In this document: piece by piece, positions 1 to 64,000 of the stretch
How the letters are laid out: every line of letters starts with the position of its first letter
How positions within the stretch are numbered: position 1 is the stretch's first letter
NCBI GenBank assembly: GCA_001600635.1
Contig: BCKL01000002.1
Location: forward strand, 112,458 to 176,457
DNA: 64,000 bases
Reading direction: 5' to 3'
DNA from: Leucosporidium creatinivorum
Lineage: Eukaryota; Basidiomycota; Microbotryomycetes; Leucosporidiales; Leucosporidiaceae
Program-made: the position numbers and the translations under genes
Notes under the pieces: model-generated
The model's database searches: none
The model's input: the letters and a program-made list of their open reading frames with translations, nothing else
Told to the model about the DNA's origin: nothing

Positions 1-697
1 CAGCCAGCGGCTCACAGAGATCGTCCATACGGGGGAAGGAGGACTCACCCATGCTCCTGATACTCATTTCATCCTCCCCCGCGCGCACCCAGACGATATG
101 CTCCTCCCCATAGCACTCGGCGTTCTCCTCCAATAGAGCGTACCATCCCCCTCCGCTCCTTCCCGCCCACCTCTGCTCATCCGCCAGCCTCTCCTGCGCC
201 TCCCACGCCGCTGACCTGCTCCTTCCTCCCTCCCACCCTACGGGCGAAGTCCTCCCCGACTTGCTCGGACTACTCCTCGCGCTTCGGTTCGGCGATGGCT
301 TGACCGGGCTGACACTCGCTCCTCGGTTCTCCTTGCCCGCCGAGTTGGCCCTCCTCCTCTGCGCCGCAATTTCTTGCGCTTCCCTGAACCTCCGCTCTCC
401 CTCCAGCCGCCGGTTTTGGACTTTTTCATCCTCTTCAGCTGCGTCGTCCGGTCTCGTCACGCCCGCCGAGTGCTGAGCTGGATTTTGCCCCTGCTGGCTT
501 GGGGGAAAGTCGAGGGTAGCAGGTGATGAAAGAGCTTGGTGCTGTAGGTCGTTGGAGCTGAGTGGGAGTAGGTGAGGTCCTCGTGGAAGGGGCGGCGGCA
601 GGGCGAAAGGCGAGAGCAACGCATCTTGGAGCATCGGGCCTGTAGAGGAGGAGAGGAAGGAAGAAGGTGCAGGAAGGTCGAGGGTGAGGTGTGTCAT
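1..697 (-). CDS. Hypothetical protein, 5' part, runs off left edge
   Basis: A continuous minus-strand frame starts at the ATG at 697 and stays open to the window edge, so the gene is incomplete. The first ~100 residues are rich in Pro/Ser/Leu. They are followed by a charged, probably coiled or disordered stretch (Glu/Arg/Gln-rich, then a Ser/Lys/Arg region with several SPxK/SPSK sites). A more folded-looking segment with Trp, Tyr and Glu begins around codon 185 (WYALLEENAECYGEE). A GTGAGT at 43-48 could be an intron donor, but the frame beyond it also reads as plausible protein, so I cannot decide. I do not recognise the family. The overall character suggests a regulatory or cytoskeletal protein, but that is only an impression. 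Confidence 0.5.
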   Translation of the reverse strand, partial: MTHLTLDLPAPSSFLSSSTGPMLQDALLSPFALPPPLPRGPHLLPLSSNDLQHQALSSPATLDFPPSQQGQNPAQHSAGVTRPDDAAEEDEKVQNRRLEGERRFREAQEIAAQRRRANSAGKENRGASVSPVKPSPNRSARSSPSKSGRTSPVGWEGGRSRSAAWEAQERLADEQRWAGRSGGGWYALLEENAECYGEEHIVWVRAGEDEMSIRSMGESSFPRMDDLCEPLA

Positions 698-1149
698 GTT
701 GGACTACAGATTGGTGCTGAGTTGGAGGCCAAAGGTTGGAGAGGAAAGGAAATCCTTGCTGAGCGCTGACGAAGAAAGACGGCGAGCGGGCGAAGAGCAA
801 CGTCCGTCTGGATTTTGTAGTCGGAGACACGGAGCTTGGGCCACCGCGGGAAGCTGGGAGGGTAGTTTTCCAGCCCTAGTATCCCTACAGCACTAGCAGG
901 ATACAGGAAGGTTGAGGGTGCAGGCGAGAGACGTTGGCGAACTCGCGAGTCGCTCGACCGAGCAGCGAAGGAGCCCCACATTCGAATCGTAGAGCGGTTT
1001 CGATGGTCTTGTTGCAGTCCAGTCAACGTAAGGCAAGCATTCGTATCATCTCATCATTGAGCGAGCTTGTATGTCGTTCCCTCCCCCTTCGGCATTTATC
1101 TGAGCGAGCGCAGGTAAGCTTCGCCGAGACTCGGGCGAGAGGCCAGCGA
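698..1149. other. Intergenic, no gene seen
   Basis: This stretch lies between the start of the left-edge gene and the 3' end of the F-box-like remnant. It should hold the promoter of the former. No frame in it looks coding. The part next to 1100-1150 is the remnant's old 3' intron and 3' UTR, with a CTCAG acceptor and a GTGAGTCG donor on the minus strand. Confidence 0.4.
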
Positions 1150-1995
1150 CTCACCTCTCACCGCAAACATCACGCCGGTCTCTTCAGCAGCAAGCTCTAC
1201 TCCACCTAGCTCTCCCGGCGTCCAAATCGAATGTAATTGGCGCGGCAGGACGAGCGAGCGAAGAGCGGGCGCCTCGGTGATGAAGTCGATCGCTGCGTTG
1301 GCGGTGATCTCGTGAGAAGACGAGGAGCGGTCGAAAAAGTCGACTCCAGAGATTGAGAGGGTGACGAGGTGCTGAAGCGACTCGAGGAGTGGGATGTTGG
1401 GTGGAAGAGGCGCGCAGGGGCGAGCGCGAGTGGACCGAGTTGATGATGTAGGGATGTTGGAAGCGAGGGGGTGAGAAGAAAGGATTGGTGTTGGATGTGA
1501 GGAGTGTTAGGAGGTTCGGATGGATTTGTTCTAGATCACTTTGGCCGTAGAAAGACTTCGGCGCCGCGCAGGGACTCTCTTCTTCATCGAGTCCCGCTCA
1601 TCTCAGTCGCGCGCCAGGTTAGTACACTTCATTGCAAGATAGATCGAGTCCCGCTCATCTCAGTCGCGCGCCAGTATTATCACATGGGAGAATGGCGCTG
1701 CTGTCGTAGCCGACAAGACCGAGTCGGAGGGATTGAACGTCTCGAAGCGCGCAGAGAGTCGGCCACCAGTGATCCGCTAGCTCGGTGGAGTGTTTGGTAG
1801 CAGTGATGGGAGTGAGCGAAAGAAGTTGAGGGGCCATCGCGGCCACCGGATCGACACTTGAAGTTGAGCGCGCCGAGGGCGGGTACTGCTCGCCGCCGCT
1901 CGTCGCTCGAGCTCGTCTTGACACAACGCCGTCTCCCTGCCCCTCGCATCGTCAAAGCCGCAAACCGAGCGAAGTCACAGTAGCACTTCAACGCT
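1150..1995 (-). pseudogene. F-box-like/LRR family remnant (C-terminal half)
   Basis: Minus-strand similarity to the C-terminal half of the neighbouring F-box-like genes is clear. A block at about 1700-1880 matches the APQLLSL...WWPTLCALRDVQSLRLG...GYDSSAILP region of the family. A second block at 1150-1390 matches the last ~75 residues (FITEAPALRSLVLPRQL...IWTPGELGGVELAAEETGV). The two are out of register and separated by unrelated sequence holding a 32-bp direct repeat. No N-terminal F-box segment is present, and the family stop codon is out of frame. This is a decayed copy, probably the oldest of the array. Confidence 0.75.
1586..1674. repeat. Pair of exact 32-bp direct repeats
   Basis: The same 32 bases occur at 1586-1617 and 1643-1674 (unit starts ATCGAGTCCCGCTCATCTCA), 57 bp apart start to start. 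They sit at the point where the F-box-like remnant loses its reading frame. A local duplication is the simplest explanation for part of the damage. Confidence 0.85.
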
Positions 1996-2086
1996 CTCCG
2001 CCGTGCGGTCCTGCAAGGCTGGGAGAGACGTGAGAAGTCAGCCTTCGCTCGTCGACCCGCTCCTCAACGAAGGAGATACTCACCCT

Positions 2087-3352
2087 TCAGCCCAACAGAA
2101 ACCACAACCCTCTTTGTTCCGCAGCGGACCTAACTCGCTCGAGCTCCTCCTTGCTCCAAACCTGTCCGAGCTGACGAGGAAGCGTGAGCCGTTTGAGGGC
2201 AACGGCGCCGTTGATGAAGTCGACCGCCAATCCCGCCGTGAGCTCATGGAAGGGCGCATCCTTGGGTTCGACTAATGACTGGCCGATGGAGAGGCGATGG
2301 AGATGGGCGAGGGGGCGGAGGAGGGGGAGGATCTCGGCGAACGAGAAGCCGAGGATCCCAAGGGAGAGCGACCGGACATCCTTCAGAGCCTCTAGTGTAT
2401 TGCAGAGGTAGTCCTTGTTGATGAACGGCTTATCGAGATACCGATCGCGTTCGAGGATGATGGACAAAGACAAGAGACGAGGCGCCACGGCGGTAAGCGA
2501 CGAGGAGATGGCGGAGGGGAGGGTGCCGAGTGTAGTGCTGCTGCAAGAGAGCTTGCCGAGGTCGAGATGGAGGAGAGTCGAGGTTGTCGAGGCCAGAAGA
2601 GCGCCGAGAAGCACATTATCGCCATCGCGTTCCAGGGGAAGACGGAGCCGAGTGAGGGCGATCGGAGATGGAGCTGAGAAGGTCGAGCGGCGCCAGATCT
2701 GCCGTGTGGCCGTCAGCGCGAAGCTTTGCAGTTTTGGCAAGCCTGTCAAAAGGCTGGAAGTGTCATCTGTGTTAGCGCGGGCCGGACTTGAGCAGAGAGG
2801 TCGTTCGGCTCACCTCGAGACATCACTGCTGGTGCGCAACAAGGTGGCGCAGCTGTCGATATCCAAACTCTCCAGCCTATCGGCCTTCAGAAGCGCCGAG
2901 CGGAACGCCAAGATCCCTGCTTGCGACAGCCACCGGTCGCTGCCGCCTCCCACCAGCTGCAGGCTCTTGAGCCGAGGGCAGGCGCCGAGGATCTGGGCCT
3001 CCGCTGTCCACACGGGGGGAGCGTCATGCTTTTGCCTTCGTATGCTGAGCGAACGAGCGCCCCACCCTCGCTGTGGTGGTCCTCCGACGAGATGCTTGAG
3101 CAGGCGACGCGTTGAGCGCAAGTCTTTCACCGCGAGCTCCCTCCTGAGGTCGACCGCGCCGTACCATCCTATACAGACTTTGGCGAAGCTTATCCTCGCC
3201 TGCTGCCTCTCCCAGCTGTCCAGTCCTTCGAGCAACGATCTGAGGATTTGGGCGAGCGTTTCCTGAGGAAGCGACGCGACGAGCGAGTCTGTAGGCTGTT
3301 GAGGGCGGGCTGTAGTCGAAGTCGTAGCTTCTTGATCCTGCTGTGCTTCCAT
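2087..3352 (-). CDS. F-box-like/LRR protein, family copy B
   Basis: The gene has two exons (3352-2814 and 2753-2087) and encodes about 401 aa. The 60-nt intron runs from GTGAGC to CTTCCAG, which joins in frame. Residues ~20-80 form an F-box-like segment (SLPQETLAQIL...LDSWERQQARISFAKVC.GWYG), the usual docking surface for Skp1 in SCF ubiquitin ligases. The rest consists of irregular leucine-rich repeats with a conserved end (VDFINGAVALKRLTLPRQL). The start is the ATG shared by all copies, just after a CAGCTCAGC leader. Three nt after the TGA a further intron begins (2083-2011, GTGAGT, CTGAC branch, TTGCAG end), so the 3' UTR is spliced. F-box function is inferred from sequence pattern; the target is unknown. 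Confidence 0.75.
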
Positions 3353-3552
3353 GCTGAGCTGCAGCCGACGAGACGAGAGAGAAATTGAAGCGAGAAGGGG
3401 AGAAAGAGCGGCGGAGACGTCGACGGCTCGAACTGGAGGAAGGGGGTCGAGGACGAGGTGCAGGAATCGAGCAGGCTGGGCGCGTAAATCAAGATCTCTA
3501 CAGACGGTCTGCACACTCGAGAGCGACTTATGCTCTCTCTTTCGTCCCCAAC

Positions 3553-3764
3553 CATTCGACCGAGCTCAGCGATAGAAACGGTTGTAAACGCCTTCGTCTC
3601 CCTCCGCAGACAGCGGCATAGGGCTCAATAACTAAGCAATGCACGTCTCTCGTCCCTTTTGCCCCAGAAAGCATCGCCCGCCTAACCTTGCGCATCTGCC
3701 AGAAGGAGAGGAGCGAGTCACAGTCAGCGAGCCTCCCGAAACGCCGAGAGAGCGAGCAGCTCAC
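3553..3764. repeat. 212-bp duplicated block, copy 1
   Basis: This block is near-identical to 28122-28333, with about 5 differences and no length change. It covers the 3' UTR intron of copy C and the distal promoter of copy B. The other copy covers the same parts of copies G and F. The identity shows that a two-gene unit, not just one gene, was duplicated recently. Confidence 0.9.
3557..3572 (-). promoter_or_regulatory. Conserved upstream motif of copy B
   Basis: In the direction of the gene this reads close to TCGCCGAGCTCGGTCG (here with one change), 205 bp upstream of the ATG. The same 16-bp near-palindrome occurs in the same orientation 205-224 bp upstream of all six family members that keep their 5' ends. 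It is probably a transcription factor or core-promoter site; this is inference. Confidence 0.5.
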
Positions 3765-3766
3765 TA

Positions 3767-5063
3767 TTACTGCAGCTTAAACCTCAAGCCTTTATTTTCG
3801 GCAGCAACTTCCACCTCGCCGAGCTCCTCGGCGGTCCAGATAGGGCGGAGTTGGTGAGGGAGGGCGAAGTATCGGAGAGCCGGCGCTTCGGCGATAAACT
3901 CGAGGGCGGCAGTGGACGTGAGCTTGTTGAAGCTGGGGCGGTTCTCGACGTCGAAGCGGTATGTGGAGCGAGGGCCTGGATCGGAGATGGCGAGGGTGAC
4001 GAGATGTTGCAGCTGCTGGAAGAGGGGGAGGATCTCGGCGAGGTTGTAGCCTACGCAGCCGATTCGGAGGGTTTGGACATCACGCAGAGCGCCGAAGGTC
4101 GGCCACCAGTAATCCTCGAACTCCAGTTCGGCGTACCAGGTTGCTTGCCCAATGGCGACCAAGGTGAGAAGCTGGGGAGCGACGGCGACGATGGGGGCGA
4201 AGGGTTCTGTCGGCTGTCGTCTAGGCTCAGCCCAGCTGTGATGGAACGCTTGGGAGAATTCGAGGTGCTGGATAGTGCGAGATCCAGCGACGAGGAGTGG
4301 CTCAAGCTCTGGCCTGCCCGCGCCTTCGGGAATTGGGAGCTGAAGGCGAGTGAGGGGGAGTGTGGGAAGGGTAGGTATGGGCGTCCTAGGACCCATGGTG
4401 AAGATGTTGTTGATTGAAAAGTCTTGGAGGCGAGGCCAGACGGCGCAGAGTCTATCGGAGGGAGGGTGTCAGCCTGGCCAGTTCGGCGCTCGGCGAAAGC
4501 GGTCATGCTCACTGGAGAAGCTCTCCGTAGTCCAACAGAGGCGATTCAGTCTCGAGGCTAGAGATGACGAACCCCCTAGGCGAAATGTGCTGCAGCGCCT
4601 GCGTGAGCGGCTTGCCCAGCTGGCAGCCATCTGTGCCGAGGTGAAGTGGGCCCGCCGCCGCGAGTTCCAACGATTCGAGCTGACGGCACGCGGACAGCAG
4701 GCTAGCGATCCGTTGACTCCTTCCTCCTCCAGCTGCCTCAATGCCCACGTTGAGCGACCGAACTCTTGCCCTCCGTGCGGCGCCTACACCTCGCTCGCTC
4801 AACGTCCGAGCGAGACGTTTGCCCATGTAGGTGTCCTTGACAACGAGATCCTTGCCTATCTCACTGACGCCGTACCAGGCTACAGAGACTCGAGCGAAGG
4901 GTATTCTCGCCTTCTGCCTCTCCCAGGCATCTAAGCCTTCGAACAACGAGGCGAGGATCTGAGCGAGCGTTTCCGTTGGAAGCGAAGGAGCGGGCGCGGC
5001 TGTGGGTTGTGGAGGGCGGGCTGTAGTCGAGCTGGTAGCTTGTTGTCCGCCTTTTCTTGCCAT
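3767..5063 (-). CDS. F-box-like/LRR protein, family copy C
   Basis: Two exons (5063-4513 and 4451-3767) encode 411 aa. The 61-nt intron runs from GTGAGC to a CTGAC branch and CGATAG, joining as LLQ-LCAVWPRL. The N-terminus MARKGGQQATSSTTARP is followed by the F-box-like segment (SLPTETLAQILASLFEGLDAWERQ...WYG) and leucine-rich repeats. The conserved C-terminal module follows (WWPTFGALRDVQTLRIG, ILPLFQQLQHL, FIAEAPALRYFALPHQL, IWTAEELGEVEVAAENKG). A 69-nt 3' UTR intron (3764-3696) begins 2 nt after TAA. The gene looks intact. It is the upstream partner of copy B, and the C-B pair matches the G-F pair. Confidence 0.78.
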
Positions 5064-5286
5064 GCTGAGCTGTAGCCGATGAGTCGAGAGCGAGAACAAA
5101 GTGAGGAGCGGGAGAGAAAGAGGGAAACACGGCTCGAGCTCGGAGAAAGGGCCGAGAGTGGACGGTTCGATGATGTGAAGAGGTGCAGAAAGCAAGACAG
5201 AGAGGCGCAGAGCAACGAGCCGATTCCTGTCCACCTTTCTGTATTCTCAAGAGACCGCTGCGACCGCTCCCTAGCCCTCAACCTCC

Positions 5287-5302
5287 GGACCGAGCTCGGC
5301 GA
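5287..5302 (-). promoter_or_regulatory. Conserved upstream motif of copy C
   Basis: The family 16-bp near-palindrome (core CCGAGCTCGG) lies 224 bp upstream of the ATG of copy C, in the same orientation as in its paralogues. Confidence 0.5.
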
Positions 5303-5474
5303 ACCCTCGCCAACAGCTGCGAAAGGATTGGCGAGCTTTTGTAGCGTGTGTTGCAGCAAATCTTGAGAATAGTCCTTCTAACCACACATATCAACAATGG
5401 CAGCGATACTCCTGCGCAGTCTCCCAGCTCTGCTCCCCTCCTTCACCAACGCCGAGCTCTATCTCCGACCTCCT

Positions 5475-6617
5475 CTACAGCCCACTAACGAACCACCCTC
5501 CCAACGCAAACATAAACCCACTGAGCTTCTCCGCCGGCGAGTGGAAGAACAAGCTCGTCATCAACAGCATCCACCACCAAATCGCCATCAACGCCATCGT
5601 GCCGTAGACGGTGACCTGGATGAGCCCCGGCGCTTCGACATCCTTGACCTCGTAGGTCGTTGGTGGCGCATCGGTAGTCGAGTTGGGATGAGGAGTCGAG
5701 CGGAACCAGGAGGGGAAGACGAGGGGAAGGGAAGGGGCGATGAGTTGGTAGAGGAAGAGCGAGGAGTGGACCATCATGAACGTATGGCCCGAAACGTCGT
5801 GTCCGCCCCTCCAGTACTCTCCCTTCGCTCCCGAGCAGGCTGCACCAGCGGCATCTCCCTGCAATCCGACGAAAGCATCGCTCGATCCCAACGCCGAAGG
5901 GACGCAGGAAGCGCCGGTGATGAGGAGGATTTGCTTGGAGATGGAAGGGTAGGATACGCCGAACCAGGTGGATTGGGTGAGGTAGTACCAGTACAGCGTG
6001 GCGAGGAGGTAACGGCGAATGGTCGAGAGAAGGGTGGATAAAGGCGTGGGGCCGTTGAGCGAGATGCGTTGGGCGGTGGTCGGTTTCGGGTGGAAGAGGA
6101 AGGAGATGATTGAGTGGAAGAAGAAGGCGCCTGTAGTCCACGCCCAGGCTTGCTTGACGAACAGCTGATTGAGGATGTTGCGCTGGAGGGGAAGAAGCCG
6201 GAGCGGGTCAGCGATTCAGCTCCGAGATGAGCTACCGCGCTACAGCAGCAATAGAACATTGTACACCATGTTACTCACCTTGTCTGCAAAGTAAGGCAGG
6301 GTAGGAACGGGGAAAGCCCTCTCCGCGCTGGCCACAATCTTCTGTCCCATCTCCCAGCGGCTGAGCTGACTGGCGGGGATCCTCGACCGGAACGTCGTCA
6401 AATCGGCCGAAGTAACGTACACCGATACAGCCGATCCTACGACCACGGTGAAGAGGAGCACCGACGCCAACGGGCGGAGCAGCGGCGTGCGCGAGGTGGG
6501 AGGTGGTGCAGCTCGTCGTTGCACGGCTGTAGGCGAGTAGCCTTTCTGCGCTTGGGCTACAGCTGCTTGTGAGGGTGTCGCATTCCGTGCCCGTACTGCT
6601 GTAGGTGTAGAGCTCAT
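5475..6617 (-). CDS. SCS3: FIT/Scs3 family lipid-droplet protein (acyl-CoA diphosphatase)
   Basis: Two exons (6617-6279 and 6182-5475) encode 348 aa. The 96-nt intron is GTGAGT...CTGAC...CTCCAG. The protein is strongly hydrophobic, with about six predicted membrane spans. The first lies near residues 45-65 and the last two flank WWWMLLMTSLFFHSP. The family signature is clear in GGHDVSGHTFMMVHSSLFLY (about residues 225-245), which holds the conserved His of FIT proteins. A second conserved His lies in FFHSPAEKLSG. FIT2/Scs3 proteins sit in the endoplasmic reticulum, cleave fatty acyl-CoA and are needed for normal lipid-droplet budding and phospholipid balance. An N-terminal tail of ~45 mostly polar residues precedes the first span. 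Confidence 0.88.
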
Positions 6618-6810
6618 CCTGGTCGTGTCGTCGAGGGCGAAGGAGGCAGAGCAGTTGGATGACGCGGCGGGGCGAAGTGTACAGCGAGAAAGGCCTCCTA
6701 TTCTGGCACAAAGCTACAGAGCTCGCCGAGGGCTATTCTGAGAACTCTGATCTGCAGCAGCATTCAGCCGAATGTCAGGCTCGCTGCAGCTCCGAACTTC
6801 TTAAGACCTT

Positions 6811-6824
6811 CGCCGAGCTCGAGT
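6811..6824 (-). promoter_or_regulatory. GAGCTC-core motif upstream of FIT gene
   Basis: The sequence CGCCGAGCTCGAGT lies 194 bp upstream of the FIT start codon. It resembles the motif found upstream of the F-box-like genes, which suggests the element is not restricted to that family. The match is partial. Confidence 0.3.
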
Positions 6825-7022
6825 TGAGCCGAGCCCTACCTCGCTACTCTTACGCCCGTTGTCATGGTATATCGAGCCTCGTTCCAGCAGTATCCTCAAG
6901 TAGCGAGCTCATCGTATCCACCACCTTCGTGCCGCTCTATGATAGCGAAAGGCGAAGAGCATGTCAGCCTCATCGCCGAAGTCGATCGCCAGCCACCGCC
7001 GACTAGGCGCACGACTCACCTC

Positions 7023-8295
7023 TCACCCAAGCTTGAAGCGAACGCCCTTCTCCTTAGCAGCAGCTCTAACACGTGCGAGCTCGGCCCTCCTCCAGACCTG
7101 AGCGAGCTGACGAGGGAGGGTGAGAGTTTCGAGAGCGACGGCGCCGTTGATGAAGTCGACCGCCGCGGTGGAGGTCATCTGGTGGAAAGGGCCTTGAGCG
7201 TGTTCGAGTTTCGATCGGCCTATGGAGAGGGTGTGGAGGTGGGCGAGAGGCTGGAGGAGAGGAAGGATCGCCGAGGGGGAGAAGCCAAGTATGCCCAGCG
7301 AGAGCGCCTCAATGTCCCTCAAAGCCATCAGCATGGAGGTGAGGACGCTCAAGGGAGTATAGGTCATGTTTCCCCATAGAGAGCAGTCGAAGTCAGCTCC
7401 AAGCGTGACGAGTTGAGGCGCAATCGTTTCGAGCGAGCGGCCGAGCGTGCTGGAAATCCAGGCTAGGCCTCCTCCCGTTGTGTCGAATGTTCCAAGGTGC
7501 AGGTGGCGAAGAGTTGATTTGCTGGATTCCAAGGGCTCGATGTATGTGGCGTCCGAGCCAGAGGGCCAAAGAGGAAGATGGAGCTCGGAGAGTCGAGGGG
7601 TTGCCGTCTCGCAGAGAAAGTGGTGTGGCCAAGGGTCAAGCCTGACATCGGGGAGGCTGAGAAAACTGAGCTCGGGCCACCTCTTGAGGATTCTGAGGGC
7701 GGCAAGAGGGGATGAGATTGAGCACTCAATCTTGACGCCGCTCGGCGAGAGTCCTACGCACCCCATCAAATCGCCACCGTAGATGCTCAAGCGGTCACGC
7801 GAAGACATCTCAAAGTGCTTGATATTCGTGAGGTCCTTCAGAGCTTGCGTGAGGGGAGCGCGCAGGGGCACCTCGCGTGTCGCAAGGTAGCAGAAGCCGA
7901 GGAGCTCCAGCGTCCCAAGCTGTGGGCAGGCTTCGACGATGCTGGCAACGCGCTGGCTCCGTGCATCGCCTTGCCTTTCGATCTTGATACTGAGCGAGCG
8001 AACCCTAGCCCTCTGCTCGGCGCTCTTCTTGCCGAGCGAGCTGGCGCAGCTCCGCCATGTTGGTGTCCTTGACGGCGAGCTCCCTTCCGAGGTCGACGGC
8101 ACCATACCATCCTGCACACACTTGCGCTAAGCTCAGCCTCGCCTGATGCCTCTCCCAAGCGTCCAATCCTTCGAGCGACGATTCGAGGATCTGAGCGAGC
8201 GTTTCCGTTGGCAGTGAGGCGGCGTGCGAGTCTGTAGGTTGTTGAGGGCGGGCTGTAGTTGAGGTCGTAGCTTCCTGATCACACTTTGCTTCCAT
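7023..8295 (-). pseudogene. F-box-like/LRR family copy D, single frameshift
   Basis: This copy starts MEAKCDQEATTSTTARPQQP and runs through a good F-box-like segment (SLPTETLAQIL, WERHQARLSLAQVC, WYG) to about residue 80. Near 8040-8060 the reading frame shifts by one base. The original frame hits a TAG at 8005, while the continuation in the next frame runs open for >300 codons with strong family similarity (ARVRSLSIKI to FINGAVALETLTLPRQL). A likely intron lies inside (GTGCGT near 7757 to a CTCAG near 7691). The usual 3' UTR intron is kept (7019-6937, 3 nt after TGA). Because only one break is visible, it may be a very recent pseudogene or a sequencing error. Confidence 0.7.
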
Positions 8296-8517
8296 GCTGA
8301 GCTGTATTCGACGAGTCGAGAGCGAGAACGGAGTGAAAAGCGGGAGGGAAAGAGGGAGACACGGCTCGAGCTCGAGAAGGCTTGAGCTTGAGCACGGACG
8401 TCGAGTGGTGAGGTGCAGAAAGCGAGAAGCAAAGACGCAGAGCGACAAGCACAAGTCGTTTCAACCTCTTCGTACCCTCGAGAGAACGCTGCAGCCGCTC
8501 CTTCGCTCTCAGCAGCT

Positions 8518-8533
8518 CGACCGAGCTCGTCAA
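8518..8533 (-). promoter_or_regulatory. Conserved upstream motif of copy D
   Basis: The family motif (CGACCGAGCTCGTCAA on the plus strand, slightly degenerate at one end) lies 223 bp upstream of the ATG of copy D. Confidence 0.45.
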
Positions 8534-8631
8534 ATCGGTTGCAAGCTCAAACGCTGCTATACATCAATTATCGGCTCATGAGTATCGACTCCCGAGATAA
8601 ACCTACTATCGCACACATCAATCAAACATCA

Positions 8632-11600
8632 TCACCACAAGCTCTTCCTCCCCTTGGCCGTTCCCACGCTCTTCCTCCCACTCCTCGTCGTCGTGGTAGC
8701 TCCGACCTCCTCATCACTACTCTCCTCCTCCTCGTCACTACTCTCATCATTCCTCTTCGTCCACTTGGCCGCCGCAGGTGCAGTAGCCGGAGCGACCGGA
8801 GCCGTTCGACTCCTCGTAGTCCTCGCTTTCGGCGTCGAGGAGATGGCGTCCAACTGCGAGAGGGACTTCATCTGCGAGGCCGAGCGGGCGCCGAGTCGAG
8901 AGGTAGTCGAGGGGAGGGGTTGGGAGGCCGAAGGAGCTTTGGGAGTGGCCTTGCGAGCGGTAGGAGTGGGCTGGGAGGCGGAAGAGGTGGGAGCAGTCGC
9001 GCCGTTGATCGCGGCTTTGGGGGTGGACTGGACCGAAGCGGAAGCACCGCGAGTGGTGCGCTTGGCGGCGGCGGTGGCAGCTGCTCGGGGCTTGGTGGGT
9101 CCTGAGGGGCCGGGAGAAGGAGAGCGAGTGGTAGCGCGCGAGGCGGCAGAGGAGCGAGTGAGGCGACCGCTGGGGGCAGGAGAAGGGGAGCCGCCGTGGA
9201 GGGTCTGTAGTTGAGGAAAGGGAAGCGAGGTCAGCGAAAAGAGAGCAGACGAGGCGACGAGAGAGCGAGAACTAACCTGGAGACCGCTCTCGTCGTCGGT
9301 CGGCGCGGTGACGACAATCTTCTGGGGTGTATCTGCTTGATCCATGTGCTCCGAGAGGCCCTTGGGGAGTCCGTTCCCGTCGACAGGGAAGGCGACTGTG
9401 AGGCGGGGAAGAGGAAGTCAGCTCGGCGCTCGATCGGCCACACCGGTGAGAGCAAGACCCACCTTGCGTCTGATCCCACGGATCCATAGACTCATTCTGC
9501 ACCTCCCTCAACTGACTTTCCCCCGGCTGTCCTAACGCCTGACTCTCCTCCACCTGCGACGCCACCAAGAACAACGGGCTATCCTTTTGCGGCAGTCCCT
9601 GCCATTGACTCTCCTCGCTCGTGGGTTGAGCTTGGCCTTGAGCAAGGTTGGGCGACTGGGTCAACTCGTCCGGCTCGAACGAGTTGTCGCCGGCTTGAGA
9701 GGAGGCGGCGGAGCCGATGGCGGAAAGGCGGTTGTAGTGAGGTTGGGGCTGCTGGGAGGCGGATTGTGAGGAGAAGGTGGGCGCCATGGCGGCGGAGGAG
9801 GGAGGGAGGTCGACGTGGCCGTTGGCGGTGGTGGAAGGAGTGCCATTGAGTTTGGGCGAGACGAAGCCGAGAGCATCGTCGCCATTGACGCGCGAGTTGG
9901 AGACGACGTTAGTGGCCATCTCCTCGTCCTCGTCGACGGTGTCGGGCTCTTCGGAGCTGTCCCTGCTCTTGCCGTTGGGCGCCTTCTTCTTGGCCACTCG
10001 GGGCGTGCCCTCGACCGAGGAAGCGACGGGCGAGAAGTTGCTCGAAGCACCGTCCTCATCATCTCCACCTCCGACGACCTTGCCCTCCTCATCGTCATCC
10101 TGGGGTAAGACGTGAGCGATGCTCAGCCTCTTCCTCGGCTGACTCTGCGACAATAGCTGGTCGAACTCGTCCTCCTCGTCGGCGGGCCTCACAGTCGACT
10201 GGGAGAGCTGACTCTGGTTCCTTCTCGGGGAAGTGACCTTTCCGAGGTTGCTCTTCGCCCTCGGCGTCCCCGGCTTGCCAAACGCAGCAGCAGCGACGGC
10301 GCTCAAACTCGTCCTCTTGACCCTCGGCCTGGCGTTCTGGGGCGCGAAGTCCTCATCCGAACTCTGCTCGTCGCTCGAGTCGTCGTCCGAGGAGGAGGAA
10401 TCCGAATCCGAATCGCCGCCGCCGATGGTGTCCTGTCGGCGAAGAGGGGGAGGGGCGACGCGCTCCTCCTCCTCGTCTTCGGGCGAAGCGGAGCGGGAAG
10501 GAGGGAGAGGGACCTCCTCGGGCTTGGTGGGCGACTTGGGCTTGAGAGCTTCGGGTCGTTGCGAGAGAGGGGCGTAGAGGTCTTCGGAAGGAGGGGCGGG
10601 AGGGGCAGGGGAGCTCGACTCGGCGGGGACGGAAGGTAGGCGAGTCGAGTTCTTAGCGGGCGAGCAATGCTGCTTGAGGGACAGCTCGAGCTCATCGGGG
10701 TCCTCCTCGGATGAAGCGACCGAGTAGCGAGACTTGAGGCTGTCGGCGCGAGCGAAGATGGCGGGCATGGCGATGATGGAGGTGGGAGCGGCGGCGAGGG
10801 AGGAGTGCTGCTCGGGTTCGGGGCTGAGGTCGCCGTTGGGGAGTTGAGGCTGAGCTTCGGTAGCGGCGGAAGGGTCCTCGTCCATCTTCTCGGATTCGGG
10901 CTCGGCCTCGACCTCGGGCTGAGGCTGGGCAGGCGAAGGAGCGGCGATGGGCTCGTCGACCTCCATGGCGTCGTCTTGAGGTTTTTCGACGGCGTCGAGG
11001 GCGGCAGTGACGGCCTCCTCGTCCTGGGTAGCGGGCTCGGGCTGGCTATCCTGCTCCTGCTCGGGCTCGGCGACCGGCTCCTCAACCTCATCGGCGGTGA
11101 TGGTGGGCTTCTCCGACTGAGTCTCGGCAGGGGCGACGGCGGAGAGACCCGCATCCGACTCGTTGCCGCCGTTGACCGACGACTGCCTCGAGGACCTGAG
11201 CTCCTCCTTCTCCTTCTTGCCGAGGCGGTTGGTGCGGAAGCGACGCTCCTTGGACGGGGAGGACTTGGGGTCGACGCTGGGGACGATGCCGTTGGGCTTG
11301 GGCTGCGAATCGGGGACAGGAGAGGGAGGGAGGGGAACAGCAGCGGCTGCGAGTTGCGAGTCGGAGACCTTGATGATGGGCTCCTCCTCCTCGACGGCGG
11401 GCGCGGGCGAAACGGCGACAGACTTCTGCGCCTCCTCGGCTTCCAAACGTTTCTGCTCCTTCTCGGCAGCTTTCCTCGCTTCCTGCTTCTCCTTCTTGGC
11501 CTTCTTCTTGGCGAGTCGCTCGGCCGACTCGGCATGCTCGCGAGCCTGACGCTGCTCATCCGTCTCTTGAGGCTGTGAAGCGAGCTCATCGACCTCCATG

Positions 11601-13225
11601 GCGTCTTCGGCGGGGGTATCGACTGGCGCAGGAGCGGGAGTAGGGGCGACGACCTCCTTGCCCTTGCCTTTGCCCTTATCCTTCGGCGCCTCCTCCGAGG
11701 CGGCGGGAGCGCTCTCCTCCTCCTCGACAACGGCCCCCTTCTCTTGCTGCTGCTTCTGTCGCTTCTCCGCCTTCTCGGCCATCTTCCTCTCCGCCCTCCT
11801 AGCCGCCTTCTCCTCCGTCCTCTTCCTCCTCCTCTCTTCCTTTCCCCTCTTCCTCTCACTCTTCTCCTCCTCCTCGTCTACTCCAGCCTCGCCTCCAACC
11901 TCCTCCTTAGCCCTCTTCCACACACTCTCCACTCCCTCCCCGGCCCCACTCCTCACCAAAGCCTTGAAGAACTCAAACAGCGCCGCATCGCCCTCTGCGC
12001 CCGACCCACGCAGCTCGAGGAGGAACTTGCGGATCGTGTCGAACATTGGTCCCGTGTGGGGAGCGGTGAATGCGGTAGGATGGGCGCGTTGGAGGGAGGT
12101 GAGGAAGGTGGGGTAGAGGGAAGAGAGGGTGGGAGGGGCGGTGGGGTCGATGGGCTGTTGGGAGGAAGAGGGTGCAGGGGCGGGCGCAGGGGAGAGCTTG
12201 CGGCGCTTGTTGGACTTGGAGGCGCTCTTGGGAGCTGCGGTGGTGGTAGAGGGCTTGCGAGCGGGAGAGTGAGGGCGCGAGGAGGAGGTCGAGTCCGAAC
12301 GGGCGCGCTTGAGGGCTTTCTTGACCTTGACTTGGGCGGGAGTGGGAGGTACAGCGGCCTTATCGGCGGTAGTGGTAGAGGTAGAGGCGGCGGGAGTGGA
12401 CTCGGCGGGAGTAGAAGCCGAAGCGGCAGCAGCAGCCTGTGAGAGGAGACAAGTCAGCGTACTGCATCGCTGAGATCCTGTACAAGTCACGGGCCGGAAG
12501 CTTACCTTCAGCGCCTTCCTCTTGGGGAGCTTGACGGCCTTCTCAGACGCCTGCTTGATGGCACTCGATGGCGCAGCCGGCGCGGTTACCTCGGCCTGCT
12601 CCTTCTCCTGCTCCTGCTCCTTATCTTTGCCCTTGTCGCCGCCCTCCTTTTTAGCAGCCGCCTTGGCCTGCTTCTTCTCCTTCTTCAACTTGTTCTTGAC
12701 CGACTTTGGCACCGCGGGCGAAGCGGGAGCAGGAGGGGAAGAGATGAGTTGGTCGACCTCCTCCTCGGCCGAGTCGGGGAGAGGGCGCTTGAGGGGAGTC
12801 GAGGCGGCCGCGACGGGTGTGGGGATGTCTTCGGTAGCAGGAGCGGCGGAAGAGGCGACAGCGGGAGGTGCAGTAGCCTTGCCCTTACCCTTCTTGGAGG
12901 CGATGGGAGCGGCAACGGGAGTCGAGGGAGCTGCCGATGCGGCGGGCTTGGAGCGCGTAGCGGGCGCCTTCTTGACGGTGAGAGCCTCCTTGACGGAAGC
13001 GGCGGGGGTAGGCTTAAGCGTCGAAGCCGAGGCGGACGACTCGGCGGCTGGAGTGTCGACGGCCTTGGAGGACGACGCGGCGGCTGCAGCAGGCGGGGCA
13101 ATCGCTGCTAGGTTGCGCATCGTGATCATCTTGACCATATCCAGCCTCTTCTGCAAGTCGTCGCTCGAGACGGCGGGGGAGGCGGGCTCGGCCGTAGAGC
13201 GAGCCTTCTTTGCTCGGGGTGCCAT
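8632..13225 (-). CDS. Very large low-complexity, probably nuclear protein
   Basis: Four exons (13225-12506, 12436-9463, 9395-9277, 9204-8632) encode about 1,461 aa; three introns of 67-72 nt close in frame. Composition is extreme: Ala/Pro/Ser/Thr tracts, long Lys/Glu-rich coiled-coil-like stretches (residues ~480-640), and repeated acidic patches such as SSDEEEESSDEE near the C-terminus. Basic clusters resemble nuclear localisation signals. The only compact-looking part is about residues 390-460 (LSSLYPTFLTSLQRAHPTAF, then FDTIRKFLLELRGSG and LFEFFKALVRSG), which could be a small helical domain. I do not recognise the family. A 5' UTR intron seems to end at CTACAG near 13310. It is divergent from SWC5, which fits but does not prove a chromatin role. 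Confidence 0.7.
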
Positions 13226-13743
13226 CGGTTCGGTGGGTGGTGAGAGAGTGGGAAACGAGTGGGCGTAAGAGTCGTGTGCCGAGACGTCGGGCTGGATTCT
13301 GTAGGTAATTGGAGAGCGACAAGAACAGCGAGAAGGGTCAGCGATCACGGTCGCTCCGGCGCAAGAGACTGGAGGCTGCTGCAGTCGCGCAAGCGCTGCA
13401 CAAAAATGTTCCCTGTGTAGCCTACTACCCCTGCTACCCCTCCAGCTATCAACCTGCAGCTTTCCCAGCCCTCGACGCGTTGTGTTTGCTCGCTTTTGGG
13501 CAGAGAAGCGAAAGAAGCGAGAAACTGACCTGTATTCGAGTAGGGAGAAGGGGTTAGTAGTGCAGAGGGGAGGCCTCTGCTGCCTGGTGTGCCCTGGACG
13601 AAGCTGTAGGCGAGTATGAAGCGACGACGAGACGATTGCAGAGCAGAGGAGCGGCGCCGTTCGATTTTCGAGCTGCGGGCGAGCAAAGGGCCGAGGCTTT
13701 CTGCTTCCGACGTCTCGCTTCTCCGCACTACACTGCTACAGAA
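13226..13743. promoter_or_regulatory. Divergent promoter region, large protein gene / SWC5
   Basis: About 520 bp separate the two start codons. On the minus strand a GTCAGT donor (near 13528) and a CTGACCC...CTACAG acceptor (near 13310) suggest a 5' UTR intron of the large gene. No further gene is visible. Confidence 0.45.
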
Positions 13744-14807
13744 ATGGCTCCACCTCCAGCGCTCGAGCCTGACGACCCCACGCTGCTGCCTTCGGACGAC
13801 GAGGACTCTGATTTCGAGCTGCCGGCGGGGGGAGGCGACGACTCGGACGATTCGGGCTCGGACAGCGACGACGAGCGGCCAAGCAAGCGTGCAAAGGTGG
13901 CAGTAGTCGAGGAACCAGTGTATGTACCCTCTGCTGCTATCGCGCTACAGCTCAAGCTGATCCCATGGCGCTCGCAGGCTCACGAAAGCGGCGGTCGACG
14001 ACCTTTGGGCTTCGTTCAACTCGGGTGCAGACGAGGATCCGTATGCTAGCACCTCCAAAGCTGCTGCTCCTACTGCTCCCAAGCCCAAGAAGATTAAAAT
14101 CACCGTCACTTACCAGTTTGTCGGCGAAACCGTCACGTAAGTGCGCGTGGAGACGCGTCGATGTTCAGATGTAGGAGAAGCTGATCCTGTGTTCACCTAC
14201 AGGCAAGAGAAGGAAGTGCTGGAAGATTCGAAGGAAGCGCAGGACTGGCTCGCCAAGCAGAAGGCTCTCGGTCTTCCCACTACCCCTTCCTCCGCCTCCG
14301 TCTCGGCTCCCTCTGCTACAGCTCCTCCTCCTCCTACCGCTTCCACCTCCGCCATCGATGCCCTCTTCGGTACCGAAGACTCTACCACCGCCGACATCCC
14401 TCCCATCGCTTCCACCTCCGCTCCCACCTCGATCGCCGAACCTCCAGCTCCCGTAGCTCCCTCTCCCGCGCCTGCACCCAAACCTGCTCCTGGACCCAAG
14501 AAGAAGAAGGGCGGAGGACTTGGAGCCCTGGCCGCCAGTCTCGGGAAACCAGCCAAGCTCAACACACTGGAGAAGAGCAAGCTGGATTGGAACAAGTGCG
14601 CCTGCCTCCCTCCTCTTCCTCGCTTCCTCGGACTCGCGCTGACTCCAGGACGGACTATGCAGATTCGTCGACAAAGAAGACCTCTCCGACACCCTCACCC
14701 ACGCGCGCAAGGACGGCTATCTCGACAAGCAGGACTTCCTCGGCCGTACGGAGCAGGCGAGGGAGGACGCTTGGGAGAAGAACAAGGCGGGCAGGAGGGG
14801 GAGGTAG
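13744..14807 (+). CDS. SWC5: SWR1-complex subunit Swc5 / CFDP1 (BCNT family)
   Basis: Four exons (13744-13919, 13978-14136, 14203-14595, 14663-14807) encode 290 aa, all joints in frame. The N-terminus is acidic (SDDEDSDFELP, DDSDDSGSDSDDE) and followed by a basic KRAK signal. The middle holds LTKAAVDDLWASFNSG, typical of the family, then a Pro/Ala-rich linker. The C-terminus is the BCNT-C domain, with KLNTLEKSKLDWNKFVDKED and KDGYLDKQDFLGR. Swc5 is part of the SWR1 remodeller, which swaps H2A for H2A.Z in nucleosomes; the acidic N-terminus binds H2A-H2B. The first intron starts GTATGT and the second GTAAGT. This is a confident family assignment. Confidence 0.92.
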
Positions 14808-15277
14808 GCGGTTGTGGGGGTGGAGAGAGTTGTAGAGTGTGCGAGACGCCTCGATGCTAAGATGCGAGGAGGTCGAGGGCGGCAGATGGAGGAGGAGGAA
14901 GGTCGTGCTTGTGCTTGTGCTTGAAGAGCTTTGCTGTGTCGATATGAGGGCAGTTGCAGTGGTGAGACGTACCTTGATATACGATACGACCGTCGATGTA
15001 CCCGCTTCAACTCTCTGGGCGGAGGGCGAGACAGAAGGGCGGCGCCGAGCTCGGTCGAGGAGCTGAGGTCCAGCTACAGAGCGAGTCATGCTCTCGAGGG
15101 TACAGGTCGTCTTTCGAAATCTTTTCTTACAGCTCTACAGCCCACTCTACTCGGTTCCTGTACCTCTTCATCACCGCTTCACCCTCTCGACCCTTTCTCG
15201 AGCCGTCGACGTCTCTCCCTCTTTCCCTCCCGCTTCTCACTTCGTTCTCGCTTCCAACTCGTCAACTCCAGCTGAGC
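14808..15277. other. Region upstream of family copy E
   Basis: No gene is visible. It holds the SWC5 3' end and the 5' leader of copy E, including the upstream motif at 15043-15058 and a pyrimidine-rich leader (15205-15260). That leader resembles those of the other family members. Confidence 0.4.
15043..15058 (+). promoter_or_regulatory. Conserved upstream motif of copy E
   Basis: The sequence CGCCGAGCTCGGTCGA lies 220 bp upstream of the ATG of copy E. Copy E is the only family member on the plus strand, and the motif is inverted with the gene, so it travels with the gene. Confidence 0.5.
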
Positions 15278-16428
15278 ATGGAAGCACAGCAGGATCTACA
15301 AGCTACGAGTTCAACTACAGCCCGCCCCCAACAGCCCACAGACTCGGTCGTCGCATCGCTTCCCACGGAAACGCTCTCCGAGTCTCACATCCTCGCCGAT
15401 GGGCACTTTGGGCGACCGCGTGCGATCGCTCAGCGTGCGCATTGAAACAGAGGGAGGAGGGTGGAAGGCTCGAGTCGCTCGCCTGCTAGCGGCCTGCTTT
15501 CGACTGGAGGCGCTCGAGTTTAAACTGGAGCGAGAATCCTCGCTTGACAGAAGCGGCACCGACGGCGACGGCCCCTTGATGCTTTCGCCTCTCTTGGAAG
15601 AGCTGCAAGGCCTTAGGCTTAAGAGCTTCGCTATCTTAAGTCCTGTCGTCGAAGGAGTCTCCGTCTACCTGCTGTTCGAGTGAGTCGATTTTGAGCCGAA
15701 CCTTTAAAGGGCTGACCATCTCCTTACCCTCTCTTTGTCAGTCTTTACGCGCGTTGGCCCGATCTTTAAGTCATCAACCTACCGGCCGTTCACTCCACTC
15801 CTGGATTCCACGACGAGATGCGCCTCACCCTTCCCTCGCTTCCCCTCACTCGACTCGCACTCCCACTCTCAGACGCAATGTTTAAGGTAGAGCTGCCCCT
15901 CCTTTTGAAGAGTCGGCGTCCAACACTCTTCGCCATCTATCACTCGGTCCGCACATGATGGACGTGGTCGCCTTCACAGGAGGAGACGTCTCGGAGCAGG
16001 ACTTGGCGCCCGTCGCTGCTATTGCGCCTCAGCTTCTCTCCTTCACAGCCATCAGCGACGGCGACAAGAGCGATCTAGGAAGGTACGTGCTTACCGAGCA
16101 CTGGCGGGAGACGCTGTGTGCTCTTCGCGACGTCCGAGAGCTCAGCGTCGGCATCGTCGGATATCAGCTCGGCGACATTCTCCCCCTCCTGCAGCGATTG
16201 GGCCACCTCGCCGTCCTTTCCATCTCAGCCTCGCATTCAAACTGCACCTCCAACGCACCGCCTTTCGCTCAAATCACTGCCACCGCCGCGGTCAGCTTCA
16301 TCAAGGGCGCCGCTGCTTTTCGTTCACTCAGCCTCCCTCGTCAGCTCAAGGACGTGTGGACGAAAGAAGAGCTCGCCGGAGTCAGTACTACTACTGAGGG
16401 AAAGGGAGTGCGCTACCTGGTCCAATGA
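15278..16428 (+). pseudogene. F-box-like/LRR family copy E, decayed
   Basis: The leader and the first ~35 codons (MEAQQDLQATSSTTARPQQP, SLPTETL) match the family. The rest of the F-box-like segment is then missing: the next family block begins at about 15400 in another frame (GDRVRSLSVRIETEG). After an intron-like GTGAGT...CTGACC...TGTCAG (about 15680-15741), a stop and further frame changes occur. From 15955 the C-terminal module is intact (APQLLSFTAIS, LCALRDVRELSVG, ILPLLQRLGHL, FIKGAAAFRSLSLPRQL, WTKEELAGV). TGA is followed 3 nt later by the family 3' intron (16432-16510, GTATGT...CTGAC...TCGCAG). It is a pseudogene with an internal deletion. Confidence 0.75.
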
Positions 16429-16510
16429 GAGGTATGTTCAGGGCTCATCAGGTGATAGTCCGGCAGCTCGGCGATGGGGCTGACTTTCTCCTCTTCTTCT
16501 GGGTTCGCAG

Positions 16511-18186
16511 GGACGTAGGCTGGAGACGTATGATCCGAGCTTGCCGTACTGCGCTGTATCTGTAACGACGCTCGCGGTGCTGCTACGAAAGGTGCCGGAC
16601 AGCGGTCGAGAGCAGCCGGCCATCTTCGCCGAGCAGCTGAGATCGGCGCATAGCTCGCGAGCAAGTGACGTGCGTGGCGAGCCGGCTTCACAAAGACGAC
16701 GGACTCCACTCTCTTAATCTCTAGGAGCCCAGCGTGCCGTCTTTGTGGCCCGAAGCGAGCTCTGGCGCTCGCCAAAAGATGGGCGCCGAATCGGTCGAGC
16801 TCAAGAAGGAGGCGAGCAGGAAGAGAGCCCGCAACAACGCCGGAAGCGGGCGAGCTATAAACTATTTGCCTCTTCCCGTCTTGATGCCGCCTCGAGGAAG
16901 GTGAACTGATGCTAATGCTGGCGTAGCTGAGCTCCGAGCATTAGGCCACCGGATCAAGCGGGATCTCTCTCTCTCGCTTGAGGTGGCTGGGCTCTTTTAG
17001 TGGTAGCGGCATTGCACTCAGTCGATTGTGAGGTGATGAGCGTCCTGCTGAGTGATGCATAGCTTGCCAGACCACTCACATCTTACGTTCATCCAGCCTT
17101 GAGCTCGGCGCCGAGAAGGATTGACTGCAGGCTGCTTCAAAGGATCTCGCAGTGAGGGGGCTGATGAGCTTCTGCTTCTGATATACGGGAGATCTCGCCC
17201 GAGTCCGTTGAGATTTCGCAGCCTGCCGATCTCGCTGGAGGAGAGCCTCAGCCAGCAGGCGAAGCCGGTCCCGACGAGGTCTCCAGCCTCCTCCAAACGT
17301 ATGAAAACGCAGTCGGGAGACGTTCCCGGAGATGTACGGGAATATCGAGGTGACTGGCCGAGTGAGAGCCTCCCAGCGACCTCCAGAAACGCCATGCCTG
17401 CCTGCCGCTCGGCGGAGCCTGAGGGGTTCACCTTGCAGCGCGATGGCGTTACGAAGGGTGCAGCATTTGACTCAGTCCGAGCTTCGCTATCTCTGCGAGT
17501 TGACCTGGAGTTTCGAGAAAGCTCCGCCTCCCGCGAAGCACTCCCGAGATTGGGCCAAGCCGAGGTCTCGCAGCTCGCTGACTTCGGCGGCGACGTGGCT
17601 GCTCCGGTCAAGACGACACAAGGCGCAGCTCGAGATCGCACGAGGCTCACCAAACGCTCAGAAGCGTGCAGCGAGCGAAAACGAACTTCATCTAAAGTCA
17701 CTGACGTGTTAATTGACCTTAGGCGGCTCGGGAAATTGCTCTGAGAAAGAGAGGAGACACCGAGATCTTCTATCGCACCTTCCGAAGACAACGCCACGCC
17801 AACAGCTCGAAGGGTATTGCGTTAGCGAACTGAAAGGTAATTGGCTGATGGAACCTGACCGACCCGGGACGTCAAGTCTCTCGGTAAGTGAGACTTCGAA
17901 GTCGACCTTTCTGGTGCAGCTGCTGCCTGTAACGCTACAGGTAGGTGGCAGAAAAGATGGCAGGTAAGATGCACAATAATGTAACTTTAGTATGCGCTAG
18001 TCACACGCCTCTCACAGGACTTACTCGAAGAGAGATGATTGAAAAGGCAAGTCTCTCCAGCTCGCTCGGCGGGAGGACGATCCCGCGACCGCAGCTTGAT
18101 GCCAATAATGATGTCCTCGCTGTCCCCCGCGCGTTTGCACCTTTCTTTCCCTTCCACCACCACCCTCTGCACTCCACCCGCCCAAC
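16511..18186. other. 1.7-kb stretch without a recognisable gene
   Basis: No protein family is recognised on either strand. Two long open frames lie opposite each other at about 17018-17797 (minus) and 17121-17744 (plus). Neither shows splice-site structure, composition or motifs like the real genes nearby. The right-hand end (about 17980-18186) is pyrimidine-rich and is probably the promoter of the GAF-like gene. The sequence at 17960-18010 is visibly less GC-rich than its surroundings. Confidence 0.35.
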
Positions 18187-19230
18187 ATGCTGCAGCTTTC
18201 CACTCGGCCGAACGAGCCCCCTTCGCCTGCTCCCTCTCCCCCTACCTCCCCTCCTGCTTCGCCAAGGGGAGCCTTTCGCGAGCTCTTCTCCTCGGTTCGA
18301 CGCTCAATGAGTGGCTCACGCAAAGGGATACGCTGCCTACCACCTTCCCCACTCTCTCCGCCCCCCTCGCCCCGAACTGTCCCTCTTCCTCTGCCTTCTC
18401 CTCTCCTTCCTCCAACGCCGACCTCCCCCTCGCCCGAATCTTGGCTGGCGTCGTCTCGACAGCTTCATCATAGCTTCCGCAAGCATCGCCGGGTGTCGGA
18501 GGACAGAGTACCGTGTGGCTTGGAGACGGTCAGGGAAGGCTGCCCTCTGCGCCGAGATCCGAGCGAGGAGCAAGCGAGGTGTGAGATGGAAGCACTCGCT
18601 CGACAGGGTCGTCGCCCGTCCATGGCGCCTTCCGTTGACTGTCTACCCCCAACGGAGCTCGCGAGGGTGGAACTCGCCCCCGTCCAATGCCGACGACCAT
18701 CGCTCGGCGCGGTCCCCTCTTCGCCGAGCGGGAGCGCCTATACAGTCGCCGCTCCTCCATGTCAAGGCCTACCCGAATCGCTCAAGTCATGCTTTGACAT
18801 CTCGACTCGACTCGTTGGCGAATCCCTCAGCCTCGACTTCACCGCTCTCATCGCAATCAACCTCCCTTCCTCCTTTCCTCCTCCTCACGACCATTCTACG
18901 ACCCTCCATCTCCTTTCGCACCACAACCTCCCCATTCCCGCTCCTCTCTTCGACCTCGAAGCACACCTCTCCCTCTTCAACCCCTCCCACGAAGCCTCGG
19001 CAATCCTCTTCACCAACCCTTATTCCTCCTCGCGACCAGCGCCGAATGAGTTCGCTTCGGGATTGATGCTCAAGATCGGAGCATCGCCGGCTGGTGGACG
19101 AGGAGGAGAAGTGATGGGGTACATGCTCGTGGGGTACGTGCAGGATCGGGCGAGGGTGTTCACGCTCGAAGATCTGAGCTTTATGAGGCAGTTTGCGACA
19201 GATCTGGCGGGGGCGACGGAGAAGCTGTGA
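18187..19230 (+). CDS. GAF-domain-like protein
   Basis: A single open frame of 347 aa. The first ~140 residues are Pro/Ser-rich and look disordered (PSPAPSPPTSPPASPRGAF), with basic RRxS sites that could be phosphorylated. The C-terminal ~150 residues look folded: CFDISTRLVGESLSLDFTAL, LHLLSHHNLPIPAPLFD, a GLMLKIG strand, then VMGYMLVGYVQDRARVFTLE and DLSFMRQFATDLAG. This order matches fungal GAF-like domains, in which a final helix packs on the sheet. GAF domains bind small molecules or mediate dimerisation; no ligand can be named here. The stop codon lies ~330 bp from the convergent CAR2 gene. The assignment is by pattern only. Confidence 0.5.
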   Translation: MLQLSTRPNEPPSPAPSPPTSPPASPRGAFRELFSSVRRSMSGSRKGIRCLPPSPLSPPPSPRTVPLPLPSPLLPPTPTSPSPESWLASSRQLHHSFRKHRRVSEDRVPCGLETVREGCPLRRDPSEEQARCEMEALARQGRRPSMAPSVDCLPPTELARVELAPVQCRRPSLGAVPSSPSGSAYTVAAPPCQGLPESLKSCFDISTRLVGESLSLDFTALIAINLPSSFPPPHDHSTTLHLLSHHNLPIPAPLFDLEAHLSLFNPSHEASAILFTNPYSSSRPAPNEFASGLMLKIGASPAGGRGGEVMGYMLVGYVQDRARVFTLEDLSFMRQFATDLAGATEKL

Positions 19231-19557
19231 GAATGTATAGGACGATGCACAGCATCAGCAATCCATCTCCGAGATCGGTGTCAACCTGTCTGCTGTCGTG
19301 CAGAGAGACTTAGCGAGGCTGTTCGTCGCCGCTTCGCCGAACTCTCAGCCCCGAGACGCCTTCGCCACTCCTTGAAACGCTCGAGAAATGGGGTACTAAA
19401 GATGTATTGCGGGGTACAGCGTTTCTGCAAGTGTACGATGATGCACAGTCTCCAAGTGGGAGCTGGCGGCCCAAGATTGAGAAGAGAGGGAGGGGAGGGA
19501 GAAGACGGGAACGAGGGGGGGCTTTTGTAGAACGGAAAGGTGAGAAGGACTGGGAGT

Positions 19558-21798
19558 CTAGTGGTGAGCAGACTCGGCGCCGGGGATCGACTCGATGGTG
19601 TCGAGCTCCTCGAGCGACTCCTTGATGATGTTGATGGTCTTGTCGAGGTCCTCCTCGGTGATGACGAGGGGAGGGGCGAGACGAATGCTGTTGAGGGTAG
19701 AGAACGAGTCAGCTTCAGTGCTTCGGTGCAGACCAGCGATCTTTAACTCACATGTTGACATGGGTAGGCTTAGCCAACAATCCCTTGCTCTTGAACAGCA
19801 AGCAAAGATCCCAAGCGCCCCTGCCCTTCGTGCTCTTGGTCTGATCAATGACGATAGCGTTCAACAGACCCTTGCCGCGAACCTCCTTGATCCATCCGCC
19901 ATCGGGTCCGACCGAGCGCAGTCCCTCGAGTCCCTTGCGCATGCGCTGGCCGAGACGCTCGGCACGGTTGCAGAGGTCCTCGTCGACGATGACCTTGAGG
20001 GCGGCGGTGGCAACGGCGCAGGCAAGGGGGTTCTATGGTGAGTGAAGTGACGATGAGAGGAGTGAGGAGGAACAGGAGGAGAAGGAGGGCAGCGAAGGAG
20101 AAGGAGTCAGCCATCGCGCTCTTGTGGGCCGACTCGCTCAAGCTCGTAAGACTCACTCCACCGTAGGTCGATCCGTGCTCTCCAGGAAGGATCTGAAGGA
20201 GGATCTCGCGGGAAGAGAGGACCGCCGAGACGGGGTAGACTCCACCACTGAGGGCCTTGCCGAGCAGGACGATGTCGGGCTTGACGCGGGGGTTGTGCTG
20301 GAAGCAGAGAAGCTTTCCGGTGCGGGCGAGACCCTGGAGGATGATCCAAGCGAGGTCAGCGATGCCGATTGTGCGACGGGAAGGGAGGCAGACGAACGGT
20401 CTGAACCTCGTCGCAGATGAGGAGGACGTTGTGCTTCTTGCAGAGCGCCTGGATGCGCTCGAGGTAGTCCTCATCGGGAACGACGATACTGCAAATCGAA
20501 GTGGCGGTCAGCCATCGTCCTACCATCACCATCGCTCGGAAAGCTCGGCACTCACCCTGCCTCTCCCTGAATGGGCTCAACGAGGAAGGCAGCGATGTCC
20601 TTGCCATGCGCCTCGAAAGCGCGCTCAACGGCATCTACATCGTTGTAGCGGATGCGTCCAGCGTCGCCCTCGATACCGGGGCAGCGAGGGCCGAGGCGAG
20701 GGGTGAAGGGGCCGAACTCGCGAGTCGACTCGGGGTCGGTCGACATGGAGATGATGGAGATGCTGTTGAGAGATGTCATGGTCAGTGAGAGGTCTTTGTA
20801 GGAAGGATGGAGCTACTCACGTGCGGCCGTGGAAGTTATCCTCGGCCGAGAGAACGATCGCCTTGCCATCCTCGACGCCCTTGACCTGTGTGCAGAGAAG
20901 ACACATAATCAGCACTTACTCTTTTCGATGTCATCTATACGAATCTGACCCACCTTGTAAGCCCACTTCCTGGCCAACTTGATCGCACTCTCGACGGCCT
21001 CGGCTCCAGTGTTCATGAGGAGAGCCATCTCGAAGCCGGTGAGCTCGGTCAGGATCTTGGAGAAGGGTCCGAGCGAAGAGGTGTGGAAGGCGCGCGAGGA
21101 GAGGGTGAGCTTCTGAGCCTGCTCGGTCAAGGCGGCGATGATGGCGGGGTGGCAGTGGCCTGTAGTAGGATGGCGGCGGCGCAGAAGAGGAGATAGAAGG
21201 ACCATCACAAGGTCAGCGTACTGTCCAGCGGCTCTCCATCGCCCTGCAGCATCTCCGCCCCGCCGACTTTCGCTTCCACCTCATTCTACCCCTTCAACTC
21301 ACCCTGGTTCACAGCCGAGTAAGCGCTCAAGCAGTCAATGTATTGGTTTCCCTGTACAATCAGTGATCGGGGTCAGCTCTCCATCCGCCTATCTCTCCTC
21401 AACGCAAGCGCCGAAGCGACCCCGTGACGAGCGAGCTGAGCCCTATCCGACGCACCTCAGGATCCCAAACGTGAGCGCCGAGGGCCTTCTCGAAGACGAC
21501 GGGGAGGGGGTGGTAGCTGTAGGGAAGTAGGTCAGCGCCTGCTCCAACCGAGCTGCTGCTCTTTCAAGCCGCTCCTGAGCTCCGAAGAACGTCCGCGACA
21601 GCTTGAGCGTATCTCTTCGCTTGAAAGCGAGACATGTAGCTTGCTACAGCTGTCGAGCTGAGCTTTAGCGCTACAAACAGCATCGAAAACTCACTTGTGA
21701 GCGCCGTACTGCTCCTCCAACTGAATGCAATCCTCGGAAGAGAGCTGCACCTTGCCGTTGGAAGCAGCGGAGGTCGTGTCGAGAGCGGTAGGGGCCAT
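19558..21798 (-). CDS. CAR2: Ornithine aminotransferase
   Basis: Ten exons (21798-21695, 21516-21456, 21351-21303, 21159-20954, 20885-20821, 20762-20556, 20488-20398, 20333-20157, 20032-19752, 19687-19558) join to exactly 457 codons. The enzyme uses pyridoxal phosphate to move the delta-amino group of ornithine to 2-oxoglutarate, giving glutamate semialdehyde; it serves arginine breakdown. Family marks include [69 protein letters not shown] and the cofactor Lys in [15 protein letters not shown]. The late segment is [12 protein letters not shown]. No mitochondrial targeting peptide is evident, which fits the cytosolic yeast enzyme. Its 5' leader resembles that of the F-box-like genes. Confidence 0.95.
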
Positions 21799-22869
21799 GC
21801 TGAGCTGTATGCGGTTCTGTAGGTTGATCTGTCGGTTAAAGCTGCTGAAAGCGAGTCGAGAGCGATAACGAAGTGTGTGGGGAGAGGGCAAGCAAGGAGG
21901 GAGCAAGGCAATGCGAAGTCAAGCGATGTTCTCCGACGCGCCAAAGCCAGCTGATCAGCATCTGATGACCGTGACGTTAGAGCGCAGCTGGGGCTCAAAA
22001 CCTTATCTTTTGCACCTCGGCAATTGGTTGAGCTCTCTTCCTGGCCTCCTCTTCGCCGAGAAGGGTTCTGTAGCTCTTCAAGGGGACTTCTAGGCTCTCT
22101 GGCGTGTCTGCACATTTGCCTCTCTCCGGTTGCTGCTTTGCTCCACCACGAACCAGGCCTGCAAGCCCTCTGCAAGCCAAGCCGACGGCGAGCGCCGAGG
22201 TTTGACTCGCGCTGCACCTGCCGTTAGAGGTATGGACGAGCGACTGGCAAGATCTGGGGACCTTGAGGATCACCGTGTGATGTCGCTTGAACAGTCGTGT
22301 ACAGTATGCTTTCTTTGCGAGGCTAGGCGGCCAACGAGCCGCTCATCCTAGCTCGGCTCGGCCTTCGCTATTCCCTCTCGCTGCTCTCGCTCTCACTCCG
22401 CTAGCACTGCAACTGCAAGTGAAAAAAGAGGCCAGTTGGTTTCGTGTTTCATCGTTCCTATCACTCGCCAGGCCAGCAGTCCATCGCCTCACTCCCTCCG
22501 CCCTAAACCACCGCATCGTAAACCGAGAAGACGAGAGCTAGATCCAAATATCGAGTAGAGACCAGAAGTGTGTGTATGAGGGGATGAAAGAAGAAGGGTG
22601 AGAAAAAGGAACCAGTATTACGCTCTCCCCGGGAGTAGCGCGCGCGAAGAAGGGTAAAGGGAAGAAGGGAGAGCCGAGGGGTTCGTATGCGAGTCCAGTC
22701 GAGTCGGAGAAGGAGGAATGTCGTTTATATGTGGTGGGTGGTGAAGTGAGTCGAGTCCAGAAGGAAGGTGGTACAGGTTGCGGTGAGAGGGAGAGTACGA
22801 AGGGAAGAAGGGCAGAGCGTCTATTCGGGGCGAATAAGTATCGGGCGAAGGCGAATGCGAGAAGTGTGA
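21799..22869. other. Intergenic region, CAR2 promoter and PBS2 3' flank
   Basis: About 1.07 kb with no recognisable gene. The part next to CAR2 has the CT-rich leader (21830-21900). The part next to PBS2 should hold its 3' UTR and terminator. I see no repeat or RNA gene. Confidence 0.4.
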
Positions 22870-25653
22870 TTAGGCGAGAGCGGGTGTTGAGGTCTTGGGG
22901 TGCTTCTCGCGCTGTGTCGGGGAAGGCAGAGGCGAAGAAAGGTCAGAGCCGAAACGAGCGAGCGTCGAGCGGAAGCTGGAAACTCACGTATGCGAGCGCC
23001 TCGGCGATCCAACCAGCCATATCGACATCCTTGCCCTCATCCTGCTGCAGGAAGGGGTGCTCCTGCGAGTCGAAAAGCCGAGTTAGCACTGCACCTCTTC
23101 GCTCCCCCTTTCCCTTCTCACGGTAACGACTCACCATCAACTGCTTATAATTCGGCCTTCTCGTCGCGCTCTTCTCCAAACACCTCGTCACGAAATCCTG
23201 CGCCACATCTCCATACCCGTCAGGCAGGGCGGGCGGGTCATCATGGACGATTGCGGTGAGTTGAGCGAAGACGTTCTGGTAGGTCTCGGGAGGGTAGGGA
23301 TAGTGCCCGATGGCGAACTCGATGATGGAGAGGCCGAGGGACCAGACGTCCGAGGAGGCCGTGTAGGAGGACGGTTGGCCTTGGGATTCGCCCTTGATGC
23401 GCTCGGGCTGTGGGAGAGAGGGAGGATCAGCGAGGGCTCGGCGATGCGCTCCAGCGAGCGAGAGAAGGGAGCTCTACTCACCGCCATGTAGCTCTGACAG
23501 CCGATGTTGGTCTTGGCCAGACTGCGGTCGAGCTGACCCGAAACGCCGAAGTCGCAGAGCTTGACGTAGCCCTTGCGGTTGATGAGGACGTTGGTAGGCT
23601 TGACGTCTGTTGTCATGGTCGAGCAAGGGGGCGAGGAGGGGTGGGAGGTGGTGTAGAGGACGGGAAGGACGGAAACCGAAGGGGGTGGAGGTAGCGAGCG
23701 AGAGCGAAAGTCAGCCTCGGTCTCCTCCACCTTCCCGAACAGCAGTCGCAAAACCACTCACCTCGATGCATAATCTTCAATTCATCCTTCAAGAACCTCA
23801 GACCCTTGACCACGCAATTCGTCACCCTCGCCAACACATCCTCCCGGACATCGCAGCCGGCGACGTGGTCCAGACTCTGCGCATCCATGTACTCCATGCA
23901 GTAGTACACGCACGACTCGATGAAGAAGGCGCCGTAGAAGTCGATGATGTAGGGCGAAGTGGCGCGGTGGAGAATATCGAGCTCGGTGATGATGGTTTTG
24001 AGCTTCGAGTCGTCCAATTCGAGGCGAATTTCCTGCGAAGGAGGGAATGAGGGAATTAGCGTATGCCCTTCGCCTTTATCGCTCTTTCATAATTATCATC
24101 CATCCTGGGCAGACTCGCTCGACGAGAGCCAAAACTCACCTTGAGCGCCATCGTGACCTTTGTCGGCTTGTGCCAGACCTTCTGCACGGTACCGTAATTG
24201 CCCTTGCCCAACTCCTCGAACAGCTCAAAGTCGTCCATCTTGATCTTGAAGGACGCGCCCGAGGAGAAGTCGACTCCGTCGGCGTGGAGAACGGCCTTCG
24301 AGGCGAAGTTGAGGCGGCCGGAGGGGTCGCTGTGGGTGGAGTAGACCAGAGTGGAGTAACGGGTGTGGTAGGTGCGTATTGGAGGTGTGAGGGAGGGAAG
24401 GGGACGAGACGCGAAAGTTAGCGAGCGCTCCGCCGAACCTCCTTCTCGGCGAGCTCAAACAGCGAAACGAGAAGAAACTCAACCTACACAATCTTCCTGA
24501 AATTGCTAAACGGCGTTCCACCTTCTTCCCTCGGACTCCCCACGCCCCTCTGTCCATCCTCAGACCCAGGCAACCTCATCCCTCCCCCTTCAAACCCATC
24601 CGCACTCCCCCTCCTCGCCGCCAATCCCAGCGCTCCCGGTCCACTCTCACTCCCACCCATCGCACTCAATTTCAACCCCGGCCCCGGTCGACGCCTTCCT
24701 GCCATTCCTCCTGCGCCGGGCATGGGTCGACCGCCGACAGGTGATGGTCCAGTCGAGGTCGTTCGGCCGGGGATGGTAGGTCCCGCACCGCCGGCGGTAG
24801 GGGGACGGAAAGTGAGAGATGGGGAAGCCGTCGAGGAGCTTGGTGTAGATGTACCCGTGGCGGGAGGGGTGGCGGCGCGAGAACCTGAGGTCATCTGTTG
24901 TTATCGAGCGAGAATCGGGCGAATGATGGCGAGAGGTAGAGTCAGCTCGGTCTGTGTAGTGCGCAGGAAAGAGACGAATGTCGATAGAGGTAGGACAGTG
25001 CAACTCACAGCAGCCATCTTGGCAGCCAAGGAAGGAGGGATCTTCATCCCTCCCGCGCCCAGCGGCGCTCCTCGAACGCCTGCCCTCAGTCCACCGGAAG
25101 GAGGCGCAGGTTTCCTCGCGGGGATCGTAGGAGGTGCCGTTGATCTTGGGTACAGCGGAGGGGCCGAGCCGCGCGCCGAAGGGGAGGTGGAAGGAGCGTT
25201 GGTCGGGGTAGGAGGGGGCGGTTTGGGCGTTGGCGAGGTGGGAGTGGGGACGGCGGAGGTAGGGAGGGGTGCACCTGGTGCTGCTGGTGCTGTAGGCATT
25301 GTCTGCAGGCTCGGCGGCGAAGCAGCTGCAGCTCCAGCGCTCGAGGCCGAGGCAGCGGCCGGAGGCGTCGTAGGGCTCGAGGCGGTGGGCGTAGTGTCTC
25401 GGGGCGGCTCGCTCTGCTGTAGCGAGATAGCCTCTACGCCGTCGTTGACGTCCTGTAGCTCTGCCACCTCGGTGATGGGCGGCGGCAGCTTGTGATCCAT
25501 GGGGTTGGCGCCCTCGAGGCCTTCTGCGTCAGCGTGTCCTGGCGTGGAAGGCGCGGTCGAGCTGGACGACAAGTCTGGCTCGGGGGCTAGTAAGGGTGAA
25601 GAATGTGCTGAAGAGGAAGGAGTCGAAGAAGCTGGCGAAGGCGACGAGGCCAT
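22870..25653 (-). CDS. PBS2: MAP kinase kinase Pbs2 (HOG osmostress pathway)
   Basis: Eight exons (25653-25009, 24894-24488, 24329-24140, 24032-23762, 23606-23482, 23407-23135, 23062-22988, 22911-22870) give 675 aa, every phase closing. The N-terminal ~370 residues are Pro/Ser/Ala-rich, as usual for the docking region of Pbs2. The kinase domain starts at [20 protein letters not shown]. It has the catalytic HRDVKPTN, the DFG in [11 protein letters not shown], the activation-loop [18 protein letters not shown] (phosphorylated by upstream Ssk2/Ste11 in yeast) and [20 protein letters not shown]. Pbs2 phosphorylates Hog1 in the cytoplasm under high osmolarity. The last coding exon is only 14 codons including the stop. 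Confidence 0.95.
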
Positions 25654-26480
25654 TGGGCCGCGAGCTTGAGCGCTTGAGGCCGAGTTGGTCGCGCGGTTTC
25701 GTCAGAGGTCGGCTGAGAGCCTTGTGCTGGCTGTAGTCGAGTGTGTCTGACTGCTGTAGGCGAGTCGTAGAAGCGAGCCAAACGAGTCGAGAAGCGAGAG
25801 ACGAGGTGAGAAGCGGGAAGAAGAAGGAGGGAGAGAGAGTCCTGCTCCCGCTGATCCTTTCTTGGGGCGACGAGGAGCAGCGTAACTGCAGCACGAGGTG
25901 GGAATATCTTCTTCTTCCCTCGGCGCAAAGGGTTTTTCTCGCATCCTTGCTCGGTACAGCCCTACAGCTCACTTCTCGCTCCCTTCTATCGCGCTACAAC
26001 TCTTCACAACACACCTCCACCCCACTAGCTCGCTCATATCAACCGCCTTGCTCTCGTGGCTTCTTAGCGGCAATTTCACAACGCTGAAGCCCATCAAGCG
26101 TTCATCGCAAAATCCGGCCGAGCTGGGAAAGCTCCAGCTGCCCTGCCCCTCGGGCTGCTGGCCTACAGCCGTGCTTCGAGTTGATTTTGTACCCGAGGAA
26201 AACTCTGCAGCCTGTTATACGCCGGACTTTCCTGCTTGGCGCCATGCCTCAGCCGCTCGAGAAAGGAAGGCTCGGTCGACCGAGCCCACAGCTACCTTGC
26301 CTGCTCCTCGCGGCGGCGGTCGGAGAAGTCTGGCAGGGTGCAGAGCTGCAGAGAGGGTATAGAGGGGTGTGGGTAGAGGCTGAGAAGTGGCAGTAGTCTG
26401 CACCGGATTCGTACAGACGGCGAGAAGGGTGGTCGGTGGTCTTGACGCCGAGCTCGCTCGTTCGCTGCAGCCGCTCCCGA
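25654..26480. other. Intergenic region upstream of PBS2
   Basis: No gene is recognised. It holds the CT-rich PBS2 leader (25700-25900), which resembles the leaders of CAR2 and the F-box-like genes, and the 3' flank of family copy F. A GCCGAGCT word occurs near 26118. Confidence 0.4.
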
Positions 26481-27915
26481 TCATTCCACTGCGCTCAGTC
26501 TGGGAGATGCTGTATTACACCTATTGGTCGAACTATCCTCCATCTTGCTTCCCCTCTCGCACCCCTCTGTGACGCCAGGGAGGGTCAGCAGCTTCGCCGA
26601 GGTAGACTCCAGAGGCCGAGAACGCACCTCTTACTCGAACTCGGAAGCTTACCCCCTTGTTATTAGCAGCGGCTTCCACGCTGTCGACCTCTTCAGCTGC
26701 CCAAACTGCTTGAAGCTGACGAGGAAGAGTCAAGCCTCGGAGACTCGGAGCCGGCGCGTTGGTGATGAAAGTCATGGCAGCAGGAGATATGAGCTTATCA
26801 AATGGCGTGCGCGTCGGTACACGTTCGTAGAGGACCATTCTGAAGGTATGGAGATGGCGGAAAGGCTCAAGGACCGGCAGCAGGTTGGCCAAGTCGTAAC
26901 CGACAGAGCCGAGCTCGAGGATCCGGACGTCTCGTAGCGCCGCGAGGGTCCTTCCTAAGCAGTCGAAAAGCTTGTAATCGCCAGTAGTGTCGTGCTCGAA
27001 GATGGCCGCGAATGACAAGAGCTGAGGCGCGACTCGCTCAATCGGTGCCATCATCTTGTCGTTGAAGTCCTCCAGCATGACGGTCTCTGCCCAAATGGGT
27101 CCGATAGCGAGATGCTTCAGAGTCATTTGTGATGAGGCGAGCAGCGAGTGCAGGACGTTGCGAGGGTCGGAATGGACTAGGGGGAGGTGGAGGGTCCGAA
27201 GCCTAGTAGCGCTGAGGGTGGAAGTGGCGTCGGCGAGAGCGTGGTCGTCGTGCGTGGTGACTCTACGCAAGATTAGAGTATCGAGGAGATGGCACGACGA
27301 TACCACCTTGCAACGGAGCTAGCGTCAACGCAGCTGCAGAACGGGCGCGCCGAGCGACACCTCTCACCTCACAAGCTCCGGTCCGTCGATGTGAAGCGTC
27401 TTGTTGAGGTCGGAAGGATCAATCTCAAACCACTTGAGCTTGCCCAGCTTGCACAGTGCGTCCCCAAGTGGATTTCCGAGCGCCTCGTTGCCAGCGCCGA
27501 GCGGGCGGCCGATGCCCACAAGCTTCAGCTCCTCAAGCTGGGTACAGGCGTTGAGCAGCTTGGCCAGACGTTTCCCTCCCCCAGATCTGGCTTCTTCGAC
27601 CTCTATCACCACCGAACGGACTCGATCCTTGCGCTCGGAGATGCTCTGTCGTAGCGAGCTCGACAAACGCTCGGCCATCTTCGTGTGTCGAACGACCAGC
27701 TCACGTCCTCCGTTGGCGACGGCGTACCAGCTGACGCATGCTCCAGCGAAACGCATCCGCGTCTGCTGCCTTTCCCAGGCGTCTAAGCCTTCGAGCGACG
27801 ATTCGAGGATCTGAGCGAGAGTTTCCGTTGGCAGCGAGGCGGCGTGGGCAGCTGTAGGTTGTTGAGGGCGGGCTGTAGTCAGGTTCGTAGCTTGCTGATC
27901 TTGCTTTGCTTCCAT
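26481..27915 (-). CDS. F-box-like/LRR protein, family copy F (stop codon lost)
   Basis: Exon 1 is 27915-27373 and exon 2 starts at 27306; the 66-nt intron GTGAGG...TTGCAAG joins as GPEL-VVSSCHLLDTL. The protein has the F-box-like segment (SLPTETLAQILESSLEGLDA, WERQQTRMRFAGACVSWY) and the conserved end (PSLRGLTLPRQL, VWAAEEVDSVEAAANNKG). At the place where the other copies stop, this one reads on (SFRVRVRG). The normally untranslated 3' intron (26627-26567, GTGCGT...CTGAC...TCACAG) is therefore now inside the coding region. Spliced, the protein gains ~25 new residues and stops at 26481. Unspliced, it reads through the intron and stops at 26533. Both outcomes are open. Confidence 0.65.
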
Positions 27916-28121
27916 GCTGAGCTTCGAGCGACGAGTCGAGAGCAAGGACCCAGCAAGAGGGGAAGAGCAAGAAAGAGGCGGAGACGTCGGCGGCTCGAAT
28001 TGGAGGAAGGGGGTCGAGGACGAGGGGCAGGGATCGAGCAGGCTGGGGAGCTATAGATGAGGATCTTTCAAGACGGACTACACCTTCGAGAACGACTTAT
28101 GCTCTCCACCTCGCCCCCAGC

Positions 28122-28333
28122 CATTCGACCGAGCTCGGCGATAGAAACGGTTGTAAACGCCTTCGTCTCACTCCGCAGACAGCGGCATAGGGCTCAATAA
28201 CTAAGCAATGCACGTCTCTCGTCCCGTTTGCCCCAGAAAGCATCGCCCGCCTAACCTTGCGCATCTGCCAGAAGGAGAGGAGCGAGTCACAGTCAGCGAG
28301 CCTCCCGAAACGCCGAGAGAGCAAGCTGCTCAC
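28122..28333. repeat. 212-bp duplicated block, copy 2
   Basis: Near-identical to 3553-3764. It covers the 3' UTR intron of copy G and the distal promoter of copy F, the same relative place as in the C-B pair. Confidence 0.9.
28126..28141 (-). promoter_or_regulatory. Conserved upstream motif of copy F
   Basis: A perfect copy of the family motif (TCGCCGAGCTCGGTCG in gene direction), 211 bp upstream of the ATG of copy F. Confidence 0.5.
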
Positions 28334-28335
28334 CG

Positions 28336-29622
28336 TTACTCCAGCTCAAATCTGACATCCTTCTTCTCAGCAGCAACTTCCACCTCTTTTAGCTCCTCGG
28401 CGGTCCAGATGGGATGAACTTCGGTGGGGAGGGTGAGGGATCGGAGAGCAGGCGCCTCGGCGATGAAGTCGAGGACGGCGGTAGGAGCGAGCTGGGAGAA
28501 GTCGAGTGTATTGGGGAATCGCGCGGTTCGAACGCGTAGATTGGTGATGGAGAGAATTCGGAGGTGTTCCAGTCGTTGAAGGAGAGGAAGGATCTCGTCG
28601 AGCTTGTACCCAAAGCAGCCGATGCGAAGGTCTTGTATGTCACGCAGAGCGCTGAGTGTGGGCCACCAGTGCTCGTCAAGCACCACGCCGGTCGCGTAGC
28701 ACCCCTCGCTAATCGCGGTGAGGCTGAGAAGTTGAGGGGCGACAGCGACGACCGGGGTGAAGGGCGCTGGCGAGCGGGAAAGAGAGAGGGTGGACGAAGT
28801 CGGTTTGGAGAAGTGGAGGTGGCGCAAAGTGTCCGATGCGGCAGCAAGGAGTGGCGCCAGCTCTTCCCTGTCGAGACCTTCGGGCACGGGGAGATGAAGT
28901 CGGGTGAGGGGAAGGGAGAAGGACGGCGGGAGGCGTGGGTTCATCAAGCTGGACGTGCAGAAGTTGTCGAGAGTGAGCATTTGCAGCTGGGGCCAGCCAG
29001 AGCAAAGCCTAACGTGGAGACCGCGTCAGTACTCAACTTTCGGCGACGACTCTCGCGCTTGTACTCACTCAAAGAATCCCGCAGTGCCCAGAAAAGGACC
29101 GCGTGATATCTTAGTGGTACTGATCATACGGAAGGTCCTAAGCGAGAGCTTCTGTAGGGCCTGCGTGAGCGGCTTGCCTAGCTGGCAATATCTCGAGCCG
29201 AGGTTGACTCCGTCCTCTGCGACTAGCTCCAGCGTGTCGATGCCCCGACAGGCTAATAGAAGGCTGGCGATCCTTTGGCTTCTTCCTGCCCCGTCTGCCT
29301 CGATGCCCACGCTGAGCGAGCGAATCCTCGACCTCTGTTCGGCGCCCTGCCGGCCTTTGAGCGTTTTGGCGAGGCGCTCCGCCATCTTGGTGTCCTTGAC
29401 GGCGATCTCCGTTCCAACTCCGACAATGCCGTACCATGCCTCACAGACGCACGCGAACGCCATCTTCGCCTGGTGCAGCTGCCAGCCTTCGAGCCCATCG
29501 AGCGACGCGTCCAAGATTTGGGCGAGCGTTTCTGTTGGAAGCGTGGCGCCGGGCGCGTCTGTAGGTTGTCGAGGACGGGCTGTAGTCGAGCCGGTAGCTT
29601 GTGCATCCTGCTGTGCTTCCAT
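28336..29622 (-). CDS. F-box-like/LRR protein, family copy G
   Basis: Two exons (29622-29069 and 29008-28336) encode 408 aa. The 60-nt intron GTGAGT...CTGAC...GTTAG joins as FFE-LCSGWPQLQML, the same place and phase as in copy C. The N-terminus MEAQQDAQATGSTTARPRQP precedes the F-box-like segment (TLPTETLAQILDASLDGLEG, ACVCEAWYG) and leucine-rich repeats. The conserved C-terminus is WWPTLSALRDIQDLRIG, ILPLLQRLEHL, FIAEAPALRSLTLP. A 3' UTR intron begins 2 nt after TAA at 28333. The gene appears intact and is the upstream partner of copy F. Confidence 0.78.
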
Positions 29623-29845
29623 GCTGAGCTGTAGTCGACGAGTCGAGATCGAGAAACGCAGCGAGAAGCCGGAGGGAAAGAGGGAAACACGGCTCGAGCT
29701 CTGCAAAGGCGAGAAGGGGCGAACGGCGAGGTGGTAAAATCGGTCGGAAAGGTGCATAGACGTGAGGCCTTGAGGAGGGAGCTTTTGCTGCGAGGTTTAC
29801 ATGCTTGATGCCACGATAGCGACTTATCCCTCCTCCTCAACTTCT

Positions 29846-29861
29846 CGACCGAGCTCGGCGA
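29846..29861 (-). promoter_or_regulatory. Conserved upstream motif of copy G
   Basis: A perfect copy of the family motif, 224 bp upstream of the ATG of copy G. Confidence 0.5.
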
Positions 29862-29946
29862 ACTCGGATCTTCGAAGGATATCGCGTATATTTCTCTTCA
29901 GCCTCAACAAACACAACAAGCTACAAGCTACAACATCTTCTCGACC

Positions 29947-32709
29947 TCAACCAAAGAACGACTTGAGGCTCTGCTGCCCCTTCTGCTTCTTTCCCTCGGG
30001 CTTCTCCCCTCCCTTGGCCTTGCCCCGCTTCTCGTTCTTCCCCTTCGACGAGGATCCACCGCTACCCTTCACAGACCCAGCCCACGTCTTCTTCCTGTCC
30101 TTCTCGACCATCTCCCGAGCGAAGTGCCAATCGGCATGCTCGTCCTTCTCTTTCTGCAGCAGAAGCGCTGCGGCCGATAAGTCAAAGGACGGGCGGAGGG
30201 AGTCGACAGCGGAGGAAGAGAGGCTGAGGACTCGGCGGCAGGAGGGGCAGGTGTATGTTGGTAGGTCGGGAGGAGTTGGAGTGGGCGAGCGCGAGGGTGC
30301 AGGAGGAGTGGAGGCAAGGGTGATTTCGTTGCCGTCGGTGTCGGCGGGAGCGGGCGATCCAGCGTCGTCGTCGTCGTCTTCCTCCACCTTCCTCCTCTTC
30401 CCCTTTCCCTTCTCGTCCTGCCCCTCAGTCGTCGCCTCCCTCTTCATCCTTCCCACTCCGGCGCCCTCGCTAGCCTTGCCCGCCGCTCCCACCGAGAAGA
30501 AGCCCTCGATCCCCCTCTGCCCTCCTTCACTCCTCTCCAGGCCCGAAAAACTGAGCTGGATGTTGCTGTAGGGTCCGATCTTGGAATCGTCCTTGATCTC
30601 CCTCAGCTTCTCTCCCGCGCCAATTGCGATGCGAAGGAGCTTGTCGCCGAACTTGGAGATGTAGGCGATGGTGAGGTTGGAGGTGAAGGGGAAGGGAGTT
30701 TGATGAGAGCGGATTACGTAGGTGGGCGAGCGGTGGGTGAAGGTGATGGTCTTGGGCTGTGCGTGAGAACGACGCACTGTCAGTTTTAGGAGGGCGGGAG
30801 AAGCGGGCGAGGGAGAACTGACCCAGAGGCCTGGCGATTGCTCGCGAGCTTCGGTGAGGCGGAGAAGCAGTTCGGTAGCGAGGATGTTGACCCAGTGGCA
30901 CTGCGAGCAGGAAAAGTCAGCTCGGCGCTGTCAGGTAGATGGGCTCCAGGCGACTCACCACCTCCGAGTAACGATTGATACTCGGTCGGAAATTCTTGCT
31001 GCTCAGCATACTCTTGACCTGCGTCTTGGGCTCGACTGTGAATGACAATCGTGAGCTCTCGCCTTCTCGCCCTCCTCCTCGAACGGCACTAACCTTCCGA
31101 GAAATCCAAACCACGGATAATCTCCCACACCCACGTCCCACTGTCATCTCCCAACTTGCTCTGCAGCTCGCTCAATTCGACTTCCTTCAACTCGCCGACC
31201 GTCTCGGCTCCGTATGCCTCCTTGACTTGCAGCCCGAGCTTGCCGCCGAGGTTGCGAATCTTCTGAAAGGACATGGGCGAGAGGAAGGCGGGGGTGCAGG
31301 CGTGTCGGAGGATGGTCTGTGGAACTTAGCGTGAGCCAAGATGGTTAAGGAGAGACTGGAGCCAGAGACGAACCTGAACGTTCGGCTTCTTCCAGGCGGA
31401 GCAGAGCTTGGCCAGCATCTGTAGACGGCGTCAGGTCAGCGACTGCGCTCTTGGAAAGAGGCAAAGAGTGCAAGCGTACCTTGTTGGGAGCGATACCGGC
31501 GCTGCAGGTATACCCGAGCTGTGCATGGACGGCGCCTCGACAAGTCGCGACGATCTCGGCGCCGATAGCGAGGGCGACATCCGACCAGGTGAGCTCTGGC
31601 TCCTCCAACCTCTCGGTCACCTTTTCCTCCACGGCCTCGGCGCTCTTGCTCGTCCCCTCCTCCATTGCCTCGCCTGATCCTTCCTCCTCCGCCCCGACCG
31701 AGATCTCCTTGACCACCTCCTTCTCCTGCCCATTAATCGGGATTAGGTTGCCGACCTTTTCCCAGTCGACCGTGACTCCCATCTCATTGGGTGTAGGCAG
31801 CGGCGTATCCAGGCTTGCATCATCGGGAAGAGTAGCGAGGTAGGGGTAGCGAGCGAGGAGCTTGGCGCGAACGGGGAGGGTGAGGTCGAGGAAGGACTCG
31901 TCGATGGAGGCCTTCTCTGTGGGAGGAGGGGGGCGTTAGCGCTGGCCAGGTAAGCTCGAGCATGTGCGACGTACCGACGATAGGACAATGCTCGTTGAAG
32001 ATCTTGAGAATCTTCAGGCTCTCGCGCCGGTACGGATCCAGAGAGACCTTGTGAGTCTCGGGCTTGGCGTCGTCCCAGTACCCTGGCTCAGAATCTCCGT
32101 TCCTGTAGGTAGCGACGTGGACGAAGACGATCTGAGGACACTTCTTGAGCGCTTCGGAGGGAGGTTCATGGCGAGTGATCCCGTAGGCTCGGGCGGCGTA
32201 GTTGACGGCGATCTATTCGAGTAGCCAGGTCAGTAGACGTTCAAGTAGAGCTCTGGAGGACGTACGAGTCCGTTCCACTGCTGTACAGCCATGGGAATCG
32301 CCGGGTCCATGCCTGCTCGAAGGAGGTGGTCAGCGCAGGCTCGGCCAAGCCTGCAGGAGCGCCGGGTAGCCTTAGAGCACAAGAACAATGTACTCACCAA
32401 GCCTGACCATCTCCATCGAAGCGTACGCCGCGTCAATGTCGATGTGCGAGACTACGCGAAGGGGCGAGCTGGAGGACGCGTCCGTCAGCTTTATGTAGCT
32501 TCCTGTAGGGCTACAGAGGCCCAGACTCGCGCAGCGCCGACGTTCCCATTTCCCAGCACATGTCGGTAGGTGATAGCGCCCTCCTCTGCCTTCTCTTTCC
32601 CTTTCAAACTGCCGCCTGTCGCTCGTTTGGGAGGGGAGAAGGGTACACGAGCTGTTGGTGGTTTGGAAGGCGAGCGCGAGGCGCGCGAGGTGCTGGGACC
32701 TGCTTCCAT
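29947..32709 (-). CDS. RAD30: DNA polymerase eta (translesion synthesis)
   Basis: A multi-exon Y-family polymerase. It copies past UV-induced thymine dimers at stalled forks in the nucleus. Catalytic motifs are present: SHIDIDAAYASMEMVRLG (metal-binding Asp and steric Tyr), ITRHEPPSEALKKCP, VATYRNGDSEP and EKASIDESFLDLTLP (catalytic Asp-Glu). Between these and the rest, an acidic insert of ~60 residues (around 31600-31740) is present, then ATCRGAVHAQLGYTCSAGIA and LGGKLGLQVKEAYG. The C-terminus has a UBZ-type zinc finger (YTCPSCRRVLSL...ADWHFAREM), which binds ubiquitinated PCNA. The last residues are a PIP box (QQSLKSFFG). The joint of exon 1 (CAT/GTGCTG at ~32572) is uncertain; the other joints are clear. 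Confidence 0.9.
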
Positions 32710-33011
32710 CGCAGTTTGCTGTACGAGACGGAATGAAGTAGAAGTCAAGCGAGCGGCGAGAAGACAACGAGCGTGAGACGGCTCAGCGCAGAGGTCGTCG
32801 AGATCGTGCTGCAAGATGGTGTATCAAAAAATGGTAGAGATTTGATCTTGAGATCTGATATACATGGACGAGCTGATGCAATGCGATAAAATGTCCTACA
32901 CAACAAGAAAGTCCGTCCGCCGAGCCTGCGCCGAGCTGCTCGAGCTCCCCCTCCCTCCAAGCCCTTACAGCTTCCGTCACTCCTCAACGCTATACTAAGA
33001 GACACCATTAT

Positions 33012-33873
33012 TCACACCGACACCACGCCTCGCATCTCCAACGCCTCGCCATTGCCCCCGTCTCTCAATCGGCGATAGTATCCCCTCACCCTCCTCACCT
33101 CCTTCAAGCCCTCCATCTCGTAGAACGCCTGAGCTCCCACATTGCTCGCCAATACATGCAGCATGACCTGCACCTCCTTCTGCCCCTTCCCGCCTGCGAC
33201 TCCACCGCCGAGAGTTCGGAGCACCTCTTTGAACAAGCTCCGAGCGAGGCCTGTTCGCCGTGCCGAGGGTGCGATGACGAGGGAGAGGATGTGGATGGTG
33301 GGAGTGGTGGATAGGTCGTCGAACGAAGCGGGTGAGAGGCGAGCTGAGATGCAGCCTAGGATTGGAGGAGTCGCCGAAGTGCTCGCCGAGGCTGAGGGGA
33401 CGGCGATGAGGCAGAGGGAGGTTGCGGAAGAGAGGAGGGCAGCGTAGAAGGACCATGGGTAAGATATAGGGAGATTCTCGTCCTGTAGGGGAGCAGACTG
33501 GTCAGTCTGGAAGTTGCCGATCCCCCGCTTGATAGGGAAGCGGGGGCGGGGAGGCGCGCTCTCGCACCTGTAGGTCGCTAACAGCCTCCACGTCGGCCCT
33601 CTTGAGCGTCCGAATGGTAATCTCCTGCTCTTCCCTCCTTGCCCGCTTTGCTGGCCGTCCCGTGAGCGCTTCCTCGACCGTCCGGGGCGGCACGCGCCTA
33701 GCGATGGGCGAAAGGAAGGGAATGGGGTGGAAGCCGCGTCGTAGGGCCGAGATGGAGCATGTTGCTGGTAAGATGTATTGAACCGGTCCTGCTGCTGCTG
33801 GGACTGAAACTGTCGGCGCCGACAAGGCGACCGCGGGTAAGTCGTTAAGCGGGAGCCAGCGCTCGAGCTGCAT
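33012..33873 (-). CDS. GNAT N-acetyltransferase, NAA50/NAA60-like
   Basis: Two exons (33873-33568 and 33482-33012) encode 258 aa. The fold signature is clear: IHILSLVIAPSARRTGLARS contains the R-x-x-G-x-A acetyl-CoA loop, and LHVLASNVGAQAFYEMEG followed by VRGYYRRL matches the substrate side of NAA50/NAA60 enzymes. These acetylate protein N-termini co- or post-translationally. The N-terminal ~65 residues are extra and hydrophobic/Pro-rich. The start chosen is MQLERW; a longer frame begins at 33978, but a CTACAG acceptor just before the chosen ATG suggests that part is UTR. Which NAA member this is cannot be settled by eye. Confidence 0.75.
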
Positions 33874-34351
33874 GATGGGGAAGAGGGCTAGCTGTAGGTG
33901 GATAGTAGTTATACGTTCCCAGGTGTGGCTGGGTGCTTTGGTCGAGGTTGATGAGGCGAGGTTATGGTAGGATCGCAAGCTTGGATTCGCCCGAAGCTGG
34001 CCGAGATGACTTGAGCCGGCAGTGAAACGTATTGCTGTAGGGCAGTAGAGCGCCTCAAGGGGTTCATATGCTCCATGAAATAAACTGAGGCCCTACAGCA
34101 CCACCCGCTGCACTCACTCGGCGCAAGAACCTGAGCTCGGCGCTGGCCTGCGAAGGCGGGCCGGGAGTCGAGTGTAGCACAGTCGCGAGAGCTAGTTGCA
34201 GGCGGAGAGAGATTTTGCGGGACTTAATATATCTCTGAAACCGTGCTCTACTTCTGTACAGGTTCAACCACACCTCCTTTCTTTGGGTGATCTCCCCGAA
34301 CGAAACCCTCGCTCCTTGACCTCTCAACTCTTCTTCTCTCATCGCTTCGCC
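33874..34351. promoter_or_regulatory. Divergent promoter, acetyltransferase / DUF2786 gene
   Basis: About 480 bp between two divergent start codons. It contains CTGAGCTCGGCGCTGG at 34131-34146, about 206 bp upstream of the DUF2786 start. This resembles the motif of the F-box-like genes. No RNA gene is seen. Confidence 0.4.
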
Positions 34352-36673
34352 ATGACTGAGCGCGACCGTGTCGAGTGTAAGATCTGCGACGAGTCTCCTG
34401 AAGGGTGGGCTGTAACTGAAGTGGTGAGCCTTCACCGCTCGAAGCGCTGAGGCCGCGCGAGAGCTGACTTGGCCTCTGCAACAGCTCGGAGAGTGCTCGG
34501 AGTTGGGGCTGGTCTGTGTAGACTGGGATGGCAAGTGCCCTCACTACACCCCTCCTCGCCTCTTCGCCTTCTCCTGGGTAAGCTCGCGACGGCGCTGCTC
34601 GCTCCGCGGTCTCACAGCTAGCTAACACGCTCAACGCAGATCTCGCTCGACGACGACATCAGTGACGAGTACAAGGACTGGATCAAGGCGCCCAAGAAGA
34701 AGGTCGAGGTTATGGGTCGTACCGTGCAGCAGCTCGTGTCGGCGTCCTCGGGCGAGCAGGTCAGTCGCAAGCTCCCACTTGCGCAGGCTCCAGTACTGAC
34801 TCGGCGCCGACTGTGTAGTCTTTTAAACTCCCTGCCATTCCCAGCTACCTCATCCCCGTCGACGCCCAGGGATACAATGAGGGGGAAGCCGAGGAGGAGG
34901 ACGTCAAGCCCGACCTCGACGACGACGACGAGGAGGAGTTCCACCCCAACAAGAAGGCGGAGCGCAAGGCCGGGTCCAAGTCTCGCAAGCCTGCAGCCGG
35001 CTCGAAGCGCAAGGAGAAACCTGTGTTTCTCCCGTAAGTCTACCGAGCTTGTTTCGGCGCCTCGGCGATAGCTGACTCGAGTCTCGCTGTCGGCCCAGCC
35101 ACATCGCAAAGGTCACCTCGCTCGCGCCGACTGGATCTGAGAAGACTGGCGCTGCTTCTGGTGAGCTACTTCTCCTCTACTCTCTGCTTCGAGCCCTTGC
35201 TCAAGCTCTCTCCCCCGCAGCTTCGGACTCGGACGCCAACGCTCAGCTCCTCCTCAAGATCCGCAAGATGCTCAACCTCGCCGAGCACCCTGGGACCCCC
35301 GAAGCCGAAGCCAACGCCGCCTTCAAGCGCGCCACCCGCCTCATCCAAGAGAACAACGTCACCATGTCCGCCGCTGCCGACTCCGAGTCCACCGATTTCG
35401 CTTCTGGCGCTTCCATCGTAAAGATGGAGCACGCCAAGGGGAAGCAGGTCAAATGGGAGCAGTGGATCGCTACTCTGGCCACCGCCGTCGCGACGGCTCA
35501 CGACGTCAAGCATTACTCGAGCACCAGCGAGTCGAAGCTCGAACTCAAATCCGTCTTTTACGGCATCGCTCTCAACACTACCACTGCCGCTACTGTCTTC
35601 GAGATGGTGAGTCATGCGTAACCGCTTCGTTGGGGGCTTCCCTGACGTCTTCCTGGCAGGCCTTCAACTTGATCATCCTCTGGACCGCGCGCAAGCAGCG
35701 CGACCGCTCGCTCGTCGGAGCTGTTGCGCCCATCTCGTACAAGCTGGGAGTCGCTCAGGGCCTTAAGGAAGCCGCCGACAAGATGCAGGAGGAGGTCAAG
35801 AATGCGACGAAGGATCGCGAGGCTCAAGAGAAGGAGCGCCGCGCCGCCGAGGAGAAGGAGGCCGAGGACATCATCGCTGCTCAACAGGCGCGACTCCAGC
35901 CGGATCCTTCGCCTTCCCAAGCGCATGCATCTCAACCTCCAGCCTTCCAGCCTCTCTTCGACCCTTCCTCGCCCGCCGGATCCTCCATCGCCGAAGCGGC
36001 GCAGACGTCTGCTAAGCTCGACACCACCTCCGCCTTTTCTCCCCCTCGCCGCGCTGTCAGTCCCACCTCCCCCGTCGACTACAGCACTGGAGCCGAGTAC
36101 TCGGATCTCTTTGACGACTCTGGCCGCTCCGACTCGGCGAGCGACAACGATGCGAGTGACGCCGACGAGGAGATGGCCGACAACGACGGCTTTGGCCAAG
36201 GAGGAGGAGAGAACGACGGCGATAACCGCGACAATGACGAAGAGTTCGAGGAGAAAGAGCATGTCAAGAAGAGCCATGAGAAGGGCGAGGAGGAGAAGAA
36301 GGAGATGGAGGTCGAGCTCGCCGACTCGGCCGAGGTCGCCAAGGGACAGGGCATCAACAAAGGCGCTTCGCACCCTTTCCCTTCGCTCAAGTCCACTTCC
36401 ACCAAAAAGAAGGAGGACAACTCTCTCATCGCCTTCCCCTCGCTCCAACATCTCGCCCTCTTCCGCAAGAAGGCGATGGAGGTCGCCGACGCCTACCTCC
36501 GCGGCCAAGGCGTCACTCTGGAGAGCCGTGGCTTCTCCGGCAAGTCGTACGATGCTTCGGCGTTCAAGCAGGGCAAGGAGGACTCGAAGCGCATCGACCT
36601 CAAGGGTAGTGGGAAGAGGAGCGGTGCGCCGAGCGCTGGACCGGCGCCGATGAAGCGCATCAAGATGGAGTGA
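34352..36673 (+). CDS. DUF2786 protein with N-terminal cysteine module, paralogue 1
   Basis: Seven exons (34352-34423, 34485-34577, 34640-34759, 34819-35033, 35099-35160, 35221-35606, 35660-36673) encode 653 aa in frame. The N-terminus holds CKIC, then a Cys 22 residues later and CPHY after six more (C-x2-C-x22-C-x6-CPHY), a probable zinc-binding module that I cannot match to a named domain. An acidic/basic linker follows (LDDDDEEEFHP). The DUF2786 region is LLLKIRKMLNLAEHPGTPEA...AAFKRATRLIQENNVT, followed by a conserved block ending GIALNTTTAATVFEM. A long coiled-coil (QEEVKNATKDREAQEKERRA) and an acidic tail complete it. The function of DUF2786 is unknown. The next gene is its tandem paralogue. 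Confidence 0.8.
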
Positions 36674-37280
36674 GGTGCGCGGGGATGTCGCTTGGATCGC
36701 TTGCTTTCGTTCCGGATAGTTCTGTACATACGTCGTTCCATCGGTCCCCGTTACTTCGAATCTCTCGCGGAATCAGCCTCGACCGAAGCTAAGCTCGCCT
36801 GCTCTGCGAATGAGATGCGACTGGCAGGGGAGACCTTCCAGGTACAACGTATGGGAGATAGTACGAATATCTGAATGCGGTCGAAGGTCCTGCGGTGAGG
36901 GTGTTGGTGAGGTAGCGAGGAGCGCTCGAGTCGAGCTCAGCCGAACGCCGAGATGGGCGTTAGGCGCTGACAGCGTGGAATGGCTGCTCTGAAGAGCTGC
37001 ATCGGACATAAGCGCATCTTCTTTGCGTCTGCAGTGCCACAGACATGCTCCAGCTCCTTGCTCAGCGCAGAAAGTCCGAGCTCGGCGAAGGGTTGCGAAC
37101 GAGCTCAGGTGCATAGTGGTGCTGTGTTGTAGCTCTAGTCGAGCTACAAAGATGTCAAAAAGCTACACTGATACTTCTTGTGTCATCCTCGAGACGCACA
37201 GACCGAGTACACCTCCTTCCGATGGAGCGAGCGTCTCTTGCGGATTCTCCTTCGCCTTTCTCGCCCTCTGCTCGCCTTCG
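36674..37280. promoter_or_regulatory. Spacer between the two DUF2786 paralogues
   Basis: About 600 bp without a gene. It carries CCGAGCTCGGCGAA at 37076-37089, 192 bp upstream of the second paralogue's ATG. That is almost the same spacing as the related motif upstream of paralogue 1. Confidence 0.4.
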
Positions 37281-39599
37281 ATGGACCAGGTTAAGCGGGT
37301 GGACTGCAAGATCTGCAACGCACAAGGTGGCGATTGGAACGTCGACCGAGTTGTACGTCTTCCCGTCAGCTCTCTGCTGCTCAAGAGCACTGACCCTTGC
37401 CCGTTCTCATCAGGTCGCGGAGGATAGAGGGCTCAACCTCTTCTGCGTCCAGTGGGAAGGTATATGCCCCCACTACAAGCTCCCCTTTGTCTGGACATGG
37501 GTGAGCTCGGTTCCAGCGCTGTCCTGTCGTTTCGCTCAACGCTTTCCCTCTGCGCGCAGGAGCCCAAGGCGAATTGCCCGACCGAGCCGCGAGATGCATG
37601 GATAACTCACCACGAGGCTCTACGACAAGCCAAAGCTCGGCGCACCAAGAGCCGTAAAGCAGGACTACAAGTCGAATCGCCGGAGCTGAAGGTTCGTCGC
37701 TCGCATCGCTCTCCGGCGCTCACCATGCTGACCCTGAACGTCTCCTGCAGCCCCTCCTACTTCCCGAGATACCTCTTCATCTCGACCCTGGCAAGCTTCT
37801 CGCCATCGCCATCAAGGAGGAGGAGGAGGAGGAAGACCGCAAGCCCAAGATCGAGGAGGTTGCCGACGACGACGACGACTAGTGTCTGCCTCAGCAAGAA
37901 CGACTACGAGCGAAGGAGAAGGAGAGGGCTGACCGGGAGCGTGCGCGCGAGCTGGAACGTAGGAATCGCCCGCTCGTAGTGTCGTGAGTTACAGGTTTCG
38001 AACCGAGACCTCGGTGAAACTGACCACGCTCTCTCCAGCTACACGGCGGAAACAATATCGCTTGCTCCGACCGAGCCTGTCATCAAGACTGCGGTCGGCT
38101 GTGCGTCTCTTTCCACCGCTGCTATTTTGCCGAAGCTGACTCGCTCGATACAGCTTCCGCCTCGGCCGAAATTCATCAGAGGATCAAGAAGATGCTCGAT
38201 CTAGCTGAGCACGGCGACACTCCAGAAGCAGAGCATCTCGTTGCTTTCCGACAAGCTACACGATTGATGACTCGCCACAACATCCCCATGACGTTCTTCA
38301 CCGACCAGAAGGCTCCCGAGCTCGCTCGAGGCGAATCAATCGTCACCATCAAGCCCAATGCGCCCATCACTCATGTCACCAACCAACGGTGGATCGATAT
38401 GCTGTCGGTAGCAGTTGCCTCGGCGTTTAGCATCAAGACCTATGCGCAGTCATTCTCGAGGGGAGACAAGCTCGAGGTCTCGCTCTACGGCATTGCCATC
38501 AACACGACCACGGCTGCAACTGTCTTTGAAATGATGAGCGTATGCTCCCGACGACTGTAGCGTTCCATCGCTGACCTCGTTTCATCTGCAGGCCTTCAAC
38601 CTCATCCTCAAATGGAGCGAGCGGAAGAAGCGCGACCGCTTGCTTATCGGACGCGCTGCGGTCATGTCGTACCGTGAAGGCGTTGCGGCGGGCCTGCAGG
38701 AAGCAGCCAAGCAAGTGCAGGAGGAGGTCGAGGCGGCTACCGCACTTCGGGAGGCGCAGGAGGCCGAGCGCCGAGCAGCCGAGGAGAAGCGGGAGCAGGA
38801 GACCATCGCTGCGCAGAAGGCTCGACTCCAGCCTCCCCCGTCGCCACCCAAAGACACCATTGTCCTTCCTTACCCCTCCCCGCCAACCGCCGCCAAACCC
38901 CTTACGCCCAAACCCTCGTCCCCGAAGCCCTCGAAGACACCTGCTCCATCTCCTCCACCATCCCTGCCCTTTCCCAACACCCTGAGCGGCTTTGATGATG
39001 CACAGCTCCTACCTCCTTTCGGCCCTGCCATGTCCGACACCGCTGCTAGCGACACCGACCTCTCCGACCTCTCCGACCTCTCCGACCTTTCCGGCAACGA
39101 CGACGAGGACGACTTTGGCGATGAAGAGGAAGCGAGCCAGGAGGAAGAGGCTGCGCAGGAGTACTCAGATGAAGAGAGCTACGGGAGCGCGGGTGAGGAG
39201 GACGAGGCCGACCCGGAGGGGAGCGGGAGAGAGGAGGTGCAGCCCATTGCTTCCTCCGCCGAGGGCTTAGGAAGCGTTTCCAGTGCGCTAAACCCTCCCC
39301 GCCCACCTGCGCCCATCTCCGCCCAGGAGGAAGACACGGCTGGCCTCGCCTTCCCGTCTACTCAGCATCTCAGCCTCTTTCCCGCCAACGCTATGGACAT
39401 TGCCGACAAGGTGATCGCCGACAGAGGCGTCAAGCTTTACGCAGGTCGCACGTCAGCCCGTACTGCATGGGATCCCAAGGCGTACATGCAGGGCAAAGAG
39501 GACGCCAAGAAGATTGACATGCGAGGGAAGAGGATCAAAGACGCGGAGGGCTCGGGCGACGAGTCGGCGCCGAGGAAGAAGGCGAAGAAGGGGCAGTGA
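37281..39599 (+). CDS. DUF2786 protein, paralogue 2, with in-frame TAG
   Basis: Exons 37281-37352, 37414-37500, 37560-37691, 37751-37983, 38039-38100, 38154-38539 and 38592-39599 match paralogue 1 in number and phase; three exons are identical in size (72, 62, 386 nt). The cysteine module is kept (CKIC, x22, C, x6, CPHY). The DUF2786 block (RIKKMLDLAEHGDTPEAEHL, GIAINTTTAATVFEM) and coiled-coil are intact, and the tail has SDLSDLSDLSG. In exon 4 the frame meets a TAG at 37880-37882 in an Asp tract; the frame beyond it (QQERLRAKEKERADRERARE) remains coding-like and in phase. Possible readings are a new nonsense change, a 140-aa product, stop read-through, or a very short intron GTTGCC...CTCAG (36 nt). 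Confidence 0.65.
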
Positions 39600-39768
39600 G
39601 ACGTCTGCTGTACTATTACTATTCGTTGCATAGCTGTGCTAGCCTTTATCATGCCCCCTCGAGCCTCAGCTATCTTGCGAAGCTCCCTTCAGTCTTTTGC
39701 GTAGCTCGGCTCGCTCCACTCGCTTGGCGCTCCTCTCTCGATGCTCCGGAAGACGTCTATAGCCACAC

Positions 39769-42700
39769 TCAGCTCTTCATTCCACCGCCGGAGCCATGCA
39801 GGTTATTCCAATACTCGGGTCCGTAGTCAAGCGACAGCTCATCGCCCGCTCGGAGGTCCTTTGAAGCGACTGCGAAGCAAGAGCCGAGGTCAGCACTCGC
39901 TCCTTCTCGTTAAAGTCGAGACTGAGCGAACCGATGGCGATCTGAACGGTACCGTCAATGTACGTGTCTTGCGGAGAGTGATTGAGCGTCAGCGAAGTGC
40001 ACGCCGAGGGAAGCAAGGGCGAGAAACGCACGACGGCACTCGACGTTGTGCTCGCCAAAGTCGATACCGTGCCCGAGATCGTTGATGAAGCGAAGTGGGC
40101 TTCCGAAGATCTGGCTATCAATGGCGTGTTCGAGGTGGAGATTGTACCAGTAGCTCTGGAGACGAAGGCGAGTTAGTCGGCTGCGAGGCGAGCGAATTAA
40201 GCCGTAACGAGAACTCACGACGCCGACTTGAGTTTTGGGTTGAACTGCAGAGGTAGAGCGAAGGGGAAGCGCATACCATCAGCAGCTGCGCGAAGCTGGG
40301 AGAGAGCAAGACCCAAAGTACTGAGTGACTTGACCGAATGGAAGCTCTGAATAGAAGCTCTCTCCTCCGTAAAGACCGATCAGATCGCCTTCGTGAGCTT
40401 TCTCGAGGATCGCCAAGCTGTGAAAAGGACTTGATGAGCTACAGGCGACGGCAAGTCGACCACTAGCGACTCACCCGTAGCCGGCGTTGGCTCTGACGCT
40501 CTCCACGATGACGGTTCGCTTGAGGTCTTGACGGCGAATCTGGCTGTTGCTGCATTTGGCTGTGGGAAGACAGCGGAGACGGTTGGTTAGCGACACTCTC
40601 CTACACGAGCGAGCGAGCATCAGGACTCACGAGTCGCGCAAGCGCAGAGATGAGGGTCGCATTCGCGCGAGGCGAGACGGCACTGGCACCTTCCAGGGCT
40701 ACAGCCGCCAAAGGACGAGCAATCACATCCACGGAAGCGGCGCGGACCTGTAGACAGAGCCTTAGTATCAGCCAAGTCCTCGCCTTTGATCTCAGCTCGA
40801 CCGAACTCACAATCTCCCGAACAGCCGCAATAGCGATCGCACCACATCCTATGCCTCACACAATCACAGCTGGTGTCGCGTTTGGACTTCCCAGTCGAGC
40901 AGTGTCCATGGCAGTTGCAGGGGTCGTAGCCGAGCGAGCCGGCGAGGGGAAAAGCTGTCGGTTTGACAGAGATGCGGGGCTCAGTAGGTAGATCGGGGTC
41001 GTCGAGGGGTTGCAGAGGTGTAGGAGAGTGACCGCGAGCTTGCAAGTAAGCTCTGACCTGCGAAGAAGGATGTCGGGGAGATCAGCGCCGTCCCCTCGAA
41101 GATCGCGAACGGGACTCGACTCACCTCGGCGCAATGCTTGCGGATCACCAAGGCCATCTCGCAGGCGCTGAGATCCGACATAGCCTGCACAAGGTCGTTG
41201 CACCTCGACTTCTCCTCGTCGGTCCATGGTGCAGTCTGCGAAGGCGTCCAGGGAGGTCAGCGAGAGCTGAGGAGGCGAGGGCGACCAGCGACTCACTGAC
41301 GGCGCCTGCTTCTGGAAGCCGCACGCGGGAAGACAGAGAGGCTTGGTGATCGATGTTAAAGCGTTGCTTCGGTGCTGCTTGTGCTGGACAGCGTACGAGG
41401 TCGACGTCGGGACGTTGTCGGCCGAGGTGTCGGCTGCGCAGACGAGAGGGTTAGCAAAAGAGCTTGCGAAGATGAGACGATATTGAGTGGACGACTATAA
41501 ACTTACGCAGATGCACGCTGCAAGAGCGAGCACCGCACATCGCGCACATCGGTGGGCGGCAAGGACTGCGAAGCGAGATTCGTCAGCTCGAGTCCGGAGG
41601 CGCCGAGATGTACCGTGTGCAACGCAAGTGGAACCTAAACGCACTCGGAAACGACTTCCTCGAAGCTGAGAGCGCGGTGACTGCGAGAGCGATGGGGTCA
41701 GTTGTCGATCGAGTAGAGCCGTTCCGCCGAGCGGCCGACTCACGCTCTCTGCACCTCGTAAGCGGTCCTCCCCACTCTCCTCGCAAAGACATCGAATGCT
41801 CGTCGTAGCTCGTGTCCAACCTCGGCGTTGTCCTCGGCCAAGAAGCGCTCGAAACGGAGGGCATCGTTGTGACCGGCGAGCTCGGGCGACTTGAGCCTGG
41901 CGGGGTCGGCGGAGAGGGAAGAGACGAGGGTGGAGAGCGCGGCGAAGTCGCGGATGGTATCTATGTGGAGATCAGCGGCGTTAGCAACGGTCGAGAGTGC
42001 GAAAAGTGAGACCGCCGAGCACTCACGAAGCTGCTCCCGCGGCGAGAAACTGTCCGAGTCGAACATGGTCGCCACTTCCGCTTGCTGCAGCATCTTGACC
42101 CTCCCATCTACGCCGACCTTCCTGAGACCGACTCCACGCTCCTCAGGCTCCCTCGCTTCTGGCGCTCCCTTCGGCTCCTCGACGTAGAGCGACTCTTCGA
42201 ACATGGTCGTGGCGACACTCTCTTCTTTGACTTCCGACTCCAGCGAGCGATCTTCGAGAGTTTTGGCCGAGGGGTGGGCGACGCTGGGAGGGAGCTCGAG
42301 GTCGGCGGAAGGGTGGGGTGTGCCGAGCGTTGTGAAAGCCACGTGACTGGAGCGAGGAAAGGGNATAGTGTCGAGATAAGCACGAGTAGAGTTGATAGCG
42401 GGTTCGAGAGCGATAGGGCGCCGAGGGAGAGGATGGAAGCGGGAAGAGCTGCCTCGTTGGCGGAACGCCGAACGCTTAGTGTGGTTCTGGAGAGCTTNGA
42501 GGGTGCTGCCGTCCAGTTCGGAGAGGGCCTGTGGTAATAGAGTGAATCTAGAGGTTAGCTTGGAGGATCGTAGACGAGAAGACGGTTCAGAACNGGCTCA
42601 AGCGCTCACCTCGGTCGAGCTCAGCATCTCCAGCTTGACCTTCCTATCCTCCNCTTCCAAGGCCCTCTCCAAAATCTTCTCCATCTTCTGTCCAGTCAGN

Positions 42701-43779
42701 TTCCCTTGCCCAGCCTTCTGACCGCCTGACTCGCGCGCCATAACGCCAATCGTCGTCGCAGACCTCGGCACTTTCCACCTCCAAGTCAGCTCGGCGTACG
42801 CCTCCGGCTCGTNGAGAGGGCGGAGATGTCTCGTCTCTCCTAGCACGAGCTGCAGATTCTCGACGAGTTGGATCTTCTCGTTGAAGATGAGGGCTTTTGA
42901 GCTGGGATCGATGATGCTGAGAGTCAGAGTCGCGTCGAGTAACGGCGTATTGTCGCTGGCATCGCAGGACGGTGCTGCGAGGTCGAACGAGAGAGAGAAA
43001 GGTGTACAAGGAACGAGGCTAGAGTAAGAAGTGGCTGGCGAGCGNTGGGTCGACTTGAGTCGAGGGCGCCAAAGGCTGTGCGANAGCTTNGTGTCCGAGT
43101 CGCGTTTGGCGTCGTTGAGGTCAAGGTACTGAAGCGAATCGGTGCAGGCGATAGTAAGCTTTGTCTCGACGAGCAAGATGGTTTCGTTGGTCGAAGGGGA
43201 GCTGGCTGGGAGGGAGGAACTGGGTAGGCGGAGCTCGGTGATTTCGACGGAGAGGGTGAGCTGATCCGGTCGAATGCTGCNAGCCGTAAGCGGGTTAGNT
43301 GTATGTATCGAAGCAGTNGTAAGAGAAGAGCGTACATCTCGATAGCCCTGAGCCTGTTTCCAAGCTCCTCCACTGCCGCCGAGCTGTCTCGANTCGCCGA
43401 CCTGTCCGACCACCCCGAGCCAGGCAAGTCAGGCCTCAAGCTCGCGCCCTTGCGGGAGGGACGACTGCCATGTACCTCTCTCGCAAGAGCACGCTGGCTG
43501 AGTCCCGCCTGTATATGAGTGCTCGGCGCGCTCTTCCGCGCCGCTCTGGCTGCAAGGGAGGGGACGTATTGGCTCGGCGCGCTCTTCCTGGCTGAATGAG
43601 CTGGTCGCATAGGCTTGATCTCAGATTCGGCTTCGTCGTCCGAGTCGCTCAAAGTGATGCAGTTGCTGGACGAGGGCCCAGCTTCCGCCTTGACGTCGAC
43701 CATCTGCTCGAGGAGAGGATCAGCTGTGGTAGACTACAGAGCAGCAGCATAGGCTCACTTCGATGTCCGAGTCTGACAT
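39769..43779 (-). CDS. EZH2: Enhancer-of-zeste type histone H3K27 methyltransferase (PRC2)
   Basis: A long multi-exon gene beginning with a 7-codon exon (MSDSDIE, 43779-43759). In order I see an N-terminal Ser/Ala/Arg-rich part, a middle region with many beta-strand-like segments, a SANT-like helix set (WTDEEKSRCNDLVQAMSDLS, then ALVIRKHCAEVRAYL) and the cysteine-rich CXC domain. The CXC contains YDPCNCHGHCSTGKSKRDTS, CDCVRHRMWCDRYCGCSGDC and CDCSSFGGCSPGRCQC. A C-terminal SET domain follows (VRANAGYGLAILEKAHEGDL, SPLRFINDLG, DELSLDYGPEYW). CXC followed by SET defines the Ezh/KMT6 family, the catalytic subunit of PRC2. The usual NHS motif of SET is altered here. The 5' half contains 13 undetermined bases. 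Confidence 0.88.
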
Positions 43780-43864
43780 GCTAGCAGAGCGAGTGTCGTC
43801 CAGCGAGCAGCGATTGGGAGGAGGACAAGAAACGAGCGGAGTCGTCGCGCCCTTTCGTCTCGTT

Positions 43865-43898
43865 CGTTTCACCAAGAAGATCGTTTCACCAAGAAGAT
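43865..43898. repeat. Tandem 17-bp repeat at a start codon
   Basis: CGTTTCACCAAGAAGAT occurs twice head to tail (43865-43881 and 43882-43898). The second copy ends in the AT of the ATG of the roadblock gene. The first copy has C in the corresponding third place (ATC), so only the second makes a start codon. Confidence 0.85.
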
Positions 43899-44606
43899 GG
43901 CGAGTCGTCGGTTAGCAGTGAATACAAGCTCGAGCTGATATCCTGCTACACCTCCACAGGCCTCTGCACCTACCGCACCGCTCGAAACGCCCCCAGAGGT
44001 CGACGCGACGCTCACTCGCCTTACAGCTCACAAGAGTAAGCTCGGCGATGCACTCGACGCTCCGATTCCCCGCTGACAATATCCACCTACAGACGTCAAA
44101 GGTGTACTCATCCTCTCCCGTCCCAGCGGTATCATCCTCCGTTCGGCGGGCGCCCTGTTCCCCGTCGTTGCGCCCTCGACCCCTGCGCTGCCGTCTGCAC
44201 CGACAGAGGAGGGCGCCGAGCCAGCAGCAGAATCGGCCAACGGGTCTGCGAGCTTGACCAACGAGCTGGCGCGAGCGTACGCCAAGATGGCGACGAGGTT
44301 AGTCGAGTCGGTTGGCAGCGAGGTCCGGGGCGTCGAGGAAGGTGTAAGTCGTTCGCTGCTCTCGTGAAAGCTTTCCGCTTATCTCAAGGATACACAGGAC
44401 GACCTGCGCTTCCTTCGCATTCGCACCAAGAAGCACGAGCTCATGATTACGCCCGGTTCGTCTCTTCGGCTCGCTCACATCGCTCTCTCAAGCTGACTCT
44501 CTGCGTTCTACAGACGACTTGTACATTCTCGTGAGTCTCGCAGCTATACATCTAGGTCTTCGCTAACCTCTGCCGCCTCCAGATTGTCGTCCAGGACCCC
44601 AACTAG
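43897..44606 (+). CDS. DYNLRB1: Dynein light chain, roadblock/LC7 type
   Basis: Six exons (43897-43917, 43960-44035, 44093-44343, 44398-44455, 44514-44530, 44583-44606) encode 148 aa in frame. The sequence follows the Roadblock/LC7 fold: VDATLTRLTAHKNVKGVLIL, SRPSGIILRS, then after a loop LRFLRIRTKKHELMITPDD and LYILIVVQDPN. Roadblock light chains bind the dynein intermediate chain and help load cargo on the cytoplasmic motor. The family is usually ~96-105 aa; here a ~35-residue Ala/Pro/Ser-rich insert (APSTPALPSAPTEEGAE) sits in the middle loop. One coding exon is only 17 nt long. The EZH2-like gene lies divergently only ~120 bp away. Confidence 0.9.
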
Positions 44607-44669
44607 ACCCTCCCTAAGCCCCTCCGCCGATACCCCTCGTCTTCTCTATACCCACGCAATTGCAACCAT

Positions 44670-46025
44670 CTACAACCTTCCCTGCCTCTGATTGATCTCG
44701 AACGGGAGGGTGAGAGCCATCTGAGTACTAACGCCCAAGATCTGAGCCTGCTTCCTCCACTCGTCGCTCCCAACCTCGACCTGATCGCCGAGGCCGCTCG
44801 GTGCACTCCACACTTCGACAGTGATGTCGTGGCGACCTTCTGCGCTGAACTTGGTGGTGGAGTAGAGGCCGACGGTGTGGGGCGCTGGTTTGGAGTTGGG
44901 AAGAGTGGGAATGGGTAGGAGTGGGAAGCGGGAGATGAATTGAAGGGAGAAGGTGAGGGTCGGGAACCAGGAGAGACCGGGCGAGTGCTCGCCCTCGAGC
45001 AGCTCGACGCCATTCCGGAACTGGTCGGCGAAGAAGGGGACGAGTGCTGTGCGATGGAACTTGATCAGCTCCTGCAAGCCAGCGCCGAAGCCAGCTCGGT
45101 CGACTCACCGACGTTGGTCCGAACGTCGTCTTCCTCCTCGCTCATCTCCCACCACGCTCCCCAAGACAACGCACCCCTTCCATCCGCATCCTTGGTCCCC
45201 AACACTCCGACCTTCTCGCTCCAAGCGCACTCCTTCGAGAAGTGAGCCGAGCGGTAGAGCTGGCCCTTCTCGCACTTTGACGGGTGTACCTATAGAGCGC
45301 AAGCCGAAAGATTAGTGGCTGTGACTCGAGAATAGCTCCCTAGTGTTCAGCGCACCTTGAGCGGGCAGATCCTGGCTTCGGCGATGGGAGTGTGAGGGAG
45401 AACCGTGATGTGCGCCTTGGATGGCGGTGCAGGTGCAAGGAGAGGAAGGAGAGTAGTGAACATCATGCTTCCTCGCACTTTGAGAATGCGAGGGGTCGAC
45501 AGGTCGCCTGGTGTAGTGTACTGGAAGAGCGAGACGTCCAGCCGAGTCCAGCGCTGCGAGGTGGTGAACACGCTGATCTCTGTTGGGGAGGATCTCATCA
45601 GCGAGGTCATACCGAGTTGTAGCGCTACAACTTACCGACTTGGCATGGCCCGACCGATGAAGGCTTGAGGAAGTCGGCGGAGAGGTGCGCTGGGTCGTAG
45701 TGAGGACTGGACGCCTTCTGATGTTGTAGGGCGGCCTGGGTGACGATGGAAAGGATGTAGCCTCCGTGCGGAACCGACCCGATCGTGTAGGTCTTCGACA
45801 CGGTCGCATTGTAGACCGCAACGCCGTTTCCACGCGTGTAGGCGAGCGACGATTGAATAGCCTGTATTAGAAGCAGCGTGAGCAGGAGCGAGAGCACTAC
45901 CATGCAGCAATGTAGCTCACAGAGGTGAGCGATACCATCTTCGTCTCGAGAGCAGTGACAAGTCGGAGGTCAAGGAGCGAGACGCCCGGCAGCTGCAAGA
46001 TACCGAGGCCTAGGACGGCTTTCAT
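44670..46025 (-). CDS. Thioesterase-fold (acyl-CoA thioesterase-like) protein
   Basis: Five exons are visible (46025-45921, 45861-45636, 45579-45356, 45289 to about 45110, about 45071-44670), ~380 aa. The double hot-dog pattern is seen in TYTIGSVPHGGYILSIVTQA, HLSADFLKPSSVGPCQVEIS and the second half AFAD-like ALVPFFADQFRNGVELLEGE, then GLSWFPTLTFSLQFISRFPL and VGLYSTTKFSAEGRHDITVE. These match the TesB-like/4HBT_3 superfamily, which hydrolyses acyl-CoA thioesters; the substrate is unknown. The joint between exons 4 and 5 is odd: the only GTGAGT...GCAG pair would make a 37-nt intron and leaves the phase one base off, so either the donor is GTCGGT or a base is missing. Confidence 0.65.
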
Positions 46026-46122
46026 TGTTCGAAGGAGGCTTGGCCGGGAATTCTGCAGTAAAGTTGCATAACAGAGCCTGCTAAACTATTCGGGGCTATC
46101 GTCCGTCCACCAGATCATCCTA

Positions 46123-48525
<2,403 letters not shown>

Positions 48526-50568
48526 CGAGAAGGAGGTGGGAGGAGGGAGAAAGGCGGAGAGGCGCTGGCCCGAAAGTTCTGTGGGTGAGGCGCTGCAATT
48601 GAAGGGCAGGGTAGTTACAAGGGCTGAGCAGTGCTGTAGGCTATCTACAGCACACGCGTGGCATCCCCAGCCGCACAACACCGCGTCTCGGCCGCCTACC
48701 CCTTTCTCCTTTGGCGACAGCAGAACAACCGATTTCGAGGACTACAGTCAGCGGGGATCCAGAGCATCACGGCTGGCAAGATATCAAAAATAATGACGAT
48801 AAGACTTGGGTTCTACAGTGAGGCGGCGCGCACTGACTGGGATGAGCAATTGACACTGGCTCAGCTCGGCGATGAAGTGACTCGGCTGCTTGCTGGCGAA
48901 GGTCGGACTTTGCTCGTCGAGCAGTCGCCTTTAACCAGCTTAAGTTCTTTCAGGTAGGGTCTATAATCCGCGCTGCGAGAAATCAGCTTGAGTCTCCCTC
49001 CGTAGCAGAGGCATGCTTGCTTGCCGTCGGCGCTCGCTTCGCTCGCCTTCGACGGAGCCTGCCAGCACTTCGAGCTTCGTCGCATGGAGCTCTAGCAGAC
49101 TGTCAAGGTTTTAGAGTGTCGTGACGGTTCCAGTAGTGAGGCCACCTTTGGCTGAGGCGCACGAAGTGAGAGGAGAGATGGCGATCTTACTCGCCCCCTT
49201 TTCTTAATAAGGGCTGGCAAGTCATGCTCGTAGCAAACTAGACGCGTCGACCATGTACTTGATACCACCCCCCAGCTATAGCGAGCCCGTCGTAAAGCCG
49301 ATGCCGGAAGCTTAAGGCGACCGACCTTGCGCCGACTGGATTCCACACTGTACAAAACCTGCAGGATTTGGCCTCTGTACTTGTATCGTACCGGTTTACC
49401 CCGCAATGTTACGTGATACAGCTCAGTACAGGTACTTCGTGTATCTGTATCAGCCTCTACCGGCTGAAGAAGGCAGGAAAGGTCGCGAGGTCGACGCCGA
49501 GCTCGCATTTTTTTCACGTATTGCACTACATGGAGGCTGTGAAGAGTTGTGTAATACGCTAAGCGTAGCAAAAGTATAAGATTCGGCGCGATGTACATGT
49601 TGATTGAAGATTTCTGGCGAGAAAAGCTGACGCCGAAGGACACAGGGTGAACCTCGAAGCGAATTGAACCCGCCTCGAGAGCTTTGAATGAGCAGAGAAA
49701 GACTGAGTTTCACCACTGCACTAGTGGGCCATCGATTGGAAGCCCTCGAGCTGTTTGAAGACCAAGTCAAGCTTCGTAGACCACTCGCCGAGCGCCGAGC
49801 TGGCTACTGTACTTTCGACACTCGGTTACGCGCCTGACGGATCCGAGAGGCTGTGATTGTACTGTCAGGTCCAAGATAGGGGCTGTAATTTCCGCAGTAA
49901 GTTACAGTACAGTCCGACCTTGTACTTGTACGCTGTGGAGTCCAGGCGCCGCCGAGTTCCTAGCGCTTCAACCTCCGCCGCGGCAAGGCTGAGAGCCTAC
50001 AGCGTACTTGCGATTGCAGTCTTTTCATGAGAGCCGGGAGGAAACCTTCTCGGGTCTCTCGGATCGCGGGCAAGGCCCGGGGCATGATGAGCGACCTACA
50101 AAAGCCATCGCCGAGCGTGGTGGAGGAGCCCTCGGGCCTGCAAGTGCGCAAGATTCGGTGCAGGGGTATCTGACAGCAGCTCTTACAAACATACTATTAT
50201 AGGCGAGCAATTGATCAGCCTCAGAGTCGACACTATACCGAGGAAGCGCGGGGATTTGGAGGCCCAAGTCTGGACGCGAAGCCGGCTTGGTTGCCTTGAG
50301 ACAACAGAGCATCGGACGAGTGCATAGCCGGATCTTTGTATTTTGAACTTAGAAACCTGAGCTACCGTTGCCTTCGTACCGCCCCGGTTCAGCAGTAAAG
50401 CAGCACTTGTCACCGAGCGGTGAACTGGACCTGGACCCGCCCGACACAAATGAGGCGGAGCCTTCTGCATCTCCAAGAGCTCCTGGGTCACCGGGGACGC
50501 TACAAAAACCCTTTTCTAGCACCTCCTTGCAGTTTCAGATCAACAGATCCTCCCTAGGCCTCAGCAAA
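48526..50568. other. 2-kb gene-free stretch
   Basis: No protein gene is recognised. The composition between about 49090 and 49640 is lower in GC than the genes around it. TGTAC-rich words recur (for example CTGTACTTGTATCG near 49375 and CTTGTACTTGTACG near 49918). A weak tRNA-like string with box A and box B similarity lies near 49640-49730 (minus) but does not fold properly. The left end should carry the MPK1 promoter; the right end borders the duplicated MPK1 fragment. Confidence 0.4.
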
Positions 50569-50847
50569 CGCTTCGCGACGCCAGTTCGGCGATGGCTGCC
50601 GGGGCGCGCCAGCGAGAGCGAGCAAGCTCACCTTGGCCTCTGTAGATGGTGGTGGGGGCGATGTGAGATGCGGGAACAGGAAGAGGTGTTGTACGAAGTG
50701 AGTGGGTCACGGGAACAGCGGCAAGGGGGAAGGAGAGGCAGAGCCTTCGGTCAGCGACTGCTCGGAGCTCGTTTCTGCACCCACGCAAGCGCCGATTCGC
50801 CGGTTAAGATACACGTACAGCTCCTTTACGAAGTCATGCTCCGGTCG
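50569..50847 (-). pseudogene. Duplicated fragment of MPK1 (5' region with microexon)
   Basis: About 97% identical to 48181-48459. It contains the end of exon 1 (FVKEL, then the GTACGTG donor), intron 1, the microexon CTTGGCCT with both splice sites, and the start of intron 2. It lacks the MPK1 start codon and the kinase body, so it cannot make a kinase. It lies ~70 bp beyond the stop of the second Zn2Cys6 gene, in its 3' flank. Confidence 0.85.
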
Positions 50848-50918
50848 AGTGTTCCCTGTAATGACGAGCAGCGAGGAAGATCTCTCGGTGATCTTCGGTA
50901 GACTAAGCTCTCTCAGCA

Positions 50919-53900
50919 TTACAAGAAGCCTCCTCCGCCCAACTGCGTCTCATAGGAAGTGAAATCGGGAGTGAAGGTCCCATTGAAGAAGCCATTCGGT
51001 ACAGTCGACGTGCCCGAGCCGCTGTTGGGAGGCGAGAAGGTCAGCGAGGTTCGGCGGCGAGAAGAGGAGAGCGGAAGTTACCTCATCCACCAATAAGGAT
51101 CGCTATTGTCAAGTAAGATGTCGCTCATGTTGAACTGAGGTGGGTTTGGTGAAGCTCCATAGGCTGTGAGGGAGAGCGAACGCCGAAAGGTCAGCTCGGC
51201 TCAAGTCTTGATCGCTGAGTCGCCGCAGAACAATGCTCAGCCGCTGGAAACGTACCTGTAGCTCCCTCATCAACCTTGCAAGCCTCGACCAACTCCTTCA
51301 TCTCCGGCAACACCTCCTCAGCGCTCTGCAAGAGGTTGGCCGTTCGTTGAAGAGTCGCAGTTGAGACGTCCCAAGCTGCTGTAGAGTAGTGCGCATGTAG
51401 AATGTGGATGAAGCGAGCGAGGAGCACCTTGCAGGACTCGCGAGTGGTATTGTCGAGGCCGACGGCGCGGATGCCGATGCGAAGGACGAGCGCCGAGCAG
51501 TTGGAGAGGTGGGCAGCAGAGTCTGCAGGCATACAAGAGTCAGCTGGGCTCGAGATTGTGTGGTAGTGAACACTGACATGGAATCCAGAAATTGTTGAGG
51601 TCGTCGAGCAGCAAGCTCTCGACCCACTCTACCACCGCAGAGCAAAGCTTCAGCGCTGCGCGAATGGCGGCGACAAGCTGCCACTGCGAGGTCGACTCAA
51701 TGCACTCCAGTGTGAGTCGCATCACGACAATCTGGATGCCAAAGTGCATGAGCTGGAAGGAGCCTGCGGAGCGAGAGAAGACCGAGGGATGAGCGAGCGG
51801 ATCGCCAACGACGGAACGGCAAAGGCAAGCTAACGGATGCCAGTTGGTGCAGCTACAAGAGAGGGTTCCATCGGTGGTCGCATCGCCGGCGGCAAAGAGT
51901 GAGCGAAGAGGTCGAGGTCGGCGCTGATCGCTTCGAGGGTGTGCAGCCGAGACGTTGGCGACTGCGACAGATTGGCCTTGACGGTGTAGAACTCGGTAAG
52001 GATGACGCTGTTGGAACGGAAGAATAGGACTCAGCCTTTGCGCGTGAGTATCGCTCTGTGTGAAGCGTACTCGAGGATCTTGGTGAGTCGACAGAGTGCG
52101 ACAAAGGACTGCATGGACTCGGGCTGCTCGCCGTCATCCTGGTCACCATCTGCGAGGGTGGGAATGGGAACGTTATAGTTGCTCGAGTGAAGACTGTGCA
52201 AATTGAGGTCAGTTCGCGCGCTACGATAGGCTCGGCGGAAGCCAAGCGAGCTCACTTGCTCGGTCGTCCGCAGAGCAGTGCTGTGAGAGAGCACGTCAGC
52301 GTTGTGCGATTCACCCTCAAGCGCGACAACATACCTCGGAACTTGTCGTGGATGAGTAGGCCCCACCAGAGCCGCTTGCGAATCGACTTTTCCCAGGCCG
52401 GCAGCTTCCACTCGCTCGGATCCATATGCAGACCAAGGAGTTGAGCTGCACCGATAGCCTGTAACGGTTCAGAGTCAGCTCAAGAAGCTCGGCAGCGCAG
52501 CAGCGAGCATGCGCACTCGAGCGATGCCGATCGAGTTCTGCCCCGAGTTCAGCGTCGGCCGAGACGTGAGGACGAGTAGGGCGAGCTGGAGGGTCTGAAG
52601 TCGAGGTTGACGATACTCGTCCTCGATCGAGTCCAAGACCAGGTTCCACAGAGCTCGATGATGCGGTCGCAGGGTCGGTAGCTGTTGGATGAAAAAAGTC
52701 AGCTCAGCGAGCTCGAACTTTGGCGCCGGAAGGGCGGAAGACAAGCTCACATAAGTGCAGTTGTGCGCCAGTATGTTAGTCAATACCGCGTAGGGTATCG
52801 ATCCGTCTCCAGTCTGGCCGCGCTCGGCGAAAGCAGCCTTGAGCCGTCCCGTATTCAGGAGCGGGAAGGCCGGTAGAGTCTTTGCCAAGAAGCTGTGGAA
52901 AGGAAAGGTCAGTGAGCGTCAAAAAGGAACAGAGCTGAGCTCACACATCGAACACCTCAGCCTCCCTCCCCGCCCATTCGCCTCCGGCGAGAATCCCTTC
53001 GGCTCGGTCCCAGAATGCCTTCCCATCCCTTGCTTCACCGCCATACACCCTCGCTGGATGTCGAATGAAGAAGGCCGGTCTACGGTGGTCCGTCGAGACC
53101 TGCCTGAAGGCGACGTCGCCGCCAGCCCGTTGAGCAGCGAGCGTGAGGTCCGAGATCGAGTTGGAGGCGTAGAAGTGGGATTCGGAGGACGAGGCGAGGT
53201 CGTTGTCGAGGGTAGGGTGCTCCTCCTGCGGCGATAAGGATGTGTCAGCTTCGGAGATGGAACGGTACGGTTCCCGCTCGGTGCACCGTGTCGAAGGGGA
53301 CCGAGTCAAGCGCTTCCTCGTTGAGCCTAACGCTGCGAAGGAGCTGGAAAACGGTGGGCTCGGCGTTGTGCTGCGAGTCGTGAAGAGAAGAACGTTAGGC
53401 AGGATTTGTACTCGTACAATGAGCGGGACTGACCGGTAGCGGCCCAGGGAGGCTCGAGCCGAAAGAGAGGGGAAGGCGAGCCGCCGAGGGGGGTCGGAGA
53501 AGGCCAGCGGCATCGGAGTTACTCGCCTGTTGTACTCGAGGTCAGTCTCGGCGATGTTGGCGATTCTGAAGGAGAAGAATTCACTCCGGCGGTGCTGGAT
53601 CCTGCGAAGGTCTCGTTGACCTGAGGCTCCTTCCTCACGCGCTTGACGGGGGCTACTTCGAAGGTACATGGTCTGGTGAAATCGGTTAGCTAGTATATCT
53701 TGAGTCTGGACGCACTCGACCTACTTCTCTTTGACGGCACAGCTGATGCAGGGCTCGCCTTTCGCAGGGAGCACGCAGCTCTGCTTGTTCTTACGGCCTG
53801 TATAGCCCACAAGTCAGCTTGATGCAGCACGAGGTCACCGAGCAGCCTATTCACATGCATCGCAAGGCCTGTCTTTCCTTGAACGACGAGCTCTTCCTGC

Positions 53901-54051
53901 CCCGAAGTCGAGATCAGCGCGAGTGCGAGTTGGCCGATGCGTTGGCCGGTCGCTGGAGCGGCCAAGCCAGGCGACCAAGCTTACGAGCAGAGAACTCACC
54001 ACCAGTAGCGGCCGGTCCTGCCAGCGAAGCGGTCGAAGCAGCAATCTCCAT
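50919..54051 (-). CDS. Zn(II)2Cys6 transcription factor B
   Basis: A many-exon fungal regulator. Exon 1 starts at the ATG at 54051 (MEIAASTASLAGPAATGG). After an intron the basic GRARRSRKDRPCDAC is joined across a second intron to RKNKQSCVLPAKGEPCISCA and VKEKPCTFEV. These form the six-Cys binuclear zinc cluster C-x2-C-x6-C...C-x2-C-x5-C, which binds CGG-type DNA half-sites. The middle has the fungal transcription factor domain (ARAIGAAQLLGLHMDPSEWK, LPAWEKSIRKRLWWGLLIHD, KFRALLCGRPSNL). The end is QFNMSDILLDNSDPYWWM and a Gly-rich tail ending GGGGFL. Its start lies only ~160 bp from the stop of the second such gene upstream. Target genes are not evident; nearness to NIR1 is suggestive only. 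Confidence 0.82.
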
Positions 54052-54210
54052 CGAAGCGCGAGTTCAAGCAGGCGAGTCGAGGACAGAGAGAAGGAGCGGC
54101 CAGACGTTCGCTGAGCTGAGTGAGCTGCCCCTTTTCGCTGTTAAGGTCACCGGGTAGTAGTGAGATCTATAAACGAGTCGTTTCCAATAACTACAACATT
54201 TATCGCAATT

Positions 54211-57200
54211 CTAGAATTCCCTGTAGCTCGACAGGCTCAAGAGGATGGGGGAGGAGGCATCGCCGAGAAGTTGTACCCTGCGAGCGAGGAAGAGCAAGAT
54301 TAGCGCACGAAAGCGTGGAGGTAATAAGCGAATCGACTTGCACATCCACTGGTCATCCAAGCCCGCCATAGGATTCGTTCCACCGCTGGCGCCGAGATTC
54401 GCGCCGAGATTGGCGACCTCGGGAGCGCCGAAGGTCGCTCCAGGCGGCCACATTGCCTGCGGGAAGTTGACGCCAGGGATGGCGGTCGCAAAGTTGGTGA
54501 AGGCCATGGCGGAGAGGTCGTTGGGGAAGACGGGCGTTTGTGAGCCGGAGGGAGTTCGGCTCGGCTGAGGCTGATGTCGAGGATTGGGCTGAGGCGCGGG
54601 CTGCTGAGGTGGAGGGCGGAAGTGGAAAGGACCGGGGACAGTCGGCATGTAGGAGGATTGAGATGGGCGGTGCTGTTGTGCTTGAGGTGGCGGTGGAGGG
54701 TTTCCGAGAGGACCGGCGAAGGCGTCGAAAGGGCTGCTATACTTGGGCAGGACGGGCGAGTCGAAGGGCGTGTAGATCTGGTCGGCGGAGGAAGAGCTGG
54801 AAGTGGGGATCGTCGCATCGGTGAGAGTGGGCGTGGGAGGAGGAGCGTTGAGGAGGATGGAGGAGAGGATGGAAGTGGGCGAGGCACTCGACCGCGAGTC
54901 GTCGAGCCTCTTCCTTGGTTTGCGCTCGAGGCGGGTGGTTGGACCCTGTAGCAGCAGATGGTATGAGCGGAGAGTCGGGGGAACAGGCCCGAGACGACTC
55001 ACGAGGATGGAGAGATTGGCGTCGGTCCCCTCGGCGAGGAAGTCTGAGACCTGCGACGTAGCGAGCCCCATCGGTACGCTCTGCGCATTCTGCAGGCTCA
55101 AGAAGGCCGTGTCTCGGAGTGACTTGAGACGAGGAACAAACATCGAGACCGGTGCTCCTGCGTTTGACGCCTCCTCGAAGACGTCGATGGCGAATGCGAG
55201 CTGACCCCAAGCATGTGGTGCGAGGATGCTGTTGGGGCTCTTGATGACGATACTGCTCTGTGCGACACTAGCGGCGAAGGCGTGGAAGAAGATGCTGCGC
55301 AAGGATGGAAAACGTCAGCCTCGAGCAACTCGGCGCAGAGCAAGCAAGCTCGAGCAACTCACTGCCACCAGCGCGGGCAGAGAACGGGATGAAGGGCGAC
55401 CCAAGACTTGGCGAGAGCGAGCATGTAGACGCCTAGGAGAAGAGAGGTCAGCTCAGAACGCTCTCTCTGAAAGATCTCACTCACCGGTCTCGAGCGAAAC
55501 GACAGCGACCGAGCTGGCCCATGGCGACTGCAGAGGCTCTTGAGCGTAGTGCGAAAGCGCTTGACGGAGAGCAGGAAGATGGAGGTAGAAGAAGATCTGC
55601 GAGAAGATCATGTCTGCGAGAGAAGAGAGTTAGCATCGTTCGGCAACTTGCGCTGCGCCTCGAAGACTCACCGAGAGTATGACAGCGCATCTTATACTTG
55701 AGCGTTCCTCCAGCCAATGATTCCTGGGGAAGTGATGGTGGTCCAGTTGGGCGGACGACGAAGGCGGTGGACGGCAAGGCGCCAGACCGAAGCTCGCTCG
55801 GCGACTCCTTGAAGAGGGTGCGAAGCTCTTCGTCGAGGTTGGTGACGGTCGTGTACTGCCAAGCGAGAGGAGATGAATTATATCCTCGAGGGTACGAGAA
55901 ATGAGTAGCATACCGAGGGCGGAGTGACGGAGAACGCCTGGTCGATAACGCGAGCCTGCGCCGAAGGGAGGGCCGATCAGCTCCTGCAAGCCTCGAAGGG
56001 AGCTGAAACTCACGATGAAGTTGCCAAGAGTCCACTTTCCGATATGGTAGGGATCCGCGTCGGGAGGCATCTCCGTGTCGAAGTGGTTCGGCGCCATCAT
56101 GTAGGGTCGGCCCGAGACGAACGACTGCATGCGCTCGAGGGTGACGAACTCGTAGAAAACGGTCCGACGCCTACGAAGCTCGGATTCCTCGAGGCCCCAC
56201 TTCGACCCATCTCGGTGCAATCCCATCGAGACGATCTGCTTAATCCCTTGACCGAGGAGAGGCCAGAGGGTCTCGCCGCCCTCCTGGAGGTCGTGATGGT
56301 TGAGGAGGTAATTGGCGCAGAGTTGGAGGGTCTGGAGACCGCAGAGAGTGTTGTGACTGAGGTAGCGAGACGCGGAAAGGGTGGCGAAAGTGAGTTGGAA
56401 GTAGGTAGCGGCGTTGGCGTTCGGCGTGGAAGGAGCGCGAGGGTCCATGAGCGAGCCAAGGCTGAGGATGATGAAGACGCAAGCGAGCTTAGCACCTTGC
56501 GTATTGCCTGCCGACATGGCGCAGGGTAGGTAGTCGTCCCAGAAGACGTCTTCCTGCGAGAGCCGAAGGGGGAAGGTCAGCGTCGGCGCTTCGAGGCTCG
56601 ACCAGGCGCAAGGAGAAGGGACAGAGAAGCGAGAACGACTTCTCACCTCAACTGGCTGGAACTGAAACGAAAGGTAGGCCCAGTAGTTCTTGGAGAGCCG
56701 TTCGACCTCCTCCGAATGAGGGAGGAAAGCGCGAAGCCGTTCAAGCTCCTGGCTCCTCGAGTAGGCGTTGCCGAGCTGGATGTAGGGAAGTCGGGTAATC
56801 TGAGAAGCTGGTGATGGTGATCCTTCGTCATCAGAGCTTGGCGAGTCTTCGTCGTCCTGTTGCGAGAGAAGGAGAGAAGGAGCGTGAGTTGCGCGTCGGA
56901 GATGGCGTCTAACAGGCCAACTACAGCATCTCAAGCGCCGAAGCTGGGGCAGCAGGTACTCACCTTGAAGTAGTAAGCACTACCAGCCGACACACCCAAG
57001 AAGCGAGTCCTGCCGTCCTCATCGCGAATTGAAAGCGAGCCAACCCCCGACGCCAGCTGATCCTCCTCGTCGTCGTCGTTCTCGTCGTCGTCCTGCATCG
57101 CATTATCCTCGGTAGAAGCTCCCGTCGGCCGTTCATCTTGCTCGGTCTCCTTTGCTTCCCCCTCCTTACTGGGGTGACCCGCAGCGAGCATGGCTTCCGA

Positions 57201-57581
57201 CCCTTTGCCCGCAAACTCCAGGACCAGCTTCGGCGGTAGTGCTCCGCCGAGGCTCTGCACCAAAACCGACAGTTCTTCTACTCGTGCCACGAGGAGGTTC
57301 ATCTCGGCCTGTATGCGTAATGCCCTCCCCGGAGGCTTCGAAACGCCATCGGGGCAGAGCTCAGCGCATCCACGCTTCGTACATGAACTGCAGGGCCATG
57401 TACGGTCGCAGCGGAGCTTTAACCTCCTGCATTCCCGGCAGCTCAAAGCTGTCCGCTTGCGAGGACGTTTAGGTTTGGGAAGGCCGGAAAGCGTCCCTCC
57501 TTCGTTGTCTGCGCCGTTTGCGACTGGTGGTGGAGCTGATGAGGTACTGGCGATGGGGGGCGACCCATTCGAGGCATCCAT
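54211..57581 (-). CDS. Zn(II)2Cys6 transcription factor A
   Basis: A many-exon gene starting MDASNGSPPIAS. The zinc cluster lies near residue 45: KRTALSCRECRRLKLRCDRT and WPCSSCTKRGCAELCPDG, followed by a linker and a short coiled coil (MNLLVARVEELSVLVQSLGG). An acidic region follows (QDDDENDDDEED). The fungal transcription factor domain has VFIILSLGSLMDPRAP, LCANYLLNHHDLQEGGETLW, GQGIKQIVSMGLHRDGSKWG and ERMQSFVSGRPYMM. The C-terminal ~200 residues are Pro/Gln/Ala-rich, a likely activation region. The last intron joins DQWM-VQLLGDASS. The gene begins 240 bp beyond the NIR1 stop. A longer frame upstream (from 57716) was not chosen because it lacks any support. Confidence 0.85.
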
Positions 57582-57823
57582 GCCTGCTGGTGAGGTGCAG
57601 CGGTCGAGAAAAAACGGGATCGAAGGCAGGGAAGGCAAGCGATAAGAGACCTCCGACTCGCGCGTGGGCCACCACGAAAGCAGTGAAAACCCTTTCTGCT
57701 CGAGTGGAAAGTGCAATAACGTCTAGTACAAATCTAACAGAGTATCTACAGCCCAAGTGCCGCACAAATTAGACTCCTATGCCTCGACCGAGTCCCCCAT
57801 CATCGCCGAACCCCACCCCCCGC

Positions 57824-60800
57824 TCACCACTCGAGTGCTCCACCGCATCCCTTGTGGCTCTCCCCTGACTCGCAATCCGTCCCTGCTACACTCTTGTCCT
57901 CGTCGACCTCCGCTGAGGGCCCTACAATCTCGATAGACGTCGGTTTCGGCGCCTCCGAGTCGCCCTCGCCGAAGGTCGCCTTGCTGTCCTCGAGCTTGGT
58001 GGCGGGGATTGCTCCCATGACTCGCGCGTCGGCTTGACGGACCATCCACTTGGCAGATCCGATGAGAGCGTCGAGTTGGTCGCCGGGAGGCAGGCGAAGG
58101 TAGATTGCGCCGAGCTCCTCCTTCGCCTCAAACGCGAGGATCTTGTACTCGTCGTCGTTGGTGCAGTCGCCGTCGTCGAGGGAGAAGTTGCGCTTGTGCA
58201 GAGGACATGAGACGTAAAGACGGCCGTTGGCTGTAGTCGAAAAGAAGGGATCAGCGAGATTCGACGACCGGCGAGCCTCGTCGAGGCGACTCACCATCGT
58301 CTCCGATGATACCATGCTCCAGCACGAAAGCCCTCTTGTGCGGACACATTTGCTGGGTCGCAAAGTAGCCACGCTTGGGCACATGGAAGATGGCCAGCTG
58401 CGAGTCTTCGCCATAGCGAACGGCGGCCGAAGTCGTGTTCCGCTCGGAAGGTTGGAGGTCGTCGACCGAGGCGAGGGGGATCCACTTCCACTCCTCACGA
58501 GGAGTGACGATGTCCTTGAGCTCGAATTTGACGGGAGGGAACGCCTTGGGCCAATCGGCTGGGCGCTGCTGTCCACGCTCGGTTATGGGCTCGATGGCGA
58601 GTCGCCTCTCGTCCTGCGAGGGAAGAGAGAGAAGTCAGCACTTGATCTCGAACCGGAAGAGCTACAAGGCGACTCACGGTGTTGACGAACTGCCTGAACT
58701 GCTTGCGAAGGGCAGGATCCGAGACCGCCTGCTGCCACTCGTCGACGTACGAGCCGATGAGGGTCGCCATGTCGTTCTCGAGGTCGGCGCAGATGCCCAA
58801 CTCGTCCTCGAGTAGGATCTTCTTGAGTTTCTGCAGCGGTGGGAAAACGGTGGTCAGCGAGTGCGATGCTACTTAGACCCTCGGCGCGGCTCACCTCGAT
58901 GCCGCCCTCGAACGAGTCGACCCATGGTGCAGTACGAACGAGACGATCGGCCGAGCGGATGTAGAAGGCGATAAAGCGGTCGAGGATGCGGATGACCTTC
59001 GTTGGCGGGACGTCCTTGGCGAAGAGATGGGCATGGCGAGGGTTGGCTCCTCCGTTGCCGCCGATGAAGACTGCGAAGAGGGCTATGAGCGTTGGGCCAA
59101 GATGAGGAGAGCTGTCGATGACTCACTGTTCCATCCCTTATCCGTAGCGATGAGTCCAAAGTCCTTCGACTGAGCCTCGGCGCACTCTCGAACGCAGCCC
59201 GAGACTCCTCCCTTGAACTTGTGCGGACTCCTCACGCCTCGGTAGCGGTTCTCGAGGTCGATGGCGAGTCCGACCGAATCTCCAACGCCGTAGCGGCACC
59301 AGGTCGACCCGACGCAGGACTTGACGGTCCTCAAACTCTTGCCGTAAGCCTGTCCACTCTCAAAGCCGGCGGCGCCGAGCCTGCCCCAGATGTCGGGGAG
59401 GTCCTGCTTCTGCGCACCAAAGAGATCGATGCGTTGGCCTCTGTTGAATCCACGAAAACGTCAGCTCGCTGCTCCGATGAGACTGAAAAGATGGTTGGGA
59501 ACTCACCCAGTAATCTTGGTGTACAGTCCATAGTCTCGGGCGACCTCTCCGATGGCGATAAGACCCTCGGGCGAGACCTCGCCGCCTGCGATCCGGGGAA
59601 CGACAGAGAAGGTGCCGTTGCGCTGGATGTTGGCCATGAATTTGTCGTTCGTCTCCTCTGCGCAGAGAGAGATAGGCGAGGGCGTCAGCGTCGTGTCGGC
59701 GAGAGAGGAAGAGCTCGACGAGACTCACGGTTGCTGTTGTGCATCGGGTTCATGACGTGCTCGTTGTAGATAGAGGAGAGGATCGACTGGACAGCAGGCT
59801 TGCAGATCTCGCTGTGAAGAGGGAGGGCAGTCGGGTTAGCTGAGTTCCGGAAAACGCCGAGCAAGTTGCCTCGACTCACCATCCTTGCGAGTCAGGACCA
59901 CAGCCGACGGTGGCGATGATGGTGGGGAAGTCACGAAGCTTCTTGATCTTGACGATCTGCCAGAGGTCCATCCGACTGAGCTTGAAGTGGTGGCAGAGGC
60001 TGCGAGGCGAGTGAGGGCGAGGTCAGCGGCGAGACGGGCGAAAATGAGAGAGACAGAGAAGCTCACTGGTTGACGGTAGCATGTCCAGCCTTCTTCATCT
60101 CGGCCTTGTAGATGCTGGTGACGAGTGGTACGCATCCTCCGCATCCTGCTCCCGCCTTCGTCTTCTTCTTGATGTCGCCGAGGTCGGTGCTGCCGCTCTT
60201 GATGCACGCGCCGATGGCTCCCTTCTGCACAGACTGTGGAGGGTAGGTACAATGTTAGCGAGGCGCTCGAATGGCCGGAAAGCAAGGATGACTTACGTGG
60301 CATGAACATATCACGGCGTCGTCATCGAGATCCCCGCCATCGTCCTCGCCCTCCTTCTTGGCGGAGATGATGAACTCGGACGGCGGGACGGTGAGCTTCT
60401 TCTTCTTCTTGACGATGGACACGAGCTTGGTAAACTCCCCAACTGAGCCGACGAGGATGCCGCCGAGCAGGCGCTCGCCATCCGCGGAGAAGACCAGCTT
60501 CTTGTAGGTCGATGAGAACGGGTCGTGGTAGGTGAGGCATTTGATGGGATCGTTCTTGGTGTCGCGGAGACCCTTCCTCCTACTAGGCTTGCTCGACGAG
60601 ATCTGAACGCCCTCCTCAGCGATGGCGGCGGCGGCGGCTTCGGCGGCCTCAGCCTCCTTGAGCATGCGCTCGTCGGCAAAGTAGTCGCCGAAGGAAGCGA
60701 CGTCGACGCCCATGAGCTTGAGCTTGGTCGAGAGGTCGGGGTTGTTCATCTTGCGAGGAGCGTGTCCGTCGGTTTGAGTCTGCCCGGGAGCGAGGTCAGT

Positions 60801-62428
60801 GAAGGGCTCGGCGGCGGCGGAGAGCGCGAGCGACGCACGAGGTTGAAGGCGAGGATATCGGCCATTTCGACCCCGGGAGCGATGAGTCCGTAGGTCTGTG
60901 CAGCGTGTAAAGGATCAGCGACTGAACCGAGCAGCGAGGTCGACCAAGAACTCACATTTCCTCGCCAGCTCGCGCACTCTCCGATAGCGTAGATGTCCTT
61001 CTCACTCGTCATGAGGTCGTCTCCAACGTCGATACCACCCCTCCTCGCGCACTTGATGCCACTCGCTGCCGCTAAGTCATCCCTTGGCTTGATGCCGATA
61101 GCGAAGATGGTGAGGTCCGAGTCGATGACCTCGTCGTCGCCGAGCTTGAAGCCGGTGAAGACCTCGTCGCCGTTCTCGTCGATCCGGGTCGTAATGGCTT
61201 GAGGCGCGGTTTGAGTGAGGACCGAAACGCCCATCGCCTCGATCTTGCGAAGGACGAGCTCGCCCGCCGAGGGGTCGAGTTGACGGTTGAGAGGGTAGTT
61301 CTGGCGGATGAGGATGGAAACGTCGGGTACTCCAGGCATGTCGTAGACGGCCTTGGCGGCCTCGAGACCGAGAAGTCCTCCGCCAACGACCGAGGCCTTG
61401 GAGATGTGAGGGAGCTCGGCGTAGTCCATGATGCGCTCGAGGTCAGCGATGTTGCGGTAGACGAAGATGCCTGTGTGTAGTGAGATGATCAGCAGTCGAT
61501 TTCGTGAGCTCAGCAGCCTGTAGAGCTCACCCTTGATCCTCTCGGCCTGCTCCTCCGAGACGTAAGGCGGCAGTCCAGCTCCCGAACCCGTCGCCATGAC
61601 GAGGATGTCGTAGCTTTACAGAAGGGTCGTTAGCGATGCTAGATAGCGAGCGAGAGCGCCACACTCACTCAAAGACGTTGCCCTTGCTCGTGGTGACCGT
61701 CTTGGTGGATGAATTGATCGAGGTGACCTGCTCTCCGACATGGAAGGCGAAACGCTCGGGCTGCTGCTCAGCGTACCAGCTGGGGTCGTTGAGGTACAGC
61801 TCCTCGACGTTGCGGTGTTGGAAGTACTCTGCACGGAGCGGGAACGAGGTCAGCGGCGGAGTGAGGAATGAGAGCCACAAGGAGCTCACCAGTGAGTCCT
61901 ACACGGTTGTAGGCGTAGTGAGGCTCTTCTCCTACGGTCCGGATGAAGTACTGGCCAGCTGTATCGAGGTTGAGCAGCTTCTCGATGAAAGCTAAGCGGG
62001 AGCGGAGCTGGAGGTCAGCGCGCTGCGCGAAGAGGTCGACATGTTGCTGCTGTAGGCCGGTGGGGGCGAACACGAGCTGCTGCCGAGTAGAGCCGAAGGC
62101 GAAAAGACGAGACGAGGGAGGAGAGGCGGGAGGCGAAGCGGCGTCGACGTCCGGGCTCCGGATCCCTCCTTTTCCACCTTCCCATCACTCGTCTCGGCGC
62201 GAGTCTCGCCTGCAGCTACTTGGAAATGATCTGCTCGCACTCCTCTGCTCTGTCATCGCTCTGCAGCGCCTCCGTCGCTCTCCAGAGCACCTGCGTCGAA
62301 GTGCGCCTCGCAATCAAGGAGCTGCAGCCAAATCGAGACTCACCTACTCCGACCATCCCAAGGCCGACAACAAATACTGTGGTACGTTTCTGCGCGCTGT
62401 AGTGCGATCCAGAGGCGTCGGGCGCCAT
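57824..62428 (-). CDS. NIR1: Nitrite reductase [NAD(P)H]
   Basis: A many-exon gene (~1,100 aa) reducing nitrite to ammonium in the cytosol. The N-terminus has the FAD fold (TTVFVVGLGMVG) and then VMATGSGAGLPPYV and SKASVVGGGLLGLEAAKAVY for FAD/NAD(P)H. A BFD-like iron-sulfur part has VICSCHSVQKGAIGACI and GAGCGGC. The sulfite/nitrite reductase repeats hold the siroheme/4Fe-4S cysteines in SCVGSTWCRYG and GCVRECAEAQSKDFG. The C-terminus is a Rieske-type domain (MCPHKRAF, CPLHKRNFSLDDGDC). Exon 1 (62428-62344) joins to exon 2 at 61991 over a 352-nt intron, much longer than others here. The gene is divergent from nitrate reductase; a shared nitrate-inducible promoter is expected. Confidence 0.95.
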
Positions 62429-63158
62429 CCTGCTGGGCTGGCGGAGCTGGCTGGCAAGGTGCTGGGTTGCCTAAGTCGAGGGTAGGGTTTGTAGAGGGAT
62501 GTAGGTGGGGGATCAAGGGTTGTCGACGACGACACTGAAGGGAATGAGGTGGTGGTGGTTGGTCAAGAAGGAAGCAGGGCGGCCAGAGATACGACCAAGA
62601 TTACAGCTCTCCGAGACGGATAAGCTCCCAAGCGTGAGCGCAGGTCCAATCGAGCGCCGAAGATTGGCTCCATGTCTAGACCATATCAAAGCAAGTCACC
62701 GGCAGCGATACGGACTTGAAGCTTGAAGCTGCAGCCGACGCTCGCTGATTTTGGCAGCGCCGAGCGTTCGCCGAGCTGAGCTGGTGGCTTTTGTAGGCGA
62801 GCGAGCAGGCTCGGTCGAGCTTGTAGGCAGTCTGTGGTCCTCCTCAGAGGTTACGGCAGATTTGGCAGCCCTGCTGTAGAGCAGCTTCGTATCTTAGCTT
62901 GTCCATCGCGCCTCCTTTCGTCGCTGTAGCTCTCTATGCGGGCCGCTTCGACGTATCAGAGGCGATTGGATACGATTGAAGTGGTTGCAGGTTTGCTCTG
63001 AGCCCGATATCGCAATACGAGCCCCAGACTCTGGTTCCTTGCGAGCTCAAGTCCTTGTCGCCGAGGCGGAAAGCTGAGGAGCGCGAAGGGCGCGGAGAAC
63101 GACTTCTCTCGTCGCCAACTCCTCGCTCACCCGCACCATTCGCTTGACCAGCACCAGC
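62429..63158. promoter_or_regulatory. Bidirectional NIR1/NIA1 promoter
   Basis: This 730-bp region lies between two divergent start codons. GATA cores, the binding word of AreA/Nit2-type nitrogen regulators, occur at 62619 (GATAAG), 62706, 62969 and 63006 on plus, and as TATC at 62684, 62890 and 62954. CTCCGAGA at 62608-62615 partly resembles the site of nitrate-specific Zn2Cys6 factors. GCCGAGCT near 62770 and GCTCGGTCGAGC near 62809 resemble the GAGCTC-type word seen elsewhere in the window. No gene is seen. Confidence 0.6.
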
Positions 63159-64000
63159 ATGTCCTCCCCCAGCTCCTCCTCGAGCTCCAACGCCGGATCC
63201 TCGTTCGAATCCGAATCGACGCCTGGGACGACTGCTCCCTCGTCGCCCAAGTTTCCCGACGATACCCTGAACCTCCTGCCTTCGCCTTTCTACCCAGCTA
63301 CTTATGCGCAGCGAGAGGGCGTTCCCTCCAAGTACGAGACACCCGCTCTACCATCCTACTACCCTCCTCTCCCCTCGGCGATAAGGCCATCGCAAGCGGA
63401 CGAGAAGGACACCGGCACGCCAGACGATGGCATCGTTCGAGATGAGTCGTTAGTCAGGTTGACTGGAAAGTGGCCCTTCAACTCTGAACCCGCTCTGCCT
63501 GATCTCTGGAGCTCGGTAAGTCGTCGTCGCCCTCGCCGAAGATCGTCGAACTGATAAGCTGACTTCTCTCGCTACAGGGCTTCCTCACTCCTACGAGGCT
63601 GTTCTACGTTCGCAATCATGGAGTTGTGCCGAGGGTCTCGCAAGCCGATGCCGCTGCGTGGGAGTTTGAGGTGTCAGGGTGAGTCCAAATCATTGCCGAG
63701 CTCGGCGAGGAGCGCGCTCGCCGCTCACGGTTCGACCAAGGCCGACTCTTCGTGCAGAAGCTGACGCTGTCTCCTTTATCTACAGCATGGTCAAAAAGCC
63801 CGTCACCCTCACCCTCGCCGACCTCCTCAATCCCGCCCTCTTCAACCCAGTCACCCTTCCCGTCACTCTTGTCTGCGCTGGCAACCGCCGCAAAGAGCAG
63901 AATGGTACGTTAAAGCTTACAGCTCCGTCTGAGAAGCTCTGGAGCCTCCGCCCACAGCCGGTATCTTGCCTCGATGTAGCCCTTCGAGCTCAAACTGACC
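63159..64000 (+). CDS. NIA1: Nitrate reductase, 5' part, runs off right edge
   Basis: Three exons are in the window (63159-63515, 63578-63678, 63786-63904), and the window ends in intron 3 at its CTGAC branch. After a Ser-rich start (MSSPSSSSSSNAGSS) the text reads IVRDESLVRLTGKWPFNSEP, FLTPTRLFYVRNHGVVPRVS and TLPVTLVCAGNRRKEQN. This is the start of the molybdopterin-binding domain of eukaryotic nitrate reductases; the Cys in VCAGNRR is near the molybdenum site entrance but the Mo-ligand Cys itself lies beyond the window. The enzyme reduces nitrate to nitrite with NAD(P)H. It is paired divergently with NIR1. Confidence 0.93.

Follow-up and report, generated by a model that had tools for sequence, protein, structure and literature searches.

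A predicted intron close behind the stop codon recurs across an F-box/leucine-rich-repeat-like gene family of Leucosporidium creatinivorum

The DNA analyzed here, a window of 64,000 nt from Leucosporidium creatinivorum (assembly GCA_001600635.1, contig BCKL01000002.1, positions 112,458 to 176,457 of the forward strand), carries several copies of a gene family that looks like F-box/leucine-rich-repeat (LRR) proteins. A full intron signal begins 2 or 3 nt behind the stop codon in copies B, C, D, E, and G, as a sequence-only reading of the window had proposed and as was confirmed twice, by direct reading and by script. The genes, stop codons, and predicted introns are the following:

3352 to 2087, (-) strand: copy B gene, ATG to stop, by three-frame translation with inferred ends; interrupted by an internal intron or a shift
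2089-2087, (-) strand: copy B stop TGA, then AGG before the donor (direct reading)
2083-2011, (-) strand: copy B 3′ UTR intron; donor GTGAGT at 2083, CTGAC, acceptor at 2019 or 2011
3767..5063, (-) strand: copy C gene, ATG 5063 to stop, by three-frame translation with inferred ends; internal interruptions
3769-3767, (-) strand: copy C stop TAA, then TA (direct reading)
3764-3696, (-) strand: copy C 3′ UTR intron, 69 nt; GTGAGC, CTGAC, CAG
7023..8295, (-) strand: copy D gene, ATG 8295 to stop; frame changes in the first third, C-terminal frame modeled
7025-7023, (-) strand: copy D stop TGA, then GAG (direct reading)
7019-6937, (-) strand: copy D 3′ UTR intron, 83 nt; GTGAGT, CTGAC, TAG
15278..16428, (+) strand: copy E gene, by three-frame translation; frame broken in the first part
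16426-16428, (+) strand: copy E stop TGA, then GAG (direct reading)
16432-16510, (+) strand: copy E 3′ UTR intron, 79 nt; GTATGT, CTGAC, CAG
28336..29622, (-) strand: copy G gene, from ATG 29622 to its stop; an internal intron is predicted (donor at 29068)
28338-28336, (-) strand: copy G stop TAA, then CG (direct reading)
28333-28265, (-) strand: copy G 3′ UTR intron, 69 nt; GTGAGC, CTGAC, CAG
26567..26627, (-) strand: copy F (C2_m138990), homologous intron, 61 nt; GTGCGT, CTGAC; the frame enters the intron, stop lost
1149..1161, (-) strand: remnant A (C2_m113553); the C-terminal frame has lost its stop and continues into a GTGAGT donor (1154)

The sites first proposed for copies C, D, and E hold as given, as does the donor of copy G, whose intron end at 28265 is added here. 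For copy B the donor stands, whereas the acceptor originally assigned at 2011 (73 nt) is the second one, the first past the branch site being at 2019 (65 nt). Copy D has a second donor-like GTGAGA 7 nt upstream, overlapping the stop, and in copy F, which the sequence-only reading did not list, the GTGCGT/CTGAC signal lies 7 nt past the expected gene end. Remnant A had been credited with a related signal; the GTGAGT is indeed present, but the stop is gone, and neither the script nor direct reading found a complete intron behind this donor.

The pattern is larger than the five copies in which it was first noted. Among 58 family 3′ ends sampled genome-wide, with the donor search reaching 45 nt past the stop, 44 have a complete intron signal 1 to 36 nt (median, 7 nt) behind the stop codon. 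The other 14 comprise nine ends that have lost the stop, one ambiguous end, and four without a GT donor, two of which read GC. Scored for donor, branch site, and acceptor together, 42 of the 44 complete introns reach at least 8.5 (the other two, 7.8 and 8.47); the donor is GTGAGT or GTGAGC in 30, and the median intron length, by automatic choice, is 66.5 nt. The fixed spacing of 2 to 3 nt reported earlier proved to be a local feature, belonging to the C2/C50/C62 branch of the family tree. Other branches have 1, 7 to 8, 10 to 11, or 15 to 36 nt, the stop-to-donor distance being inherited branch by branch.

Both lineages that diverge at the deepest split of the tree include copies with an intron behind the stop, and the nine stop-lost copies, A and F included, are nine isolated tips. 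This argues that, within the family, a stop ahead of the intron is the earlier arrangement, in keeping with the initial suggestion of an ancestral feature; the stop-lost copies are, by their position in the tree, derived losses and not the ancestral state. The sequence-only reading had named, as evidence against its proposal, homologues in sister species that code through this stretch and end farther downstream. Such an arrangement does occur among relatives, namely, in these nine copies and, by prediction, in three remote F-box genes (contigs C3 and C30). In the latter three, a coding intron is predicted at about the same place, followed by a short final exon whose end is acidic, so that the intron now behind the stop may once have been a coding one. 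Many UTR introns have been proposed to have been coding when gained (PMC2586383).

As to the identity of the encoded proteins, the F-box model PF12937 scored above its cutoff (29.6 versus 24.3 bits) in one of the five N-terminal exons scanned, that of the copy at C5:444091. It fell below the cutoff in F, L024, and L036 (E values of 0.087, 0.028, and 0.021, respectively), with an unrelated Pfam model outscoring it in L024, and the Pfam scan gave no F-box match for the N-terminal exon of copy G. The N-terminal exons are related to each other by sequence (80 matches). An AlphaFold model of the C-terminal frame of copy D (mean pLDDT, 60.3) had TIR1 as its best Foldseek match (E value, 1.8e-5; TM, 0.40/0.28), with NLRC4, D3, and Skp2 also matched; since NLRC4 and other LRR proteins match about equally, Foldseek gives the fold class only. 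The Pfam LRR match of copy G, 15 bits, lies below the cutoff of 27. The designation as F-box-like, made in the first reading, is supported by the one exon above the cutoff and by the fold matches to TIR1, D3, and Skp2, and these same two lines of evidence constitute the likeness to F-box/LRR proteins of that kind. The family differs from them in being a fungal expansion with very low sequence similarity, four of the five N-terminal exons being below the Pfam cutoff or without a match.

Conservation of the splice signals was measured among the paralogues of this one genome, whose pairwise amino acid identity has a median of 23%. The GT donor is kept in 54 of the 58 copies, compared to means of 4.1 to 20.3 (largest single value, 46) under simulated neutral decay. 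In 31 of 40 pairs with at least 55% identity the aligned donor bases are identical, and seven of the nine differing pairs involve a single stop-lost copy, C2_m85477; the intron interiors of pairs at this identity level differ by 4 to 49%. Ten copies have an in-frame stop within the 127 codons before the model end, in some merely an early stop near the end, and nine of the ten still have the GT, which bears out the earlier observation that the signal survives in decayed copies. Overall, the data reveal conservation of the splice signals beyond neutral expectation. This suggests that splicing of the stop-adjacent intron matters even though the protein would be unaltered by it. Of the evidence gathered, it is this conservation that speaks for some role of the intron, which the sequence-only reading had placed tentatively in export, stability, or retention-based control. 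Recombination between copies could help spread the intron.

The explanation we favor, to which we give an even chance, is that a single inherited intron behind the stop is spliced, is exempt from decay, and is kept because its splicing aids mRNA production. One spliceosomal intron would lie at the very end of the gene, with the protein ending in the last LRR strand and the stop following at once or a few residues on; splicing most likely takes this intron out of the transcripts. In all 44 copies the junction lies less than about 50 nt from the stop (36 nt at most, within the 45 nt searched), i.e., inside the usual 50-nt limit for nonsense-mediated decay (NMD), as the sequence-only reading had pointed out. 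A terminating ribosome would displace an exon junction complex at this distance, and the message would thereby escape NMD. The >50-nt rule is described for vertebrates (PMC3711448). The family resembles known NMD-exempt 3′ UTR introns in having an intron shortly behind the stop whose splicing leaves the protein unaltered, and it differs from them in that the arrangement is common to 44 of 58 members of one family, with branch-wise spacing.

Selection on the splice signals would then reflect a contribution of last-intron splicing to the making, maturation, or export of the mRNA, the intron having perhaps originated as a coding intron before a short acidic last exon that was subsequently cut off by a stop codon. 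In Cryptococcus neoformans, intron removal lowers mRNA levels for most genes tested (PMC3744415). Counting against our explanation, the one 3′ UTR intron discussed in that paper, CAS3 intron 12, is often retained, and insensitivity to intron loss is described there as probably independent of a UTR intron. Two observations sit uneasily with an expression role: internal introns appear to be present in these genes as well, as seen in copy G, making the need for the last one puzzling, and 9 of the 58 copies do without the stop and 4 without a GT donor.

The conserved signals could also be explained with no positive role at all, if the intron were a passive relic of the founder gene in which half-broken splice sites stall the spliceosome or trap RNA in the nucleus, such that mutants are removed. 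In Cryptococcus, stalled spliceosomes feed RNAi, which speaks for such a cost. An inherited origin is plausible from the predicted coding intron of the C3 and C30 relatives, and a coding past has been proposed for many UTR introns (PMC2586383). However, copies that lack a usable donor exist (C62_m12635 and C50_p1206); the fitness valley would therefore be crossable, and clean intron deletions should appear too. Judged by eye, none is present among the 58 printed ends. We consider the relic explanation rather unlikely.

Regulated retention, whereby the intron would be kept under some conditions and the mRNA held in the nucleus or altered in stability, has precedents in C. neoformans, where retention affects UTR introns more frequently than coding ones (PMC5006051) and where intron 12 of CAS3, located in the 3′ UTR, is often retained (PMC3744415). 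The donors of the present family are mostly strong (GTGAGT or GTGAGC), which does not point to weak, regulated splicing, and we regard this possibility as quite improbable.

More doubtful still is that in some copies the stop forms part of the intron, with splicing from a donor farther upstream, either exclusively or as an alternative, and with translation of the exon that follows. Tandem donors do occur (e.g., in D, C2_p104297, C5_m21018, and C50_p42674); of the 43 copies that score at least 8.5, a set including one stop-lost copy, 22 carry a GT scoring at least 2.2 within the 24 nt up to the stop; nine family copies read into or across the intron; and coding across it is predicted for the C3 and C30 relatives. 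Against this, 42 of the 43 have either no upstream GT (three copies) or one weaker than the donor downstream, and only the stop-lost copy has one of equal strength. The tails readable in eight of the nine stop-lost copies, of 9 to 30 residues, are unlike each other. After predicted splicing, moreover, the coding frame is hardly more open past the stop than the other two (medians of 21 versus 17 and 16 codons; means of 34.8 versus 33.0 and 32.0), and a hidden C-terminal extension was likewise rejected on this ground. A pattern fitting a stop recycled from an old donor (GTGAG to TGA) was seen in a few copies only.

Chance matches to a short splice consensus, which do pass our test (a donor 0 to 25 nt after the first in-frame stop, score of at least 8.5) at 180 of 4,000 random window positions, are rejected as the explanation, given that 41 of the 58 family ends pass, none of them stop-lost, versus a mean of 1.88 of 58 (maximum, 5) in 50 Markov-1 shuffles and 4 of 177 nonfamily open frames of at least 150 amino acids, and that the spacing is inherited by branch.

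A shared 3′ UTR element was considered and rejected: GAGCTCGG and TCGGCGA are enriched behind the intron but also across the whole window, and hence are not specific to the post-intron stretch, and GCTTGCTTG and similar words are missing from many copies.

According to PMC2586383, 3′ UTR introns are very rare. In C. neoformans, 4.1% of genes have one, and introns overall average 65 nt (PMC3744415), so that the small fungal introns there resemble ours in size. The 3′ UTR introns of that fungus are reported to be poorly conserved, with roles mainly unknown, 90% being lost or located elsewhere between two varieties (PMC5851062). In contrast to this fast turnover, the intron described here persists among paralogues with a median identity of 23%. 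Among the titles and abstract openings that our searches of open-licence PMC papers listed, none reports an intron next to the stop that is kept throughout a fungal gene family, F-box or other.

In a single genome, dozens of copies serve as natural replicates of this intron next to the stop, together with natural variants in which the stop or the donor is lost or the spacing ranges from 1 to 36 nt. Whether splicing behind the stop is selected, and how near the stop an intron has to be to escape decay, thereby become directly testable. We tentatively suggest, at somewhat less than even confidence, that splicing itself is selected, and that this entire F-box family may depend on a noncoding, decay-safe last intron, which would have arisen when a stop codon truncated the gene before an acidic last exon and would have been retained for what it does for the mRNA.

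Direct reading of the sequence bore out all five sites at which an intron had been noted just 3′ of the stop codon in window copies B, C, D, E, and G of the F-box/LRR-like family. Each shows a stop and, after a gap of 3 nt (B, D, and E) or 2 nt (C and G), a predicted intron with donor, CTGAC branch site, and acceptor. Copy B has two candidate acceptors (2019 and 2011), the intron of copy G ends at 28265, and the stop is missing from copies A and F. Copy D (window 8295-7023) changes frame within its first third, so this copy may be decayed or carry an unrecognised small intron. In the predicted structure of its C-terminal frame (mean pLDDT 60.3), a strand at residues 360 to 363 (block pLDDT 85) closes the model directly before the stop. 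The structure matches are LRR proteins, led by TIR1 (E 1.8e-5) and followed by NLRC4, D3, and Skp2, with low TM-scores, and the model thus supports the fold class only.

The window (C2:112458-176457; GC content 0.597) belongs to a 27.7-Mb genome of 63 contigs, and the combination of short introns and CTGAC branch sites points to a basidiomycete. C-terminal queries gave 41, 32, and 45 genome matches and an N-terminal query 80, part of which were traced as far as the 3′ end. Of five N-terminal exons scanned, one reached the Pfam F-box-like cut-off. Within the loci covered, C-terminus profiles recovered the 58 gene ends examined here, with family ends on contigs C2, C5, C17, C50, C62, and C14. 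A full predicted intron lies 1 to 36 nt after the stop in 44 of the 58; nine ends have no stop before the intron, one (C5_m367468) is ambiguous, and four lack a GT donor. By eye, C5_m204508 and C5_m658332, two diverged copies (C5:204508(-) and C5:658332(-)) in which a branch-like site and acceptor are still present, have GC at this position and may be GC-AG introns that are still spliced. The donor is AT in C62_m12635, and C50_p1206 lacks one donor base and has an in-frame stop upstream. Beyond the 58, a predicted intron follows the stop at 17 nt in two more ends; one further end examined for an intron signal had none.

Among the 44, donors include GTGAGT (19) and GTGAGC (11), acceptors are CAG (35), TAG (7), and AAG (2), and CTGAC is the branch site in 32. 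Median intron length is 66.5 nt by automatic choice, which is weak in C5_p41739 (score 7.8, 125 nt) and C5_p445335 (8.47). The gap of 2 to 3 nt proposed in the sequence-only reading holds for the five window copies but not genome-wide, where it ranges from 1 to 36 nt. The spacing is inherited: the C2/C50/C62 branch mostly has 3 nt, one branch of C5 copies has 7 to 8 or 11 nt, and the C17 copies have 19 to 20 nt. For C5_m82849, C5_p273573, and C5_m392590, distance was measured from the first stop, 6 to 24 nt before the model end. TCGGCG occurs inside 22 of 54 family introns, often 5′ of the branch site; on both strands of the window, TCGGCGA occurs 73 times (25.8 expected) and CTCGGCGA 44 times (8.4 expected).

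Using an intron score purpose-written after the family had been inspected, with a hand-chosen cut-off of at least 8.5, a donor 0 to 25 nt after the first in-frame stop was found in 41/58 family ends, in 1.88 of 58 on average (5 at most) across 50 shuffles, in 180/4000 random positions, and in 4/177 open frames of 150 aa or longer outside the family. One of these four, at window position 37979 (+), is an unrelated frame that stops 4 nt 5′ of a full intron signal.

On an unrooted maximum-likelihood tree of the 58 C-termini (129 of 198 columns; 25/55 inner branches starred), the nine stop-lost copies require nine changes, the ambiguous copy being excluded from the count. Every stop-lost copy is an isolated tip, and stop-before-intron is therefore the older state within the family, consistent with the ancestral status first proposed. 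The stop-lost tails run 9 to 30 residues beyond the junction and, in the eight of nine that are readable, are mutually unlike by eye.

Three remote F-box relatives, provisionally placed outside the family by weak N-terminal query scores only (45, 37, and 36 bits), carry, at roughly the position of the family intron, a predicted phase-1 intron that falls inside the coding sequence. The C3 relative is predicted to read ...NDVRF/AEEWDSDDEELDD* (slash, junction) with a donor, GTACGT, picked for giving this frame, the best-scoring donor 7 nt upstream giving a different one. One C30 copy would read ...KKAIEI/AEFWDSEDEELDD*, with an apparent frame change further upstream, and the other would end ...LLDEDSEE*. 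As these introns sit at least about 15 nt upstream of the family intron, homology is no more than plausible. A weaker C18 relative (27.6 bits) has a stop 36 nt before an intron. The remote F-box relatives L099 (C3) and L097 (C30) end in almost the same acidic last exon, WDS[DE]DEELDD*, and this exact degenerate pattern occurs only at these two places in the genome. In the simplest history, a coding intron would have preceded an acidic last exon, which a stop arising just upstream of the intron would have cut off; the reverse order is also possible. PMC2586383 puts forward the idea that UTR introns may once have lain in coding sequence.

Because copies were found by protein and not by intron, donor loss would have shown; GT is kept in 54/58 (manual count). 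Neutral-decay simulation on a FastTree tree (300 runs each) left GT in means of 20.3, 10.4, 4.6, and 4.1 of 58 at 0.25, 0.5, 1, and 1.5 times the amino-acid rate, and in at most 46 in any single run. Between pairs with at least 55% identity, aligned donor bases were unchanged in 31/40 and intron interiors differed by 4 to 49%, the pairs being non-independent and restricted to 52 copies with a recognised intron, a bias towards intact signals. Since loss of splicing would not alter the protein, the conserved signals point to a benefit of splicing as such, or else to damage caused by splice sites that are only partly broken.

The copies also recombine, which weakens the argument for selection on splicing. 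In C and G, the intron, the 3′ UTR, and the intergenic DNA are nearly the same (29, 30, 30, 29, 30, and 29 identities in six consecutive 30-nt blocks) despite just 61% identity between the C-terminal parts, a pattern suggesting recombination or conversion that has one boundary close to the intron. From the intron onwards, C (window 3754-3575) and G (28323-28144) are identical at 177/180 positions, and their last exons diverge. Two other pairs have identical last-exon fourfold sites: C2:28135(-) and C2:50875(+) (0/59 different; introns, 5/57) and C5:239726(-) and C5:270306(+) (0/56; introns, 15/49). Conversion tracts may end at the intron.

The leading reading, a general role of the post-stop intron in expression, is put forward with middling confidence; that the intron is a passive relic ranks second and seems rather unlikely. 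The predicted junction is near enough to the stop (1 to 36 nt) to be exempt from nonsense-mediated decay by the usual distance rule (PMC3711448), as originally suggested. In C. neoformans, most of the genes tested give less mRNA once introns are removed (PMC3744415), and UTR introns show retention more often (PMC5006051); in a Yarrowia survey, 3′ UTR introns number 118 of 2421 (PMC13309789). Between two C. neoformans varieties, 90% of 3′ UTR introns are lost or differently positioned (PMC5851062), whereas the family intron is kept in dozens of diverged paralogues. Against this background, such survival of a 3′ UTR intron is unusual.
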